A model generated the notes under the pieces. The model saw only the letters and a list, made by a program, of their open reading frames with translations, was not told where the DNA came from and searched no databases. A stretch of 64,000 nucleotides of DNA from Branchiostoma floridae (lineage: Eukaryota; Chordata; Leptocardii; Amphioxiformes; Branchiostomatidae): NCBI RefSeq assembly GCF_000003815.2, contig NC_049992.1:2288338-2352337 (forward strand), read 5' to 3'. Of the stretch, positions 1 to 64,000 are shown piece by piece. A program made the translations under genes and the position numbers. Each line of letters opens with the position of its first letter. Position 1 is the first letter of the stretch.

Positions 1-3000
1 TAGTCTTTCAGGCTAGCCAGCCCAGCTCCTGGGCCCAGGCTTTTCCGTAAACCCGTCCAGAACCCCCTGTAAATGCAGTACTCTCCAGGTTTGGGGGAGG
101 GGGGTATCATTGCAACTGAGAATCTATTCTTGCATTCTGAACTCATACCTAAGGTCCATGCCTTTACCTCTTCACATAATCACATAAAGAAGCATGCAAA
201 TGTTGTATATGGTACTTTACATTATATTGGCAATTGGCCCCAGGTTTTTAATAGACCAAAGCTTGCATTTTATTTTGTCCATGCTGACATGGTTCCTTAC
301 CGGTTAGCCATGATAACGTTAGTCGACGCTATATATTTAAACTGAGGGCTACTTACCGGTATACTTGATCCTCGGACAAGAGACTTATGTAAAATATCAT
401 CCGTCTTACCCGGTCAGGGAAGTCCGTTAGAGCCGATACTTAGCAAGAAGGTTATATATATTTACCTCCTTGGCGCCAGTAAAATGGATATGATTTAGTT
501 TACTGCTTCCCAACCACAGGTTCACGCAAATCTTGTTATCGAAGAAAAAAAACGGAGCCTGGATTATAAGACCTACCTGTTGAACGTGTTACGTGGAATG
601 AATATGCTTGGAAAGGAGTTTCCAGGCTCATATCGCCGACCGCCACACACCTTCTGTCCGATCTTTGGGCGCCGCCATGTTGGGTCAGCATCACGGGTTG
701 TTGACCCCGACTCCTGATTATCCCATCGCGAACTCTTCGCTAATCATACGGCCTCAGTCCATAAGAAGGCACTGATCAACCGAACGTATTCGCAAATCAT
801 GCCCCATGATTAACAAACCTTCATGATAATAATGATAGAATCGGGTGGCATGACAACCTTCCCGGTTGAAAATCGCCCCCCCCCCCCTTTGCTAATGCCC
901 ACAAAGATGCCAGTGAAGGAGGCTATGATCCTAGCTGTATTGTGTTACAACACGAGTATTTTATGAACAAAGGGGAAGCAAAAAGTCAGAGATCTTGCAC
1001 CTCGGTTAAGTTTCTCGTTTGTCTTCTTTGTTGTAGCATTACAAAACAGGTGCGGGAGGAAAACAACGTTTTTTGTCAACGATACGAAATCTAAGCACGC
1101 TAGAAAGAAACGAAGTAGTATTAATATCTACCTAGATGATTTAAGTGTTAATGACCCGAGAACGTACCCCCAGTTTGTGTAAGCCTGCTTTTCAAGCAAA
1201 ACAATGAAATTTAGTAAATATGAGTGTATATAAAGTGTCTGGTTTCAGGTCGTTTAGTCTACGGTGCGACAGGCTGTGTTGTGAGGTAAACTGTAACACC
1301 TTGGTAACAGTCGCTTTTCTTTTTGTCATCATTTTGTATCCAACGATCTCGTTCTGGCTGTGTGAGGTAAGTGGCTTGTGCTGTCTGTTATCCTTTGTAG
1401 CGTTACTTTGAAATTCGTATTCCCAATATACATAGACTGTATAATTCACAACACCACGAACGCTATACGCACGGTCAGAATAGAAGAGCGAGGAAACGTT
1501 GCAAAAGATAAAACAAGAACAAGTCAGAAGAAAAAAGTCAAGTCCTGGGAAGTGCAATTGTCTTACCTGAGAAAAAACAAAAAACGGTCAAAAAAGTTTC
1601 TTGCGTAAAGAGAAACAAGAAAACTTTTTAAAAACTCTGCCCGGTACGTAGTTGGAAAAAGCTGACTGGTCGGCGTCCTTAACAACGATACAAAGGAGGT
1701 TCCTTAATAAACAAACGAACATAAAAAGGAGGTTAGAAAATACACAGGTATTACTTCAGGTAAGTTAATGATTGGACATTTTCCTTGGTGCTGAACGGAG
1801 TTATTTAAACCGGATTATATATGCATGTGTATTTGTTTTTAATCTTGATTACGAGAATGTAAACCAAGAAATTGCATCTCTTCTCGCTCAATTCACCTAA
1901 CCAAGGAGATAGGGATATAGAAAGGTGTGTGGAAAACGGCTCTCCAACCAGGGGGTGTGAGACGGCAAAGCAAGACTTCAGTAATGCTAAGGGTTCTAAA
2001 GTAACGTTAAGGGCTTGTGGGTGCATGTGTGATTTAGGTGGGGCTGGTTTGGATGGGGAGGAAAACGTGTTACCTCACCACATCTTTTTCCCAATAAACG
2101 GGTTATGTCGGTGCTATCTTAGAACCCTTTGTTGTCGTCCCCATCATTCCACCATGATGGAAAGTATCGGGTGAGGAATGCCAATGCTTTCTGGGATTTT
2201 AAGCTTGTCACAAGTTTAAGATGGTTGCCTATGAAGATGGCGGTTCATGGTGGAAGCTTGAAACAGGTGCAAAAAAGCAGACCATTTTCGCCGGGATGAA
2301 CATTGACTATACGTATACGTATTAACGGAGGATACATGTGTCCTTTATCTTTCATGTCTGTACGAGGAGCCGATTGCCCAATTTGAACTGAACAAATCAC
2401 AGACTGGGGCTCTGCCGACATCAACTTGCAGTTGAAAGAAGTTAATGTCTATTCAAACTCAAACGTCAAACCCCAAATCGTTTTAAAACTCATTTTGTGT
2501 TTACTTCTTCGTGGACCCCTTTAACCCTAATTGATATTTTTCAAAGCAATCTAGATTATTACTACCGGATCTTACTCTAACAGAACCCAGTGAATACATC
2601 ACTCCAGCATGTACAGGGCCATTGAAAAGATGCCTACTTTTGATTCAGAAATACAGATGGTCAAAGTTGCATGAATTCTACCCAGCCACATTGTTTACAC
2701 TGTGACGTGAGGTGGGAGGGTACTAACTATCCCAGCATCCATTGCAATACTATTAATTGGTGATATTAAAGATCGTGTGCCCCAGACGACCCAACTGCAT
2801 TAAAAAGCACATATAAGAAAAGTAAACAAAATGCTATTTGTTGGCAATTATCACATGAAAACATATCAAATATCATTTTCTTTACTTCCCTTTTTGAAAT
2901 TTACTAATTGCACCATACCATGCAGCATGCATTTAGATCATATTTTGTGAATCCCGTCTTTATCAAAGAATCCCCACCCAAAAAAAATCGGCACGTTATG

Positions 3001-3188
3001 TTAGTGACTTTTTATGTATCAACTTGACTTCGTTGTATTGCAGCACAGGGATCAAAGAAAAACAACCCCCTTTGTCAACACCCGTAGCTCTGAAAGCTTT
3101 TACCAAAATCAGCCACTCAGAAAACCATGCAAAAGCACTTTTGCTCAATTGATACATGATACATAAAGGCATGCATTTGTCTTGACGA
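1..3188. other. Upstream DNA without a recognisable gene
   Basis: I see no exon with family similarity here. There is a C-run near 876-887 and several short open frames of ordinary composition. Two consensus splice donors (GTAAGT) occur near 1,367 and 1,755 and could belong to unrecognised 5' exons of the downstream TRPM gene, but neither gives an exon whose phase joins the first recognised TRPM exon. A stretch around 950-1,170 resembles 4,590-4,710 (shared words include the tacgaaatct type), suggesting a dispersed or duplicated repeat. Confidence 0.5.
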
Positions 3189-4480
3189 ATGAAGCGGTAC
3201 GAAATATACACCATAGAAAAGTTGGGATTTGCCCAGCACGGATTTTCTGTATTTTCTGTCGATCACCTCCTAGCGGTTACCTGTCTGATCAACCTGGGCC
3301 TTCGACCCTCGCTCACGCGGTGGATATGCAGCTTCCTGACCGACCGGAAACAAAGAGTCCTTTACAAAGGAGTTCACTCGGATTGGTCAGTTACCACCTG
3401 TGGCCTCCCACAGGGTACCGTCCTTGGCCCCCTGATATTTCTCGCCCTTATTAACAACGCCAGTGTAGACGCCCTAGCAAGAAGGTGGAAATTTGTCGAC
3501 GACCTTAATCTGGCAGAAAGCCGGAAAATCAGCGCAACCTCCAAACCGACCTTGACAATCTCGGCAACTGGACAGAAAGTCATAAAATGAAGCTTAACCC
3601 AAAGAAGTGTAAAGCAATGCACGTTTACTTCTCCAAAGTCCCCCCGATGCTACCACCTTTATCCATCTCCGGTGAACCACTGAACATAGTCAAAGTCGTT
3701 AAACTACTTGGCTTATTTGTACAAGCGGACCTTGGCTGGCAAACTCACGTTGACCACGTACTGAAGTCAGGTAACAGAAAACTATTTCTGCTCCGACAAC
3801 TACGACGTTTCAACCTTCCTCAAGAAGATCTTCTCACCTGTTATAAGACCTTGGTCCGACCGGCTTGTGAGTATGCCCTCGCTGCCTGGCACCCGGGCCT
3901 CACAAGAAAACAGCACGCGAGGATCGAGACCATACAGAAAAGGGCTTGCCGGACAATACTAGGCCCCGCATACACATCCTACTCAGAGGCATGCAGAGTT
4001 CTCAACCTACCTACACTGGAAAGCCGACGCCGCCAGCTGTGCTACAAGTTTGCCAAACGCCTACTACATTCAGAGACTTATCGAGACTGGCTACCTCCGT
4101 ACCGCGGCGAGATCAGTGCTAGAACAACACGGTCATCACAACTACTGGACACTATCAAAACCCGTACGGACAAATATAAAAGAAGTCCCATACCATACAT
4201 GACGAACCTTTTAAACGAACTGGACACAAGTCATATGTCTGCTGATGTTCCTCTGTTTTAGTTGTTATATTTTGCAATAATGTGATTATGACGTGCAATA
4301 TTTTAAAGTGCAATATCAGTAATCCTCAAGAACTTTATTATGTTTTTAATCCTATTGTAACAACAGTATTTCTGACTTTTATACCGTGTGGACGATAATT
4401 GTTAAACGTTCACCGCAATTCAGTCTTATGTTATGACTGCAAGTGTGACGTTTTTGTATGTGACCTTTATGTCAAATAAA
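3189..4480 (+). mobile_element. Decayed non-LTR retrotransposon, 3' part (reverse transcriptase)
   Basis: The first reading frame (about 3,240-3,530) encodes reverse transcriptase motifs: a GLPQGTVLGPLIF block followed by FVDDLNLAE, a variant of the usual (Y/F)ADD active site. After a frameshift near 3,530 the frame continues (NLGNW, then MKLNPKKCKAMH) to a stop at 4,259-4,261, covering the thumb and the C-terminal region typical of Jockey/CR1/L2-type elements (KTLVRPACEYALAAWHP). An AATAAA lies near 4,475. The element is 5' truncated, has lost the start of the RT and its endonuclease, and is not functional. It is unrelated to the TRPM gene downstream. Confidence 0.85.
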
Positions 4481-5408
4481 CCATTCATATTGGCGGTTGG
4501 TTAAAAACACCCCACCGCGAAGTGTATTTTGGCTCAACCCCAAATCTGGAGTTAGCTCAAAATGGCTCTATTATGTGATCTCGTTAGGGAGTGTATTCTA
4601 TTACAACACATGAACAAAAGGTACGAAATCTATCCATGTTACAAAGAAAGGAGGAGGTGTTGATATCCACCTCCAGTAGTTAGTGTTCGTGACCTTAGCA
4701 TGTACGCTTCGTATGTTGTTCGCCTGGGGGAAGGTTTTTCCAGGCTGTGCACGTGCAGCATGCACCTTATGTTCTAAGCTTTCATTCAGGTTATTAACAT
4801 ATCTTACAATAATTGCCCGGTTCATATATCTTTCATATTGTCTTCCGCTTGACTTCGAACGCGCTCATGGCGTTGTGAATAGAAATTCGTTGTTTAATTT
4901 GCTATAGTATAGCTATAGCGTACCCTTTACTTTTGCCGGTACACATACATCAACATATGGAACCATCAGAGAAAACTTACCATTTTACACGGAGCAATTG
5001 TACCATTTGTACCTTATACTACGAGTCATGTGCAGAAAAGGGTATAACAGGTAACTTAGTGGCATACAAAGCTACCATAATACACGACTGCAAGTGCAGA
5101 AGTAGATACAAACACCTCTAAACTGGTGTAGTTTACGCTTCACGACTGGACAAGGGGGGGGGGGGGTTGCTAACTTGGTCGCAAAGTACAGACATTCCCT
5201 TCAGCCTTTTGTTATGTTGGTTATCCATTTTAAGTATTTTTCTAAATGTGACAACATACAAGCAACAATATCACTAAATTGCAAGAACTCTAAGTCTGAA
5301 TGAGAAATTGTATCCTTTAGTAATTTTATTTCGAAAGCCATTAGGAACCAATCTAGAACTCACTTTAGGATTTGAAAGAATTTACCGTTTAATTTTCTTT
5401 TCTTGCAG
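4481..5408. other. Sequence between retrotransposon and first TRPM exon
   Basis: No gene recognised. It contains a G-run near 5,153-5,166 and a stretch near 4,590-4,710 resembling 950-1,170. The missing first coding exon of TRPM may lie here or further upstream; it must end two bases into a codon to join the exon at 5,409. Confidence 0.4.
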
Positions 5409-8400
5409 AGACGGTCCCACGCAGGACACAAAAAGGTGTAAATATATACCGAAGAACCCCGGAAATAACGAGATCCCGAGATCAAGGATAATGAATATCG
5501 TGCCGATCAATCGACCACCCAGTCAAGAGGTGAAGAAAAGTTGCTTTATGTCAAGGGTTTATTGAGACGAAAATAAGGGGTGTCCAATAGTGACAGCCAA
5601 TAGGGTAAATTGGTGTAATTGTGTATATACAATTATTTATGTATATATATTTGTGTGTATATAGATGTATATATATATAGGTGTGTGTGTATGTATGTGC
5701 GTGTGTGTGTGTGTGTATTTATAACTTCATATATGTGTATTTTTATGTGTGCATATATACAGACATATACACCGTGTTGTATTTTATTTATGTCATACCC
5801 ACCTGAGAAAACCAACCCATGTTTCGATGCGAAATGCGCCAGAAGTTGAACAAATTTGGTGCCCTCGAACAAAAAGTGTTGCAACAGCAATGTTCCAACG
5901 TCCGAATCAGGTATTCAAATTGCCAACCGTGCCACACTCGGCCAGCTCGAAATGATTCGATTTACTCGAAGGAAGCCTGTGTGATACGCCTTTCGAACCT
6001 GTGCTATACGGAAGTTATGGCCCGGTCCGGAACACCCGTATCGAACGTTTTCGCGTCACAGGTATGACATAAATATATATATATATAGAGAGAGAGAGAG
6101 ACATATACAGCTACCATGTGTATTACTCCTTTTATTCCAAAAGAAACTGTGCAACTTCGTAAGGGACAACGAGTGGAAGGGACTTATCGACGGGTCGTTT
6201 GGGAAGATAAAATTTCACGATTTCGGCGGCTACTCTGAGTTGTCACCGGTGAGTGCTTTCTTTCGAAACGTGTTGTTTTGCAGTACCCGGTGTGCACGAC
6301 GGGATGTCGTAACCCTGCCTTGGGGCTAGTCGAAGGGCCAATGCTCTAGAACACGCTTATTTACACGGAAGTAGAACCGAATATTCGATGCTTGGCCCTT
6401 CGACTAGGGCCATGTTTTCACCTTTCTCCAACATTTTGTTGCCCCATTGTGTTTCAAAAAGTTGAGTCGGAATGTGAGTTTTTGAGGTTGGTTTACCCTT
6501 TCAACAAAATATGTACTTTTGGAGTATGTACTTTTGGAGTAATTTTGGCCATTAACAAGAAGCTGAAAGTTACATTTCCCCCAAGTTTTATCTGAAATTA
6601 TTTTGCCATCCGGTCCTGAAAAATTGTCTGCTTCTTCTGCAAGTTTTGGTCCCTTTTTATGACATAAATTCCGAAGCTTGAAACATGTATACGGGTCTAA
6701 AGTATGTTAAGAAGTAAAGCACAATTATGACATGAAGCTCAATGTCATAATAATTCTATATTCCCCTGTTCCCCAATACATACGTCAATTTGAATACGTG
6801 TACATCCTGAGGTAATATCAGAGCTGATGGTGAAATCAACCTTCTTTATCTGTGAATTGAATAGTTTTTTTTTGTTTTTTTTTTGTTTTGGCATCCGTCT
6901 GTCTCGGAAGACAATGGAGGCAGACAGGGTGGGTTTAAGGCGACCCGTCTGCCTGGCCTGCACTTTTTAAGGTGAAGGAGGGGTGTGCACTTCCTTCTCC
7001 ACCACCCTCTCGTCCACTGGCGCACTTAGTCCTACAGGGGTAATTGTTTGCAACGTGTAAGACGGCCCCAGCAGATGCAGGTTTGTTATTTGGAATTTCC
7101 GTCTCCTAGGAGGACTTCCGACCAAGGATGTAAGGGGTTCCTCCTACCCCTGACTCGTGTGTCATGGCGGGTGCGTCATGCCCGAACATGCCACTATGGC
7201 CTGTCACCACAACAAGGCCTGTCACTGCCACTAGCCGAAGCTATGTACTCGTTTACTCCTGAGATAGGTGAGGAAAGCCGTGTAAAGTGCCTTTCCCAAG
7301 GGCACAAGATCGGTGACACGGCAAGCGGATTTGAACCCGGGACCTCTCGGGCCTGAGACCAACGCGCTCCCGATCGTGCCACGCGGTCCCACTTTTCTAT
7401 TGAATAGACCGATCCCAAAATCCCTCCCTCTGTTCGATCAGTCACGGTTCTATTTCGAACACCTCCGTAAAAAAATAGCCATTTCTGTCCAATGTGACAG
7501 TTTTTGACGTAGGTGTACGAAATAGAATAGGGGTTCTATCTGTTCGATGTGGCGTTCGACAGGATCGGTCCATTGTTTAGGAACATGGAAAGACAATGGA
7601 CCGATCCCAAAACCGGGAAGCGGGAAGCACTGCATAGAATTACCTTGTTGGTGGGCAGGAGTTCCCGGTTTCTGACATACGGTCGATGCACGTGAAAACC
7701 AGGGTACATCTATCTGTGACAGGGTTTCTACTGCGTTTGTTGCACGCATAACCGCTGCATGCATGCTGATGACAAAAAAGGAATTAAGAAAAAACAGCTC
7801 AGGCACTCGTGGAGAGGGAGCTTGTACTACACGCCAACTAAATGGACCGATCCCAAACCCCGCCCCCTGTTCGATCATGTTCTATCTACCTCCGTCAAAA
7901 ACACCGCTTGTCGGACAGAACTGGCCGCCGCCGCTGTTTAGCTGATAATGACGACTGACTTCGGTTTAGCTTTTTTGAGCCATGAAGTCCTCTCAGACCG
8001 GGCCAAAAAAATTGCGCTGCCTTCTTTGTTAAGGGCTACATCCACTGCGTACTGTCGTTTGAGAATTGGGTTGATACAGGTGCGGTAAGGGCGTTATAAT
8101 TTCAGACAAAGCGGAAGCGATAGGCGCTCCATAGCATTACCTTGTTGGTGGGCAGAAGTGCCCGGTTTCTGACATGCGATCCATGCATGTGGAGACCAGG
8201 GTACATAAATCTGTAACAGGGTTTCTACTTCATTTGGTGCATGCATAAGAGCTGCATGCATCCTCATGACAAAAACGAAATTGAGAAGAAAGAAACTCTG
8301 GCACTCGTGGAGATGAAGCTTTTACTACACGCCAGCTAATAGGACCCTTCTACAAAGACTGCTAGTGCAGAGTCCCGTGTCTTATACATACCTTGCTTTA

Positions 8401-10146
8401 CACGTGCATTCAGCCAATCAACAATGTAATGCTATGCAGTGGCTCTCCCTCCCAAAACAACAATACTCGGTGGGTGTAATCTTCAACAAAGAATAGCATA
8501 GCATTTTTCTTTGGCCATTTCTGTCCCACTGGGGCTGTTTTTGACGGAGGTGTTCGAAATAGAACAGGGGGTTCTACCTGGTTCTATTTGTTCGATATGC
8601 GTTCGATCGGGATCGGTCCATTGGACCCTTCTTTAAAGTCTGCTAGTGCTAGAGTTCCGTGTCTTATACATACCCTGCTCTACACGTGCATCCTGCCCAC
8701 CAATAATGTAATGCTATGCAGTGCCTCTCCCTCCCACAAAAAAAAATATACTCGGTGGGTGTAGTCTTCAACAAAGAATAGCATTGCATATTTATTTTTG
8801 TCATTTCTATACCTCTGGGGCTGTTTTTGACGGAGGTGTTCGAAATAGAATAGGGGGTTCTACCTGGTTCTATTTGTTCGATATGGCACTCGATTAGGAT
8901 CGGTCCATTATCAGGGTCATAAATGACCCCTGACCCTTTTTCCATGTTCTTTAGTACATCCGCGTTAGACCGGATGTGACGCCGGAGGTATTATGGGAGC
9001 TGATGACCACGTATTGGGATCTGAAGCCGCCCAACCTCATTATCTCCGTCACCGGTGGCGCCAAGAAGTTCTTCTTTGAGAAAAATCTAGAGAACATCTT
9101 CAAGATCGGTCTGGTCAAGGCTTCCCAAAACACAGGTAGGGATCCAGAAAATAAGTTTTTTTTTACTCAATGACACACCAAGTGAATAATATTTTTCTAT
9201 TTTTTTCCCAATTTTTTCCCAAAGTGATATTGTGGTAATATGAGGTCAACCTGAAAACGGAGGCCGGTAGGAATGTTTTTACCTTACTACATCCATTTTG
9301 TGTACCAAGTTAAAGACCGTTCCCTTCGAAGTAATGCTATAACGTGGTGTATGAACAGCGTCTGAGTGTAAGCGTCTGTACCTTGGCAAACACACTGAGT
9401 TACCGGTAGTAAATGTAGACAGATATTCTCATTGCCCTCTGTTTTCGTCTAGATATTTTTCTTTGCTAGTATGTCAAAGGTACTACGAAACTGATATAAC
9501 CTTGAACTTTACCCCTGCAGGTACATGGATTATCACTGGAGGTATGAACGAGGGAGTGATGAAGTACGCGGGAGAGACGATCAACATCTTACGCGGCAAC
9601 CAGCAGAAAATGTGCGGCATCGGCATCGGCATCGCCACGTGGGGAGCCGTGGACAACCGATTTAGTCTGGTTGGCAAGCCGGTGAGGTGACAGTTTCTGT
9701 GATATCTTTATTTTTTTTCCATGTTTAACAGAAGTGAAAACGGCTGTACTCACTGAGCAGATGGCAGGTACTATGTATGAGGTGAGATAATGCTTATTTT
9801 CTATGATCAATACATCCATTTTGATTTTAAAAGTACAAACATTTACTATAAGTGTGGTCTTAACACTGTAATTCCAAGTTCACTTACCTCAAGTTGTGTA
9901 AAAAAACTGATTTTGCCTGACGTTACTCCAATGTGATTGGTTGTCAGGGCTCGGGCAAGTTTCCGGCGAAATACCATGCCAAGGCGCTGCAGCACGGCCG
10001 GAACATGGCGACGCTGGACCCGAACCACACTCACTTCATCCTGGTGGACGACGAAACGACGAGAAAGTCCAGCGGCGCCGACATCAAGGTACGGAGGCGC
10101 CTGGAGGAACACATCTTGAATCATATAGTGCGAAAAGGCGAGAAAG
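5409..10146 (+). CDS. TRPM: TRPM exons 1-5: melastatin region, nucleotide-fold part
   Basis: Exon 1 (5409-5529) carries RCKYIPKNP, resembling the N-terminal Cys-x-x-(F/Y)-I-P motif of TRPMs. Exon 2 ends GGYSELSP. Exon 3 reads YIRVRPDVTPEVLWEL and then PNLIISVTGGAKKFF; exon 4 TWIITGGMNEGV and IGIATWGAVDN; exon 5 HTHFILVDDETTRKSSGAD then KVRRRLEEHI. These are the hallmark blocks of the SLOG-like fold of the TRPM N-terminus. Exon 5 contains an internal GTACGG at 10,089 that could pass for a donor, but the TRPM pattern continues through it, so the end at 10,146 was chosen. Codon phases at the junctions are 0, 0, 1, 0 and 1. Confidence 0.92.
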
Positions 10147-13100
10147 GTGAGAAAAAAAGCATCAAACAGTAAACAAGCAATAAACAAACTAGAATGGCCA
10201 ACATTTGCTTAAGAGCAAATACAGCATATTCCATACGCGCCTATGTCCAGGACACTCCTATACCAAATTTAAGTTCATTCTGTTGTACTACCAGGATACA
10301 GGGGCTAAATTAAGTTGGTCTAAAATTGGCCCACTCTACCCTTGTACCAAAGTTTAGATCATTCGGTCCAGGCATGACGGAGATGAATCACTTTGAAGAT
10401 TCGACAGGAGAAAGAAGAAAGAATAAGGAAAAAAGAAGACGAAACGTTACAAATACTAGAAAGGCCGACATTTTCAAATACAGCATATTTCAGCCATCTC
10501 CTTCGCCATGTAACAATTAATAGACAGTTGCAAAATCACCCATGTGTGAAAATGGAACACTTCTGCTTAAAAATCACTTCTACTAATCAGTCCAAAAATG
10601 AATTTGTCAACTTTAAAATTCTCTTCAAAGTGGTCAACGGCTGCGACAGCTTCTGGGTTGAACATTGCACCAGGGAACGTAAGGTGTGATTACCAATTCT
10701 TATAGAGAATGCCATGCCTAGACAGGGTCACCCTTTACTGACTAGTAGCCCCTTGAAATACCTTATGAATTACTGGCGTGTATTTAACCAGCCGTCCGTC
10801 TACAATAGCTTCGGTCCATACTCGTTCTAAGTCGACGATGGATGTAATTGTCATCGACTTCTAGTTGGGTGTTCATAACGGTCACAAGGTTTGTGCCGTG
10901 CCCAATGTCCAACGTCGATATTGGGTTCGGCTTTCAGTGATGGGCACAATTCATGCAGGCTGGGTGAGGTTTTGAAGGTAACCCAGCATTTCCCTCTACA
11001 ATCTGAAACCCTCTAACACGTCTACGTCTATGTCTACTGTCGAGGATTACTAGAACCTAATGTTTTCTTCGGAAGTCTGATGACATCATCAAACTGGGCT
11101 TAATGGACCTGTTTCTTTACTTCTCAAAGTACTACAAAAATAACTACGCGGACTAAATTCTTGCGGAATAAGTAGAACAATGAGTGGTTTGGCAAATGAA
11201 ACAGTGTTGTCCGATCTGGGTATGACATAAATAAAATACAACACGGCCCTTGGGCGATCTGACCCGCGGTCGGGCTGAAACCTTGGGTGATACGGAATAC
11301 ACCATGTTGTATTCTATATGAACATGTATATATGGATAAACATGATGGCTTCCTTGCATGCTTGCTTGCTAGCACGCTTAATTGGTTTGCTAATTCATCC
11401 TACAGATATGGAAACCCGGGTCGTGCTACTTGTTGTGGAGGGGGGTCCGAAGACCTTACAGAACACGAAAGAAGCCATTTTGAAGAATATTCCGGCCGTG
11501 ATCGTCGGCGGTAGCGGGCGGGCCGCAGACCTTATTGCTTACGGCTTCGAGCGCAAGAATGGCAAGTAAGTGGGGAGGATAGAATAGTGCTGTTGTCTCC
11601 CTGCATTAGGTATAAGTAAGCAGGGAGGATTTGTGCCCTCTCCATCCTGTCACAAGGTCATTGATGCCACAAGTATTATCTATCATAATCGTAAGACATT
11701 TTCTTCAATCATGGTATTGTATTTGCAAATTAGTAAGACAAAGTCATTGTTTCAGTAAGCCCTTGACGATGGCGGAGGTGGGTAGTCAGCTGATGTTGAC
11801 GTTTGGATTGAAGGAAGAGTCGGATGGGACTTATCCACGAAAAGCGCACAAGATGCTGAAACAGCTAAACGACATCATACAGCATCCAACTCTTGTGAGA
11901 GTTTGGCTTGTCTTTCTAGTTTTGCATGTTTCTTTTGCATGACTCGTGAGCGCGCGTATGTGTGTTTGTGTGTGTATCTGTGTGTGTGTGTGTGTGTAAG
12001 TATATGGCAATCAGCAAACTTTCTTCTTGTCTTTTGTTGAAAGTTTATAACTATTTTTAATACGAAAATGTATCCTTTCTCAACTAGGTAACAATTTTCA
12101 AATTAAAGAATGCGAACACCATGGACATCGACAGTGCTCTTCTCCGTGCACTAGTGAGAGGTGAGTAGCATCTCAGATGGACAATACATGGATAGTAAAG
12201 CATTTATCTTTTTTTATTTGGAAATAATTAACTATTTATTTGACAACTTCAACGATAGCTATTTCGTCAGACAACAGGGGAATATTCTCAGATAAGACTT
12301 TCTCTTCTTCATCGAGGGCAAATTGGTTAGTTAATTCTTAGGGCGAGAATTTTAAATTAATGTTAGGGAGAATCGTCTGATCCCCTCTCTCTCACCCGAG
12401 GTAGCCACCATCTTAAATACCAGACCGTATACGCTCGCACGGACACCTAGAACTATTCCAGAGTGAAATGTCCTGCCTGCACGGTGGACAGTGTCGTTTG
12501 GGTACATAATTATGTAGAGCATTCACGTACAAATAGAACAGCAAATGTCCCAATACCTGTGGTACCCCGCATGCGACTCGGGATAGCGTGTACAGTTTTT
12601 TTTGTATATATACACATTGAAAGTGATCCGTGAGGTAAGGTCGAAGCCAGTTTGTTCTTCTACTGTGACGCTGTCACGTGTAAATTTTCATGTCATTTGC
12701 ATGACATACTCATGCTCATACTCATACATAAACATGACACCCCTGGTAAAATAAATAAAACAAACAAACAAACAAACATATTCTACAAAAAGAAAGGAGT
12801 TTTACAATACAATACTGTATTCTTATTTTGATAGAGAACACCGTCATTTAGAATAGATTATGCTAATTGCAGCCACATTTGCAGTATCAAAGAGATAAGC
12901 TGAAACAAAAATCTACATAGGCTCTAAATATTTCACGGAGGTATTAAGTCTCCAAACTCTTGTTTGGGTAGAGAAGATCGTGACGTCAGCGTATGTGACT
13001 GATGCAAGTGATCATGATCGTCAAGGTAATCATCATTTAGCGAAGGTATGAGTAGTTGAACTTTATACTTGTTTATATTTCCCCCAGCCAAGACGTCAAA

Positions 13101-16100
13101 ACTAGAATCTCAGTTGCAGTTGGCGATGGCATTTAACCGGAGCGATATCGCCCGTGAGGAAATCTTCACCGCGGAAAATCGGACAAAATGGGAGGTAGGC
13201 ACGCCAGGTGTTAAGCGTTCTGAGAAGAGGTTGTAGTCAACTCTATGGAGTTATCAGTACAACCCTGCACCAATTAACTCTCACACATACGGTATGTCAT
13301 TTTGGAAGAGAGAACCAATTCAAAAAGATTACTGTAAATACAGAAATGTTCGCGGTGGTTTAATATTCGCTGTTTTCGCGGTGGCCACTTCACCGCGAAC
13401 TTAAAACCACCGCGAACATTTTCCCTTATAGTTTTTGACTACAGTCTATGGCGCTACCGAGAACTTAAAACCACCGCGAAAACTCCATTTTCCCGCTACC
13501 GCGAAATTAAATCCCCGCGAACTTAAAATGCATTTACAGTATGCTTATTATAGATCCAAAGAGGTTTTATGAAGCTTATGCTCAACTTGAATTAAAAAAA
13601 AGTTCGCTGCAGTAATAAATGTACTCACATCACAAGCAGCTTATAATAGTACTTAGACCTAACGGTTATCGTAGTGGAAATTGTTGAATGGCTTCATGTA
13701 ATTTCATGATGAAAATGTTCTGTATGGATGGTGTGGTGATTTTTTTGTCACTTTCAGAAAAAAGGAGCTGGCGATTCCAATAACCAATTAGTTATGCATA
13801 GGAGGTCCTGTGGAAGAGTATACCCATCAATATGGGCCCGGGGCAATTCACAATATTAGTTCACTTTTGGGAATACGTTTCTGTTTAACTGTTCCATTCT
13901 TGCGCAGGGGTGATTTGAAACAGTCCAATGTTGCGTGGGAAGAGGTATGGCTGAAATATGCTGTATTTGCTCTCAAGCAAATGTCGGCCTTTCGAGTTGC
14001 TTAAAACTTTAATTTTACGATCATCTATTTCAGCGAATCGACATGGTATCAGTGATGGAGCAGGCCCTGAAGCTGGATAAGGCGGAATTCGTAGAACTGT
14101 CGCTCGACTGCGGCGTGAAACTACACAAGTTCCTAACCAAACGAAGACTTAGAGACCTGTATGTAAGTTTACTTTTGTCAACTATAGGGACATATTGCAA
14201 TTGCATGTAGGTACAAGGACCTCATATCCAGCCAATTAAGAACTTATTTAAGTTATGACAAGTATAGACAATGTTACAAAGAATAAAAAATGTTTCTCAG
14301 TCACTCATAAATATACCATAGGCCTTCCTAAGGGTTTATGGATGGTAAAATTTGGCAAAAATATGGTGAATATTTTAGCCAGTGGACTGACCTATAGTAA
14401 GGGTAATTTACATTGCCCTACCCTGCCCTACCTTTCACCCAGCATAGTTAGTCAGGATGAGAGTAGATAAAACATGGTGCACGTAAATGTAATCTGAAAC
14501 GTTTGCCTATTTAGTTAATTTATCCAGTTGATTTATTACCTCCATGAAATGTCATGGAGGTGATATTTTCACTAGCGTTTGTGAGTCTGTCTGTCTGTCT
14601 GTCCGTCTGTCTGTCTGTCAACAAGATAACTCAAGAACGGCTTAATATTTCATGGAGGTATGACGTCGCCGAACACTAGTTTTGTATGCATTTTGTATAA
14701 AAATAATGGTACAAAACTCCCAGAATGATATTGTACCTTCTCTGTTAATAATGGTAAGGTGAATGCGGAACTGGTGCAAGAGCTGTTGGGCATTGATAGT
14801 CGAGATCCTTCGCTGGTGAGCAAGGTCATATGTGATAAGCTGCTGGTGGGGCAGATCACATGTTTGTACAGGTGTGTACAGTGTTTTTTTTTAAATTTCA
14901 TTTTCTACTATATAAATGATCTCGAGTTCTACGACTCTATTACCATTTCCAAATGGTTTTATCCTTTTTGAGCGATTATAGATGCTTCTTTGATTCTGCA
15001 AATAAGGTACATTTCTTTGCGTACATTTAGGTAGATTACCATTTTCTCTACCCAAATAAAGGTACATTTCTTTGCGTACATTTAGGTAGATTACCATTTT
15101 CTCTACCCAAATAACACAAATGTAGCATGGAAGTGTGGCAGTCGTATCTTTGCAAAGAAGGTGATGGTAGCAAGTCCTCATAAAGCATGTAGCTGATAAT
15201 TTACTTATACCTTATCACTTCCTAATGAAAATTAGAGTTAAATTAAAGTTCTCATTATTACCCCAATACAATTATTTTCTTATTAGGTTTCCAAATGATT
15301 TGCATAATTGATATCTTGATATCTGTCCAATTTTTAAAATTTGAGAAGTTGAAAAGTCAAATCAGGGAATAAAGTGAATTTATAAATGTTTCTTGATAAA
15401 TATGCATATAGTAGCTCCAGACAAAATTATCCACTAGTTATGCAAATCATTACTATACAAATTAAGCTATTGTTATACTACTACTACTAATAATAATAAT
15501 TCAACCCCTTCTTGTGACAGTGACAGTGTTTTTTTAAGAAACCATTCATATTTACAACTTTAATTTCTGACCGTACCATCTTTAGATCAAAGGTAAATAT
15601 TTGAAAACCACAAATTCCGCTTATATTACCCTCGCTAAGCTCTAATTCACAGAAGTGTAAGGTTTCCGGTCACTTTTTGTATTTCACTGTTGTTAATGTA
15701 CTTATTAACAGTAAGGCGGAGGACACGAATCCTGACCAAGTCAAAGATCCTCCCGTTCCCAACCCGATGCAGCACCTGCTTCTGTGGGCGGTCATGATGA
15801 ACCGGCGAAAACTGGCGCGGCTCTTCTGGAGGATGGGCAAGGACCATGTCGGTGAGAATTCTGACATTTTGATGATTTCTTTGATGTTATAGATGTTAAT
15901 GTCGAACACCATAAGGAACAGGGGGCAGGGTCACCCTGTCAACATTGCAGCCTGAGCATCAAACTGACTTAGGCATAACCACATGACAGCAAAACCGGCT
16001 GCGAACCCTTCCTTTTATTTTTCTGATAAGTTGTAGTTAATCTCATGCCGTGTACTTATCATTGCGGCGCTACATTTGTGCTGTGTTGTTTGAAAAGGCC

Positions 16101-19100
16101 GTACTTTTGTGCTATAGCCGTTCTATTTTGTTTTAATATTCCTCTTGCGCACTGTTGTGATGCTACAATTATGTTATTTAGTTGTAACCTATCGTGGTCA
16201 TGCTATAATTGTATTGTTTTCTTAGAACTTTACTGTGCATACTGGGGCCATCCTATAACAGTGCTGTTTTGTTAATGCATACATGGAGCCTGCTGTGACC
16301 ACGCTATAACTGTACTGTTTTGTTGGAATCTTCCTGTAGCTTCTGCCTTGACGGCCAGCAAGGTTCTGAAGTCCTTGGCCAAGTTTGCTGATTCTAAGGG
16401 GAAGCTAGATCTCAGTCTGGATCTCAACAACCATGCCGAGTATGTTATCAATATGCCAATATATAAAAGTATATCCACATACATCTTTCCAAGTAAGTCC
16501 TTACTTTACGAACATGCAAATATATATGTACATGCATTGGTATCCAAAAAGTGAAAAAATAACTTCCCAAACCTTCTTGGGATTTTCCATGTGCAGTGAG
16601 TTTGAAAGGCTTGCCTGTGGGGTTATCAGCGAATGTTACAGATTGGACAAGACATCACAGGATCTGCTGATCCGTCGTCAGGAAAACTGGGGCAACACGA
16701 CCTGCTTGGCGATCGCCTACTCGAGTCGACACGTCAAGTTCATGAGTTTGGACGCCTGGCAGTCAAAACTCAACAAGGTCTGGATGGGCAAGATGGCGCC
16801 CTATACAACCTGGTGGAGGGTTGGTATTTTCATCTTTCTTAGGTCTCTCTAGACCAACAAAATTCTACCCTGGGACTTGGAAAAATAGTAGCATTGGCCA
16901 AGTGGAAAGTGTACTTATGTTTTCTGCCAAATGGTGTGACGGGGTTCCTTTTACATTGTTGCAGGTTCTCTCGTCGATGTTCCTGCCCTTCATGATGTTC
17001 CTGCCCATCTTCACCATCAAGTTTGAGGTCCAGGTGAAGGATCGAAAGCAGGAGGACAGTGTGCAGCAGGCAGGCGGCCAAGACAGGTAGCACTAAGTTA
17101 ACATACATGTAACACAGGCAAAACACAGAAAATACACTAGAAAGGCCGACATTTGCTTGAGAGCAAATACAGTATATTTCAGCCATCTCCCTCCCCATCC
17201 AACAATAGACTGTTCCAAAATCACCCATTTGAAAAATCACTTTTAGTAAATAGAAAGGCCGACATTTGCTTGGGTGCAAATACAGCATATACCCATTCCC
17301 ATGCAACATTGGACTGTTCCAAGTCACCCCTGCGCAATAATGGAACATTTTGACTGTAAGTTATCCCCAAAAGAGAACTAATATTGTGAATTGATTCCAA
17401 GTCAAAACAGAGCTTGCTCAATATGCCCCGGGCCCATATGGAAGAATATAATCTTCCACAGCCTAATTTTTTTTTAGAATCGCGGCAGCTCCTATTTTTC
17501 TGAAAGTGAAAAAAAAAACACCGCATCTTCCATTTAGAAGATTTTCATCATGAAATTACATGAAGCCATTCAACAATTTACAGTACAAGAACTACGTCTA
17601 AGTACCGTTATCAGCTCCTAGTGATGTGGGTACATTTATCATTGCAGTGAACTTTTCTTTTATTCAAGTATGGCATGCGTTTTAATAATTATCAAGCAGG
17701 TGCAGGTACTGTGTACTCTCCAAGCTGAGGTTAGGCTCCGGCTGTTTTTTTAACGTTTTTTTAAAGTCTTTTTTATCAGGCTTTCTATTTTTTTTATATC
17801 TTACTGTGTCAAAACCTACTGGTTGGCTGGCGTACTTCAAGAAAAATGACAAAATAGAAAGCCCGATAAAAACGACTAAAAAAACATTAAAAGAACAGCC
17901 GGAGCCTAACCTCTGCTTGGAGAGTAGGTACTGTGTAGTAAGAGTGGTTTTTTTTTTTCAAACTGAAAACTTAAATCTTCTTCTTGTTTTGTATGAGCCA
18001 TTACATAAACGGAGACGTCTCGAATTTTCAAAAGAATTTACTGGTCTTTCAATTCATTTCTTCTTCATTTCTTTTCTGAAAAATTCCAGGACCAACAACT
18101 TAACTTGATGTGGCCTTATCTATATATTTCATTTCCTTCTTTGTTAAGTATATCCTCCTGCACACCACTGTTAAATTGTTTTACTTTGTATGCAACAGCC
18201 AACGGGCGTAATCTTGTTGTGTTAGTGTTATAATTTCCTGCTCGTAGCGTGCGAGACCCGGAGGATAGGGGTTTCTACCTTGTTCGAGGGTTTCTTTTCG
18301 GGGCCAGTGGTGATACCCTGGTACTAAGAGTGTTTTATTGGGCTAAAACTCTGGCAGTTTAAAGTTACTTACAATTTGAATGTACAAAGTTTACGTGATA
18401 AAAAACAACAACAACATTAGAAGTACCTACATTTGCTCGGGAAAAAATACATCACTTTTCTTTCCAGTACAGTGAGAGAAATGTGGCCACTATTGACATA
18501 TTGCCACTATAGAAAAAAATGCTGATCTATTGACGAAGAGCAATAAGTTACACATAATTTTAGTACCCACTGATCTTTATTCATATAAAAATTGCACATG
18601 TAAGCCAATTGTTTAGATTTACAGTTCAAATAGTCATGACGAGAAATATTGATGAGAAAATAATCATTTTCGCCACTGTCAAACCGACGTATCGAAACTA
18701 AACGCAAACTGGCCAATTTTCCCGCGTTTTCCACCAAGTAACATTTTCTCAAATGTCTCAACTAACCCTACCAAAGTTAACTCTGCCGAAAATGATTGAT
18801 ATCGCCATGCGGAATGTTGATTAATTCAACGACAAAGACTTGTATTCTAACGTTCGATGCATGCGTACCGTCCGCTACCTCTCAAATGACCCTGTCTGAA
18901 CTCCAAATCCTCGCAAACTACAATCTTAAACCGGGCAAAGGGTGACACACACATGTATGGCCACTGTAAGGCTGTAATAAGCATGTGTTTCTGTCTGTAT
19001 ATAAGGCATTGGAAGCCAGCTTATGAATATTAATTAGCATTCGTCTTCCTCTGCGCTAATTGGCTGGCTCCATTAAATTCAATTAACTCTCGCGAAAGCC

Positions 19101-22100
19101 CAGGCTGCGCAGGTGTGTGGGGTCACTGGAATTTACGGCAGGAGGCCAAAAGAAAACCAATTTCCCCTTAGAAAAGTGCTGAAATTAAGCATTTTAAAGT
19201 AGTTTATGCCAAAAATTTTACTTGGATCATTTTACCAACTATCTAATGCCTATCTACACCAAATTTCCATCGATGACCTTATAATTTCACTTTCGGTCCT
19301 CTGGCTGGACCCACGTAAATTCAGGGGCGCCGCCATTTTGTGAGATCGAAGTGAAACCTTCCCGTTAGTCTGTGCGTGAATCCCTTGGATTCACGATTTA
19401 TGCTCCCAGCATATCAAAGGAATCCTTTGAAGGACTAAAGGATTCCTTTACATTAGTGCCTAGCATGAATCCTTTGCCAGGATTCCATGCTTAGGACCAT
19501 GAATCCTGTATGTATCGGGTGAATCTAAAAAGAAAATGTCGTCAATGTGCAAAACTCTATCTTTACGGCGTAATTGTTGACGTTGTAAGATTTTCATGTT
19601 CCGTTTTAAATTTAATGCTACTTATATTTTGATTATAGTATTTCACATTTGGACTGTAATATCAACACAACTTCGTCTCGATAATATCTGCAAGGTTGAA
19701 ATTCCTCCCGAAAATAGTTTCATCAGGTTGGTAGAATATAGGATGAAGGAGAATTCTTATTTCACAACCAGTGGGTACTTACATTGCTTACGTTTCGATT
19801 TTGATTGATTTTATTTATTTGCACATAAAAAAAAGGACATGCATACAGTAAAGATAACTGAAGGTTAAAAACTGTGCGAGAGGGAGGTAGAAGCCAAAAA
19901 GGCTTATGGGAGACCTCCTCCTAACAAACTATTGAACACAAATTCAAATGAGATAATTTAAATGGCATACAAATGATAACAATAGAAATAGAGGAACACA
20001 AATTCAAATAAGACTAGAGTTCCACGAACACATACCTTTGCCAAATAAACCAGGTTTGTTATGTAGAATGATGTCTGTAGACATAAATGTGTTACTCATT
20101 ACATTTTATTTTATATGCCCGGAGTTGGTTCATAACATTTCGCCATTGCTTATACAAATTAGATCCCTATTTACATAATGATATTAAATTAAAAATATCA
20201 AGCATCACTTAAGCTATCAGCATACCAAAAATCATGATGATCCTTTCATCCCTTCTTGACTTATTCTCTTTCAAAATAGGAAACTAAACTGGCTCCTGCA
20301 GTTCAAGAAAAGACCTTACCGGACCCAAACATACACCTCTTACTCTCTGCCATCTTTCTCAGTTCCGCATTAATTATGCAAATTAGCTGTTAATTTCTAT
20401 AATTGATATCTCATTATGTAAGGTCTTACTTAGGATATCTACATACCAAAAATCATGACGATCCGTCAACATGTTCATATTTTGCCATTAATTATGCAAA
20501 TGAGATAATCATCTGCATAATTAATATGTATAGATATTTCTTTCTTTCTCAGCTACAAGTGTGACAAGTTTGAAAGTCCTATAAAGGAATGCAGTGGATT
20601 TACAAACTTCCCTCATTAATTATGCAAATTAGCTGTCGATTTGCATAATTAGAATTCCATCATGTAAGTCTTCCCTTTGGCTATCTACATACCAAAAATC
20701 ATGACGATCCGTCAACACGTTTATATTTTCTCATCAATTATGCAAATGAGGTCGTCATTTGCATAATTGATATGCATTGATATTTCTCTCTTTCTCATCT
20801 ATATATGTGACAAGTTTGAAAGTCCTATCATGAAATGCAGTGGATTTATAAACTTTCCTCATTAATTATGCAAATAAGTTACTAATTTGCATAATAAGTA
20901 TTCCATAATGTACATTGTTACTTGGGCTATCTACAAACCAAAAATCGTGACGATCTATCAACACGTTCTCGAGTTATTCTCGTCCAAAGTTTGAAAGGAA
21001 ATCGGCTACTGCAGTCCTAAACAAGCCGCTAGGGGGTCCAAACTTAAAGTACTTACTGTCTGCCACAAGGGCTACCTGCCACTCAAAAATCATAACCACA
21101 GCATGTCCAGAACACGAGATATCAAAAATTGAGGTTCTGCTGCAGTACCTTAGCAGGCCGCTAGGGGGCCCATTATCGAACTTGACCTTCGTTTTCCCGA
21201 CCCCTATCCACCTACCAAATATCATCGGGATCCATCCAAGGCTTCTCGAGTTATGCTGTTAACACACACACACACACACACAGAGACCCACAAGCCTAAA
21301 ACATAACCTTAGCCATTCTGGCAAAGGTAATAATTGAAATGGCATACAAATGATAACAATAGAAATAGAGGAACAATGAATAGGAGATTAGTTAAATGTT
21401 TGATTATCTAATAATGACTTTTTTAACAGGTTTTTGAAGATGGAAAATGAATGACAAATATGTAAGGTTTCACTTAAACTATTCCAGATTTGCGGACACC
21501 TGAACAGCATGGAAAACTTTCTTTGTTGTGTTTTTACTTGTATCTGTTTTAAATTGTTACACTGTCTAGTATTGTAATGATGGTGGTCTGAATTGTGATG
21601 GAAAAGGTTCTGAAATTGCTTTGGTATACAAGAACTATTAATTGTTTTGTGAACGAAAAGGCAACTTTGTAGTTTGTTTATATCATATATAGTTATTACT
21701 TTTAGATTACGAAACAAAGATGCAGAAGGGAATGTATACGACACATTTGAGACTATTCGGACGAAGCGTTTCTGCAGAAGAAGTAGAGGTTTAAGTGATG
21801 TAGAATATTTACTGGCCCATACGATGTTACAATATGCAAGGTAGGGATATAGTAAACTATAGTATAATATCATATATGTTTTAGAAGATAGTAGCGTTGC
21901 GATTTTTCTGACAATACCTGTATGTATGTAGCAGGTATGGTTTTCATGCTGGTGGGAATTTTTGGTAGCTGGGGATGTAGGGCGCTGTATCTCGTGAACG
22001 GATGGTGCGAGCACGACGATTTTTAATACGTGGGTTGGGGGTGGTAGCTTGACACTCAGGTGTGACTTTGGGCCTCCTGGTGCTTGACCTTGACATTGAA

Positions 22101-25100
22101 GATGGCATTTTTTGTGTGTTTGGGGCACTTTTGGCGCTGTGTGTCCGGAACGATGCGCGCCATTGCGACGATTTTTGGTGCATGGGTGGGGAGTTGTTGC
22201 CTGTTGCCTAGGATTGACTTTGGGCCTAGTCGCGTTTGAACTTGACACATCAGGTCGAATTTTGTGTCCGGTAGGGGTTTTTCCGGAGATATATCTTCTG
22301 AACGGTTGGTGCGGGCGCGATGATATTTGGCACATGTGTCGTCGGTGGCTGAATAATTCTCAAATTTGATTTTGGCGCCCTTGGTGCTTGAACTTGACAT
22401 TCCAGGTTACCTTTTGTGCGGGCACGGGGCGTGCGCTGTATCTCCGGAACGCAAGGTGCCATTGTGTTGCTATTTGGTACATGAATTGGTGCTGGTGTCC
22501 TGGTGGTCAGGTTTGATTTTGGGCCTCCTAGTGCTTGAACTTGATACTGTAGGTTGACCCTGTTTTTGTGTGGTTGGGACATCCCCCAATATCTGCTTGG
22601 TTGTGCTAAGGCTAGCCGTCATCTGGTTTGCAGGCGCCTACATGTAGGTCACCTTCAATGTATCGGGTTACTTTGTATCCCCTGTTTTAGTGGCAACAAT
22701 AAGGAAACTACAGTACAAAAGTGGCACATTTCCATTCATAATATATGCATGTAGTGTTGGTTTAGAGTAAAAATGATACACTGTACTAGACTGGAAGTGT
22801 CAAAGGGAACACCACTGTGTGTCTTATTTTCTAGGCCAGTCCAGCAGTTTGGGAGGTTGGTTGTCAAGTCCTGCCAAAATGATGTAATTAACACTGCGCC
22901 TGACTGGGCCAGATTTTACGCTTCTCAGCCTTATGTCTCAGCCTATTCCCAGGAGCCTGCCAGAGCCCCAGATGCAGGTTTAAGTGGTGGAGGCTTTGTT
23001 GAGTATCATCTGGTGCATTTTGTCACTGCAACTATATGATAATTTGTTTCCCCCTTCTAAGCAACTGCTCATTGGTTTTGAGGGATGTTTGATGGGTGTT
23101 GGCTGACTGGCTATACAACAGCTTTCTGAACTTTTAAAAGTTTCCATTGCCAGCAGTTTGCCATCTATAAATGGGATTGACAAGGACATTTTGATTATTA
23201 AAGGGGCATTCCACTCGAGAAGGGGGTTGTGTTTTCCAATAGATAATGTGTCAATGAATACATAGTCAGTCGAATTTTGTGGAATTCACCTTGGGATGAA
23301 TTGCGCGATGTGTGTTTTGTAAAACACTATGACACTCACTAAACCTATGCAGACCCTACCCATGCATTCCCTATACGCATAGACACTTTGTTTATCGTGC
23401 ATATTTTCGGAATAAATGAGGTTCGCTAAGCACACCGAGAAGGCAAATTGCTCATAAGATAGCAAAGAATACAAGAACAAGACGAGATTTCTTAGCGAAC
23501 CTGAAATTAGTTTTGTAACCTTACCTAACAGTTTCGCATTGCATTCAGTCATAGGATTAATTCAATTAGAGGGTACTTGGGGAGTTTAGTAGCAGACTGA
23601 ATGCATTTGAGGCACGTGGAGCAACTGGGTACTCTATCGTATAATGTGAAGTAGTATGCATTTATTACTTCCTAGAATTAATATATATCGGAAAATAACA
23701 CTCCCTTGTGGAGTGAAATGCCCCTTTAAATTCTGTTGTTAATTTTGGCTTAGATACTACAAGATATTTAGGCCCACTTTACATTACGGTTTTCGCGAGA
23801 GCGGCACTGGCGAGAGCGGGAGCCCCGTGTAAAGAGAGTTCCCGTCGTTGTAGTCCCGTTGTCTTCAAATTTCCTCCCGTCCACTCCGAAGTGTATGCCC
23901 GTAGGCTCAGCGGGAGTCCCCGACAACTTCAAACTGCGTATAAAGAGAACCCGTCGGGCTCCCGACAGCGGGAGTCAGGGTTTAGGCGATTATTTCAGTG
24001 CGTAGCCATAACTTAGCAGGTCATCACTGAAAGAAAGGGATCTTCTATCAAACAGTTCATTTTGAATGGGTTTTAAAGTCCTTTTTTATTAAAAATTTTG
24101 TGGTTGAAGTTACCGGAAGTGTTAGCGAGACAACAACGTAGTCAGGGACTTTTATTTCTAATGAAAGTCACGTAGTAGTATTTGAATTTTCAATCACTTG
24201 GAAGCGGTAAGCAAACAAAAAATGAAAGATTGTTCAATATGACAGCGTGCAGATAAAAAAAACTGCGATCTTTACGGTTAGACTTGGGTTGGTTGGTTGG
24301 GTTGGTCAGATTGAATGAAAATATGATACCACCCTGGGGACTAATTGTTGCTGTTGCATGGGGGCTATCACTTTGTATATTGTCTGTGGAACTACTGTAA
24401 AAGTACCAGTGGTCAAATTATGCAAATAACCTTCCAATGTCAAGTGATATATCACTCCAGAAACAAATCTTTAATGAATGTCATTGAAAGAACACACACC
24501 AAGGAGACTTAGCAGCTGCATCAGGTGAGTACATTGAAATAGGAAGATATCAGTACTGAGAATATCATGTGACAGAATAACTGGATGGGCCATCTGAAAA
24601 AAAAGTAGCAAAAAGTTGTCTCAACAACTTTAAGGTACTGGGTTGGTTATGTACTTAAGAAATCCAAAATAAGTAATGTTCATCCATGTCCAAACTTACA
24701 AATTCAGAAAAAAAGAATTTCAGACTTTTGCATGGTGCACAACCAACACGATAAAAATCTCACTTTTCCAACCACGTACCGCAGACAAAAAGGAAATAAA
24801 AATACACAATACGTCTACAGACACCCAATACATTTCATGCAGGCCTGAGGTCTACGAACTCTTGTTTTTATAGATTTTTTTACAAATAAGGTCAATAAGT
24901 TTTTTCCAGGTAAGTTTGTCATCAATGGTGACACCTAAGAAACATGTGTGCGTAACTTGGTTAATTGGTGTATTATTAATAGCTATTTTAACATTTTCCT
25001 TGTTGTATTTTTTCTTCCCTGCAAAAATAATGAAATTTGTTTTCTTAACATTTAAGGATAATTTGTTGATTTGGAACCACTTGTTTACTTTGTCTAATTC

Positions 25101-28100
25101 TCTATTGATTTTACTGACTAATATATCAAGGTCGGAATGTGATGAAAACAAGTTAGTATCATCTGCAAATAGTAGTGCATATAGTTCATTAGATACATAA
25201 GCCAAATCGTTGATATAAATGAGAAATAATAAAGGACCCATAATAGAACCTTGAGGGACGCCACAGGAAATTGATCTTGTATCTGAGGAGTAGGTATTAT
25301 TGGAAACATGCTGTTTTCTGTTAGATAAATAGTCTTTTAGCCATGTGAAAACATATCCTTGAAAGCCATAGCAGTTACGTTTTTCTAATAAAATTTTATG
25401 GTTCACGGTGTCGAATGCTTTCGACAGGTCCAGAAACACACCAATGGTGAATTCATTCTTTTCTATGGCCGAGGTAATTTTATCTACTAATTCTCGATGT
25501 CAGACACCTTCGTCAGAGCTTCTAACTGGAGTTCTGCTTCTCACCGCTATATGTAGCCGATGAAGGTGTCGCTTTAGAGGTGAGAAAACAGTCCCAAACA
25601 TGGCTTAGCTTGTATCTTCCGATCCCTCATCCCGGTTCATCACTGGGGTTGACTTTCTTATCCAGATGGCCTCCTTAATCCACCGTGCCCGCCTGTTGTC
25701 TTCCCTGTCTATGACCCTGGCCCCCTCCCAGTCAATTACACAATTGTTCTTGGCCATATGATCTGTCACTGCCGACTTCTTTTCCTCTTTTAGTGCATGT
25801 CTTCTCTGAGCTCTTGTGTATTTGATGGCATAAGTTGTTAGCTTCTTTCTTGTGTTCTTCTAATCTCGTCACAAAAGTCCTTCCTGTTTCACCAATATAC
25901 ACCTATATATACCAAGAGACGGAAACTCCAAACAACAAAGCCGCGTCTGCTGGGGCCACCTTACACGTTGCATACAGTTGTCCCTGTAGGACTTAGCTAT
26001 ATAGTGCGCCTGTGGACGAGAGGGTGGGGAAAGAAGTGCACACCCCTCTTTCACATTAAAAACCCAATTGCAGTAAACAGTAACAAATCAACAGACATAA
26101 ACAGGGTTTTCTTTTATTCTGTTTTACAATCTCATTTCGACCTATATCTCGTGAGAACACATTCGTTTCTCACATGTTGTTGTAGTTTTGTATAGGTGTT
26201 TTAAGAGTAGTTCTGCAGGTGTTTAGTCAATTCAGGCTACTGAATGAACTCTTGGGCCTAAAACGTAGTATTTAGATTGAAGTGTTTGAAAAAGTGAAGG
26301 AGGTAAGAAGATAAAGACAAAATATTGTGACATTACTTTCATTGAATATACGAAATTAGATCATAGCTCTATAATCTAGTGAAAACTATAAAAGTCAGGA
26401 GCATGACATCACCGATTAATAATGTCACAAAAACGGACACTCTTCATAAAAACCTTTGTTCATTTGAGGAAGTCATGTGTTCGTATTTTTTCGGCTAACT
26501 GGTGACGTGCAAACTTTGTAACTTTATTCTACAGATAGATCTTTTGGTGACTGACTTACGTTTTTCTGTTACTTCAGATTCTCGAGTGTTTCCTGGCCGT
26601 GGCAGCGCAAGGCACAGGGCATCGGGCCGCTCCAGGCCATTTCTAACTTCCATGTGGCTCCAATTACCAAGTTCATGTACACTTACGTAAGCAGGAAAGC
26701 TACCAAATTATTTTCCCTGATTTTTTTACAAATCCAAAAAATACACCAGTTAGCCTGTAGTTATGTGTCCTTATGATATATCTAGAACTTTGACCTTTAT
26801 AATTATAATGTCTGCATGTTTTACGCGGCGTTCTGTGATAAAGTATTTGGCCTGGCTGTTAGAATGGTCAATATCCTCAAATTAACTTAGTTTTCTGATA
26901 CATGTTTTGTATTAGAGCTTAAAACTTTGATATTTAATGCTGCAATGTGACCTTTGTTGCAGGTGTTCTACATGGCATACATGGTGATCTTCAGCATCTT
27001 CATCCTGACGGACCTGCATCCTCTGGAGGAGAATCCCATCAGCATCCTGGAGTACCTGACGATCGCCCGGCTGACCAGTTTGCTGTTTGAGGAAATCAGA
27101 CAGGTGAGAAGATACTTTTATTGAGAGCTAAGCTAATATTGGGTGCCAACACATACATACATTTACGCATAGAATACACATGATTAGCTCAACTACTGAA
27201 ATAGACAACTTTAAATGAAACAAGAAGATTAAGCCTAAAGACAAACCTTATTGAGTAGAACATTAGTTAGACTTGACATATAGGTTTGAAACTTGGGGGC
27301 CAGAGGTCTAGTCTACGTACAGGTAACTATTGAGTAACAATGCTACAGTATAGATTGGTCCGAGTGGAGAACCGTTTGCGGAGGAAATATAGGTTTCAAG
27401 AGCAGCAAATACTTGTTTGTACAGTTGTCACGTCCAGGTAGTCGCAGAGAGTAAGTGCTGTGAGTTTGGGCTCCCTAGCGGCTTTTTTTGGAACTGCAGG
27501 CGTCGGTTTCCTTTCAAACTTTGGATGAGAATAACTCAAGAACGTGTTGACGGATCAACATAATTATTTGGATGTAGATAGCCTAAGTGAAGACCTACAT
27601 AATGAGATACAGATTATGCAAATCAACAGCTAATGAGGAAAGTTCATGAATTCACTCCATTCGATGCAAACTTGTCACATACTTTGAAAGATAATAAGTC
27701 AAGAAGGGACAAAATATCATCATGATTTTTGGTATGCTGATAGCTTAAGTGATGCTTGATACAACTTGATATTAATCATGCATGATTAATGGCGAAATGT
27801 AATAAAATGTAATCAGTAACACATGTATGTCTACAAACATCATTCTACATAATAAACCTGATTTATTTGGCAAAGGTATGTGCTCGTGGAACTCTAGTTA
27901 TGTGGGCGAAGCCAACATATAGGTTTTTTTTATGTGGGTGAAGTCACACATTTAGTAGTCTCTACAGATATTCCACCCGACCAATCAAAACTCAGAAAAA
28001 ATGGAACCTGTAGCATGCAGTCCACGTTTCCAGCTGTTTGATTGGCTAACATTCTGACTGTCTGTTGGATACGTCAGGGGTAAACCTATCAACGCACAGG

Positions 28101-31100
28101 TCACAAAATGTCACTCGGCAGCGCAGTATCACAAAAAGTAGGGGTATTGGACGTTGGGTAGAACCGGTTACGGGGCCGAAAAACGTTGAAAATGCAGCAA
28201 GTTCAGAGCATCTAATCGGCTAAATAACAACATAAAAATGCCCCACAAAAAATATTCTAGCATTCTGTCCAAATTTTAGTGAAATACCCTCGATTATAAG
28301 CGAGAAAAATAGCCAGCGGAAGCTCGCGGGTTTTTTCAAGCAACGCAATACATTTCTATACCTGTTAAAACGTGCGCTCGTAATATGTTGTATAATTGGC
28401 TCAATGGGATTATTCACGCGTGGCAAACCAACGCTCCGGGATCGAATCCGTGGACAGACAATGTTTTTACCTCCATGAAATGTAATGGAATGGAGGTTAT
28501 ATTTTACCCTGTGTTTGTCTGTGTGTCTGTGTGTCTGTGTGTCTGTGTGTGTGTAAACAAGATAACTCAAGAACGGTTGGGTGGATTGGTTTCATACTTG
28601 GTGTGTTGGTAGGATGTGATGAAAGCTGGAAATGATTAGATTTTGGGCCCCCTAGCGGCTCCCCTTGGTACTGCAGCGCAACTTCCGGTTTTGCTATTTC
28701 GGTGTTCTAAACATGCTATGGTCATCATTTTTGAGTATTAGATAGCTCTTGTGCTCAGGAAGAAGTGACATAAGTTTTGGCCCCCTAGCGTCTAGTTTTG
28801 GGATAGCGGGGGCATTTTTGTCAAAAACTTCTGAAGAGGATAACTCAAGAAGGGAACAACGGATTTTCATGATTTTTGGTATGTAGGTACCTCAGACAAT
28901 GTTGTACAAAATGAGATACTAATTGTTCAAAATAGGGGCAAATTTGCATAATTAATGACAACATTCTATCATAGCATTGTGGGACCGCGTGGCACGATCG
29001 GGAGCGCGTTGGTCTCAGGCCCGAGAGGTCCCGGGTTCAAATCCGCTTGCCGTGTCACCGATCTTGTGCCCTTGGGAAAGGCACTTTACATGACTTTCCT
29101 CACCTAACTCAGGTGTAAATGAGTACATAGCTGCGGCTAGTGGCAGTGACAGGCCTTTGTGGTGGTGAAAGGCCATAGGGGCATGTTCGGGCATGACGCA
29201 CCCGCCATGACACATGAGTCAGGGGTAGGAGGAACCCCTTGCATCCTTGGTCGGAAGTCCTCCTAGGAGACGGAAACTCCAAACAACAAACCTCTGTGGA
29301 TCTGCCGCTACCAGCCCAAAAGCTGCCTAGGCAGATCCGTGTAATGAGTTGTATCATTGGCAAATAAATAAAATAAAATAAAATAAAATAAAATAGCAGT
29401 TTCTTCAATGTATCTCTTGTTCCAGATATGCTGTAGTCTTGAGATCAAGGTAGTAGATAGCTTTTAGTGCCATAAACAATTGGGGCAAGTTTCAGCCCCC
29501 TAACATCTAATTGTGGAACTGCAGGGGTGTGTTTGTCAAGACACTCCAAAGAGGATAACTGCAGACAGGAACGACGGATTGACTGCATTTTAGGCATGCA
29601 GGTAGCTTAGGCAAAAAATGTTCATAATGATATACATGTTATGCAAATGAGGACTTAATTCGCATAATTAATGAGAAAATTGTATAGTTCCGTTGTTTTC
29701 AATAACTGGACCTCAATACATGTAACACATGTTAATTATGATAGGTGGAATGTAAGCAGATACCAAATATGGTAATGAGAAACTTATTTGCATAATTTAT
29801 GTAAAAATTGCAAAACCACTTTATGATTAATAATGGGAATTTTATGATCGTGACATGTATGTTAGTCAACCATGCATAAATTATGTTATATGGCCTCCTT
29901 CGGTCAATATTGACCATGGTAAAATCCTAATTATGTTAATGTGTTAGTCAATCGCAAATTATGTTAATGTGTTAGTCAATCGCATGAAATTTACGAAAGC
30001 TCTAAATTGCTTCTTTTCCTGCGATTTTTGCTTTCTTTTCCCTTCGCCCACATCCTGCATTTTTTTCAAAAATGTTGCCTTTCTAGTTTCCTCAGATATT
30101 TGTATATTCCAACCGGAAATCAGAAAGAATGCAAGCTTTAAACATGTACTCCACGTTTCAAGCTTTTTGATTGGCTTAAAGTCGCACTTTCTCGGTTTTA
30201 CGTCAGAGGTGAACCTATCAACGCACAGAACACAATCGGCATCGAGTTTGATAATAGCCAATCAGAACTTAGAAAAAATGGAAGCTGTAAACATATACTC
30301 CGCGTTTCCAGATTTTTCATTGGAATAAAGTCGCGGACTGTCTCGGGTGTACGCAGAGGTGAACCAATCAACGCACAGAACACAAAATGGCATTCGGCAT
30401 GCAGTTTGATAATAGCAGCTGAGACGGCAGTACATCGGCCATGCGTTCGACCAAACAGGCGCTCAAAGAAGAAGTTGCCCGCCATGGAATGAACGAGATT
30501 TATAAATTTTCACACAAAAACATAATGTTCAGAAAATTGGACCTTGGAATCTTGCAAATTCAACGGTGAACGGTCGTGTTCAAGCTACGCAATACATTTG
30601 TATACCTGTTAAAAACAGTTTTGACAACATGTTGTAGAACTAGCTCAGTGGTATTATTCACGCGCTGTAATCCCACGCTCCGGGATCAACATCATGGACG
30701 AAAATTTTTAAACTTTTTTTTTGCTGCATTTTCGCGAAAATATTGCCTTTCTTGTTGTTTCTTTTCTTGCGATTTTTGCTTTCTTTTCCCTTCGCCTACA
30801 TTCTGCATTTTTCCAAAAATGTTACTTTTCTAGTTTTATTGATTTTTTTTAACATCCTTGCAGAAGTCTATAAATCATTCCGCGACTAAGCTGCAGAAGC
30901 CTCTAAATCAATACATCAATCAGTCCGGGTATACTTCAGTGATTTCTGTTCAGTTTCTGTATACGTAGAGCCTGAATGAACATTATCTTTAATACTGTTC
31001 TGATCCGGATCCATAATTTTCTCTGTATTCATTTAAGATCTGTGTGGAACACCCAAAATCGCGCTGGCACAAAGTCAAGATCTGGTTTGGCAGCTTCTGG

Positions 31101-31382
31101 AACAAGATGGACTGTGTTCTCCACCTGATGTTCCTGCTGTCGCTAGTGCTGCGCTTGACGGTGGCGGCCGGGCCGGGGTTCGAATATGTGCGAGGCATAT
31201 ACTGTATCACCCTGGGGTCCTCATTCTTAAGGATGGCACAGCTGTTCCTGGTGCACGCGAAAATTGGACCCAAAGTCATCATGATCCAGAAAATGGTGAT
31301 TTGAATTTTAACGATCGGTGGTAATACAGTTATTACTAACGTGTTTAATGACACGTCAGATTAAAAAAATCTCACCTCCCTA

Positions 31383-31462
<80 letters not shown>

Positions 31463-34400
31463 CACATATATATATATATATTAGATAGTCAAAGCGATTT
31501 TTTCAATATATTGATATAGGTAGATGGATAGATGTGGTAGGATGTAGATATGTAGATTGACATAATATCTTGTGCGGCAATATGAACAAAAATTTGACCA
31601 CCTCTCCCCCAGTTGGTGGACCTGGGTATCTTCCTGGGCATCATGCTGTTGTTCATCTTTGCGTACGGCGTGATGCGGCACGCGCTACTTTACCCCAACA
31701 GCCCGCTGGGGTGGCCACTCCTCAGGGACGTCTTCCTCATCCCCTACTGGCAGGTCTACGGAGAGCTTTTTATTGACAATGCGGACGGGACGATTCTAGG
31801 TCAGTACACTATCCGCCCAAACTATCAACTTGAAAGTTAATCTGCTTTCAAATCGATTTGATAGAAGTTATTCTAACTAGAGTTGAACTGTAATTTCCAA
31901 CACCGTTTTATAGAAGAATATTTCCCTTCTTCCCACACAGGCTCTCCGTTGGTCACTGTTCTTCAGGCTCTGTATATGCTGCTGACGAATGTGCTTATAT
32001 TGAATCTGCTGATTGCCATGTTCAGGTAATTATATAGACTTAATGCAATGCCCGTGTACATCTCTGTGTAAGCTACAAATTTTAACCTACAAAGGTTAAC
32101 CATCTTAAGTTATCCACTTCGAACATTTTTCACAAAACGGACAGTATTTACTTCCTACGTGGCTGTGAATCTGTTAACAAAAATTAAGAAAAGAAATGTT
32201 TCGGAAAGATTGTGGGTTATGTATTGGCTGTGAAAAGAAAGAGTTGAAAATAAAATATGTTTACGTTGTAAATATTCGAAATTCTAAGTTTTCAAGTAGC
32301 GGTGAAGGGTGGGTGTAGAAACTAGAAACAGTGGCAATGTGGAGAATTTTTGCGTGGAATTAAACATAATTTAAGTCGTATGTGCAACTAACAGATGTGC
32401 TAGTAGTGGTACCGTCAGTGTTCAACTGAATTGTATGTCCTGCCACGACATGCTAAAGAACCTGATGAAGCTTTTTTACACCTCGCTAACATTCCATCAC
32501 CCCCGGCCCCATCCCCAGCTACACCTTCCAGAAGATTCAGGACAACTCGGAGCAGGTCTGGCGCTTTAACCGCAACGAATATATCCTTGAGTTTCACGAC
32601 CGACCTTGGGGCCCTCCACCCTTCATCATCCTGGGCCTCGCCTGGAGGTTCGGGCGCTGGCTCTGGCTCAGGCATAAACACAAAGAGGACTTCAACGACT
32701 TCAGTAAGCAGAAAGTTTAAGTCTTTTCATGACGACGTCAATGAGAAAGTCGTTTCATTATGCTGTGCACGTCTCATGAAGACTTTATATATTCATCTCA
32801 GCGCTGTGTATATGTGCTGTTCTTACCACCATGAAAAATCGGAGGTATAGTTCTTGGTGTGCCTGTCTCTGTGTGTGTCTGTTTGTGTGTGCGTGTCGGT
32901 CTGTCTGTTTCCGGATATTTGTGGTCAGCATAACCTAAGAACCTCTGGTTGAATTGTAATGGTATTTGGCATGTAGATAGGGGTTGGCAAGACGAATGTC
33001 AAGGTCAATTGATGCAGAACGTCCGGTTTATGCATCTTTCGTCCTGGACATCCTATGGTCTTGATATTTTAGAGGGCTTTTGATTTATGGAAGACGTCGT
33101 GTGGGAGAATGTAGGGATTGTTTTTGTAAAAATATTTTAGGGTGAATAACTAAACAAAGGGAAGGCATATTTCAGTGATATTCTGTATGCAGGTAGTTTA
33201 GACGGATATATTTACAATACAATTCAGATTAAGAGAAGACTTTAATTTGCATAATTAATGAGAATAATCTGTAACTCCAGTGTAGGACTTTTATACACGT
33301 GAAGTTCAATTCATGACAGGTGAGACATTAACAAATACTCATCATCATCATCATCAGTCAACGTATGGTGGGGGTTATACCGCCCCTTACGGGGTGACAT
33401 ACCCTTTCGTTAGCTAATACAAGACGGGGATGCGCCAGGTCTCCCGTCCGGGTGAATGATGTAAATCACCGTGTGGCTGATACAAGACGAAAGATTGTCA
33501 GGCCTCCATCCGGGTGATTAAGTTAATCACCCACTACCGACAGAAGGATTTGTATCTTTGCACACCGGGGCATGCCCTACTCTTTTTCGCTCTACGTAGG
33601 GCGTGGCTCTCCCCAAACACGGGACCTTCATTCAACGTCCTATTCGACCGACGCTTGATACTTATTTTCACCTGAGTGAAGTGGGGAAATTCGTTTAAAG
33701 TTCCTTTCCCAAGGGCACAAGATCGATGACATGGCAGGATTTGTACCCAAGACCTCCTGGGTCTTTTAGTTTTACTAATTAGGCAAATAAGAGTATAATT
33801 TACATAATCAATGCGAAAGAGCCATAATTCTATATAGTGGTAAATGGTGGGGGATAACCTACTTATGACAAGTGTAATTTAGTGAAACTTTTACACTACG
33901 ATACACAGACTTTGTAAATGTGCAATGCATTTGCATAATTTATGACAGACTGTTAACATGGAATTTTGCCAAACAAGACTTTTACACATACACAATTTTT
34001 TGTTAACACCACCCTCATAATTAAAGTAGATTTTTATAATTCCATGTTGTTTGCACAATCAATGAGAACAAGAAATCTGCAAGGGGTCTTGACATTTCAT
34101 GGATCTATGAGGTCTCCGAACTCTTCGTTAATAGCAAACAAGATTGTTGGTTGCGAATCCATAATAAAATCTTGTTGAAGAAAATTAAGCCAAGGAACAC
34201 TATAGCTTTGTGGGGGGCAACATTCTCCCCATAACATTAAGCTACGCCAAAAAAAAGGTTACGTAAGCATCTGATTTTAACTAAGATTGTGGAAATGGTA
34301 AGACGTATTAGATAGCATACATTACCTTTAGTCAGTGACACTGATTAAGATCTGTCTATCAGCTGGTATTTTTCCACGAACTATGAATTGATATGCAAAT

Positions 34401-35402
34401 GAATTGAAGACAATTTAGTCCGATAGGACACAAAAGTAAGACGAAGTCAAGACAAAGTTTATGTTAACATTGAATTTTTTTCGTTTTTGTTTTGTTAACC
34501 TGAGATGTCATTAACTTGTTTGTATGATGAGTACAGGCTGTAATGTCCCAGCCGAGTATAATCAACCTTTTCTTTGTTATTTGCAGACCATAAAGGTGCG
34601 CTCCCACAAGCTTGCGTCACTGCGGGGTTCGATCACTGCGTCACTGTTTTGTTATTTTCTCCGATTTTTGTATAGTTTAGATATTGCGTAATACGTAAAA
34701 GTATGACTTAGAAAACGACAAAATACACTAAACAAAATAAAATTCGTTCTTTATATATGAAATTCGTTGAGTATCTTTCGAACCCCACGCAACGCAAGCT
34801 TGACACAAGTGCTGTGGGAGCGCACCTTAAGTTATCACGCCCCAAAGTGTAGTAATTTGTTTTTCGTTGTTTGCAGATCGTAAGTTCTCAGAAGAGTACG
34901 TCGGCAGACTGCAGTTGGTCGAGAGAGCTGCAGCAACAAACTACTTCACGAAAAACCCGCACCTTGAGAATGAAGAAATCCAGGATACCACCAACAGCGA
35001 AAGGTCTATACAAATTAATCATACTTACCAATAATTTTAATCATGACCTATATCCTTTTATCATCATATCGTCACTGCCACGAAAAGTGAAGGGTGCATG
35101 CAGGGTTTGTTGTTTTATTTCCTAAATACCCAATAAAAGAACGTCTTTATTTGCAACATTTAATTTCAACTACGAGCAACGGGGTGGTGATCTTTGAAGC
35201 CCTTCTGGATTCCGTACAACTTAGGGACACCTGAAGTTCATCAAGCATTAATTGTTAATCCCATTTTTTTTGTTGTAGACCTGACTCTGCGACTACCTGC
35301 ATCACCGACGCCGTCACTGACCTTCAGCACCGCATGTCTAAACTTGAAGATCACTTGGGTTCAATTAAGGACCTGCTGGAACAGCGGCTGCCTAAAACAT
35401 AA
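5409..35402 (+). CDS. TRPM: TRPM-family (melastatin) cation channel, 5' end not found
   Basis: Predicted cation channel of the plasma membrane or intracellular membranes. Exons: 5409-5529, 6144-6248, 8955-9135, 9521-9681, 9948-10146, 11406-11565, 11756-11894, 12088-12160, 13088-13194, 14034-14162, 14759-14871, 15712-15851, 16340-16439, 16597-16819, 16965-17086, 26578-26686, 26963-27103, 31038-31295, 31613-31799, 31941-32025, 32519-32703, 34877-35003, 35279-35402. All junctions are GT-AG and all phases agree, giving 1,095 residues without a stop. Order: N-terminal melastatin homology region (residues about 1-640), pre-S1, S1-S6 with a YGE pore motif (909-911), TRP helix, and a short coiled-coil C-terminus. 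There is no kinase or NUDT9 domain. Length is close to TRPM8-type channels, but the pore resembles the TRPM1/3/6/7 group. The first exon is uncertain; an internal ATG at 5,491 is an alternative start. Confidence 0.93.
5640..5725. repeat. TA/TG-rich microsatellite
   Basis: Interrupted TATATA and GTGTGT runs in TRPM intron 1. No coding signal. Confidence 0.8.
5770..6078. mobile_element. Short TIR element (MITE-like) with TATGTCATACC ends
   Basis: The left side carries TTGTATTTTATTTATGTCAT and the right side GGTATGACATAAATA, its inverse. The same inverted ends recur at 11,217-11,310. The open frame inside (5,819-6,067) is therefore part of a repeat, not a TRPM exon; exon 1 and exon 2 join in phase without it. 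Confidence 0.55.
6318..6414. repeat. Hairpin-forming inverted repeat
   Basis: GGGCTAGTCGAAGGGCCAA near 6,322 is matched by the inverse TTGGCCCTTCGACTAGGGCC ending near 6,411, with about 50 bases between. It lies in TRPM intron 2, just after exon 2. Confidence 0.75.
6866..7391 (-). mobile_element. tRNA-derived SINE, minus strand
   Basis: Read on the minus strand, the head (7,391 downwards) begins GGGACCGCGTGGCACGAT and contains a tRNA-like A box (TGGCACGATCGG) and a B box (GGTTCAAATCC). The body matches the plus-strand copy at 28,981-29,400. The tail is A-rich (T-rich on the plus strand near 6,866-6,895). It sits in TRPM intron 2. Confidence 0.85.
7396..8930. repeat. Cluster of foldback elements with GGACCGATCCC ends and internal duplications
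   Basis: Repeated termini of the type (T)GGACCGATCCCAAA or the inverse occur near 7,408, 7,575, 7,598, 7,854, 8,610 and 8,900. The 7,408-7,585 copy is a foldback: TTCGAACACCTCCG on one arm and its near-inverse on the other. Segments 7,620-7,850 and 8,120-8,340 are diverged direct copies, and 8,342-8,622 is repeated directly at 8,623-8,900 (period about 281 bp). This fills most of TRPM intron 2. Confidence 0.75.
10190..10570. repeat. Dispersed repeat (GGCCGACATTTGCTT family)
   Basis: Copies of a block containing gcaaatacagcatatt, cagccatctcc and acaatagac-type words occur here near 10,190 and 10,455, and at 17,135-17,360. It sits in TRPM intron 5. Confidence 0.65.
11217..11312. mobile_element. 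Short TIR element, same family as 5,770-6,078
   Basis: GGTATGACATAAATAAAATA at the left and TGTTGTATTCTATATG at the right are inverted relative to each other and match the termini of the 5.8 kb element. It lies just before TRPM exon 6. Confidence 0.5.
11406..17086 (+). CDS. TRPM: TRPM exons 6-15: rest of melastatin region to pre-S1
   Basis: Exon 6 (11406-11565) has LLVVEGGPKT and VIVGGSGRAADLIAYGF, the second glycine-rich block of the TRPM N-terminus. Exons 7-14 encode the helical repeats: MDIDSALLRALVRG, LQLAMAFNRSDIAREEIF, KAEFVELSLDCGV, then HLLLWAVMMNRRKLARLFW. Exon 14 contains NWGNTTCLAIAYSSRHVKFM and ends KVWMGKM with a weak GTTGGT donor. Exon 15 (16965-17086) gives the hydrophobic pre-S1 helix with MFLPFMMFLPIFTIKFE. 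Exon 11 uses an unusual acceptor (purine-interrupted tract before AAG at 14,756-14,758), supported by frame and by family alignment from memory. Confidence 0.9.
11955..11998. repeat. (GT)n microsatellite
   Basis: Runs of GTGTGT shortly after TRPM exon 7. Confidence 0.85.
13329..13543. mobile_element. Foldback MITE with TACTGTAAAT ends
   Basis: Left end ttACTGTAAATaCAg, right end TGCATTTACAGTa, with internal inverted GTTCGCGGTGG / CCACCGCGAAC blocks repeated several times. It has no coding capacity and sits in the intron after TRPM exon 9. Confidence 0.75.
13595..14000 (-). repeat. Dispersed repeat, inverted copy of 17,235-17,660
   Basis: The block with ttgttgaatggcttcatgta, the ATATGGGCCCGGGGCA segment and AAGCAAATGTCGGCC here is the reverse complement of sequence at 17,235-17,660. 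Two facing copies lie about 3.5 kb apart within TRPM introns. Confidence 0.75.
14539..14665. repeat. Dispersed repeat with (TCTG)n and a CCTCCATGAAATG start
   Basis: A short palindrome (CCTCCATGAAATGTCATGGAGG) is followed by a TCTG tetranucleotide run and aacaagataactcaagaacgg. The same order of words occurs at 28,470-28,580, so this is a mobile or dispersed family. Confidence 0.7.
15000..15115 (+). repeat. 55-bp unit, two tandem copies
   Basis: The unit beginning GGTACATTTCTTTGCGTACA starts at 15,006 and again at 15,061, almost identical. It is in the intron after TRPM exon 11. Confidence 0.9.
16070..16339 (+). repeat. Degenerate 40-55 bp tandem array ending at TRPM exon 13 acceptor
   Basis: Words of the type CTATAAnTGTnnTGTTTTnTT recur about four or five times (near 16,092, 16,165, 16,203, 16,252, 16,304) and the last copy runs directly into the acceptor at 16,338-16,339. 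The unit before the last contains gagcctgctgtgaccacg, which resembles the acceptor plus first exon bases (TAGCTTCTGCCTTGACGGC). Confidence 0.5.
17135..17660 (+). repeat. Dispersed repeat pair partner of 13,595-14,000
   Basis: It contains two direct copies of a GGCCGACATTTGCTTG block (17,145 and 17,258) followed by the sequence inverted at 13,595-14,000. Non-coding. Confidence 0.7.
17715..17925. mobile_element. 211-bp foldback MITE with 11-bp target duplication
   Basis: The two arms of about 75 bp are inverted copies, starting ACTCTCCAAGC and ending GCTTGGAGAGT, with few mismatches. The direct repeat AGGTACTGTGT flanks it exactly (17,704-17,714 and 17,926-17,936). Long terminal inverted repeats plus a 9-11 bp duplication point to a Mutator-like origin; the superfamily is an inference. 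Confidence 0.9.
19378..19510. repeat. Cluster of short palindromes (GAATCC/GGATTC)
   Basis: Several small inverted repeats follow each other: GAATCCCTTGGATTC, AAAGGAATCCTTT paired with AAAGGATTCCTTT, and CATGAATCC paired with GGATTCCATG. They could fold into consecutive hairpins. Confidence 0.7.
20016..21331. mobile_element. Repeat element inserted in the retrotransposon tail
   Basis: Ends are ACCTTTGCCA on the left and TGGCAAAGGT on the right, and a ~37-bp direct repeat (atggcatacaaatgataaca and onward) flanks it at 19,961 and 21,337. A related inverted copy occupies about 27,430-27,900. Internally a 245-246 bp unit is repeated about 2.5 times from 20,370 on. Confidence 0.65.
20370..20900 (+). 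repeat. ~246-bp tandem unit rich in ATGCAAAT octamers
   Basis: The start ATTAATTATGCAAAT recurs at about 20,370, 20,615 and 20,861. Each unit carries ATGCAAAT and inverted ATTTGCAT motifs next to TAATTA-type words, giving about eight octamer matches in 530 bp. Confidence 0.8.
21930..22560 (+). repeat. Diverged ~150-bp satellite-like array, about four units
   Basis: The shared word (C/T)TTGAACTTGACA or near-variants occur at 22,083, 22,235, 22,386 and 22,532, spacing 152, 151 and 146 bp. Each unit also has a ctgaacggttggtgcg-like and a gattttgggcct-like word. The array lies inside the block that splits the retrotransposon. Confidence 0.8.
23198..23729. mobile_element. TTAA-flanked MITE, copy 1
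   Basis: TTAA at both ends encloses inverted termini AGGGGCATTCCACTC / GAGTGAAATGCCCCT. A second copy of the whole ~530-bp element is at 50,558-51,084. The TTAA duplication suggests a piggyBac-type non-autonomous element (inference). Confidence 0.9.
24863..25497 (-). pseudogene. Reverse transcriptase fragment of the retrotransposon
   Basis: An open frame from about 25,497 to 24,852 encodes the palm and thumb: RELVDKITSAIEKNEFTIG, then FLDLSKAFDTVN, SCGVPQGSIMGPLLFLIY, YALLFADDTNLFSS, KLSLNVKKTNFIIF and CFLGVTIDDKLTWKK. It stops where the element is split by the next insertion, so no complete protein is made. Upstream endonuclease sequence is missing; the 5' side abuts a Penelope-like fragment. 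Confidence 0.85.
25605..25905 (-). pseudogene. Penelope-like element fragment, GIY-YIG endonuclease domain
   Basis: On the minus strand the first part reads VYIGETGRTFVTRLEEHKKE, a GIY-YIG nuclease start. After a frameshift near 25,800 a second frame continues KKSAVTDHMAKNNCVIDWEG, then RARWIKEAIWIRK, and stops near 25,605. This order (YIGETGR, AVTDH, VIDW, RWIKEAI) is the hallmark of Penelope-like retroelement endonucleases. It is broken and has no reverse transcriptase. The following 25,500-25,600 contains inverted GACACCTTC / GAAGGTGTC words, often seen near such element ends. Confidence 0.8.
25906..26055 (+). mobile_element. SINE 3'-part fragment
   Basis: GAGACGGAAACTCCAAACAA, then a segment matching the reverse complement of 6,985-7,090 (gtgcacacccctctttcac at the end). 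It is a truncated copy of the SINE family at 6,866-7,391. Confidence 0.7.
26578..31295 (+). CDS. TRPM: TRPM exons 16-18: S1 to S4
   Basis: Exon 16 (26578-26686) reads up to APITKFMYTY, the segment leading into S1. Exon 17 (26963-27103) contains S1 (YMAYMVIFSIFILTDLHP) and the start of S2 (ILEYLTIARLTSLLFEEIRQ). Exon 18 (31038-31295, 86 codons) holds the S2-S3 loop, S3 (DCVLHLMFLLSLVLRL) and S4 (YCITLGSSFLRMAQLFLVH) ending in the S4-S5 linker PKVIMIQKM. As is usual in TRP channels, S4 lacks the regular arginine ladder of voltage-gated channels. Confidence 0.93.
27960..28470 (+). mobile_element. SINE-like repeat with tRNA-type boxes, copy 1
   Basis: TTGGCTCAATGGG near 28,398 and GGATCGAATCC at 28,439-28,449 resemble tRNA A and B boxes at suitable spacing. 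The preceding block (CTATCAACGCACAGGTCACA) recurs twice in tandem at 30,130-30,420, and the tRNA-like part recurs at 30,640-30,710. Confidence 0.6.
28981..29396 (+). mobile_element. tRNA-derived SINE, plus strand
   Basis: Head GGGACCGCGTGGCACGATC at 28,981; A box TGGCACGATCGG (28,990-29,001), B box GGTTCAAATCC (29,034-29,044). The body matches the minus-strand copy at 6,866-7,391. It ends in an (AAATA)n tail at about 29,363-29,396. Confidence 0.9.
29995..30835 (+). repeat. Direct duplications around a SINE-like copy 2
   Basis: A block with TTGCTTTCTTTTCCCTTCGC appears at about 30,030 and 30,777. Between them a ~150-bp unit (ending AACGCACAGAACACAA) occurs twice, near 30,130-30,270 and 30,271-30,420, and a tRNA-like region (TAGCTCAGTGGT near 30,650) follows. 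Confidence 0.65.
31386..31482. repeat. (TA)n microsatellite
   Basis: Nearly pure TATATA run with a few ACA interruptions between TRPM exons 18 and 19. Confidence 0.95.
31613..32025 (+). CDS. TRPM: TRPM exons 19-20: S5, pore loop and S6
   Basis: Exon 19 (31613-31799) starts with S5 (GIFLGIMLLFIFAYGVMRHA, where Gly-Val-x-Arg resembles the TRPM S5 end) and carries the pore loop FLIPYWQVYGELF. The Tyr-Gly-Glu triad sits where TRPM1/3/6/7 have YGE and TRPM2/4/5/8 have FGQ; the acidic residue (E911 of the 1,095-residue model) is expected to line the selectivity filter. Exon 20 (31941-32025) completes the outer pore and S6 (LQALYMLLTNVLILNLLIAM), the most conserved TRP segment. Divalent permeability is an inference from the glutamate. 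Confidence 0.93.
32519..35402 (+). CDS. TRPM: TRPM exons 21-23: TRP helix and coiled-coil tail
   Basis: Exon 21 (32519-32703) contains the TRP helix (QDNSEQVWRFNRNEYILEFH) followed by a proline-rich turn RPWGPPP. Its frame has no usable ATG, so it is invisible to ATG-initiated ORF calling. Exon 22 (34877-35003) is a hydrophilic linker, with donor GTCTAT, a weak consensus. Exon 23 (35279-35402) encodes a predicted amphipathic helix (LQHRMSKLEDHLGSIKDLLE), matching the tetramerising coiled coil of TRPMs, and ends LPKT with TAA at 35,400-35,402. The protein ends right after the coiled coil; no alpha-kinase or Nudix domain follows. Confidence 0.92.
33325..33765 (-). mobile_element. SINE-related element with (ATC)n tail, head truncated
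   Basis: The right end (TTTCCCAAGGGCACAAGATC near 33,704) matches the post-tRNA part of the SINE at 6,866-7,391. The rest, with ATACCGCCCCTTACGGGGTG, differs. CATCATCATCATCATC at 33,340-33,355 looks like a tail. Located in the TRPM intron after exon 21. Confidence 0.6.
34594..34827. mobile_element. 234-bp MITE with TAA target duplication
   Basis: Termini AGGTGCGCTCCCACA and TGTGGGAGCGCACCT are perfect inverted repeats. TAA flanks both sides (34,591-34,593 and 34,828-34,830), as for PIF/Harbinger-type elements. It interrupts what looks like a decayed copy of the TRPM exon 22 acceptor region. Confidence 0.85.
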
Positions 35403-38400
35403 AGAAGGGAAACAATATACATGTAATTGTAAAAAAAAGTTAGACGCTATTTCCGGTCAGTCCTACGACACTTTCAAAAATTGAAATTAGGGGGCCCAAA
35501 CCCACTTCTTAATCATCACAAGATATCTGCCAAAAAATCAAGACCACAGCATGTCCAGATACATAGCATGTTAAGAGATACGAAAGATACATACGTTCTG
35601 CTGCAGTACCAAGGTCACACGCCAGGGGCCCAAATTTGACTCCACCGATTAAAAAGTTATGCTGATACTTATTATCCGGAAACATAGACAGTACACACAC
35701 ATACGCACACCAGAAGCTAAACCTCCACTTTTCATGTAGGTAATGACCTTTGGTATTTGATTACCTTCACCAAGAAGGTTATATTTTCGGTTGAGACATG
35801 ATGTTGTGTGATGATATGTAGGTCAACAGCATATAACTAGAGAAGCTGTGGATGGACTTTCATGATACTTGGTATTTGAGTGTTGCAGAAACAAAGGTCG
35901 AATTCGAAAATGGTTGGCGGAGCACTTTCCGTCGGCAGTGCAGCGGGCCGAGTACATGTGTGCGTTTGTTTGCGGACAGCATAACTCGAGGAGTTGCGGA
36001 TGCATATGGTTTTGCATGATATTGGTTGGATAGGTAGGGGTTGTGAAAACGAAGGCCAAGTTCGATAATGGTACTGCAGCGGAGTTTCGAAGTTGGAGGT
36101 AAAATGTTCAGGTTCATGATTTTTAGTAGTGTACGAATACGTTTTTGGGTAGTCGTGTAATTTTGGGCCCCTAGCGGCTTTTTAACTGCAGGAGCCGATG
36201 TTGTTTTAGACTTTAGAAGGGAAAAACTAAAAAAAAGATGGACGGATTGTCATGATAGTTGGTGTGTTGTGTTGGTGTGTTGATAGTTTGTGTGATAATT
36301 TATATCGTCAAGTGACAATTACGGTAATCTGTACCAAATTTACATAATTGATGAAGCAAGCTGAGAAATCTCATGCATTACATGATGAGACCTGATTTGG
36401 GGGACAGTAGATGTAGATTATTTTGGTTGGTCTAATATAAGTTCGTCAGAAAAACAAATGTCATGCAGTGGGCGTGCTGTTTATTTTTCCAAGAAATTAA
36501 GAAGGGGTTATGTTTTTAGTCTCCAAGCAGACGTGTCAGCTACCGTAGATGAAAAAAAGAGATGAATTTGGCCAAATAAGTTGCCATGGGATTTCAGTCA
36601 GTCATCTACAGTCTATCCAGCACAGGCCGGTCAGTTCACTCCTAGGCCAGTTTACCCATACTAGGCTTTTATTCCTAACTTTGCCAAAGCCCCCTATCAT
36701 CATAAAATGGAATAAAATAAATAATTTATTATTCGCCCAGGCCTGAGTCAGGCAGAGACTACATGATTTTGACGAAGCACTATGAAAGTTGCGCTGGACA
36801 GTATCACAACAGTGTACATAATTTTATTGTTACCTTCGTCAAGAAGTTTAAGATGTTTTTGCTAGCGTTCGTCGGTTTTTGGGGAACACAGGTCCATGCA
36901 GTCGTTTGCTATTGGAGTAGGTACTCTTTAGCAATTATATACATGAATAAGAGTTAAAATCTTGAATAAAGGCATGGTTATTTGGCGACGGGATGTGTTC
37001 ACTCGCTCACTCACTATCCGTTGTTGGATGAACTGAAAGTCTGTGTAATAGAAAAAGAGTTTGAATTGTTCTTCATGGGGATCATGTATACCAGTTCAGC
37101 TTTAATATCAGTTACTACATAAGAGGGACGTGTACCTAAAATTAGCAAATTGCTACATTATGATATTGTTTGTCTTATAGCACATGGCTTCAACGAAGTG
37201 GTGATAAGAAACATTTAAATTTTCTATCATTTTGTACAATACTTATAACCATCTGAACTAAGCTGGTATGCTTCAACTAACATCATCTACAGTTTGTCAT
37301 AACAAATTTTGGCAATATTGCGAGCTCGCCGGAGTGAGTGAGTTCCCACTTTTTGTGATTTATTTGGCCTATCTTAGCTTACAAGGAAACAATTAAAAGT
37401 AGTACATTATCATCAATGTTATCTAAATCAATATATTATCATAAGTACTAATATTATTTTAAGTACTGATACCATGAATATCAAATATTCTTCTGGCATA
37501 TTGCTTTATCGCACAAGCTTTGTACAACAATCTACACTACTACTTTGTGTAGTAAAGTTTAAATAGAGTCACTAAATAGAAAGCATATAAATGTTGGGTA
37601 TGACAGCTTATTTATATATACGAGCATACAGGCTACAATTCTTCAGAAAAAAAGATTCTGACTTTGTGTTCATAAGAAAGGTTATCTAAGCTCAGTGACC
37701 TGGTGCAAAAGGTTAATTGAAAGATGTTTTCATACATCATTTTGGCATTCTAATTAATGATACTTACATAATATTACACGTATTAACTATCTTTCATGTG
37801 TTCCATAAATATCAACTTTTTTTCATATTTGGTTTTTCTCTCAATCAATAAAATAACCTGTTCTGCTCTTAAATGTCTGACTGTTGTGTACTTAATACAT
37901 TTTGTCCACAATTCACCCTTCCCATAAATTATGAGTTATGTAAAATAATAAATACTATATATTATGAGTATAAAAACCATCTTGCCAAAGTATATAGTCT
38001 GTACTATCACTACAATGGTGTACTGCTCTTCCCATGGTTAAGTAGGTCTAGCATCCTCAAAATTACCAGGTAGTTGGTGGCTTATTCACGGGCTATCGAC
38101 TAATTTTGAAACACAGTTGGCACTTTTGTTAATGACAGTGATCATAAGAATCTTAAGAATAAAGGCCATATCCTGATCATGAGTTACGACATAATTGAAT
38201 CCAGCAGTACAATCCATTCTCAACAGTATGCATAACCATTGGAACATTAAATATAATTATGCATAAACCCAGAACCTTATGAAGGTATTTTTATGAAAGC
38301 AAATGTCTTTTAATATTAATCCCCCCAGTAGCTTCCTTTAAAACTGAATCTTCCTCTACAGTTCAATTCAAAAAATGTAAATCATACCTCAACTTAGATA

Positions 38401-38546
38401 TCGTTTCGTACTTGAGCCTGTGAGCAACATTGTCATGACAGAAAAAAATATAAACAGCATTTCTAGACATAGTCTTTAGAAGTTGATGCAATGTACAATG
38501 GCAGGACAAAAAAGACATAAAGACACCACTCTTCTCCCTACATTTG
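35403..38546. other. Intergenic region between TRPM and the folate-receptor-like gene
   Basis: 35,500-36,360 holds pieces of the dispersed family with 'ctagcggctttttaactgcag' type words also found near 21,010, 27,480 and 28,660. 36,590-36,715 is an inverted partner of 63,600-63,705. From 36,720 to 38,546 I see only AT-rich DNA and short frames without family features. Confidence 0.6.
36590..36715 (-). repeat. Dispersed repeat, partner of 63,600-63,705
   Basis: GCTTTTATTCCTAACTTTGC and GATTTCAGTCAGTC here are inverted relative to TTAGGAATAAAAGCCTAGCA and GACTGACTGAAATCCC near 63,617 and 63,687. The two copies are about 27 kb apart. Confidence 0.8.
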
Positions 38547-41500
38547 TCACATGGTGTATCTAAAATTCAACATTAAAACCAACAGAGCTAACCCCACTAT
38601 CCCTTCCCTATTCCCCTTCACAATCCCCCCTCCCCCGAACACTTTTGGATCGTAGTCAAAGCACGGCAGTTCGTCCACCACCAGGTAGGTCTGAGCCTGG
38701 CAGAAATCCCAGCCACTCTCGTACGCCGACGCGATGGTCACACCTTCGTACGACGCTGAGCCACACTCCCGGTACACAAGCTCACAGAACCGCCCGCAGA
38801 TGTGAACTCTGTTGCTGCAGTAAATATAAAAGAAAAAACACAATCATCATTCGTGTTTTCTACATGTTTCATTTTCACTTTCTATTACTCCCTGCCCAGT
38901 ACACTAGCTCACATAACCTGCCACAGGATAGTTCTGGGTCTTTACTGAGGAAATATAAAAATCATATCTGTGAAAAGTATAATCATACTTGTCTTTCAAG
39001 GAATATGCTGGTTTTGTAACCTTTTATCTGTATGGGACCAAATATCAATATCATAAATTCCTGACTGTACTCCTCTTACATAGTAAAACAAATGAATAGG
39101 ACCAATTGCTCATACTCAGTCATAGTAACAGAGGTACTCATCAGGGTTGAAGAAGTACCATGTAGTTTATAAACAAACATACACACAAGCACAACTTACA
39201 ATAGTACCAAAGGTACTGTTTGGTACCGAAAAGTAGCACATCATGTACTTTATAAACAAACACTACTTGCACATAGGACTAACAACAACAAACACTACCA
39301 CTACTTACTCATAGTACCAGAGGTACTGCTCAGGACTGCAGAAGTAGCACATCATGTAGTTCATAAACAAACAAACAAACAAACAAACACTACTTACTCG
39401 TAGTACCTGAGGTACTGCTTATGGCTACAGAAGTACTAGTAGTACATTGTGCTGTTAATAAAAAACACAAACAAACTGTTTAACAAACAAACACTACTTA
39501 CTCATAGTACCAGAGGTACTGTTCAGGACTGCAGAAGTAACACATCATGTAGTTGAGGACGTTGCGACACTTCTGCGTGGCGCCGAAGAGCGGGTACATG
39601 GAGCTGGCCACGGACGTGACCTCCGTGCGGCGACAGCAGCAGTTGTTGCTGTACCAGGTGCAGTTGGCTAGGTTACCCTGAGGCTCCGAGTATCGTGTGT
39701 CATCTGGGCAGGCAGGGAGAAGAAAGGAGAATATCAGAGTTGAAACTTCTAAGAGAGATAAACGATTTCATAGTTTATGTTGTTATAGAAATGTGTCATT
39801 ACTGTATTATCATTGATAGCCAGAAAAGCAGGTCAAGCTTTGACCTGAGTGTACTCTCCTGGTTAAACAAATAAAGTGAAAGTGAAGTGAAAGTAAAAGA
39901 GATGAGCATTTTTATTTAGTAGTCTCCACCAGACATAAAGAAAATGGGATGGACAATTGGAAATTTTGCAGAACTTATTTTGTTGCTGAAACATAGCACA
40001 ATTTGGCCAAATGTGGCTTCTAGTTTGCCAGGAGAGTTACATGTAGCCAGACATGATTGCAAACTTGCATTACTGCAAAGGACTAATCTGTACATAGTAT
40101 GCTACTAGTAAATCCTTTGACAAAGAATTCACCAGCTATGGTTGATTTCCAGACTTACCAACCCAAAGATTCTAAAAAATGGATAATTTTCAACAGTTAA
40201 GGGTGAAAGGTCACCATTACAGACATGCGCAGAATTAGCATTTTGATGCCATAGAAGATGGCTTGCAAAAGTAAGTGTAAGAAGCCTTTTTGTTGGGAAA
40301 TGTTGGCATTTTGGAGCTGGAAATTATGGTCAGGTATTCTGGCTATTTTATTTCGTGAGAAAAATAAGCTTTCTACCATGTTTGGAGTGTTTTAGACAGT
40401 CTAGAGTATGTATAGTTTGGGTGTTATCAGGGAGGTCAAAGGTCACCAGAGTTTCTTATTCTGTTTGTGGGGGCGCATTGCGCCGAACCGAATGTTTTCA
40501 AAATCGCCATATGCACTCTTTAGAAGTCAGATTTGCCTGCCAATGTGAGATTTTCACCAACTAAACCTTAGGTAGGTGACTTTTGACATCCTTTTTCCTA
40601 CATCTTATGCATGCAACAGGTGCCTGGCAGCCATAAGAGGTCTGTACCCTTACAGCATTTTCATATGGGTTTGAAGTTCAAGGTAGACAAGTGTCGGTCA
40701 CTTCGAGTGATGCGAGGCAGGGTCGTTACAAATTTCAAAGACTTCCCGGAGACCGTTCTCCCAGTAACAGTCCCCTGGGAGTTGTTAACTCATGTGTCAC
40801 GAGGGCTATGGTGGAGGTCTAAGACTATGGTTTGTCTCAATATTGCTTTGCAAAAAGTGGCACTTAGAAGGAAGAAATGGTATAATCTGCTACCCCAGAC
40901 AGAAAGAGGCTACTGTTCCTCAATTTAGGCACCTAAATTTGTATATAAAAGCTGCTAGGCTACACTTTCAAGCATTTACTGACAGTGCATACTGTGCACA
41001 GAATGGGGGGGGGGGGGTGTAGAGGAGCCATTGTGGCTTATATTTCCCCTGAAATTGGTAATGTGACCCCGGGGCAAGCTTCAATTAACTCATTTGACTT
41101 AGAATAAGTTAGATTCATTGAGAAATTCTTCCATTTTAATACTTTTTTGTCCTTTTTGTCAGTTTTTCAACTTTTTGTATCCTTTGGCTATATATTGCAA
41201 TATGTACACTCATCAAGTGCTTACAGGTCTAAACTAACAGCATTTTAGTACTGATTCAGGAGCCTAAATGGAGGTAGAGTAGTCCCCTTGTGTCAAGGTG
41301 AGCAGTTTTCAACTCCCTTTCCTTTGATTGTCACTTTTTGCCAAATGACAAGGGACCTGTCCATATAGACTCAGACCACTGTCACAGCATTGAGGACAGC
41401 TCTCTAACACCTGTTATCCAAGCTATTCCCAAGAGACTATTCTTTGTCAGAAATCTTTGAAACTCAGGCTAATACTGAGCAACCCTTTTCCGCACCATGT

Positions 41501-44500
41501 GAAATAATTGAAATTTGTCTATCTTGAACTTGAAGCCTGTAGCAGGTGAAAGGTCACCATTACAGACATGCGCAGAATTAGCATTTTGATGCCATAGAAG
41601 ATGGCTTGCAAAAGTAAGTGTAAGAAGCCTTTTTGTTGGGAAATGTTGGCATTTTGGAGCTGGAAATTATGGTCAGGTATTCTGGCTATTTTATTTTGTG
41701 AGAAAAATAAGCTTTCTACCATGTTTGGAGTGTTTTAGACAGTCTAGAGTATGTATAGTTTGGGTGTTATCAGGGAGGTCAGAGGTCACCAGAGTTTCTT
41801 ATTTTGTTTGTGGGGGCGCATTGCACCGAACCGAATGTTTTCAAAATCGCCATATGCACTCTTTAGAAGTCAGATTTGCCTGCCAATGTGAGATTTTCAC
41901 CAACTAAACCTTAGGTAGGTGACTTTTGACAGCCTTTTCCCTACATTTTATGCATGCAACAGGTGCCAGCCAGCCATTGGAGGTCTGTAACCTTACAGCA
42001 TTTTCATATGGGTTTGAAGTTCAAGGTAGACAAGTGTCGGTCACTTCGAGTGATGCGAGGCAGGGTCGTTACAAATTTCAAAGACTTCCCGGAGACCGTT
42101 CTCCCAGTAACAGTCCCCTGGGAGTTGTTAACTCATGTGTCACGAGGGCTATGGTGGAGGTCCAAGACTATGGTTTGTCTCAATATTGCTTTGCAAAAAG
42201 TGGCACTTAGAAGGAAGAAATGGTATAATCTGCTACCCCAGACAGAAAGAGGCTACTGTTCCTCAATTTAGGCACCTAAATTTGTATATAAAAGCTGCTA
42301 GGCTACACTTTCAAGCATTTACTGACAGTGCATACTGTGCACAGAATGGGGGGGGGGGGGTGTAGAGGAGCCATTGTGGCTTATATTTCCCCTGAAATTG
42401 GTAATGTGACCCCGGGGCAAGCTTCAATTAACTCATTTGACTTAGAATAAGTTAGATTCATTGAGAAATTCTTCCATTTTAATACTTTTTTGTCCTTTTT
42501 GTCAGTTTTTCAACTTTTTGTATCCTTTGGCTATATATTGCAATATGTACACTCATCAAGTGCTTACAGGTCTAAACTAACAGCATTTTAGTACTGATTC
42601 AGGAGCCTAAATGGAGGTAGAGTAGTCCCCTTGTGTCAAGGTGAGCAGTTTTCAACTCCCTTTCCTTTGATTGTCACTTTTTGCCAAATGACAAGGGACC
42701 TGTCCATATAGACTCAGACCACTGTCACAGCATTGAGGACAGCTCTCTAACACCTGTTATCCAAGCTATTCCCAAGAGACTATTCTTTGTCAGAAATCTT
42801 TGAAACTCAGGCTAATACTGAGCAACCCTTTTCCGCACCATGTGAAATAATTGAAATTTGTCTATCTTGAACTTGAAGCCTGTAGCATTACAGCATTTTC
42901 ATATGGGTTTGAAGTTCAAGGTAGACAAGTGTCGGTCACTTCGAGTGATGCGAGGCAGGGTCGTTACAAATTTCAAAGACTTCCCGGAGACCGTTCTCCC
43001 AGTAACAGTCCCCTGGGAGTTGTTAACTCATGTGTCACGAGGGCTATGGTGGAGGTCTAAGACTATGGTTTGTCTCAATATTGCTTTGCAAAAAGTGGCA
43101 CTTAGAAGGAAGAAATGGTATAATCTGCTACCCCAGACAGAAAGAGGCTACTGTTCCTCAATTTAGGCACCTAAATTTGTATATAAAAGCTGCTAGGCTA
43201 CACTTTCAAGCATTTACTGACAGTGCATACTGTGCACAGAATGGGGGGGGGGGGGGGTGTAGAGGAGCCATTGTGGCTTATATTTCCCCTGAAATTGGTA
43301 ATGTGACCCCGGGGCAAGCTTCAATTAACTCATTTGACTTAGATTCATTGAGAAATTCTTCCATTTTAATACTTTTTTGTCCTTTTTGTCAGTTTTTCAA
43401 CTTTTTGTATCCTTTGGCTATATATTGCAATATGTACACTCATCAAGTGCTTACAGGTCTAAGCTAACAGCATTTTAGTACTGATTCAGGAGCCTAAATG
43501 GAGGTAGAGTAGTCCCCTTGTGTCAAGGTGAGCAGTTTTCAACTCCCTTTCCTTTGATTGTCACTTTTTGCCAAATGACAAGGGACCTGTCCATATAGAC
43601 TCAGACCACTGTCACAGCATTGAGGACAGCTCTCTAACACCTGTTATCCAAGCTATTCCCAAGAGACTATTCTTTGTCAGAAATCTTTGAAACTCAGGCT
43701 AATACTGAGCAACCCTTTTCCGCACCATGTGAAATAATTGAAATTTGTCTATCTTGAACTTGAAGCCTGTAGCAGGTGAAAGGTCACCATTACAGACATG
43801 CGCAGAATTAGCATTTTGATGCCATAGAAGATGGCTTGCAAAAGTGAGTGTAAGAAGCCTTTTTGTTGGGAAATGTTGGCATTTTGGAGCTGGAAATTAT
43901 GGTCAGGTATTCTGGCTATTTTATTTCGTGAGAAAAATAAGCTTTCTACCATGTTTGGAGTGTTTTAGACAGTCTAGAGTATGTATAGTTTGGGTGTTAT
44001 CAGGGAGGTCAAAGGTCACCAGAGTTTCTTATTCTGTTTGTGGGGGCGCATTGCGCCGAACCGAATGTTTTCAAAATCGCCATATGCACTCTTTAGAAGT
44101 CAGATTTGCCTGCCAATGTGAGATTTTCACCAACTAAACCTTAGGTAGGTGACTTTTGACATCCTTTTTCCTACATCTTATGCATGCAACAGGTGCCTGG
44201 CAGCCATAAGAGGTCTGTACCCTAAGCAAGTTTTTTTCTGAAAAAAATAATGTGAATTGTTGATAGAATCAACATGTGAACAAACAATTAAAGTGTAACC
44301 AAACAAAAGTGCAGAAATCAGGAGGAAAAAACACACATTTTAACTCACTTGTTCAAGTTACCCTGCCAACTGTGAGCCTCACATCATCTTATGGACAAAA
44401 CAAAATAAAGACATGAACAGAAAAAATTGTGCAACAAATATCAACATAAAAATGTAAATAAACATTATCATGAAGTACTACATGTAGCATGAAATAGTAT

Positions 44501-45216
44501 ACATGCAAATTGATCCTATATGAATTTAGCTGGCAAACATGGTTAAGTGTACTCTAGTTTTAGCACTCATTATAAATCATGATCTTATTCTGTTGTTAAT
44601 TGGCAAACCGAGGATCTAATTGAAAATCAATAATTAATTCCAAAATGGCACCTGGGATTTCACGTACGAAATACAGCCAATACAGAAATGCACATCTAGA
44701 TCTACCAACTATCATATAGAATGTATAGAAAGTCTGGTGGATTTGTTAATTTCATGATTTCTTACTAAATATCTGCAACAGATTCAAAACAAAAACGACT
44801 TATAAAAGCTAGATGATGTTGGTCGATTTTTCTAATCCTAACGTTACATATACTAGTAAGTTGCCATAAAATACGCTAGTCTGAAATTTCAAACTGTTCT
44901 TAATTACCTTAAAACAGCTGTACTAGAGTGCACTAGGTTTTACATACAAGTATGCATGCAGACAAAAGAAATCAAGATAACCAAAAAACAACAACGCCAC
45001 CCCTTCGCCGTCATAAGCTGGGTGGCACAGCTGACATGAAAACATTCATGTTTAAACGCATAAATTACACTTAATCAGCTCAAAATCACCACATATGGAT
45101 CAGTACTCACAGTAGTACGTGCAAACATTATTCTGGTGTGATTCACAGCAACAAAGACAGGCGAAAACCGAGAAAACAAGAGCGAAAACTGCAAAATTTA
45201 TTCCTACGGCAGCCAT
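38547..45216 (-). CDS. Secreted Cys-rich folate-receptor-like protein
   Basis: Three exons on the minus strand: 45111-45216, 39502-39703 and 38547-38814; GT-AG junctions and phases (1, 2) agree, giving 191 residues. Residues 1-24 form a signal peptide (FAVFALVFSVFACLCCC). The mature part has many cysteines: NCTWYSNNCCCRR (with an N-glycosylation sequon at 49), MMCYFCSPEQY, HICGRFCELVYRECGS and SGWDFCQAQTY. The (Y)xCSP and CxxFCExxYxxC patterns resemble the folate-receptor-like domain (FOLR, HHIP, RTBDN). A hydrophobic C-terminus (IVGLALLVLMLNF) could be a GPI-anchor signal. Ligand unknown. Intron 1 (5.4 kb) holds the A-B repeat array, and intron 2 is built from copies of its own splice junctions. 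Start ATG at 45,216 lies 345 bp from the ALG3 start, head to head. Confidence 0.8.
38895..39500 (-). repeat. Intron made of copies of its own splice junctions
   Basis: Four copies of the exon 2 end plus donor (CTCATAGTACCAGAGGTACT type on the plus strand) lie at about 39,110, 39,195, 39,301 and 39,391, next to the real one at 39,495-39,560. A decayed copy of the exon 3 acceptor edge lies at 38,895-38,960: TACACTAGCTCACATAACC against TACACAAGCTCACAGAACC in the real exon. (AAAC)n tracts occur between copies. Confidence 0.8.
40201..44222 (+). repeat. A-B-A-B-B-A repeat array, nearly identical copies
   Basis: Segment A (449 bp) is at 40201-40649, 41544-41992 and 43774-44222; segment B (about 890 bp) is at 40650-41543, 41993-42887 and 42888-43773. 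Copies differ by single bases, one 10-bp deletion in the last B (near 43,342) and the length of a G-run. The outer edges begin GGGTGAAAGG and end TGTACCC and are each bordered by TAA, as if one PIF/Harbinger-like element had been inserted and then amplified internally. Open frames of about 100 codons recur because the DNA is copied; they show no family motif. It is in intron 1 of the folate-receptor-like gene. Confidence 0.9.
44223..45110. other. Remaining intron 1 of the folate-receptor-like gene
   Basis: AT-rich, no repeat or coding signal recognised. Confidence 0.5.
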
Positions 45217-45561
45217 GATGGATTCCCATCATCCTCTTGTAATGAACGAGTCTATTGTGACAAAAAGGGACAAAAGATGACTTCGAAAAGTTCACTGAAA
45301 ACCTTCTGATACATTAACAAAAACTATTTTGTGTCTAAAAACATCTTTACTGCTCCAAAAAATATTTTGTTGTATTTTGATTATAGTTAGAGGTTCTAAA
45401 GTAAATTTATCTTATTCTTACCCGCACCCCTAAATAAAAGATGACTGGGCCAAATATCACTGACCTTTGGCCCGCCAGCTGTTCAACGAGAGTATCAAAG
45501 TACAAGATCACGAAAAAGGTGGGGTCTTTTTCAGCAAAAAACTGAGATTTTGCTCACAAAA
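45217..45561. promoter_or_regulatory. Candidate bidirectional promoter
   Basis: Two start codons face away from each other 345 bp apart: the folate-receptor-like gene (minus, 45,216) and ALG3 (plus, 45,562). No clear TATA box was seen. The interpretation rests on geometry only. Confidence 0.5.
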
Positions 45562-48500
45562 ATGCCAGCCGTTTCTTCATCTTCGGGGCGACCGTCTCGT
45601 CCGAAGTCTAAGGAAGGCTTCAAGCTGTCCAAGGCGCTGTCTAAGATGTCTCGGAGCGTCTTGAAGACGTCTAAGGAGCTTTACGCGGAGCTTCCTCGCG
45701 TGGCTGTGGAGCCTTCCTACACGTGGCTGGTGGCGGGACTGCTGTTCTGTCTGGAGATCGTTCTTAACGTCTTCATCATTCTCAGAGTTAACTGTGAGTT
45801 CTGAGACATTTCCGTATTTTTGATATTCTTTGCATATATTGCAACAAACAAAAATAAACACGCATTTTTGGTGCACTAAACTGTGCCAAAAGATGTGTTG
45901 GACTTACTGAAGAAAATTCATGGTTTGAGCTGTGCATGTGCAGCAAGTTGCATTGTTAAAAAAGGTTTTTAACGTCCATGATTGGTGTAATGCTTAGTTC
46001 ACCTTTATTCGCGGGGAACCTATATCCGTTGTTTATGAAAATCATATCTAGTAGAATATCGAAGTACGGTGACAAAATTATCAGCTGGTTGATAGCAGTC
46101 ACTTCCAAAGGAAGAGGAAGCGAGGTACAACTTGGTTTCAAGCTGCAATGCTTGAAAATATTGCAATTTGGACCACCGACCTTCGACTTGATACCCCAAG
46201 ATACCCTGTTTCTAAAAACAACGGATATAGGTTCCCCACGAATAAAGGTGAACTAGCGTAACTGTTATTGAAATGTTTTCCTCCATGTTGCAGATACAGA
46301 GATAGACTGGGTTGCGTACATGCAGGAAGTGGAGGGGGTCATCAACGGGACGTACGACTACATGCAGCTGAGGGGGGACACAGGGCCGCTGGTGTGAGTG
46401 TTTGTTTGTTTGTTTAAATCTCCATTGGCAGCTGTGAGGGGCAGACATCTCGAAGCAGATGTACTTAAGGAACCCTAGGGAGGAAGTCTTAAAGCATGAA
46501 GCCTTGGTTCTAGAAGATCTAGTCCTCAACTCATTTCTCCAAGACAAGCACTATTAACCCTCAGGCATGGGGAAAGCAGCTCCATTGAAACTGATCTTAC
46601 CAGTATTAGACAGATTGCAATTGTTTGTATGACCTAAACACGGTTGCAATAAAAACATGATTACCCTTTGCAAAGCAGAAGAGATGTGTTTGTTTCTAAT
46701 GCTCAGTCAGTGTCTTATAAATGATATAAAACCCTGTTCCCAGTTACCCTGCAGGTTTTGTGTATGTGTTCGGTGTGCTGTACTACATCTGATAGAAACC
46801 CTGTTTCCCAGTTACCCTGCAGGTTTTGTGTATGTGTTTGGTGTGCTGTACTACATCTGATACAAACCCTGTTTCCCAGTTACCCTGCAGGTTTTGTGTA
46901 TGTGTTCGGTGTGCTGTACTACATCTGATATAAAACCCTGTTTCCCAGTTACCCTGCAGGTTTTGTGTATGTGTTCGGTGTGCTGTACTACATCTGATAT
47001 AAAACCCTGTTTCCCAGTTACCCTGCAGGTTTTGTGTATGTGTATGTGTTTGGTGTGCTGTACTACATCTGATATAAAACCCTGTTTCCCAGTTACCCTG
47101 CAGGATTTGTGTATGTGTTCGGTGTGCTGTACTACATCTGATATAAAACCCTGTTCCCCAGTTACCCTGCAGGTTTTGTGTATGTGTTCGGGGTGCTGTA
47201 CTACATCTGTTAGAAAACCCTGTTTCCCAGTTACCCTGCAGGTTTTGTGTATGTGTTTGGTGTGCTGTACTACATCATTCTGATAGAAACTCTGTTTCCC
47301 AGTTACCCTGCAGGTTTTGTGTATGTGTTCGGTGTGCTGTACTACATCTGATATAAAACCCTGTTTCCCAGTTACTCTGCAGGATTAGTGTATGTGTTCG
47401 GTGTGCTGTACTACATCTGATAGAAACCCTGTTTCCCAGTTACCCTGCAGGTTTTGTGTATGTGTTCGGTGTGCTGTACTACATCTGATATAAAACCCTG
47501 TTTCCCAGTTACCCTGCAGGTTTTGTGTATGTGTATGTGTTTGGTGTGCTGTACTACATCTGATATAAAACCCTGTTCCCCAGTTACCCTGCAGGTTTTG
47601 TGTATGTGTTCAGTGTGCTGTACTACATCTGATATAAAACCCTGTTTCCCAGTCACCCTGCAGGATTTGTGTATGTGTTCGTTGTGCTGTACTACATCTG
47701 TTAGAAACCCTGTTTCCCAGTTACCCTGCAGGTGTGTGTGTTTGGTGTGCTGTACTACATCTGATATAAAACCCTGTTTCCCAGTCACCCTGCAGGATTT
47801 GTGTATGTGTTCGGTGTGCTGTACTACATCTGATATAAAACCCTGTTTCCCAGTTACCCTGCAGGATTTGTGTATGTGTTCGGTGTGCTATACTAATATA
47901 AAACCCTGTTTCCCAGTTACCCTGCAGGTTTTGTGTATGTGTTCGGTGTGCTGTACTACATCTGATATAAAACCCTGTTTCCCAGTTACCCTGCAGGTTT
48001 TGTGTATGTGTTCTGTGTGCTGTACTACATCTGATATAAAACCCTGTTCCCAGTTACCCTGCAGGTTTTGTGTATGTGTTCGGTGTGCTGTACTACATCT
48101 GATAGAAACCCTGTTTCCCAGTTACCCTGCAGGTTTTGTGTATGTGTTCTGTGTGCTGTACTACATCTGATATAAAACCCTGTTCCCCAGTTACCCTGCA
48201 GGTTTTGTGTATGTGTTCGGTGTGCTGTACTACATCTGATATAAAACCCTGTTTCCCAGTTACCCTGCAGGTTTTGTGTATGTGTTTGGTGTGCTGTACT
48301 TCATCTGATATAAAGACCTGTTTCCCAGTTACCCTGCAGGTTTTGTGTATGTGTTCGGTGTGCTGTACTACATCTGATAGAAACTCTGTTTCCCAGTTAC
48401 CCTGCAGGTTTTGTGTATGTGTTCGGTGTGCTATACTGATATAAAACCCTGTCTCCCAGTTACCCTGCAGGTTTTGTGTATGTGTTCGGTGTGCTGTACT

Positions 48501-51500
48501 ACATCTGATATAAAACCCTGTCTCCCAGTTACCCTGCAGGTTTTGTGTATGTGTTCGGTGTGCTGTACTACATCACGGGTCACGGAGCCAACATCCGCCT
48601 GGCGCAGTTCATCTTTGCTGGGTTCTACCTGGTCCTGCTGGGGCTGGTCTTTAGGATATACCACAGAACGCTCAAGGTGGGAACTCAAATGTAGCAAGTT
48701 GTATGGGACTTAGTTGTTACATATCTTCTTCATCACTGCGGAGACATATATGTAAGACCTTATCCCTTTTCCTTACTTCTGGTTCTGTCCTGCACCACGG
48801 GCTGATCAAGCTGATTGCCAGGTCAGAGCCTGAGAAGCTGTATCAGCGTCACCACAAAATCTATGGATTACAACTTTACAACTTTGTTCTTTACATAACA
48901 TCAACTCAAGGCCCATCAAACTACCCCAAGGCTAAAAACTGCCATGGTCCTACGTAGTTAAAGCAAACATAGTCACAAAGTTCCAATGATTATGTAACCT
49001 CCTGTGGTACCACCCTTTACAGGCTTGATGCAGTTGCTGGTTTGCACCAAACGACTTGTCACACCTTAAAAGTTAAACCATACATATCTAATTGCCATTG
49101 CAAACTGATACACCTAATGAATAGGAAATGCATGTAATGTTGACTTATTCCCCGCAGGTGCCCCCGTACGCGTTCCTGTTCATGTGCGGCGCCTCGTACC
49201 GGATCCACTCCATCTTCGTGCTGCGCCTGTTTAACGACCCGGTCGCCATGCTGTTCCTCTACCTGTCAATCAACCTGTTCCTGGACAAGCACTGGGCCTG
49301 GGGCTGCTTCTGGTACAGGTGAGATAATATCTACCTGTCAGGTAAACTGTGCAGGTGAGACAAGCACTGGGCCTGGGGCTGCTTCTGGTACAGGTGAGAC
49401 AAGCATTGGGCATGGGGCTGCTTCTGGTACAGGTGAGATGATACCTACAGGTACTGTACAGGTGAGACAAACACGGGGCATCGGCTGCTTCTGGTACAGG
49501 TGAGACAATATCTACAGGTAAACTCTACAGGTGAGACAAACATTGGGCCTGGGGCTGCTTCTGGTACAGGTGAGACAAGCACTGGGCATGGGGCTGCTTC
49601 TGGTACAGGTGAGACAATATCTACTGGTGAACTGTGCAGGTGAGACAAGCACTGGGCATGGGCTGCTTCTGGTACAGGTGAGACAAGCACTGGGCATGGG
49701 CTGCTTCTGGTACAGGTGAGACAATATCTACTGGTGAACTGTGCAGGTGAGACAAGCACTGGGCATGGGATGCTTCTGGTACAGGTGAGACAATGTCTAC
49801 AGTTAAACTCTACAGGTGAGACAAGCACTGGGCATGGGCTGCTTCTGATACAGGTGAGACAATATCTACAGGTACTGTGCAGGTGAGACAAGCACTGGGG
49901 CTGGGGCTGCTTCTGGTACAGGTGAGACAGTGTCTTCAGGTACTGTACATGTGAGACAAACACTGGGCATGGGGCTGCTTCTGGTACAGGTGAGACAAGC
50001 ACTGGGCATGGGGATGCTTCTGGTACAGGTGAGACAGTGTCTACAGGTACTGTACAGGTGAGACAAGCACTGGGCATGGGGATGCTTCTGGTACAGGTGA
50101 GACAATATCTACAGGTACTGTACAGGTGAGACAAGCACTGGGGCTGGGGCTGCTTCTGGTACAGGTGAGACAGTGTCTTCAGGTACTGTACATGTGAGAC
50201 AAGCACTGGGCATGGGGATGCTTCTGGTACAGGTGAGACAAGCACTGGGCATGGGGATGCTTCTGGTACAGGTGAGACAGTGTCTACAGGTACTGTACAT
50301 GTGAGACAAGCACTGGGCATGGGGATGCTTCTGGTACAGGTGAGACAAGCACTGGGCATGGGGATGCTTCTGGTACAGGTGAGACAAGCACTGGGCCTGG
50401 GGCTGCTTCTGGTACAGGTGAGCACTCTTCCAGTGCCGTGGTGTTAGTCTAAATGGTTCTGGGTATCAGCCCACTGCCCTGATAGCCTCAAAAAAGTTAT
50501 GGGACTGTCTTAGCCTTTTTTACCTCCTGGGGTAGCCTCAAATACACATTGGACTTGTTAAAGGGGCATTCCACTCCAGAAGGGCGTGATGTTTTTCAAT
50601 AGATAATGTGTCAATGAATACATAATCAGCCGAATTTTGTGGAATTCACCTTGGAATAAATTACGCGATGTGTGTTTTGTAAAACAAAATGACACTCACT
50701 AAATAAACCCATGCAGACCCTACCAATGCATTCCCTATACGTGTAGACACTTCCTTTATCGTGAATAATTTTGGCATAAATGAGGGGCGCTAAGCACACC
50801 AAGAAGTTCAATTGTTAACAAGATATCAAAGAACACATAACAAGACGTATCTTTCTTAGCGCCCCTGAAATTAGCTTTGTAACCTTACCTAAAAATTTTG
50901 CATTGTATTCAGCCATAGGATTAATTCAATTAGCGGATACTTGGGGAGTTTAGTACTACAATAGTAGAAGACTGAATGCTTTTGAGGAACGTGGAGTGAT
51001 GTGAAGTAGTATGTATTTATTACTTCCTAAAATTAATATCTATCGGAAAATAACACTCCTGTGTGGAGTGGAATGCCCCTTTAAGGAGCTCTGTTTTTTT
51101 TTTGTCTATGTCATTTCCTCCTGGCCTTTTAATTTGATGTCTCATCCATCCCTCCTTCTCCAAACATTTGCTTTCCTTCTGCTTTTTAAACTCACTTCCT
51201 TGCGCTGTAAATGTTAAGTCTTACGAAGTTGAATAAGCATTTATTAAGAAATGTTTTCCAATCTTTTCCACAGTTTTGCAGTCTCCATCAAGATGAACGT
51301 TCTCCTGTTTGCTCCCGGCCTACTTCTGCTGTTGCTAACGGAGCTGGGGGTGGTCAAGACTGTTGCTAGGCTGGCCATCTGTGCTGGGCTACAGGTGTGT
51401 AACTAGGTGCGGTCAAAACCGTTGCTAGGCTGGCCATCTGTGCTAGGTTGCAGGTGAGTGTAACTAGGTGTGGTCAAAACTGTTGCTAGGCTGACCATCT

Positions 51501-54342
51501 GTGCTGGACTACAGGTGTGTAACTAGGTGTGGTCAAAACCGTTGCTAGGCTGGCCAGCTGTGCTAGGTTGCAGGTGAGTGTAACTAGGTGTGGTCAAGAC
51601 TGTTGCTAGGCTGGCCATCTGTGCTGGGTTACAGGTGTGTGTACATCGTCCTACGCAGGGGCATCCAATGGCAAAACATCCTGTCTGGATGTACCCTGCT
51701 GTCTCAACCGTCACTCTTAGTTCCTGTGGACGCCCCCCCCCCCCCCCACCAGCTGTCAGGCAATAAGAGAATAGGCCTTTCAGTTTTCAAAAGGGGTCCC
51801 GCATATATAAGGGTCTTGCTCATCAATATTTATAGGCAGGGCGATCAGGAACTAAGGGTGATGGTTGAGAAAGTAGGGTACATCCAGACAGGCGGTTTCG
51901 CTGTTGGATGTCCCTGCGTAGGAGGATGGTGTGTGTAACAATCTAACATTGCTTTATAATTTAAAAAAAAAATTCATTTATTGGGTGGGCCAACGATTCA
52001 TAGAATGGGTGGCATCTTCAAGGTTTAACCATTCAATATGGCAGCCATATGTATGTCATATTGATGGGAGTGTGCAAAGCGGACACAACTAATGATTATT
52101 GGGTTTTCCATGTTTGGTGTACAGTTAGTTCTGGCTGTTCCATTCCTGTTGGAGAACCCCATGGGGTACATGGTACGGTCCTTTGACCTGGGTCGCCAAT
52201 TCTTCTTCATCTGGACAGTGAACTGGCGGTTCCTCCCGGAGGACGTGTTTCTCAACCGCTACTTCCACCTGTCCTTACTGGGGCTCCACCTAGCAGCTCT
52301 CGCCATGTTTGCAGTCTACAGATGGAACAAGTGAGTGCTTCATTCAGAGCTTGAACATTCTAAATATTCTAGAAGTCATCATTAGCTTTTGTTAGAAAAA
52401 AAACCCACATAGAAATCACAAATTTGAAGGTGTTTTGTATTTTGGTGTTTTTTAATCAGTTGTTAGAGATACTAGACTAAGTATATTGCCAAAAAAAGTG
52501 AGAATATGGACGTCAAGCAAGAATTACTTTACGTCATAGTATCATATAGCTCAGGATTTCTAATGTAGAGATACAATTGAGTTTTCTTTGCAAAGTGTGC
52601 AGTTTATAAAGATTTCTATTTTGTGGAGAGGCCAAATTTCTGTTACCTTGTAGCTGTGTAACATCTTGTTGTTGTTCCCATCCAGGAAAACCCATCTTAT
52701 TGACCTGTTAAGACTGGAGGTACCTAAAAAGGAGCAGGAAGATGCCCAGCTCAGCAGCAATGATATCCTTTAAAGGAGTGTGGTGGTCTAGTGGTTAGTT
52801 ATCCTCCTTATACTAGACCAGGAAGTCAGGGTGGTCTGGTGGTCAAAGTTGAAGACACTGATTTTTTACTATAATTGTTCAAAGGATATAGTACTTCTGT
52901 GTTTGAGTAAAAACTTTCATTTGGTAGGTAAACGTGAGTTTGATTTCTGACCGAGTCATTCCAAAGACGTTAGAACTGGTACTTGCTGTTTTCTCTGCTT
53001 AGCACTCTGGGAAAGAGCTAGTATGGGAGTTGAACACACAGACTAATGCCAGCAGATTAGCCCCCTGCTGTAGTGATTGCACATTAAGTTGTGTGGACCA
53101 GGGCTACAGAAACTGACATGGGTGCTTCCCAATGTATCATCTGGTGCAGGAAGGACTTTAACCAACTGTCCAAAGCTATCTCAACCCTCAGCCTGCCAAG
53201 GCACCAAATCTGTACTTGTTACAGTGTAAGGCAGCATTTCTTTAACCACATCTTACAGATTGTGTCGGTTCTCTTCACGTCCAACTTCATCGGCCTGTGC
53301 TTCAGCCGATCGCTGCACTACCAGTTCTATGTCTGGTACTACCACACTCTGTACTATCTGCTGTGGTCCACAGATCTACCTACAGTAGTCAGGTAAGTTT
53401 TGTTTTAAGAAGCATGCAGTACAAAATATTTGATGCGGTAGTCAAGCGGACCATGGCTACTTAACACCAGAGAAGCTTTGCAGTAAACTAAATTGGAAGG
53501 ATGGATATACAGTTCCTAACCTACTTGCCTCTGAAGAGCTAACTCCAGATAAAGGACCATGCAAAACTGGAGGGATAAAAACTGCATTTAACAACAGTTC
53601 AATACAGACATGCTTTTTCGTTACAGATTTCTCATAGTTTTTGTTTGAAATCTTGTGAACTTTAGATTATTGTTCAGTAATTACCTGAAGTAGTGGGCTC
53701 TGCCTGAAACATCTGACCATTCCCAAACTCTGTTTCAGGGTTGAACAAGTTTTCTAAAATCTACTTGTCCTATCGGGCAAGCACATAAAAAATGTACTTG
53801 CCCGAACCAATTTTTCACTTGCCCAAAATTCAAATGTCACTGTTACTAGTATATGCATTTTCACTTCCAGCAATGGAATTCTCTGTAGACAATTGCTTGA
53901 TGTCTTGACTGTAAAAAGTAACAAGTATATCAAAATTGCACTAAAATCAATGGAAAAATCTTACTTGCCCGATCGGACAAGTGGGGTAGGACATGCACTT
54001 GCCCGAACAGCACTTTCACTTGCCCTGGACAATAGGGCTAGTGGACTTGTTTATCCCTGTGTTTCCTTGCATATCTTATTACCTAGATGTCGACTCTTCA
54101 TTGACTTTTAAGACTTTTAAATCAAGGTATTGTGAAGAATTTTGGTGTATAGGACTAAAGTCATGAATTTTTGTTGTTGCAGACTGTTGGTGCTAGGTGT
54201 GATAGAGATGGCGTGGAACACCTACCCTTCCACTGTGGAGAGCTCTGTCTCTCTCCATGTCTGTCATCTGGTCTTACTGGGGGCACTCTGGGTCAGAGGT
54301 CATGTGTCACAAACAGAGGGTAAGGTCAAGAAGGTCAAGTAA
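45562..54342 (+). CDS. ALG3: ALG3, Dol-P-Man:Man5GlcNAc2-PP-Dol alpha-1,3-mannosyltransferase
   Basis: ER membrane enzyme (GT58, GT-C fold) that adds the first dolichol-phosphate-mannose-derived mannose to Man5GlcNAc2-PP-dolichol on the luminal side during N-glycan precursor synthesis. Exons: 45562-45793, 46294-46393, 48529-48676, 49158-49318, 51274-51394, 52125-52330, 52686-52762, 53257-53392, 54183-54342; all phases agree, 446 residues (human about 438). Recognisable blocks: TM1 near residues 50-75, [65 protein letters not shown] with [13 protein letters not shown], and [20 protein letters not shown]. The C-terminus ends KKVK, a KKXX-type ER retrieval signal. Introns 2, 4 and 5 carry junction-derived tandem arrays; intron 7 is an AT-AC U12-type intron. 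An in-frame TTG at 45,550 is less likely than the ATG at 45,562. Confidence 0.97.
45997..46253. mobile_element. 257-bp MITE with TA target duplication
   Basis: Inverted ends of about 38 bp begin GTTCACCTTTATTCG and differ at one base. TA flanks both sides (45,995-45,996 and 46,254-46,255), as in Tc1/mariner-type elements. It lies in ALG3 intron 1, 40 bp before the exon 2 acceptor. Confidence 0.9.
46733..48575 (+). repeat. 27-copy tandem array of the ALG3 exon 3 splice acceptor
   Basis: Unit of 68-69 bp: tgatataaaaccctgtttcc, then CAG, then TTACCCTGCAGG and the first coding bases of exon 3 up to TACTACATC. The last unit is the real exon start (acceptor AG at 48,527-48,528; exon 48,529 on). 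Copies are highly similar with a few indels (GTATGT insertions near 47,040 and 47,530; a shortened unit near 47,730; another near 47,890). Each unit carries polypyrimidine tract, AG and about 48 exonic bases, then in nearly all copies an in-frame TGA or TAG. Confidence 0.96.
49285..50418 (+). repeat. ~20-copy tandem array of the ALG3 exon 4 end plus donor
   Basis: The last coding bases of exon 4 (ending GGCTGCTTCTGGTACAG) followed by GTGAGA are repeated about 20 times, the first being the real junction at 49,318/49,319. Basic unit is 37-38 bp; longer versions add AATATCTACAGGTACTGTACAGGTGAGACA-type spacers given here only in part (caatatctacaggtactgt). One copy near 49,853 has GATACAG instead of GGTACAG. 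Reading through the real donor gives a stop (TGA) at once. Confidence 0.95.
50558..51084. mobile_element. TTAA-flanked MITE, copy 2
   Basis: Same element as 23,198-23,729: TTAA at 50,558-50,561 and 51,081-51,084, termini AGGGGCATTCCACTC and GAGTGGAATGCCCCT. It lacks a short segment present in copy 1 near the right arm. It lies in ALG3 intron 4, just after the donor array. Confidence 0.9.
51350..51640 (+). repeat. 5-copy tandem array of the ALG3 exon 5 end plus donor
   Basis: A 59-60 bp unit contains the last ~43 coding bases of exon 5 (TTGCTAGGCTGGCCATCTGT at 51,363) ending in ACAG followed by GTGTGT or GTGAGT and taactaggtg. Copies start near 51,352 (real exon), 51,410, 51,470, 51,529 and 51,590. 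The fifth copy is cut by the MITE at 51,644. Confidence 0.93.
51644..51928. mobile_element. 285-bp foldback MITE with 9-bp target duplication
   Basis: Inverted arms of about 90 bp start CATCGTCCTACGCAGGG and end CCCTGCGTAGGAGGATG. GTGTGTGTA flanks it at 51,635-51,643 and 51,929-51,937, so it inserted into the donor end of the last array unit. Mutator-like by duplication length (inference). A C-run lies at 51,732-51,747. Confidence 0.9.
52763..53256 (+). other. U12-type AT-AC intron (ALG3 intron 7)
   Basis: The intron starts ATATCCTTT exactly at 52,763 and ends TTAC at 53,256; no GT-AG pair restores the frame here. A branch-site-like TTTCTTTAAC lies at 53,237-53,246, about 11 bases from the 3' end, as expected for U12 introns. 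Joining aat g|ag att gives [13 protein letters not shown], in frame and matching the ALG3 family. Confidence 0.93.
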
Positions 54343-55082
54343 CATGTCTGTGAGGGTGTGATGGGGGTTTTACAGGAAGTTGCAGAAAAAAGTGTTAATT
54401 GTAAGCATCTTTGTTAGAGATTATTATAGTTATTTTTAGTATTCGTACATGGAATCTCAGGTTAATTTTTCGTCATCGCCAATTTTTTGTCTTCAAAGGA
54501 AGACTCTTATTCATTATTTTGTATAAAGAATTTTGTTTAATATGTGCAATTTAATCAGTTGTCTTAAACTGTCATCTGTCTTGACTCAACCTCATCAACA
54601 GTTCTATCGATACCGTGGTTCATTTTGAAGCTGTAGGGCTGATTGATAAGGATTTTACTCTTGTCACCATTTACCGAAGGAGGCAATAGATATTTTTCAT
54701 GAGCAAAGATAATTGTTTTCTTAAATGTTTCAGCACAAATAAGAATATCCATAAAGAAGTAAAAAAAAAACAGTTCATGTCCGTGGTACTGTTTCTGTTA
54801 TTGTTATTAGAACAGTTGTGTTAAGAGCATTAAAATTGGATTGCTTGAAAAGACACTTGAATAGGACTCGTCTTAAAGTTCTTATCAAAGTTTTCACTAA
54901 GCCAAAATCATGACATAAGTTAATATAAAAATAAATGCTGAGGGAGGCATGAGGTTCCACTTCACCACAATCACCATGACGGTGGCGCCAGTGATGCAAC
55001 CAGTTGAAGCCTTCTTGTTCATACCCTGAGTAATGAATGAGAAGGAAGGAAAGGAGTGCCTTGACAGTTTGGGATATGACTA

Positions 55083-55229
55083 ATCTCCAAGCAGATCTTG
55101 CAGTGGCATAAGATAGTATCATAAGCTGGGGAAGGAGTTCAGCCAGAAGAGTTTCATTGTCCACCGCCAACTAAACTCCGTCTCCAGCTTATGATACTAT
55201 CTTATGCCACCGTAAGATCTGCTTTGAGA
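55083..55229. mobile_element. Foldback MITE, CAGATCTTGC family
   Basis: Arms CTCCAAGCAGATCTTGCAG and the inverse CTTATGCCACCGTAAGATCT fold together; GGCATAAGATAGTATCATAA is common to both arms. A related element is at 57,189-57,357 and a half copy near 61,610-61,665. Confidence 0.85.
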
Positions 55230-56674
55230 TAAGTATATGACTGCTTACCTGCCTAAGTGCCTAGGTCAGGGATGGGCTTCTTTGTTCCTCTCTGTGAGGC
55301 TACCTCTAATACAACTAATCAAATAGAATTAGCAGTGCTCTGTACAACCCCAAACCCTAGTTCTTCATCATTGAAGTGTCATGATGTTTAAGTAAAAAGG
55401 CTAACAACGTTTTGTAATATTTTGTACAGTTTATTTGGTTTCACCACCTTGATTATAGTGGAACATCTGGCTGACAATTTTCCTGGCTTTTTTAGTGCAA
55501 CATTTCACAAAGTTGGTCACGATTTTCACTGGACAATTCACAAAGCTGTGGACCCTTCATTGTTAGCTCTACAGGGCCACGGGATCCATTACTGATTAGG
55601 TGTATACAGAAATGAATCTCCCCCTCCCATACACATGTAATGTACAAGCCGGTGCATTGGTATACTTCGAAAGCAATTCTCTGACGTAACTTGCTTTAAC
55701 GTCATTAGGAGAAGAAACGACTTACTTTAATATGCGTCAAACATATGTTTTATGTACTCAAGTAGAAATATACATCTTAACAATATTATCAAAATTGTAG
55801 AAGACTTGACTGGCTTAATGATCTGAACTGAATGATAGTTATGTACATACCTCAATAACCTCATCAACATATTTTGGCTTCCATCCTCCACTATAGCATT
55901 TTTCTTGGACAAAGCGGCACATATGGAAAAGGACTTCGCTCTACAGTTTTTCTTATTCCAAAACAAAAACAGATTATTTTTTACTCACTCTATAAAATGC
56001 AAACATTTATCAATGGCCCAATGCCTGAAGATCAAAGCGTGCCATTCACAGTTTGATGCCCTGGTTTTCATTTTCAATCCATTACAAGTCTCAACATAAG
56101 TGACACGACAGTACTATATTTTCTAGGTTACATGGCCAAGTCTGAAGCATCTTTCACAAAAACATGTATAACTTGTTGTATCAATAATAACTTCTAAAGT
56201 GTGCCTCTAGATTATGCCAAATATGGAAAATATCTTGCTGTATAAATCGTCAGTAAAACACGTCATTTTGCTGATAGAGAGATTATAAGACATCCTGACG
56301 TTCAAAAACATTATCAAGGACAAACGTCACAACTAACCTAGGAGAATGTAAGCTTGACATATGATATATCCTATATTATGTCTCCTTCAAACCCTTCTGG
56401 ACAAATCTCTGGGTTTGTTCTAAATTCTGGGTGTGACCAGTGCTATCCGACATTGATTACAGTAATACAGAAACAACTGGGTACAAAGTTGTCTTATGTA
56501 GCCACTAGCGCCTTAAAGACAAACGCTAGTTCATTATACCAACACTCTACTAACCCGCAAGAGGCAAAACGCAACTACAAATGTACTCCGAGTCTTACAT
56601 TGGCACCACATTTTTGCCAAGTAGAAAATAATGTTTCCACCCCTCCAGCCTGGCAGGTTTGGTATGTTTAGAGT

Positions 56675-56810
56675 TTGAGTTTATTTATTCGCACGTAGAA
56701 CACAAAAACAGAGAAATGTACATTGGATAAAACAAATACTGTGCGGGAGGAAGGGAGGAAGCCTAACGGCTTATGCGAGCTATCCTCCTATAACGTATGC
56801 AATTCTAATG
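56675..56810 (-). mobile_element. Retrotransposon 3' tail fragment
   Basis: TTATTTATTCGCACGTAGAA, then ACTGTGCGGGAGGAAGG, resembles 19,805-19,900 (TTATTTATTTGCACATAAAA, ACTGTGCGAGAGGGAGG), the tail of the minus-strand retrotransposon in the TRPM intron. Confidence 0.65.
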
Positions 56811-56982
56811 AAATAATTGAGGTGATAAACTGTTCCAGTGACGTATTGACCAATCACATTCAGCAACCCTGTTTCGAACAGTGCACTACGTACGGTCCGC
56901 GTAACAGGCTGGGTTGATGCATTGCTTTAGATTCAATAGAGATTCAGATTCAATACGGAAGCTTTTAACTATAATGGTAAGT

Positions 56983-57082
56983 NNNNNNNNNNNNNNNNNN
57001 NNNNNNNNNNNNNNNNNNNNNNNNNNNNNNNNNNNNNNNNNNNNNNNNNNNNNNNNNNNNNNNNNNNNNNNNNNNNNNNNNN
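56983..57082. other. Assembly gap, 100 N
   Basis: Exactly 100 N, a conventional scaffold gap size, so the true distance is unknown. Sequence content cannot be described. Confidence 0.99.
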
Positions 57083-57188
57083 CCCCTAGCGTAGTATTTA
57101 CTCTATTGGACCAATTTCTACAATTAGACCACCAAACCACGAAGCCTGGTAGAGGCTAACATGTAGTAACTGTGGGGAACTATTTGAG

Positions 57189-57357
57189 TAATCTCCTAGC
57201 AGATCCTACGATGGCATAAGATAGTACTAAACCAAGGAGTGTAGTCAGCTAAGAGGTGTACATTTGCCATGTAGCTAAACACACTCCTAAGCCGGCTTCA
57301 CTCCTCTGGCAGCTTTTGATACTATCTTAGGATACCGTAGGATCTGCTTGGCGATTA
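57189..57357. mobile_element. 169-bp foldback MITE with 9-bp target duplication
   Basis: Termini TAATCTCCTAGCAGATCC and GGATCTGCTTGGCGATTA are inverted; flanks CTATTTGAG (57,180-57,188) and CTACTTGAG (57,358-57,366) are a one-mismatch duplication. Same family as 55,083-55,229. Confidence 0.88.
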
Positions 57358-57479
57358 CTACTTGAGTCGAAAGTGGAGCACAGCTTGCGCAATCTCTATC
57401 TCACCGTGTATCTCGGACGTCACATCTCTGTAGGCACATAGCTAAGCTCAAACAACAAGCGATTCCCACCGCATTTCGA

Positions 57480-57670
57480 CACACTGTAAGGCTCTGTACA
57501 ATGCAGCGTTTGAATGTGTTGCAAATATTCTTTTGACAACTAGCGATTTTGACCGCCACTGCACACATGTGAAAGCTTTGTACAATGCAGCTTTTTGTAC
57601 GGGTTTTCATCACCAATGCACACAATTCTTTAAGGCTTTGTACAGAGCATGTTTTTTGGAACGGCATATT
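57480..57670. repeat. Degenerate ~80-bp direct repeats
   Basis: AAGGCTCTGTACAATGCAGC, AAGCTTTGTACAATGCAGC and AAGGCTTTGTACAGAGCA occur at about 57,488, 57,573 and 57,631. No clear coding role. Confidence 0.55.
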
Positions 57671-58283
57671 CGTTCTTTACATACAGTTCAATTCACAAGA
57701 CAATTACTGAGCTTGTCCTCGCTCAACATCGGCAGCGACGTCACTACATATAGGCCTTAACTGCATTCATTTCATTTCATTGATTTTTTTTACATGTAAA
57801 ATCACACTTGACCTCTCATTGGCATCCGTATGTTTCTGTATCACTTTCCGTAGCCGTGAGACACTGAAGAAGCTACCGATGGTCTTTCGAGACGGAAAGA
57901 GCCAAAGAAGGTACATCAGAAAAGCTTACAAGAAGTAGGCTACTGCTCATATCACAGCGCTATGAGCACAGGGATCTATTAAACCTTAAGTTGTCCGATG
58001 CCCAAAGGTGGCCCCAGACATCTACCAGCTACCATATAAATGCAAAACAACACAGTATGGTAAAGCAGTTGTTCTGGCCACTGACGTTTCATTACGTCTG
58101 CATATCTAGCCACCTTCATTGTTTACATGTCCTCTTGGCGTGGAAACATTTTGTTGGATTCCTAGCAGATCCGACAATTGATAAAGTTTTTCCAGGAGCA
58201 GAACTGTTTGAAGATGACTCCAGCCGCTTGTATCAAACCTGGCAGAAGGAAGAAGAGAAGGAGAAGGGTGAGAGACGCGAGCC

Positions 58284-61200
58284 TCATCGCAAGAGGACCA
58301 GCACCTCCATGGCGGCAGCTTTCAGGCTGAGCATGTCCCATCCCCTTGGCAACGCGTTCTCGTTCGTTGCTAGCCACGTCTCGGCTTTTCCCGCCATGAG
58401 CTCCCACTCCTCAAACAGCCGCACGCACTTCTTCTCCAGCCAGCCCAGCGCCACCAGAGTCGCCCAGAACCGCGATTTCGTCGACTCCATGTCGTTTGAT
58501 TCTTGCGTCACGCTCTCTTCTTTGTCCTCGTCGTCCGCGCAGTTCCCGCCAAAATTGTTCTCCTCTGTCGTCTGCGCGGTCGTCTGTGATTGGTTGAAAA
58601 GCGCGGGAGAGACGGTTTTCCAGGACTCGTTCAGCTCCTGCCACATCATCTTTTTCAAGTTCTTGGCCTCGTTGTTCGTGCCGTTTTTCTTGTGTCTCCT
58701 ACCGAAGTTCCAGCAGTGCGTCGTGTTGTCGTCGGAATCGCGTCGGGCGATCTCGGCGGACCCGAACCTTCCCGACGGGTGCTCGTGCCTGTCGAACATC
58801 GGGCATGCGCGGTACAGCGTTTCCAAGGGGATGTCGATGACGTCAGAGAATGACGTGTCCAGTTGCCAGGCGCCGTCCGCCATCTGTAGCTCCACCAGTC
58901 GCGCGAACTTCCCGCTCACTGGGATCAGCTCTCCTCCCAGGACGGGTCTGGGAGAAACAAAAATTCATTATTAGACTTCATATAAATCCAATGGACGATA
59001 TTTTCAAGAGGCCCTAATATATAATGACTGTGTAAAAAGGATAACGTCAAATGTAGCTAGCTTCGTAGTCAGGAGCCTTGATTTTGCAATCAGGAGCCTT
59101 GACATATGTCCTCAATTTTAGACATTTTCTTTCGATATCAAGAGAAGCATCATTTTGTGGTACCGGTAGGAAAACGTACATATCGAGCACTGTCATTCTT
59201 ATGGTACCCATCTAGCCACTTATTGTCTTTAAAATGTTTGTTAACATTTTGGCAATTTATGCAGAATCATCCATGATCTATTGGGTCAGATTTAGCCGCT
59301 GCGCTACTTGATTCTGCATTTGTCTATCCAGCATAACTGTTCCCAGGGTTTCCAAGTCTCACCTGTACATGGGTTTCTTGGAAGGAGTGGTTCCGGAGGG
59401 GAGCAGCTTGGAGAAGGAGCCGAACTTGGCGAGGATGAACCTCTCGGCCCTGTGGAGGTCTGGCCCCGCAGGCAGACTGGCGGACGGGCCGGGCGCCTTC
59501 TCCATGCTGTGCCGCTTCCGCAGGAGGCTCTCTGCAACAGGTTCATACTACCATATTAACAAGGGATCACGACTGTTTCCAGAGAGTTTGTTTGATTGTT
59601 TGAACCTTTATCCATTAATGAAAGCTCAAATCGGCCTACAGGCCGCTTTTCATTGAGGTCGTGAGGTAAGAGGCAAGCCAAAGCCCCCCCCCCCCCCCGC
59701 CATGGGTCAGACAAAGTATATACACTCAGTTTACATCATTTAAAATCCTAAAGAGTTATAAGTTTATATACACAAATTTACATACAAAGTACATGGTACA
59801 AAATGCACAATAGTGAGTGCTGCTACACGATTCGATCCGCTCATTTCGGTCGTAGTCTTTGGCATCTGGTTCAACATGACAACCCTATCCCAGGAATTTT
59901 TGCGCCCTTTCCCAATGGCAATGCCAATGAAATGGCATGTAAATTGGATTCTTTCTCTGGATTCATGAAGGCAGGCAAAATCAGTGGGATGTTTTTTTGT
60001 TGACCAGACAGGGACAGAAGCTTACAGTGCCAGGGAAACCTGTCCTGAGAGAGATTGGTGAACAGGTTAGGAGTACATCCAAGAAGGTCGTGTTAGGTCT
60101 GATAGAATGGTTTGTATATTTGTTTAAAGGAAAGCTATTGCAGCTTTTCTTGGGTGTATACATATAAGAAAAAAAGGCCTAAGGAATAAATGACTTCAAG
60201 GAAAGAATCTACAGTGAATTTTAGAATTTAAAACAAATTTGATGATACTTGATAAAAAAAGATACAGAGTGTCAGGAAAAAGTATTTTCTTCCAAAAATT
60301 GAATGAGGTCACAAAATGCCGCGACGTATTTTGCGGCAAAGCAATAGGCGATATCTGTGTGTATAAAATCCTTCATATTGTGCCCACCATTCTTTTCCCT
60401 TTTCTCAAATCACTGTGATGTACCTCAAGTGTACATTTCGGTGATCGATACGTCCCGTGTTCCTTGACCTTGTCATACATATGTGACAGCGCCACACACG
60501 AACTTCTGTCGATGGTGACTCAACGTCAACGATGCCCTATATTTTCCTTACATCCCTCTCCTATATATTTCTCACGTTTCCCTTCCATCCCTCCATCCCT
60601 CCCTAACTCACCGTCTATGGATGAGAAGCTGTGCCTGTCTGAGTGCCCGGATGTGACGGTGAGGTGGTTGAGTGACGGGGCCGACCCGTGGAAGGGGCAG
60701 CTGTGGAGGCCTGGAGAGCGCAACCACGTTTAGACATGCACTTAGCAAACAAACCGCAAGGAGACGCACGGGCACACTGGGAGAGCCATTTTTTTCTCCA
60801 GGTGTATATGTTAGTAATTTTATCACAAAAAATCGATTTACTACTTACTACATGTTTTTTACATAAAATAACATATATAATATAATAAAATAATAATATA
60901 TACTCATAGACTTATCAGCAGACTTTTACTTTAAAAAATGTAAATAGTAAATGGATTTTATGACAAAATTTACTAGTGGTACCTAATTTCTTTAAATGTA
61001 GAATTTTTAGAACTAAACATTTAACAACTGCAATCCTTTATTTTTGTTTGTAGCAAATATTCATCACACGGCCCCCAGTGTGTCTACCTCCACATGCCTC
61101 CTAGCGGTTTCGCTAATTGTTGTTTCTTGTTATTCAAACTCCACTTAGTAGATTTAAATTCGTGCTTAATGAAAAAAGTCTTTTGTTAACCTCCTTGGTG

Positions 61201-62941
61201 TAAGTGACCATGTCTTTGATTGATTATTTCTTCTGTAGGTATGATAAAGTGATGTAAAGACCATAACGGTTTCTATACTATATAAAAGGCCAACTGATGA
61301 TCCTGTATAGCATTAAATGCATATATCAACTTAAATCTGTCATTGTCATTCCTGATTGTAAAATCGTGAGCTGTAAGCATGGCTGCTGTCACGTGAAATG
61401 TCAACCAATCAGAAGATAGAAGAAATAACATGGCGTCCGTGTATTGAATTACAGGGCACAAAATGTCGTCCTTACTTGCGTAGTCTTGGAAGACTTCGTC
61501 GGATCCATCCGAGTCGAAACTCGCCCTTGGTCTCCGGCCCAGGCCCAGCGAGAAACCGTAGCGTTTGCCTGTGGTCAATAATAACAAGCATGTCAGGGTG
61601 TTTGATACAAGTAGATCCTACAGTAGCATACGATAGTATTAAAAGCTGGCAGAGGAGTCTAGCTAGATTTTTCATAAGGTTGGTTGACATGGCAGTGCGA
61701 TGTGCTTTAATCAATCTAATGTTTTCAACACACTGACATACGCACGCACGCACCGCCACACACACGCAGAAACTCACACATACGCGCGCGTGACACACTA
61801 ATCACACGACGAATGTAGTGTATACGAGGGGGGCAAATGCGCCTGGGACTTTGCAGCATGGGCAGCAGGTCAAATATGTCGGGTAGTGCGGGCCCGGACA
61901 AGACAGTGGGAAGCGGCGTATTCGGACTTACAGAGAACCTAACACGGTGCTGTTGTACACTACTCACCCTGTGCCCGTTTCTTTGCCCTGTCCCTGGGCC
62001 TGTTGTGCACCACTGGCGGCAGCACGGCCCCCGTTAGCTCGTCCACGGCCACGAACGTCGTCAGGCGGGACGGGATGTTCGCCGCCTGGCTCAGCTCGAC
62101 TATCTTCTCCTTTAAGGAACCGGCGTCTTCCATGGGGGCCTCGTGGATCGGAGAGTCTAAGGAAATAGACAAGAAACATTTTAAGATGGGATATTTGCTT
62201 CTACCAACAAGTCATGTTTGGCTAGCAACAATCTTCTCCTCAGTCAAGGAACCCGGGCGTCTTCCATGGGGACTTCGTGGATAGGGGAGTCTAAGGAGAC
62301 GTGAAAACCGTTATGACCCGTGATCGGGACTGAGAATTAGGTTTGACTCTTTTGTCTTGTTCAGCAGTGATCATGAATCCGCATTTTAAGCGTCACTGTC
62401 ATCTAACAATTGATAGTAAATGAGAGGTTAAAGAACTTATTCCTGAGCAAATTTTGAAAGTTCATACTGTTCTACAGACTAGCACAGAACTTTGCTGATT
62501 CTTTGCTTCGTATAGGATGGAGAGATTCTACTGCACGTTTGAGAGAAAAACTAGTTGTAACTTTGTATTCAATTTGATTATTTTGCAAAGACTGTCTTAT
62601 TTGGTGTTTAGCTGTTCAGTTCAGTTGTAAAACCTGAGCGCATTGCTGGATCCTTGTCAACATCGTTGAAAGGCGTTGGAATGTATTTTATTCCGCAAGC
62701 AGTAATACCTTCTAGTTGTGAAGAGCCTTTGCGCAGAATCTCATCCTCAAAGTCCCGGATGAGCGTGGTCGCCGCCAGCTGGTGTATGACGTCATCCCAC
62801 GGACTGTCCTCGTTCCCAGAAGGCAGTGTGACTTCCGGGTCAAGGGCCTCAGTGATGTCAAAGGGCACCTCGCGGACGAACTCCTTCCCGCAGAGCGTTC
62901 CCCTGATGATGGCCACACACTGTCCGTCTCTACTGTCGTGC
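58284..62941 (-). CDS. VWA5A/PARP4-like protein, C-terminal half (5' part outside window)
   Basis: Exons in transcript order: 62709-62941, 61968-62156, 61476-61568, 60612-60710, 59363-59531, 58284-58947; phases agree throughout, 481 residues to TGA at 58,284-58,286. The family has N-terminal VIT and von Willebrand A domains; only the region after vWA is here. Matching blocks: FVREVPFDITEALD, HQLAATTLIRDFEDE, KEKIVELSQAANIPSR with TTFVAVDELTGAVLPP, then in the last exon FARLVELQMADGAWQLDTSF and FWATLVALGWLEKKCVRLFE ending in WELMAGKAETWLA. A Ser/Asn/Asp-rich stretch of roughly 100 residues separates the last two blocks. Function in this family is not well settled. One decayed copy of the 62,156 acceptor edge lies at 62,229-62,300. 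The upstream exon must end two bases into a codon. Confidence 0.85.
59685..59700. repeat. C homopolymer
   Basis: Run of about 16 C in the intron of the VWA5A-like gene; length is likely to vary or be misread. Confidence 0.85.
61610..61665. mobile_element. Half copy of the CAGATC foldback MITE
   Basis: GTAGATCCTACAGTAGCATA followed by GATAGTATTAAAAGCTGGCA matches one arm of 57,189-57,357. The other arm is missing. Confidence 0.65.
62229..62300 (-). repeat. Decayed copy of a VWA5A-like exon acceptor edge
   Basis: ATCTTCTCCTCAGTCAAGGA through CTTCCATGGGGACTTCGTGG to GGGGAGTCTAAGGA matches the real exon edge at 62,099-62,167 (CTTCCATGGGGGCCTCGTGG, GAGAGTCTAAGGA). It includes the acceptor and about 60 exonic bases; the copy has lost its frame. 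Confidence 0.85.
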
Positions 62942-64000
62942 CTGCACAGGAGGTAGGAGACAAATGTAACAACTTTGTAAGCTGGCAACTTGTCAGTAAC
63001 ACTGTCCGGTTGCTTATACGAACATGCTGTGTACGCCGAATATTTACCAAAGCAGTTGACAGTAGAAGTGGGAGGGAGCATCGGAGGGAGAAGTGGGCAT
63101 GGCATCGGCACTCTTCTAGTGACAATACACTTAGTAACTACCCGCCTTATTGTCGTATTTGTATAGGTTGTATGAGATAAATGTAGCAATTTTATCAAAC
63201 AACTACTAGTTCATCTAAGTAGAAACGAAAATGGTTCAATACGTCAGAGATCGCTATTGTTGTTTATATCCCGGGTATGGTGCTTAAGTATTCGGCGGTT
63301 GGTGCCTACCAGGACTTCAGTAGATTGTGTTAAAAATTGATATTTAAATTAGCAGATCAAATTACTGGTTAATATGTAAATCAATATTTTGCAAAAAAAC
63401 AACAACTGCTTTTTGCCTATCACTGCGTCACTGTGACACGTATACTATGGGGTTGCGACTCGACGGGTGACGTGTTGAAATGTGCAACAACGTAGTTGAT
63501 ACATGCCATGAGAGAAACGTGCATACAACATACTGCGGAAAACAAGGATGGCCCACCGCAATAGTATCTACTTGACTCCGGCCTGGTCAAATAGTAATAG
63601 GGGACTTTTGCCAAGTTAGGAATAAAAGCCTAGCAAGAGTTAATGGCCCAGGAGTGAACGGCCCGGCCGGTGGATAGACAGCCAAAGACTGACTGAAATC
63701 CCATTCTCCACTTACACACTTCCCATAATTAAGTGCGAGAGGGTTCCGGATATGGCTGCTCCGAACTCCGGAACTGACTCCAAGGGCACAGAAAATTGGT
63801 TCTAACCAATTCCGAACACAGAAAACATCAAGGAGATGATAGTTTGGTGTGGAACCGATCACAGGACAATGGTTTAATCACTTTCCGACAGGAAAAAAAC
63901 AAAGGCTGCAGACGAAACGCCAAGGTGTGGCCCTTGAGGTCATCGGAAGAAACCAACTAACAGCCACAGTGGTGCACGTGTTAGGTAGTTACTTCTGACC
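62942..64000. other. Right end of window, presumed intron of the VWA5A-like gene
   Basis: No further exon was recognised. 63,600-63,705 is a dispersed repeat that is inverted relative to 36,590-36,715. The vWA and VIT exons should lie further right on the plus-strand coordinate. Confidence 0.5.
63600..63705 (+). repeat. Dispersed repeat, partner of 36,590-36,715
   Basis: TTAGGAATAAAAGCCTAGCA, GGAGTGAACGGCCCGGCCGG and GACTGACTGAAATCCC follow in the same order as on the opposite strand at 36.6 kb. Confidence 0.8.

What the first reader, a model, noticed from the sequence alone, without database searches (positions are those of the whole stretch)
38815..62300. Splice-junction duplication as a regional pattern in several genes
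Junction-derived repeats occur in ALG3 (three junctions), the folate-receptor-like gene (both ends of intron 2) and the VWA5A-like gene (one acceptor), with probable cases in TRPM (exons 6, 13, 22). They range from fresh multi-copy arrays to decayed single copies. That suggests continuing birth and death of such repeats, and a possible source of new splice sites. From memory, minisatellites spanning exon-intron junctions were reported at the amphioxus Adh locus; this window may show a general property of the genome.
Basis: partly seen in the sequence, partly recalled or inferred. Interest (0 to 1): 0.93.

Follow-up and report, generated by a model that had tools for sequence, protein, structure and literature searches.

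The report
Minisatellites straddling exon-intron junctions
In this large animal genome, which looks like amphioxus, short tandem repeats often start inside an exon and run into the neighbouring intron, carrying spare copies of a splice site; the effect was already known from a few genes, looks common across the genome, and may be mostly what random repeat birth leaves after selection protects the exons.

Summary
The core observation is real. Of 60 splice junctions tested in the window, 5 have strong forward copies beside them in the intron (z 25-42): ALG3 exon 3 acceptor (27 copies), ALG3 exon 4 donor (20), ALG3 exon 5 donor (5), a folate-receptor-like donor, and one acceptor of a minus-strand gene. 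A sixth, decayed case (folate-receptor-like acceptor, z 7.8) is likely. The TRPM cases fail: 0 of 31 junctions. These are "mirages", already published for several amphioxus genes (PMC3087553, PMC3902484). New here is a sample of 42 loci from four gene families: 8 of 174 modelled junctions (4.6%, CI 2.0-8.9%) carry copies, so it is a general feature. Are junctions favoured? Junction-crossing arrays are 17 of 40 versus 8.6 expected (p 0.0016), but 13.7 expected (p 0.17) if exon-anchored copies stay recognisable twice as long, and 11 of 36 versus 7.9 (p 0.14) by a stricter rule. Best explanation: minisatellites born anywhere in genes; those crossing junctions are tolerated because the authentic site is kept and, in ALG3, decoys lead to early stops. 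A modest junction hotspot is not excluded.

The parts
46722..48574 (+). ALG3 exon 3 acceptor array: 27 copies, unit 63-75 bp (23 bp intron end + about 46 bp exon start); last copy (exon start 48529) is the authentic one
   Evidence: TRF; junction test z 42; copies listed; AG kept 27 of 27; genome search listed 26 matches, all at ALG3
49284..50422 (+). ALG3 exon 4 donor array: 20 donor copies in 39/68 bp units; first copy (exon end 49318) is authentic
   Evidence: TRF; z 28; copies; read-through meets a stop at the second codon
51350..51643 (+). ALG3 exon 5 donor array: 5 copies of a ~60 bp unit (45 bp exon end + ~15 bp intron); first copy (exon end 51394) is authentic
   Evidence: TRF; z 32; copies; read-through stop at the fourth codon
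45562..54342 (+). ALG3 gene, 9 exons: 45562-45793, 46294-46393, 48529-48676, 49158-49318, 51274-51394, 52125-52330, 52686-52762, 53257-53392, 54183-54342; joined exons give a 446-residue frame
39281..39554 (-). Folate-receptor-like gene: donor array (~104 bp unit, 2.7 copies by TRF at 39299-39554); authentic exon 39703-39502; weaker related copies to 39113
   Evidence: TRF; self-match; z 28; exact donor core at 39502 and 39309; Pfam
38895..38960 (-). Decayed copy of the folate-receptor-like acceptor junction (authentic exon starts 38814)
   Evidence: not significant with strict scoring (p 0.055); z 7.8 with loose scoring, alignment
62228..62297 (-). Single copy (84%) of the acceptor junction of the exon 62156-61968 of the minus-strand gene
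   Evidence: z 25; six-exon model open over 506 residues
16183..16236 (+). Intron-only repeat next to a TRPM acceptor (exon start 16340); does not include exon sequence, so not a junction copy

Best explanation
These are minisatellites ('mirages') born by local tandem duplication, mostly of units of some 50-200 bp, at more or less random places in genes, then expanded and turned over by slippage or unequal exchange. A founder unit that happens to include an exon end leaves the working splice site at the exon and pushes all further copies into the intron. Such arrays survive because the copy joined to the rest of the exon still makes normal mRNA, and use of a decoy site, at least in ALG3, runs into an in-frame stop, so wrong transcripts are likely to be destroyed. 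Shown: the arrays, their anatomy, their frequency in a genome sample, the stops in ALG3. Inferred: random birth, the mutational mechanism, correct splicing and decay of wrong transcripts.
For: Five of 60 window junctions and 8 of 174 sampled junctions have copies (difference not significant, Fisher p 0.33). The same sampled loci hold 23 ordinary intron arrays beside 17 that cross exon edges, with similar period (median 130 versus 127) and identity (median 89.5 versus 88.9%), as expected of one process. No array of 40 lies wholly in an exon (2.7 expected, P 0.058). Exon-like parts of decoy units vary not much less than intron-like parts in four of five arrays (pi 0.037/0.059, 0.111/0.125, 0.054/0.064, 0.045/0.062) and more in the fifth (L026, 0.061/0.000 over only 8 intron bases), so there is little sign of coding constraint. 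Decoys: 25 of 26 upstream ALG3 exon 3 acceptors reach a stop after 14-18 codons, one after 40; the authentic 27th is open; donor read-through stops at the second codon (exon 4) and the fourth (exon 5). Published RT-PCR in other mirage genes is reported to suggest regular splicing (PMC3087553 passage).
Against: The array-level count at junctions is twice the uniform expectation (17 of 40 versus 8.6, p 0.0016) unless the detection-lifetime correction, which is my assumption, is accepted. Junction arrays cluster by gene (four in one myosin locus; sum-of-squares p 0.039), which random placement does not predict. Exon-like parts are slightly less variable than intron-like parts in four of five arrays, and a count against the authentic ALG3 copy gave 1.9% versus 6.9%. 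No RNA was seen, so normal splicing is not shown here.
Confidence: 0.68

Rival explanations
1. Junctions are true hotspots of tandem duplication, for example through short AGGT-type microhomology shared by donors and acceptors, or through co-transcriptional DNA damage near splice sites.
For: 17 of 40 arrays cross an exon edge versus 8.6 expected, p 0.0016; with overlap thresholds from 1 to 20 bp the count is 14-18 and p 0.001-0.004; per-gene clustering p 0.039.
Against: The excess is not significant when exon-anchored copies are allowed twice the detection time (13.7 expected, p 0.17) nor with the stricter copy-level rule (11 of 36 versus 7.9, p 0.14, four arrays set aside; periods up to 200 bp 11 of 33 versus 7.1, p 0.075; at least 90% identical 5 of 16 versus 3.0, p 0.16). 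Breakpoint microhomology was not measured.
Confidence: 0.22
2. The decoy sites have a function, for example tuning ALG3 output through stop-containing splice forms, and are kept by selection.
For: AG or GT intact in the copies counted: 27 of 27 ALG3 acceptors, 22 of 22 myosin acceptors and 9 of 9 HECT donors, though copies were found with patterns that include the site. Exon-like parts are slightly less variable in four of five arrays.
Against: The difference between exon-like and intron-like parts is small and reversed in the fifth array; the ALG3 exon 3 unit was found only at ALG3 (other units were not searched for), so there is no shared element.
Confidence: 0.05
3. Copy numbers or whole arrays are assembly errors.
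Against: Units carry different point and length variants; only one pair of the 26 ALG3 exon 3 decoy units is identical. Similar arrays occur in many unrelated loci. The PGBD5 authors report that re-examined Sanger and new Illumina data confirmed their sequence (PMC3902484 passage).
Confidence: 0.05

Closest known systems
Amphioxus 'mirages' (Adh3, globins BflGb6 and BflGb9; Ebner et al. 2010, PMC3087553, passages seen)
   Same: Tandem duplications spanning an intron-exon boundary at either end of an exon, splice signals kept in many copies, other copies in the intron
   Different: New genes (ALG3, folate-receptor-like, and sampled kinesin, HECT, TCP1 and myosin loci); 27 copies in ALG3 versus 6 in BflGb6 haplotype 1; a rate estimate from a sample of loci, which I did not find in print
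Mirage-like repeats in lancelet PGBD5 (2 x 60 bp and 3 x 108 bp, or 7 and 6 copies in another assembly; PMC3902484, passages seen)
   Same: Unit size and position at splice sites
   Different: Different gene; fewer copies in that report
Tandem repeats at exon-intron boundaries of recent human paralogs (PMC2812944, passages seen)
   Same: Minisatellite expansion at a boundary
   Different: There repeats vary between paralogs and may form new introns; here the arrays seen in ALG3 simply lengthen existing introns

Membership tests
Mirage (junction-spanning minisatellite as defined in PMC3087553) | tandem units include both exon end and intron with the splice signal | tested here: met
Mirage (junction-spanning minisatellite as defined in PMC3087553) | both 5' and 3' exon boundaries can be affected | tested here: met
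   window 2 acceptors and 3 donors; sample 3 acceptors and 5 donors
Mirage (junction-spanning minisatellite as defined in PMC3087553) | occurs in cephalochordate genes | not testable with these tools
   genome unnamed; 513 Mb in 431 contigs fits Branchiostoma floridae from memory
Mirage (junction-spanning minisatellite as defined in PMC3087553) | regular mRNA splicing despite the repeats | not testable with these tools
   no RNA held; in ALG3 only the authentic sites of the sites tested leave the frame open
Mirage (junction-spanning minisatellite as defined in PMC3087553) | length instability between haplotypes or cells | not testable with these tools
   one assembly; the ALG3 exon 3 unit matched only at its own locus
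Intron gain by tandem duplication (Rogers model, cited in PMC3087553) | a new intron is spliced out between duplicated AG/GT sites | tested here: not met
   in ALG3 the decoys tested are followed by early stops and the frame uses the original junctions; not tested in the sampled loci

The most novel reading that the evidence does not exclude
Splice junctions in this genome are about twofold hotspots for the birth of minisatellites, clustered in certain genes, so that roughly one junction in twenty carries spare splice sites at any time: a standing, genome-wide supply of raw material for new exons and introns.
Probability: 0.25. Interest if true: 0.75.

Novelty: new member of a known kind. Interest (0 to 1): 0.5.

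Why it matters
A rate of about 5% of junctions, if it holds genome-wide, would make this genome a natural test bed for how the spliceosome picks one site among many near-identical ones, and for the long-argued idea that introns arise from tandem duplications. It also warns that automatic annotation may turn decoy copies into false exons, as the PGBD5 authors concluded for one predicted exon (PMC3902484 passage).

Tried and rejected
Considered and rejected: TRPM exons as junction copies; a dispersed element as the source of the ALG3 exon 3 repeat (26 matches listed, all at ALG3); strong coding conservation of decoy exon parts (a first count against the authentic copy gave 1.9% versus 6.9%, but the authentic intron copy is itself an odd variant; diversity among decoys, shows a small difference in four arrays and the reverse in the fifth); VWA5A by Pfam (no match). 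A whole-window scan of 60-mers mixes junction arrays with mobile elements and was not used for rates.

Rows dropped before counts: searches tested 60 of 61 junctions; the acceptor at 62941 lies too near the window end for the script's 3 kb flank and was dropped. Junctions without a modelled neighbour were compared with up to 3 kb of flank. Searches gave 540 exon matches in six families; 186 rows from myosin, kinesin, TCP1 and HECT were used, the p450 and AMP-binding lists not at all. I planned 80 places and obtained all or part of 42. Places were picked as clusters of exon matches, not for repeats, but the repeat in L013 was already visible in the family listing; that array counts among the 17 of 40 and 11 of 36, not among the 8 of 174. 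Two partial copies in L013 were left out as exons because they are the repeat. One search modelled 97 introns in 40 loci; 3 more pairs had no splice pair, and pairs with a profile gap outside -25 to 20 were not tried; one search kept 87 (pair score at least 6). Splice sites there are predictions from a matrix of 29 donors and 30 acceptors of the window. Exon edges without a partner were predicted one-sidedly or taken from the match edge. In one search, four of 40 arrays that touch an exon without meeting the rule were set aside.

Papers: Canestro et al. 2002 is not held, so Adh3 is known to me only through passages of PMC3087553 and PMC3902484 and from memory. Passages of the huntingtin paper PMC2206037 mention tandem repeats in introns of that gene's scaffolds but do not tie them to junctions.
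Full report
What is there. ALG3 lies at 45562-54342 on the plus strand: nine exons join to a 446-residue frame and exons 1-6 match Pfam ALG3 with E 3.9e-110. Three of its junctions sit in tandem arrays. Intron 2 ends in 27 head-to-tail copies of a 63-75 bp unit made of the last 23 bp of the intron and about the first 46 bp of exon 3; the last copy is exon 3 itself. Exon 4 ends in an array with 20 donor copies counting the true one, and exon 5 in a five-copy array, again counting the true donor. A folate-receptor-like gene on the minus strand (Pfam E 8.9e-9) has a donor array and a decayed acceptor copy; a minus-strand gene with a six-exon, 506-residue open frame (no Pfam match) has one acceptor copy. 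TRPM (best solved-structure match 6co7, E 8.7e-97) has none among the 31 junctions tested.

More than chance. Sixty-base queries across 60 junctions were compared with their own introns, or with up to 3 kb of flank where the neighbouring exon was not modelled, and with 200 dinucleotide shuffles each. Five stand at z 25-42; the next best is z 4.9 with a 17-base match. With 120-base queries and looser scoring the same five lead (z 25-54); the folate-receptor-like acceptor reaches 7.8 with an alignment through the junction, and two TRPM junctions reach 10.4 and 7.5 through intron sequence only or nearly so. Exon-internal 60-mers gave 9 hits of 212, all in the exons of the five arrays.

Is it general? 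Because the finding was picked for its repeats, I sampled other genes by family: exon matches to kinesin, myosin, TCP1 chaperonin and HECT in the same genome, 42 loci, 186 exon matches, 190 kb of gene span. Places were picked as clusters of exon matches, not for repeats, though one repeat (L013) was already visible in the listing. In 87 modelled introns, 8 of 174 junctions have a copy in their own intron (4.6%, 95% CI 2.0-8.9%), in 7 of 87 introns (8%, CI 3.3-15.9%); the window's 5 of 60 does not differ (Fisher p 0.33). Examples: a myosin gene (L043) with a 22-copy, 50 bp array over an acceptor, a donor repeat of about two copies in the same intron, and two further junction repeats nearby; a HECT gene (L026) with 9 donor copies; a kinesin (L013) in which the family search itself hit the same exon piece three times, about 150 bp apart. 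So the pattern is not confined to this region.

Are junctions special? Counting 60-mers, they are (421 of 4404 in the sample versus 8 of 174 junctions; 359 of 1760 in the window versus 5 of 54 junctions of modelled introns), but overlapping 60-mers of one array are not independent. Counting arrays (forward self-matches up to 600 bp apart), 17 of 40 cross an exon edge by at least 8 bp; placing each founder unit uniformly in its locus predicts 8.6 (p 0.0016), and for overlaps from 1 to 20 bp the count is 14-18 with p 0.001-0.004. However, a copy anchored in an exon is protected on one side, so such pairs should stay recognisable up to twice as long (my assumption); doubling the odds predicts 13.7 (p 0.17). 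A stricter rule, requiring one repeated segment to cross a predicted junction by 8 bp on both sides and setting four arrays aside, gives 11 of 36 versus 7.9 (p 0.14), 11 of 33 versus 7.1 for periods up to 200 bp (p 0.075), and 5 of 16 versus 3.0 for arrays at 90% identity or more (p 0.16). The honest reading is a possible excess of up to about twofold that these data cannot separate from detection bias. No array of 40 lies wholly in an exon, where 2.7 are expected (P 0.058). Junction arrays are somewhat clustered by gene (p 0.039).

How it is tolerated. In ALG3, splicing to any of the 26 decoy acceptors would meet an in-frame stop, after 14-18 codons for 25 and after 40 codons for one; only the 27th leaves the frame open. 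Reading past the true donor of exon 4 or exon 5 meets a stop at the second or fourth codon, and the folate-receptor-like donor reads GAG TAA. A wrong choice is therefore likely to be discarded by nonsense-mediated decay; this step is inferred from general knowledge. Decoy exon parts vary slightly less than decoy intron parts in four of five arrays (pi 0.037-0.111 versus 0.059-0.125, ratios 0.6-0.9); the fifth, HECT L026, is reversed, with no variation in only 8 intron bases. The exon-like parts thus show little sign of coding constraint. The copies counted keep AG or GT (27 of 27; 22 of 22 and 9 of 9), but the search patterns included the site, so little weight is put on it. The genome search with the ALG3 exon 3 unit listed 26 matches, all at ALG3 (the tool scores only best candidates), so it seems to have grown in place.

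What is known. Passages of Ebner et al. 2010 (PMC3087553) describe such repeats as 'mirages' in two globin genes, cite Adh3 and two papers on further amphioxus loci, propose intron gain from them and report RT-PCR that suggests normal splicing. Passages of PMC3902484 describe them in PGBD5 and cite troponin C. Passages of PMC2812944 describe boundary minisatellites in recent human paralogs. Searches of the open library for amphioxus or Branchiostoma with minisatellite, mirage, tandem repeat, exon-intron junction and related terms (listings seen) showed no genome-wide survey; subscription papers are not held, so one may exist. The finding is thus a set of new members of a known kind, with a rate estimate and a test of junction preference that I did not find in print.

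Noticed in passing
window 52763-53256: ALG3 intron 7 starts ATATCCTTT and ends TTCTTTAACCACATCTTAC, and this AT-AC cut gives the open frame used; it looks like a U12-type intron (consensus recalled).
   Followed up: partly
window 40202-44223: A 1.34 kb unit repeated about three times at 98-99% identity; the same unit occurs at many places in the genome, several times in tandem at ~1.3 kb spacing, e.g. four on contig C4.
   Followed up: partly
window 55074-55230, 57182-57355, 61600-61660: Two fold-back elements with arms about 100 bp apart around the motif GATAGTATC, and a third place where one such arm is seen (by eye).
   Followed up: no
window 3186-4261 (+) and 24852-25499 (-): Open frames resembling reverse transcriptases of non-LTR retrotransposons (by eye).
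   Followed up: no
L021 6334-6909 (gene strand): A kinesin locus where a 134 bp unit, about four copies, contains what looks like the conserved PYRNS exon with its donor; counted as intron-internal because that exon was not in the match list.
   Followed up: partly
L005 6163-6405 (gene strand): A repeat that begins at the first bases of an intron and covers nearly all of it (130 bp offset, 76%); counted as intron-internal.
   Followed up: no
G000:C11:22404929-22425562: HECT exon matches repeated about every 4 kb on one strand, suggesting a tandem gene array.
   Followed up: no
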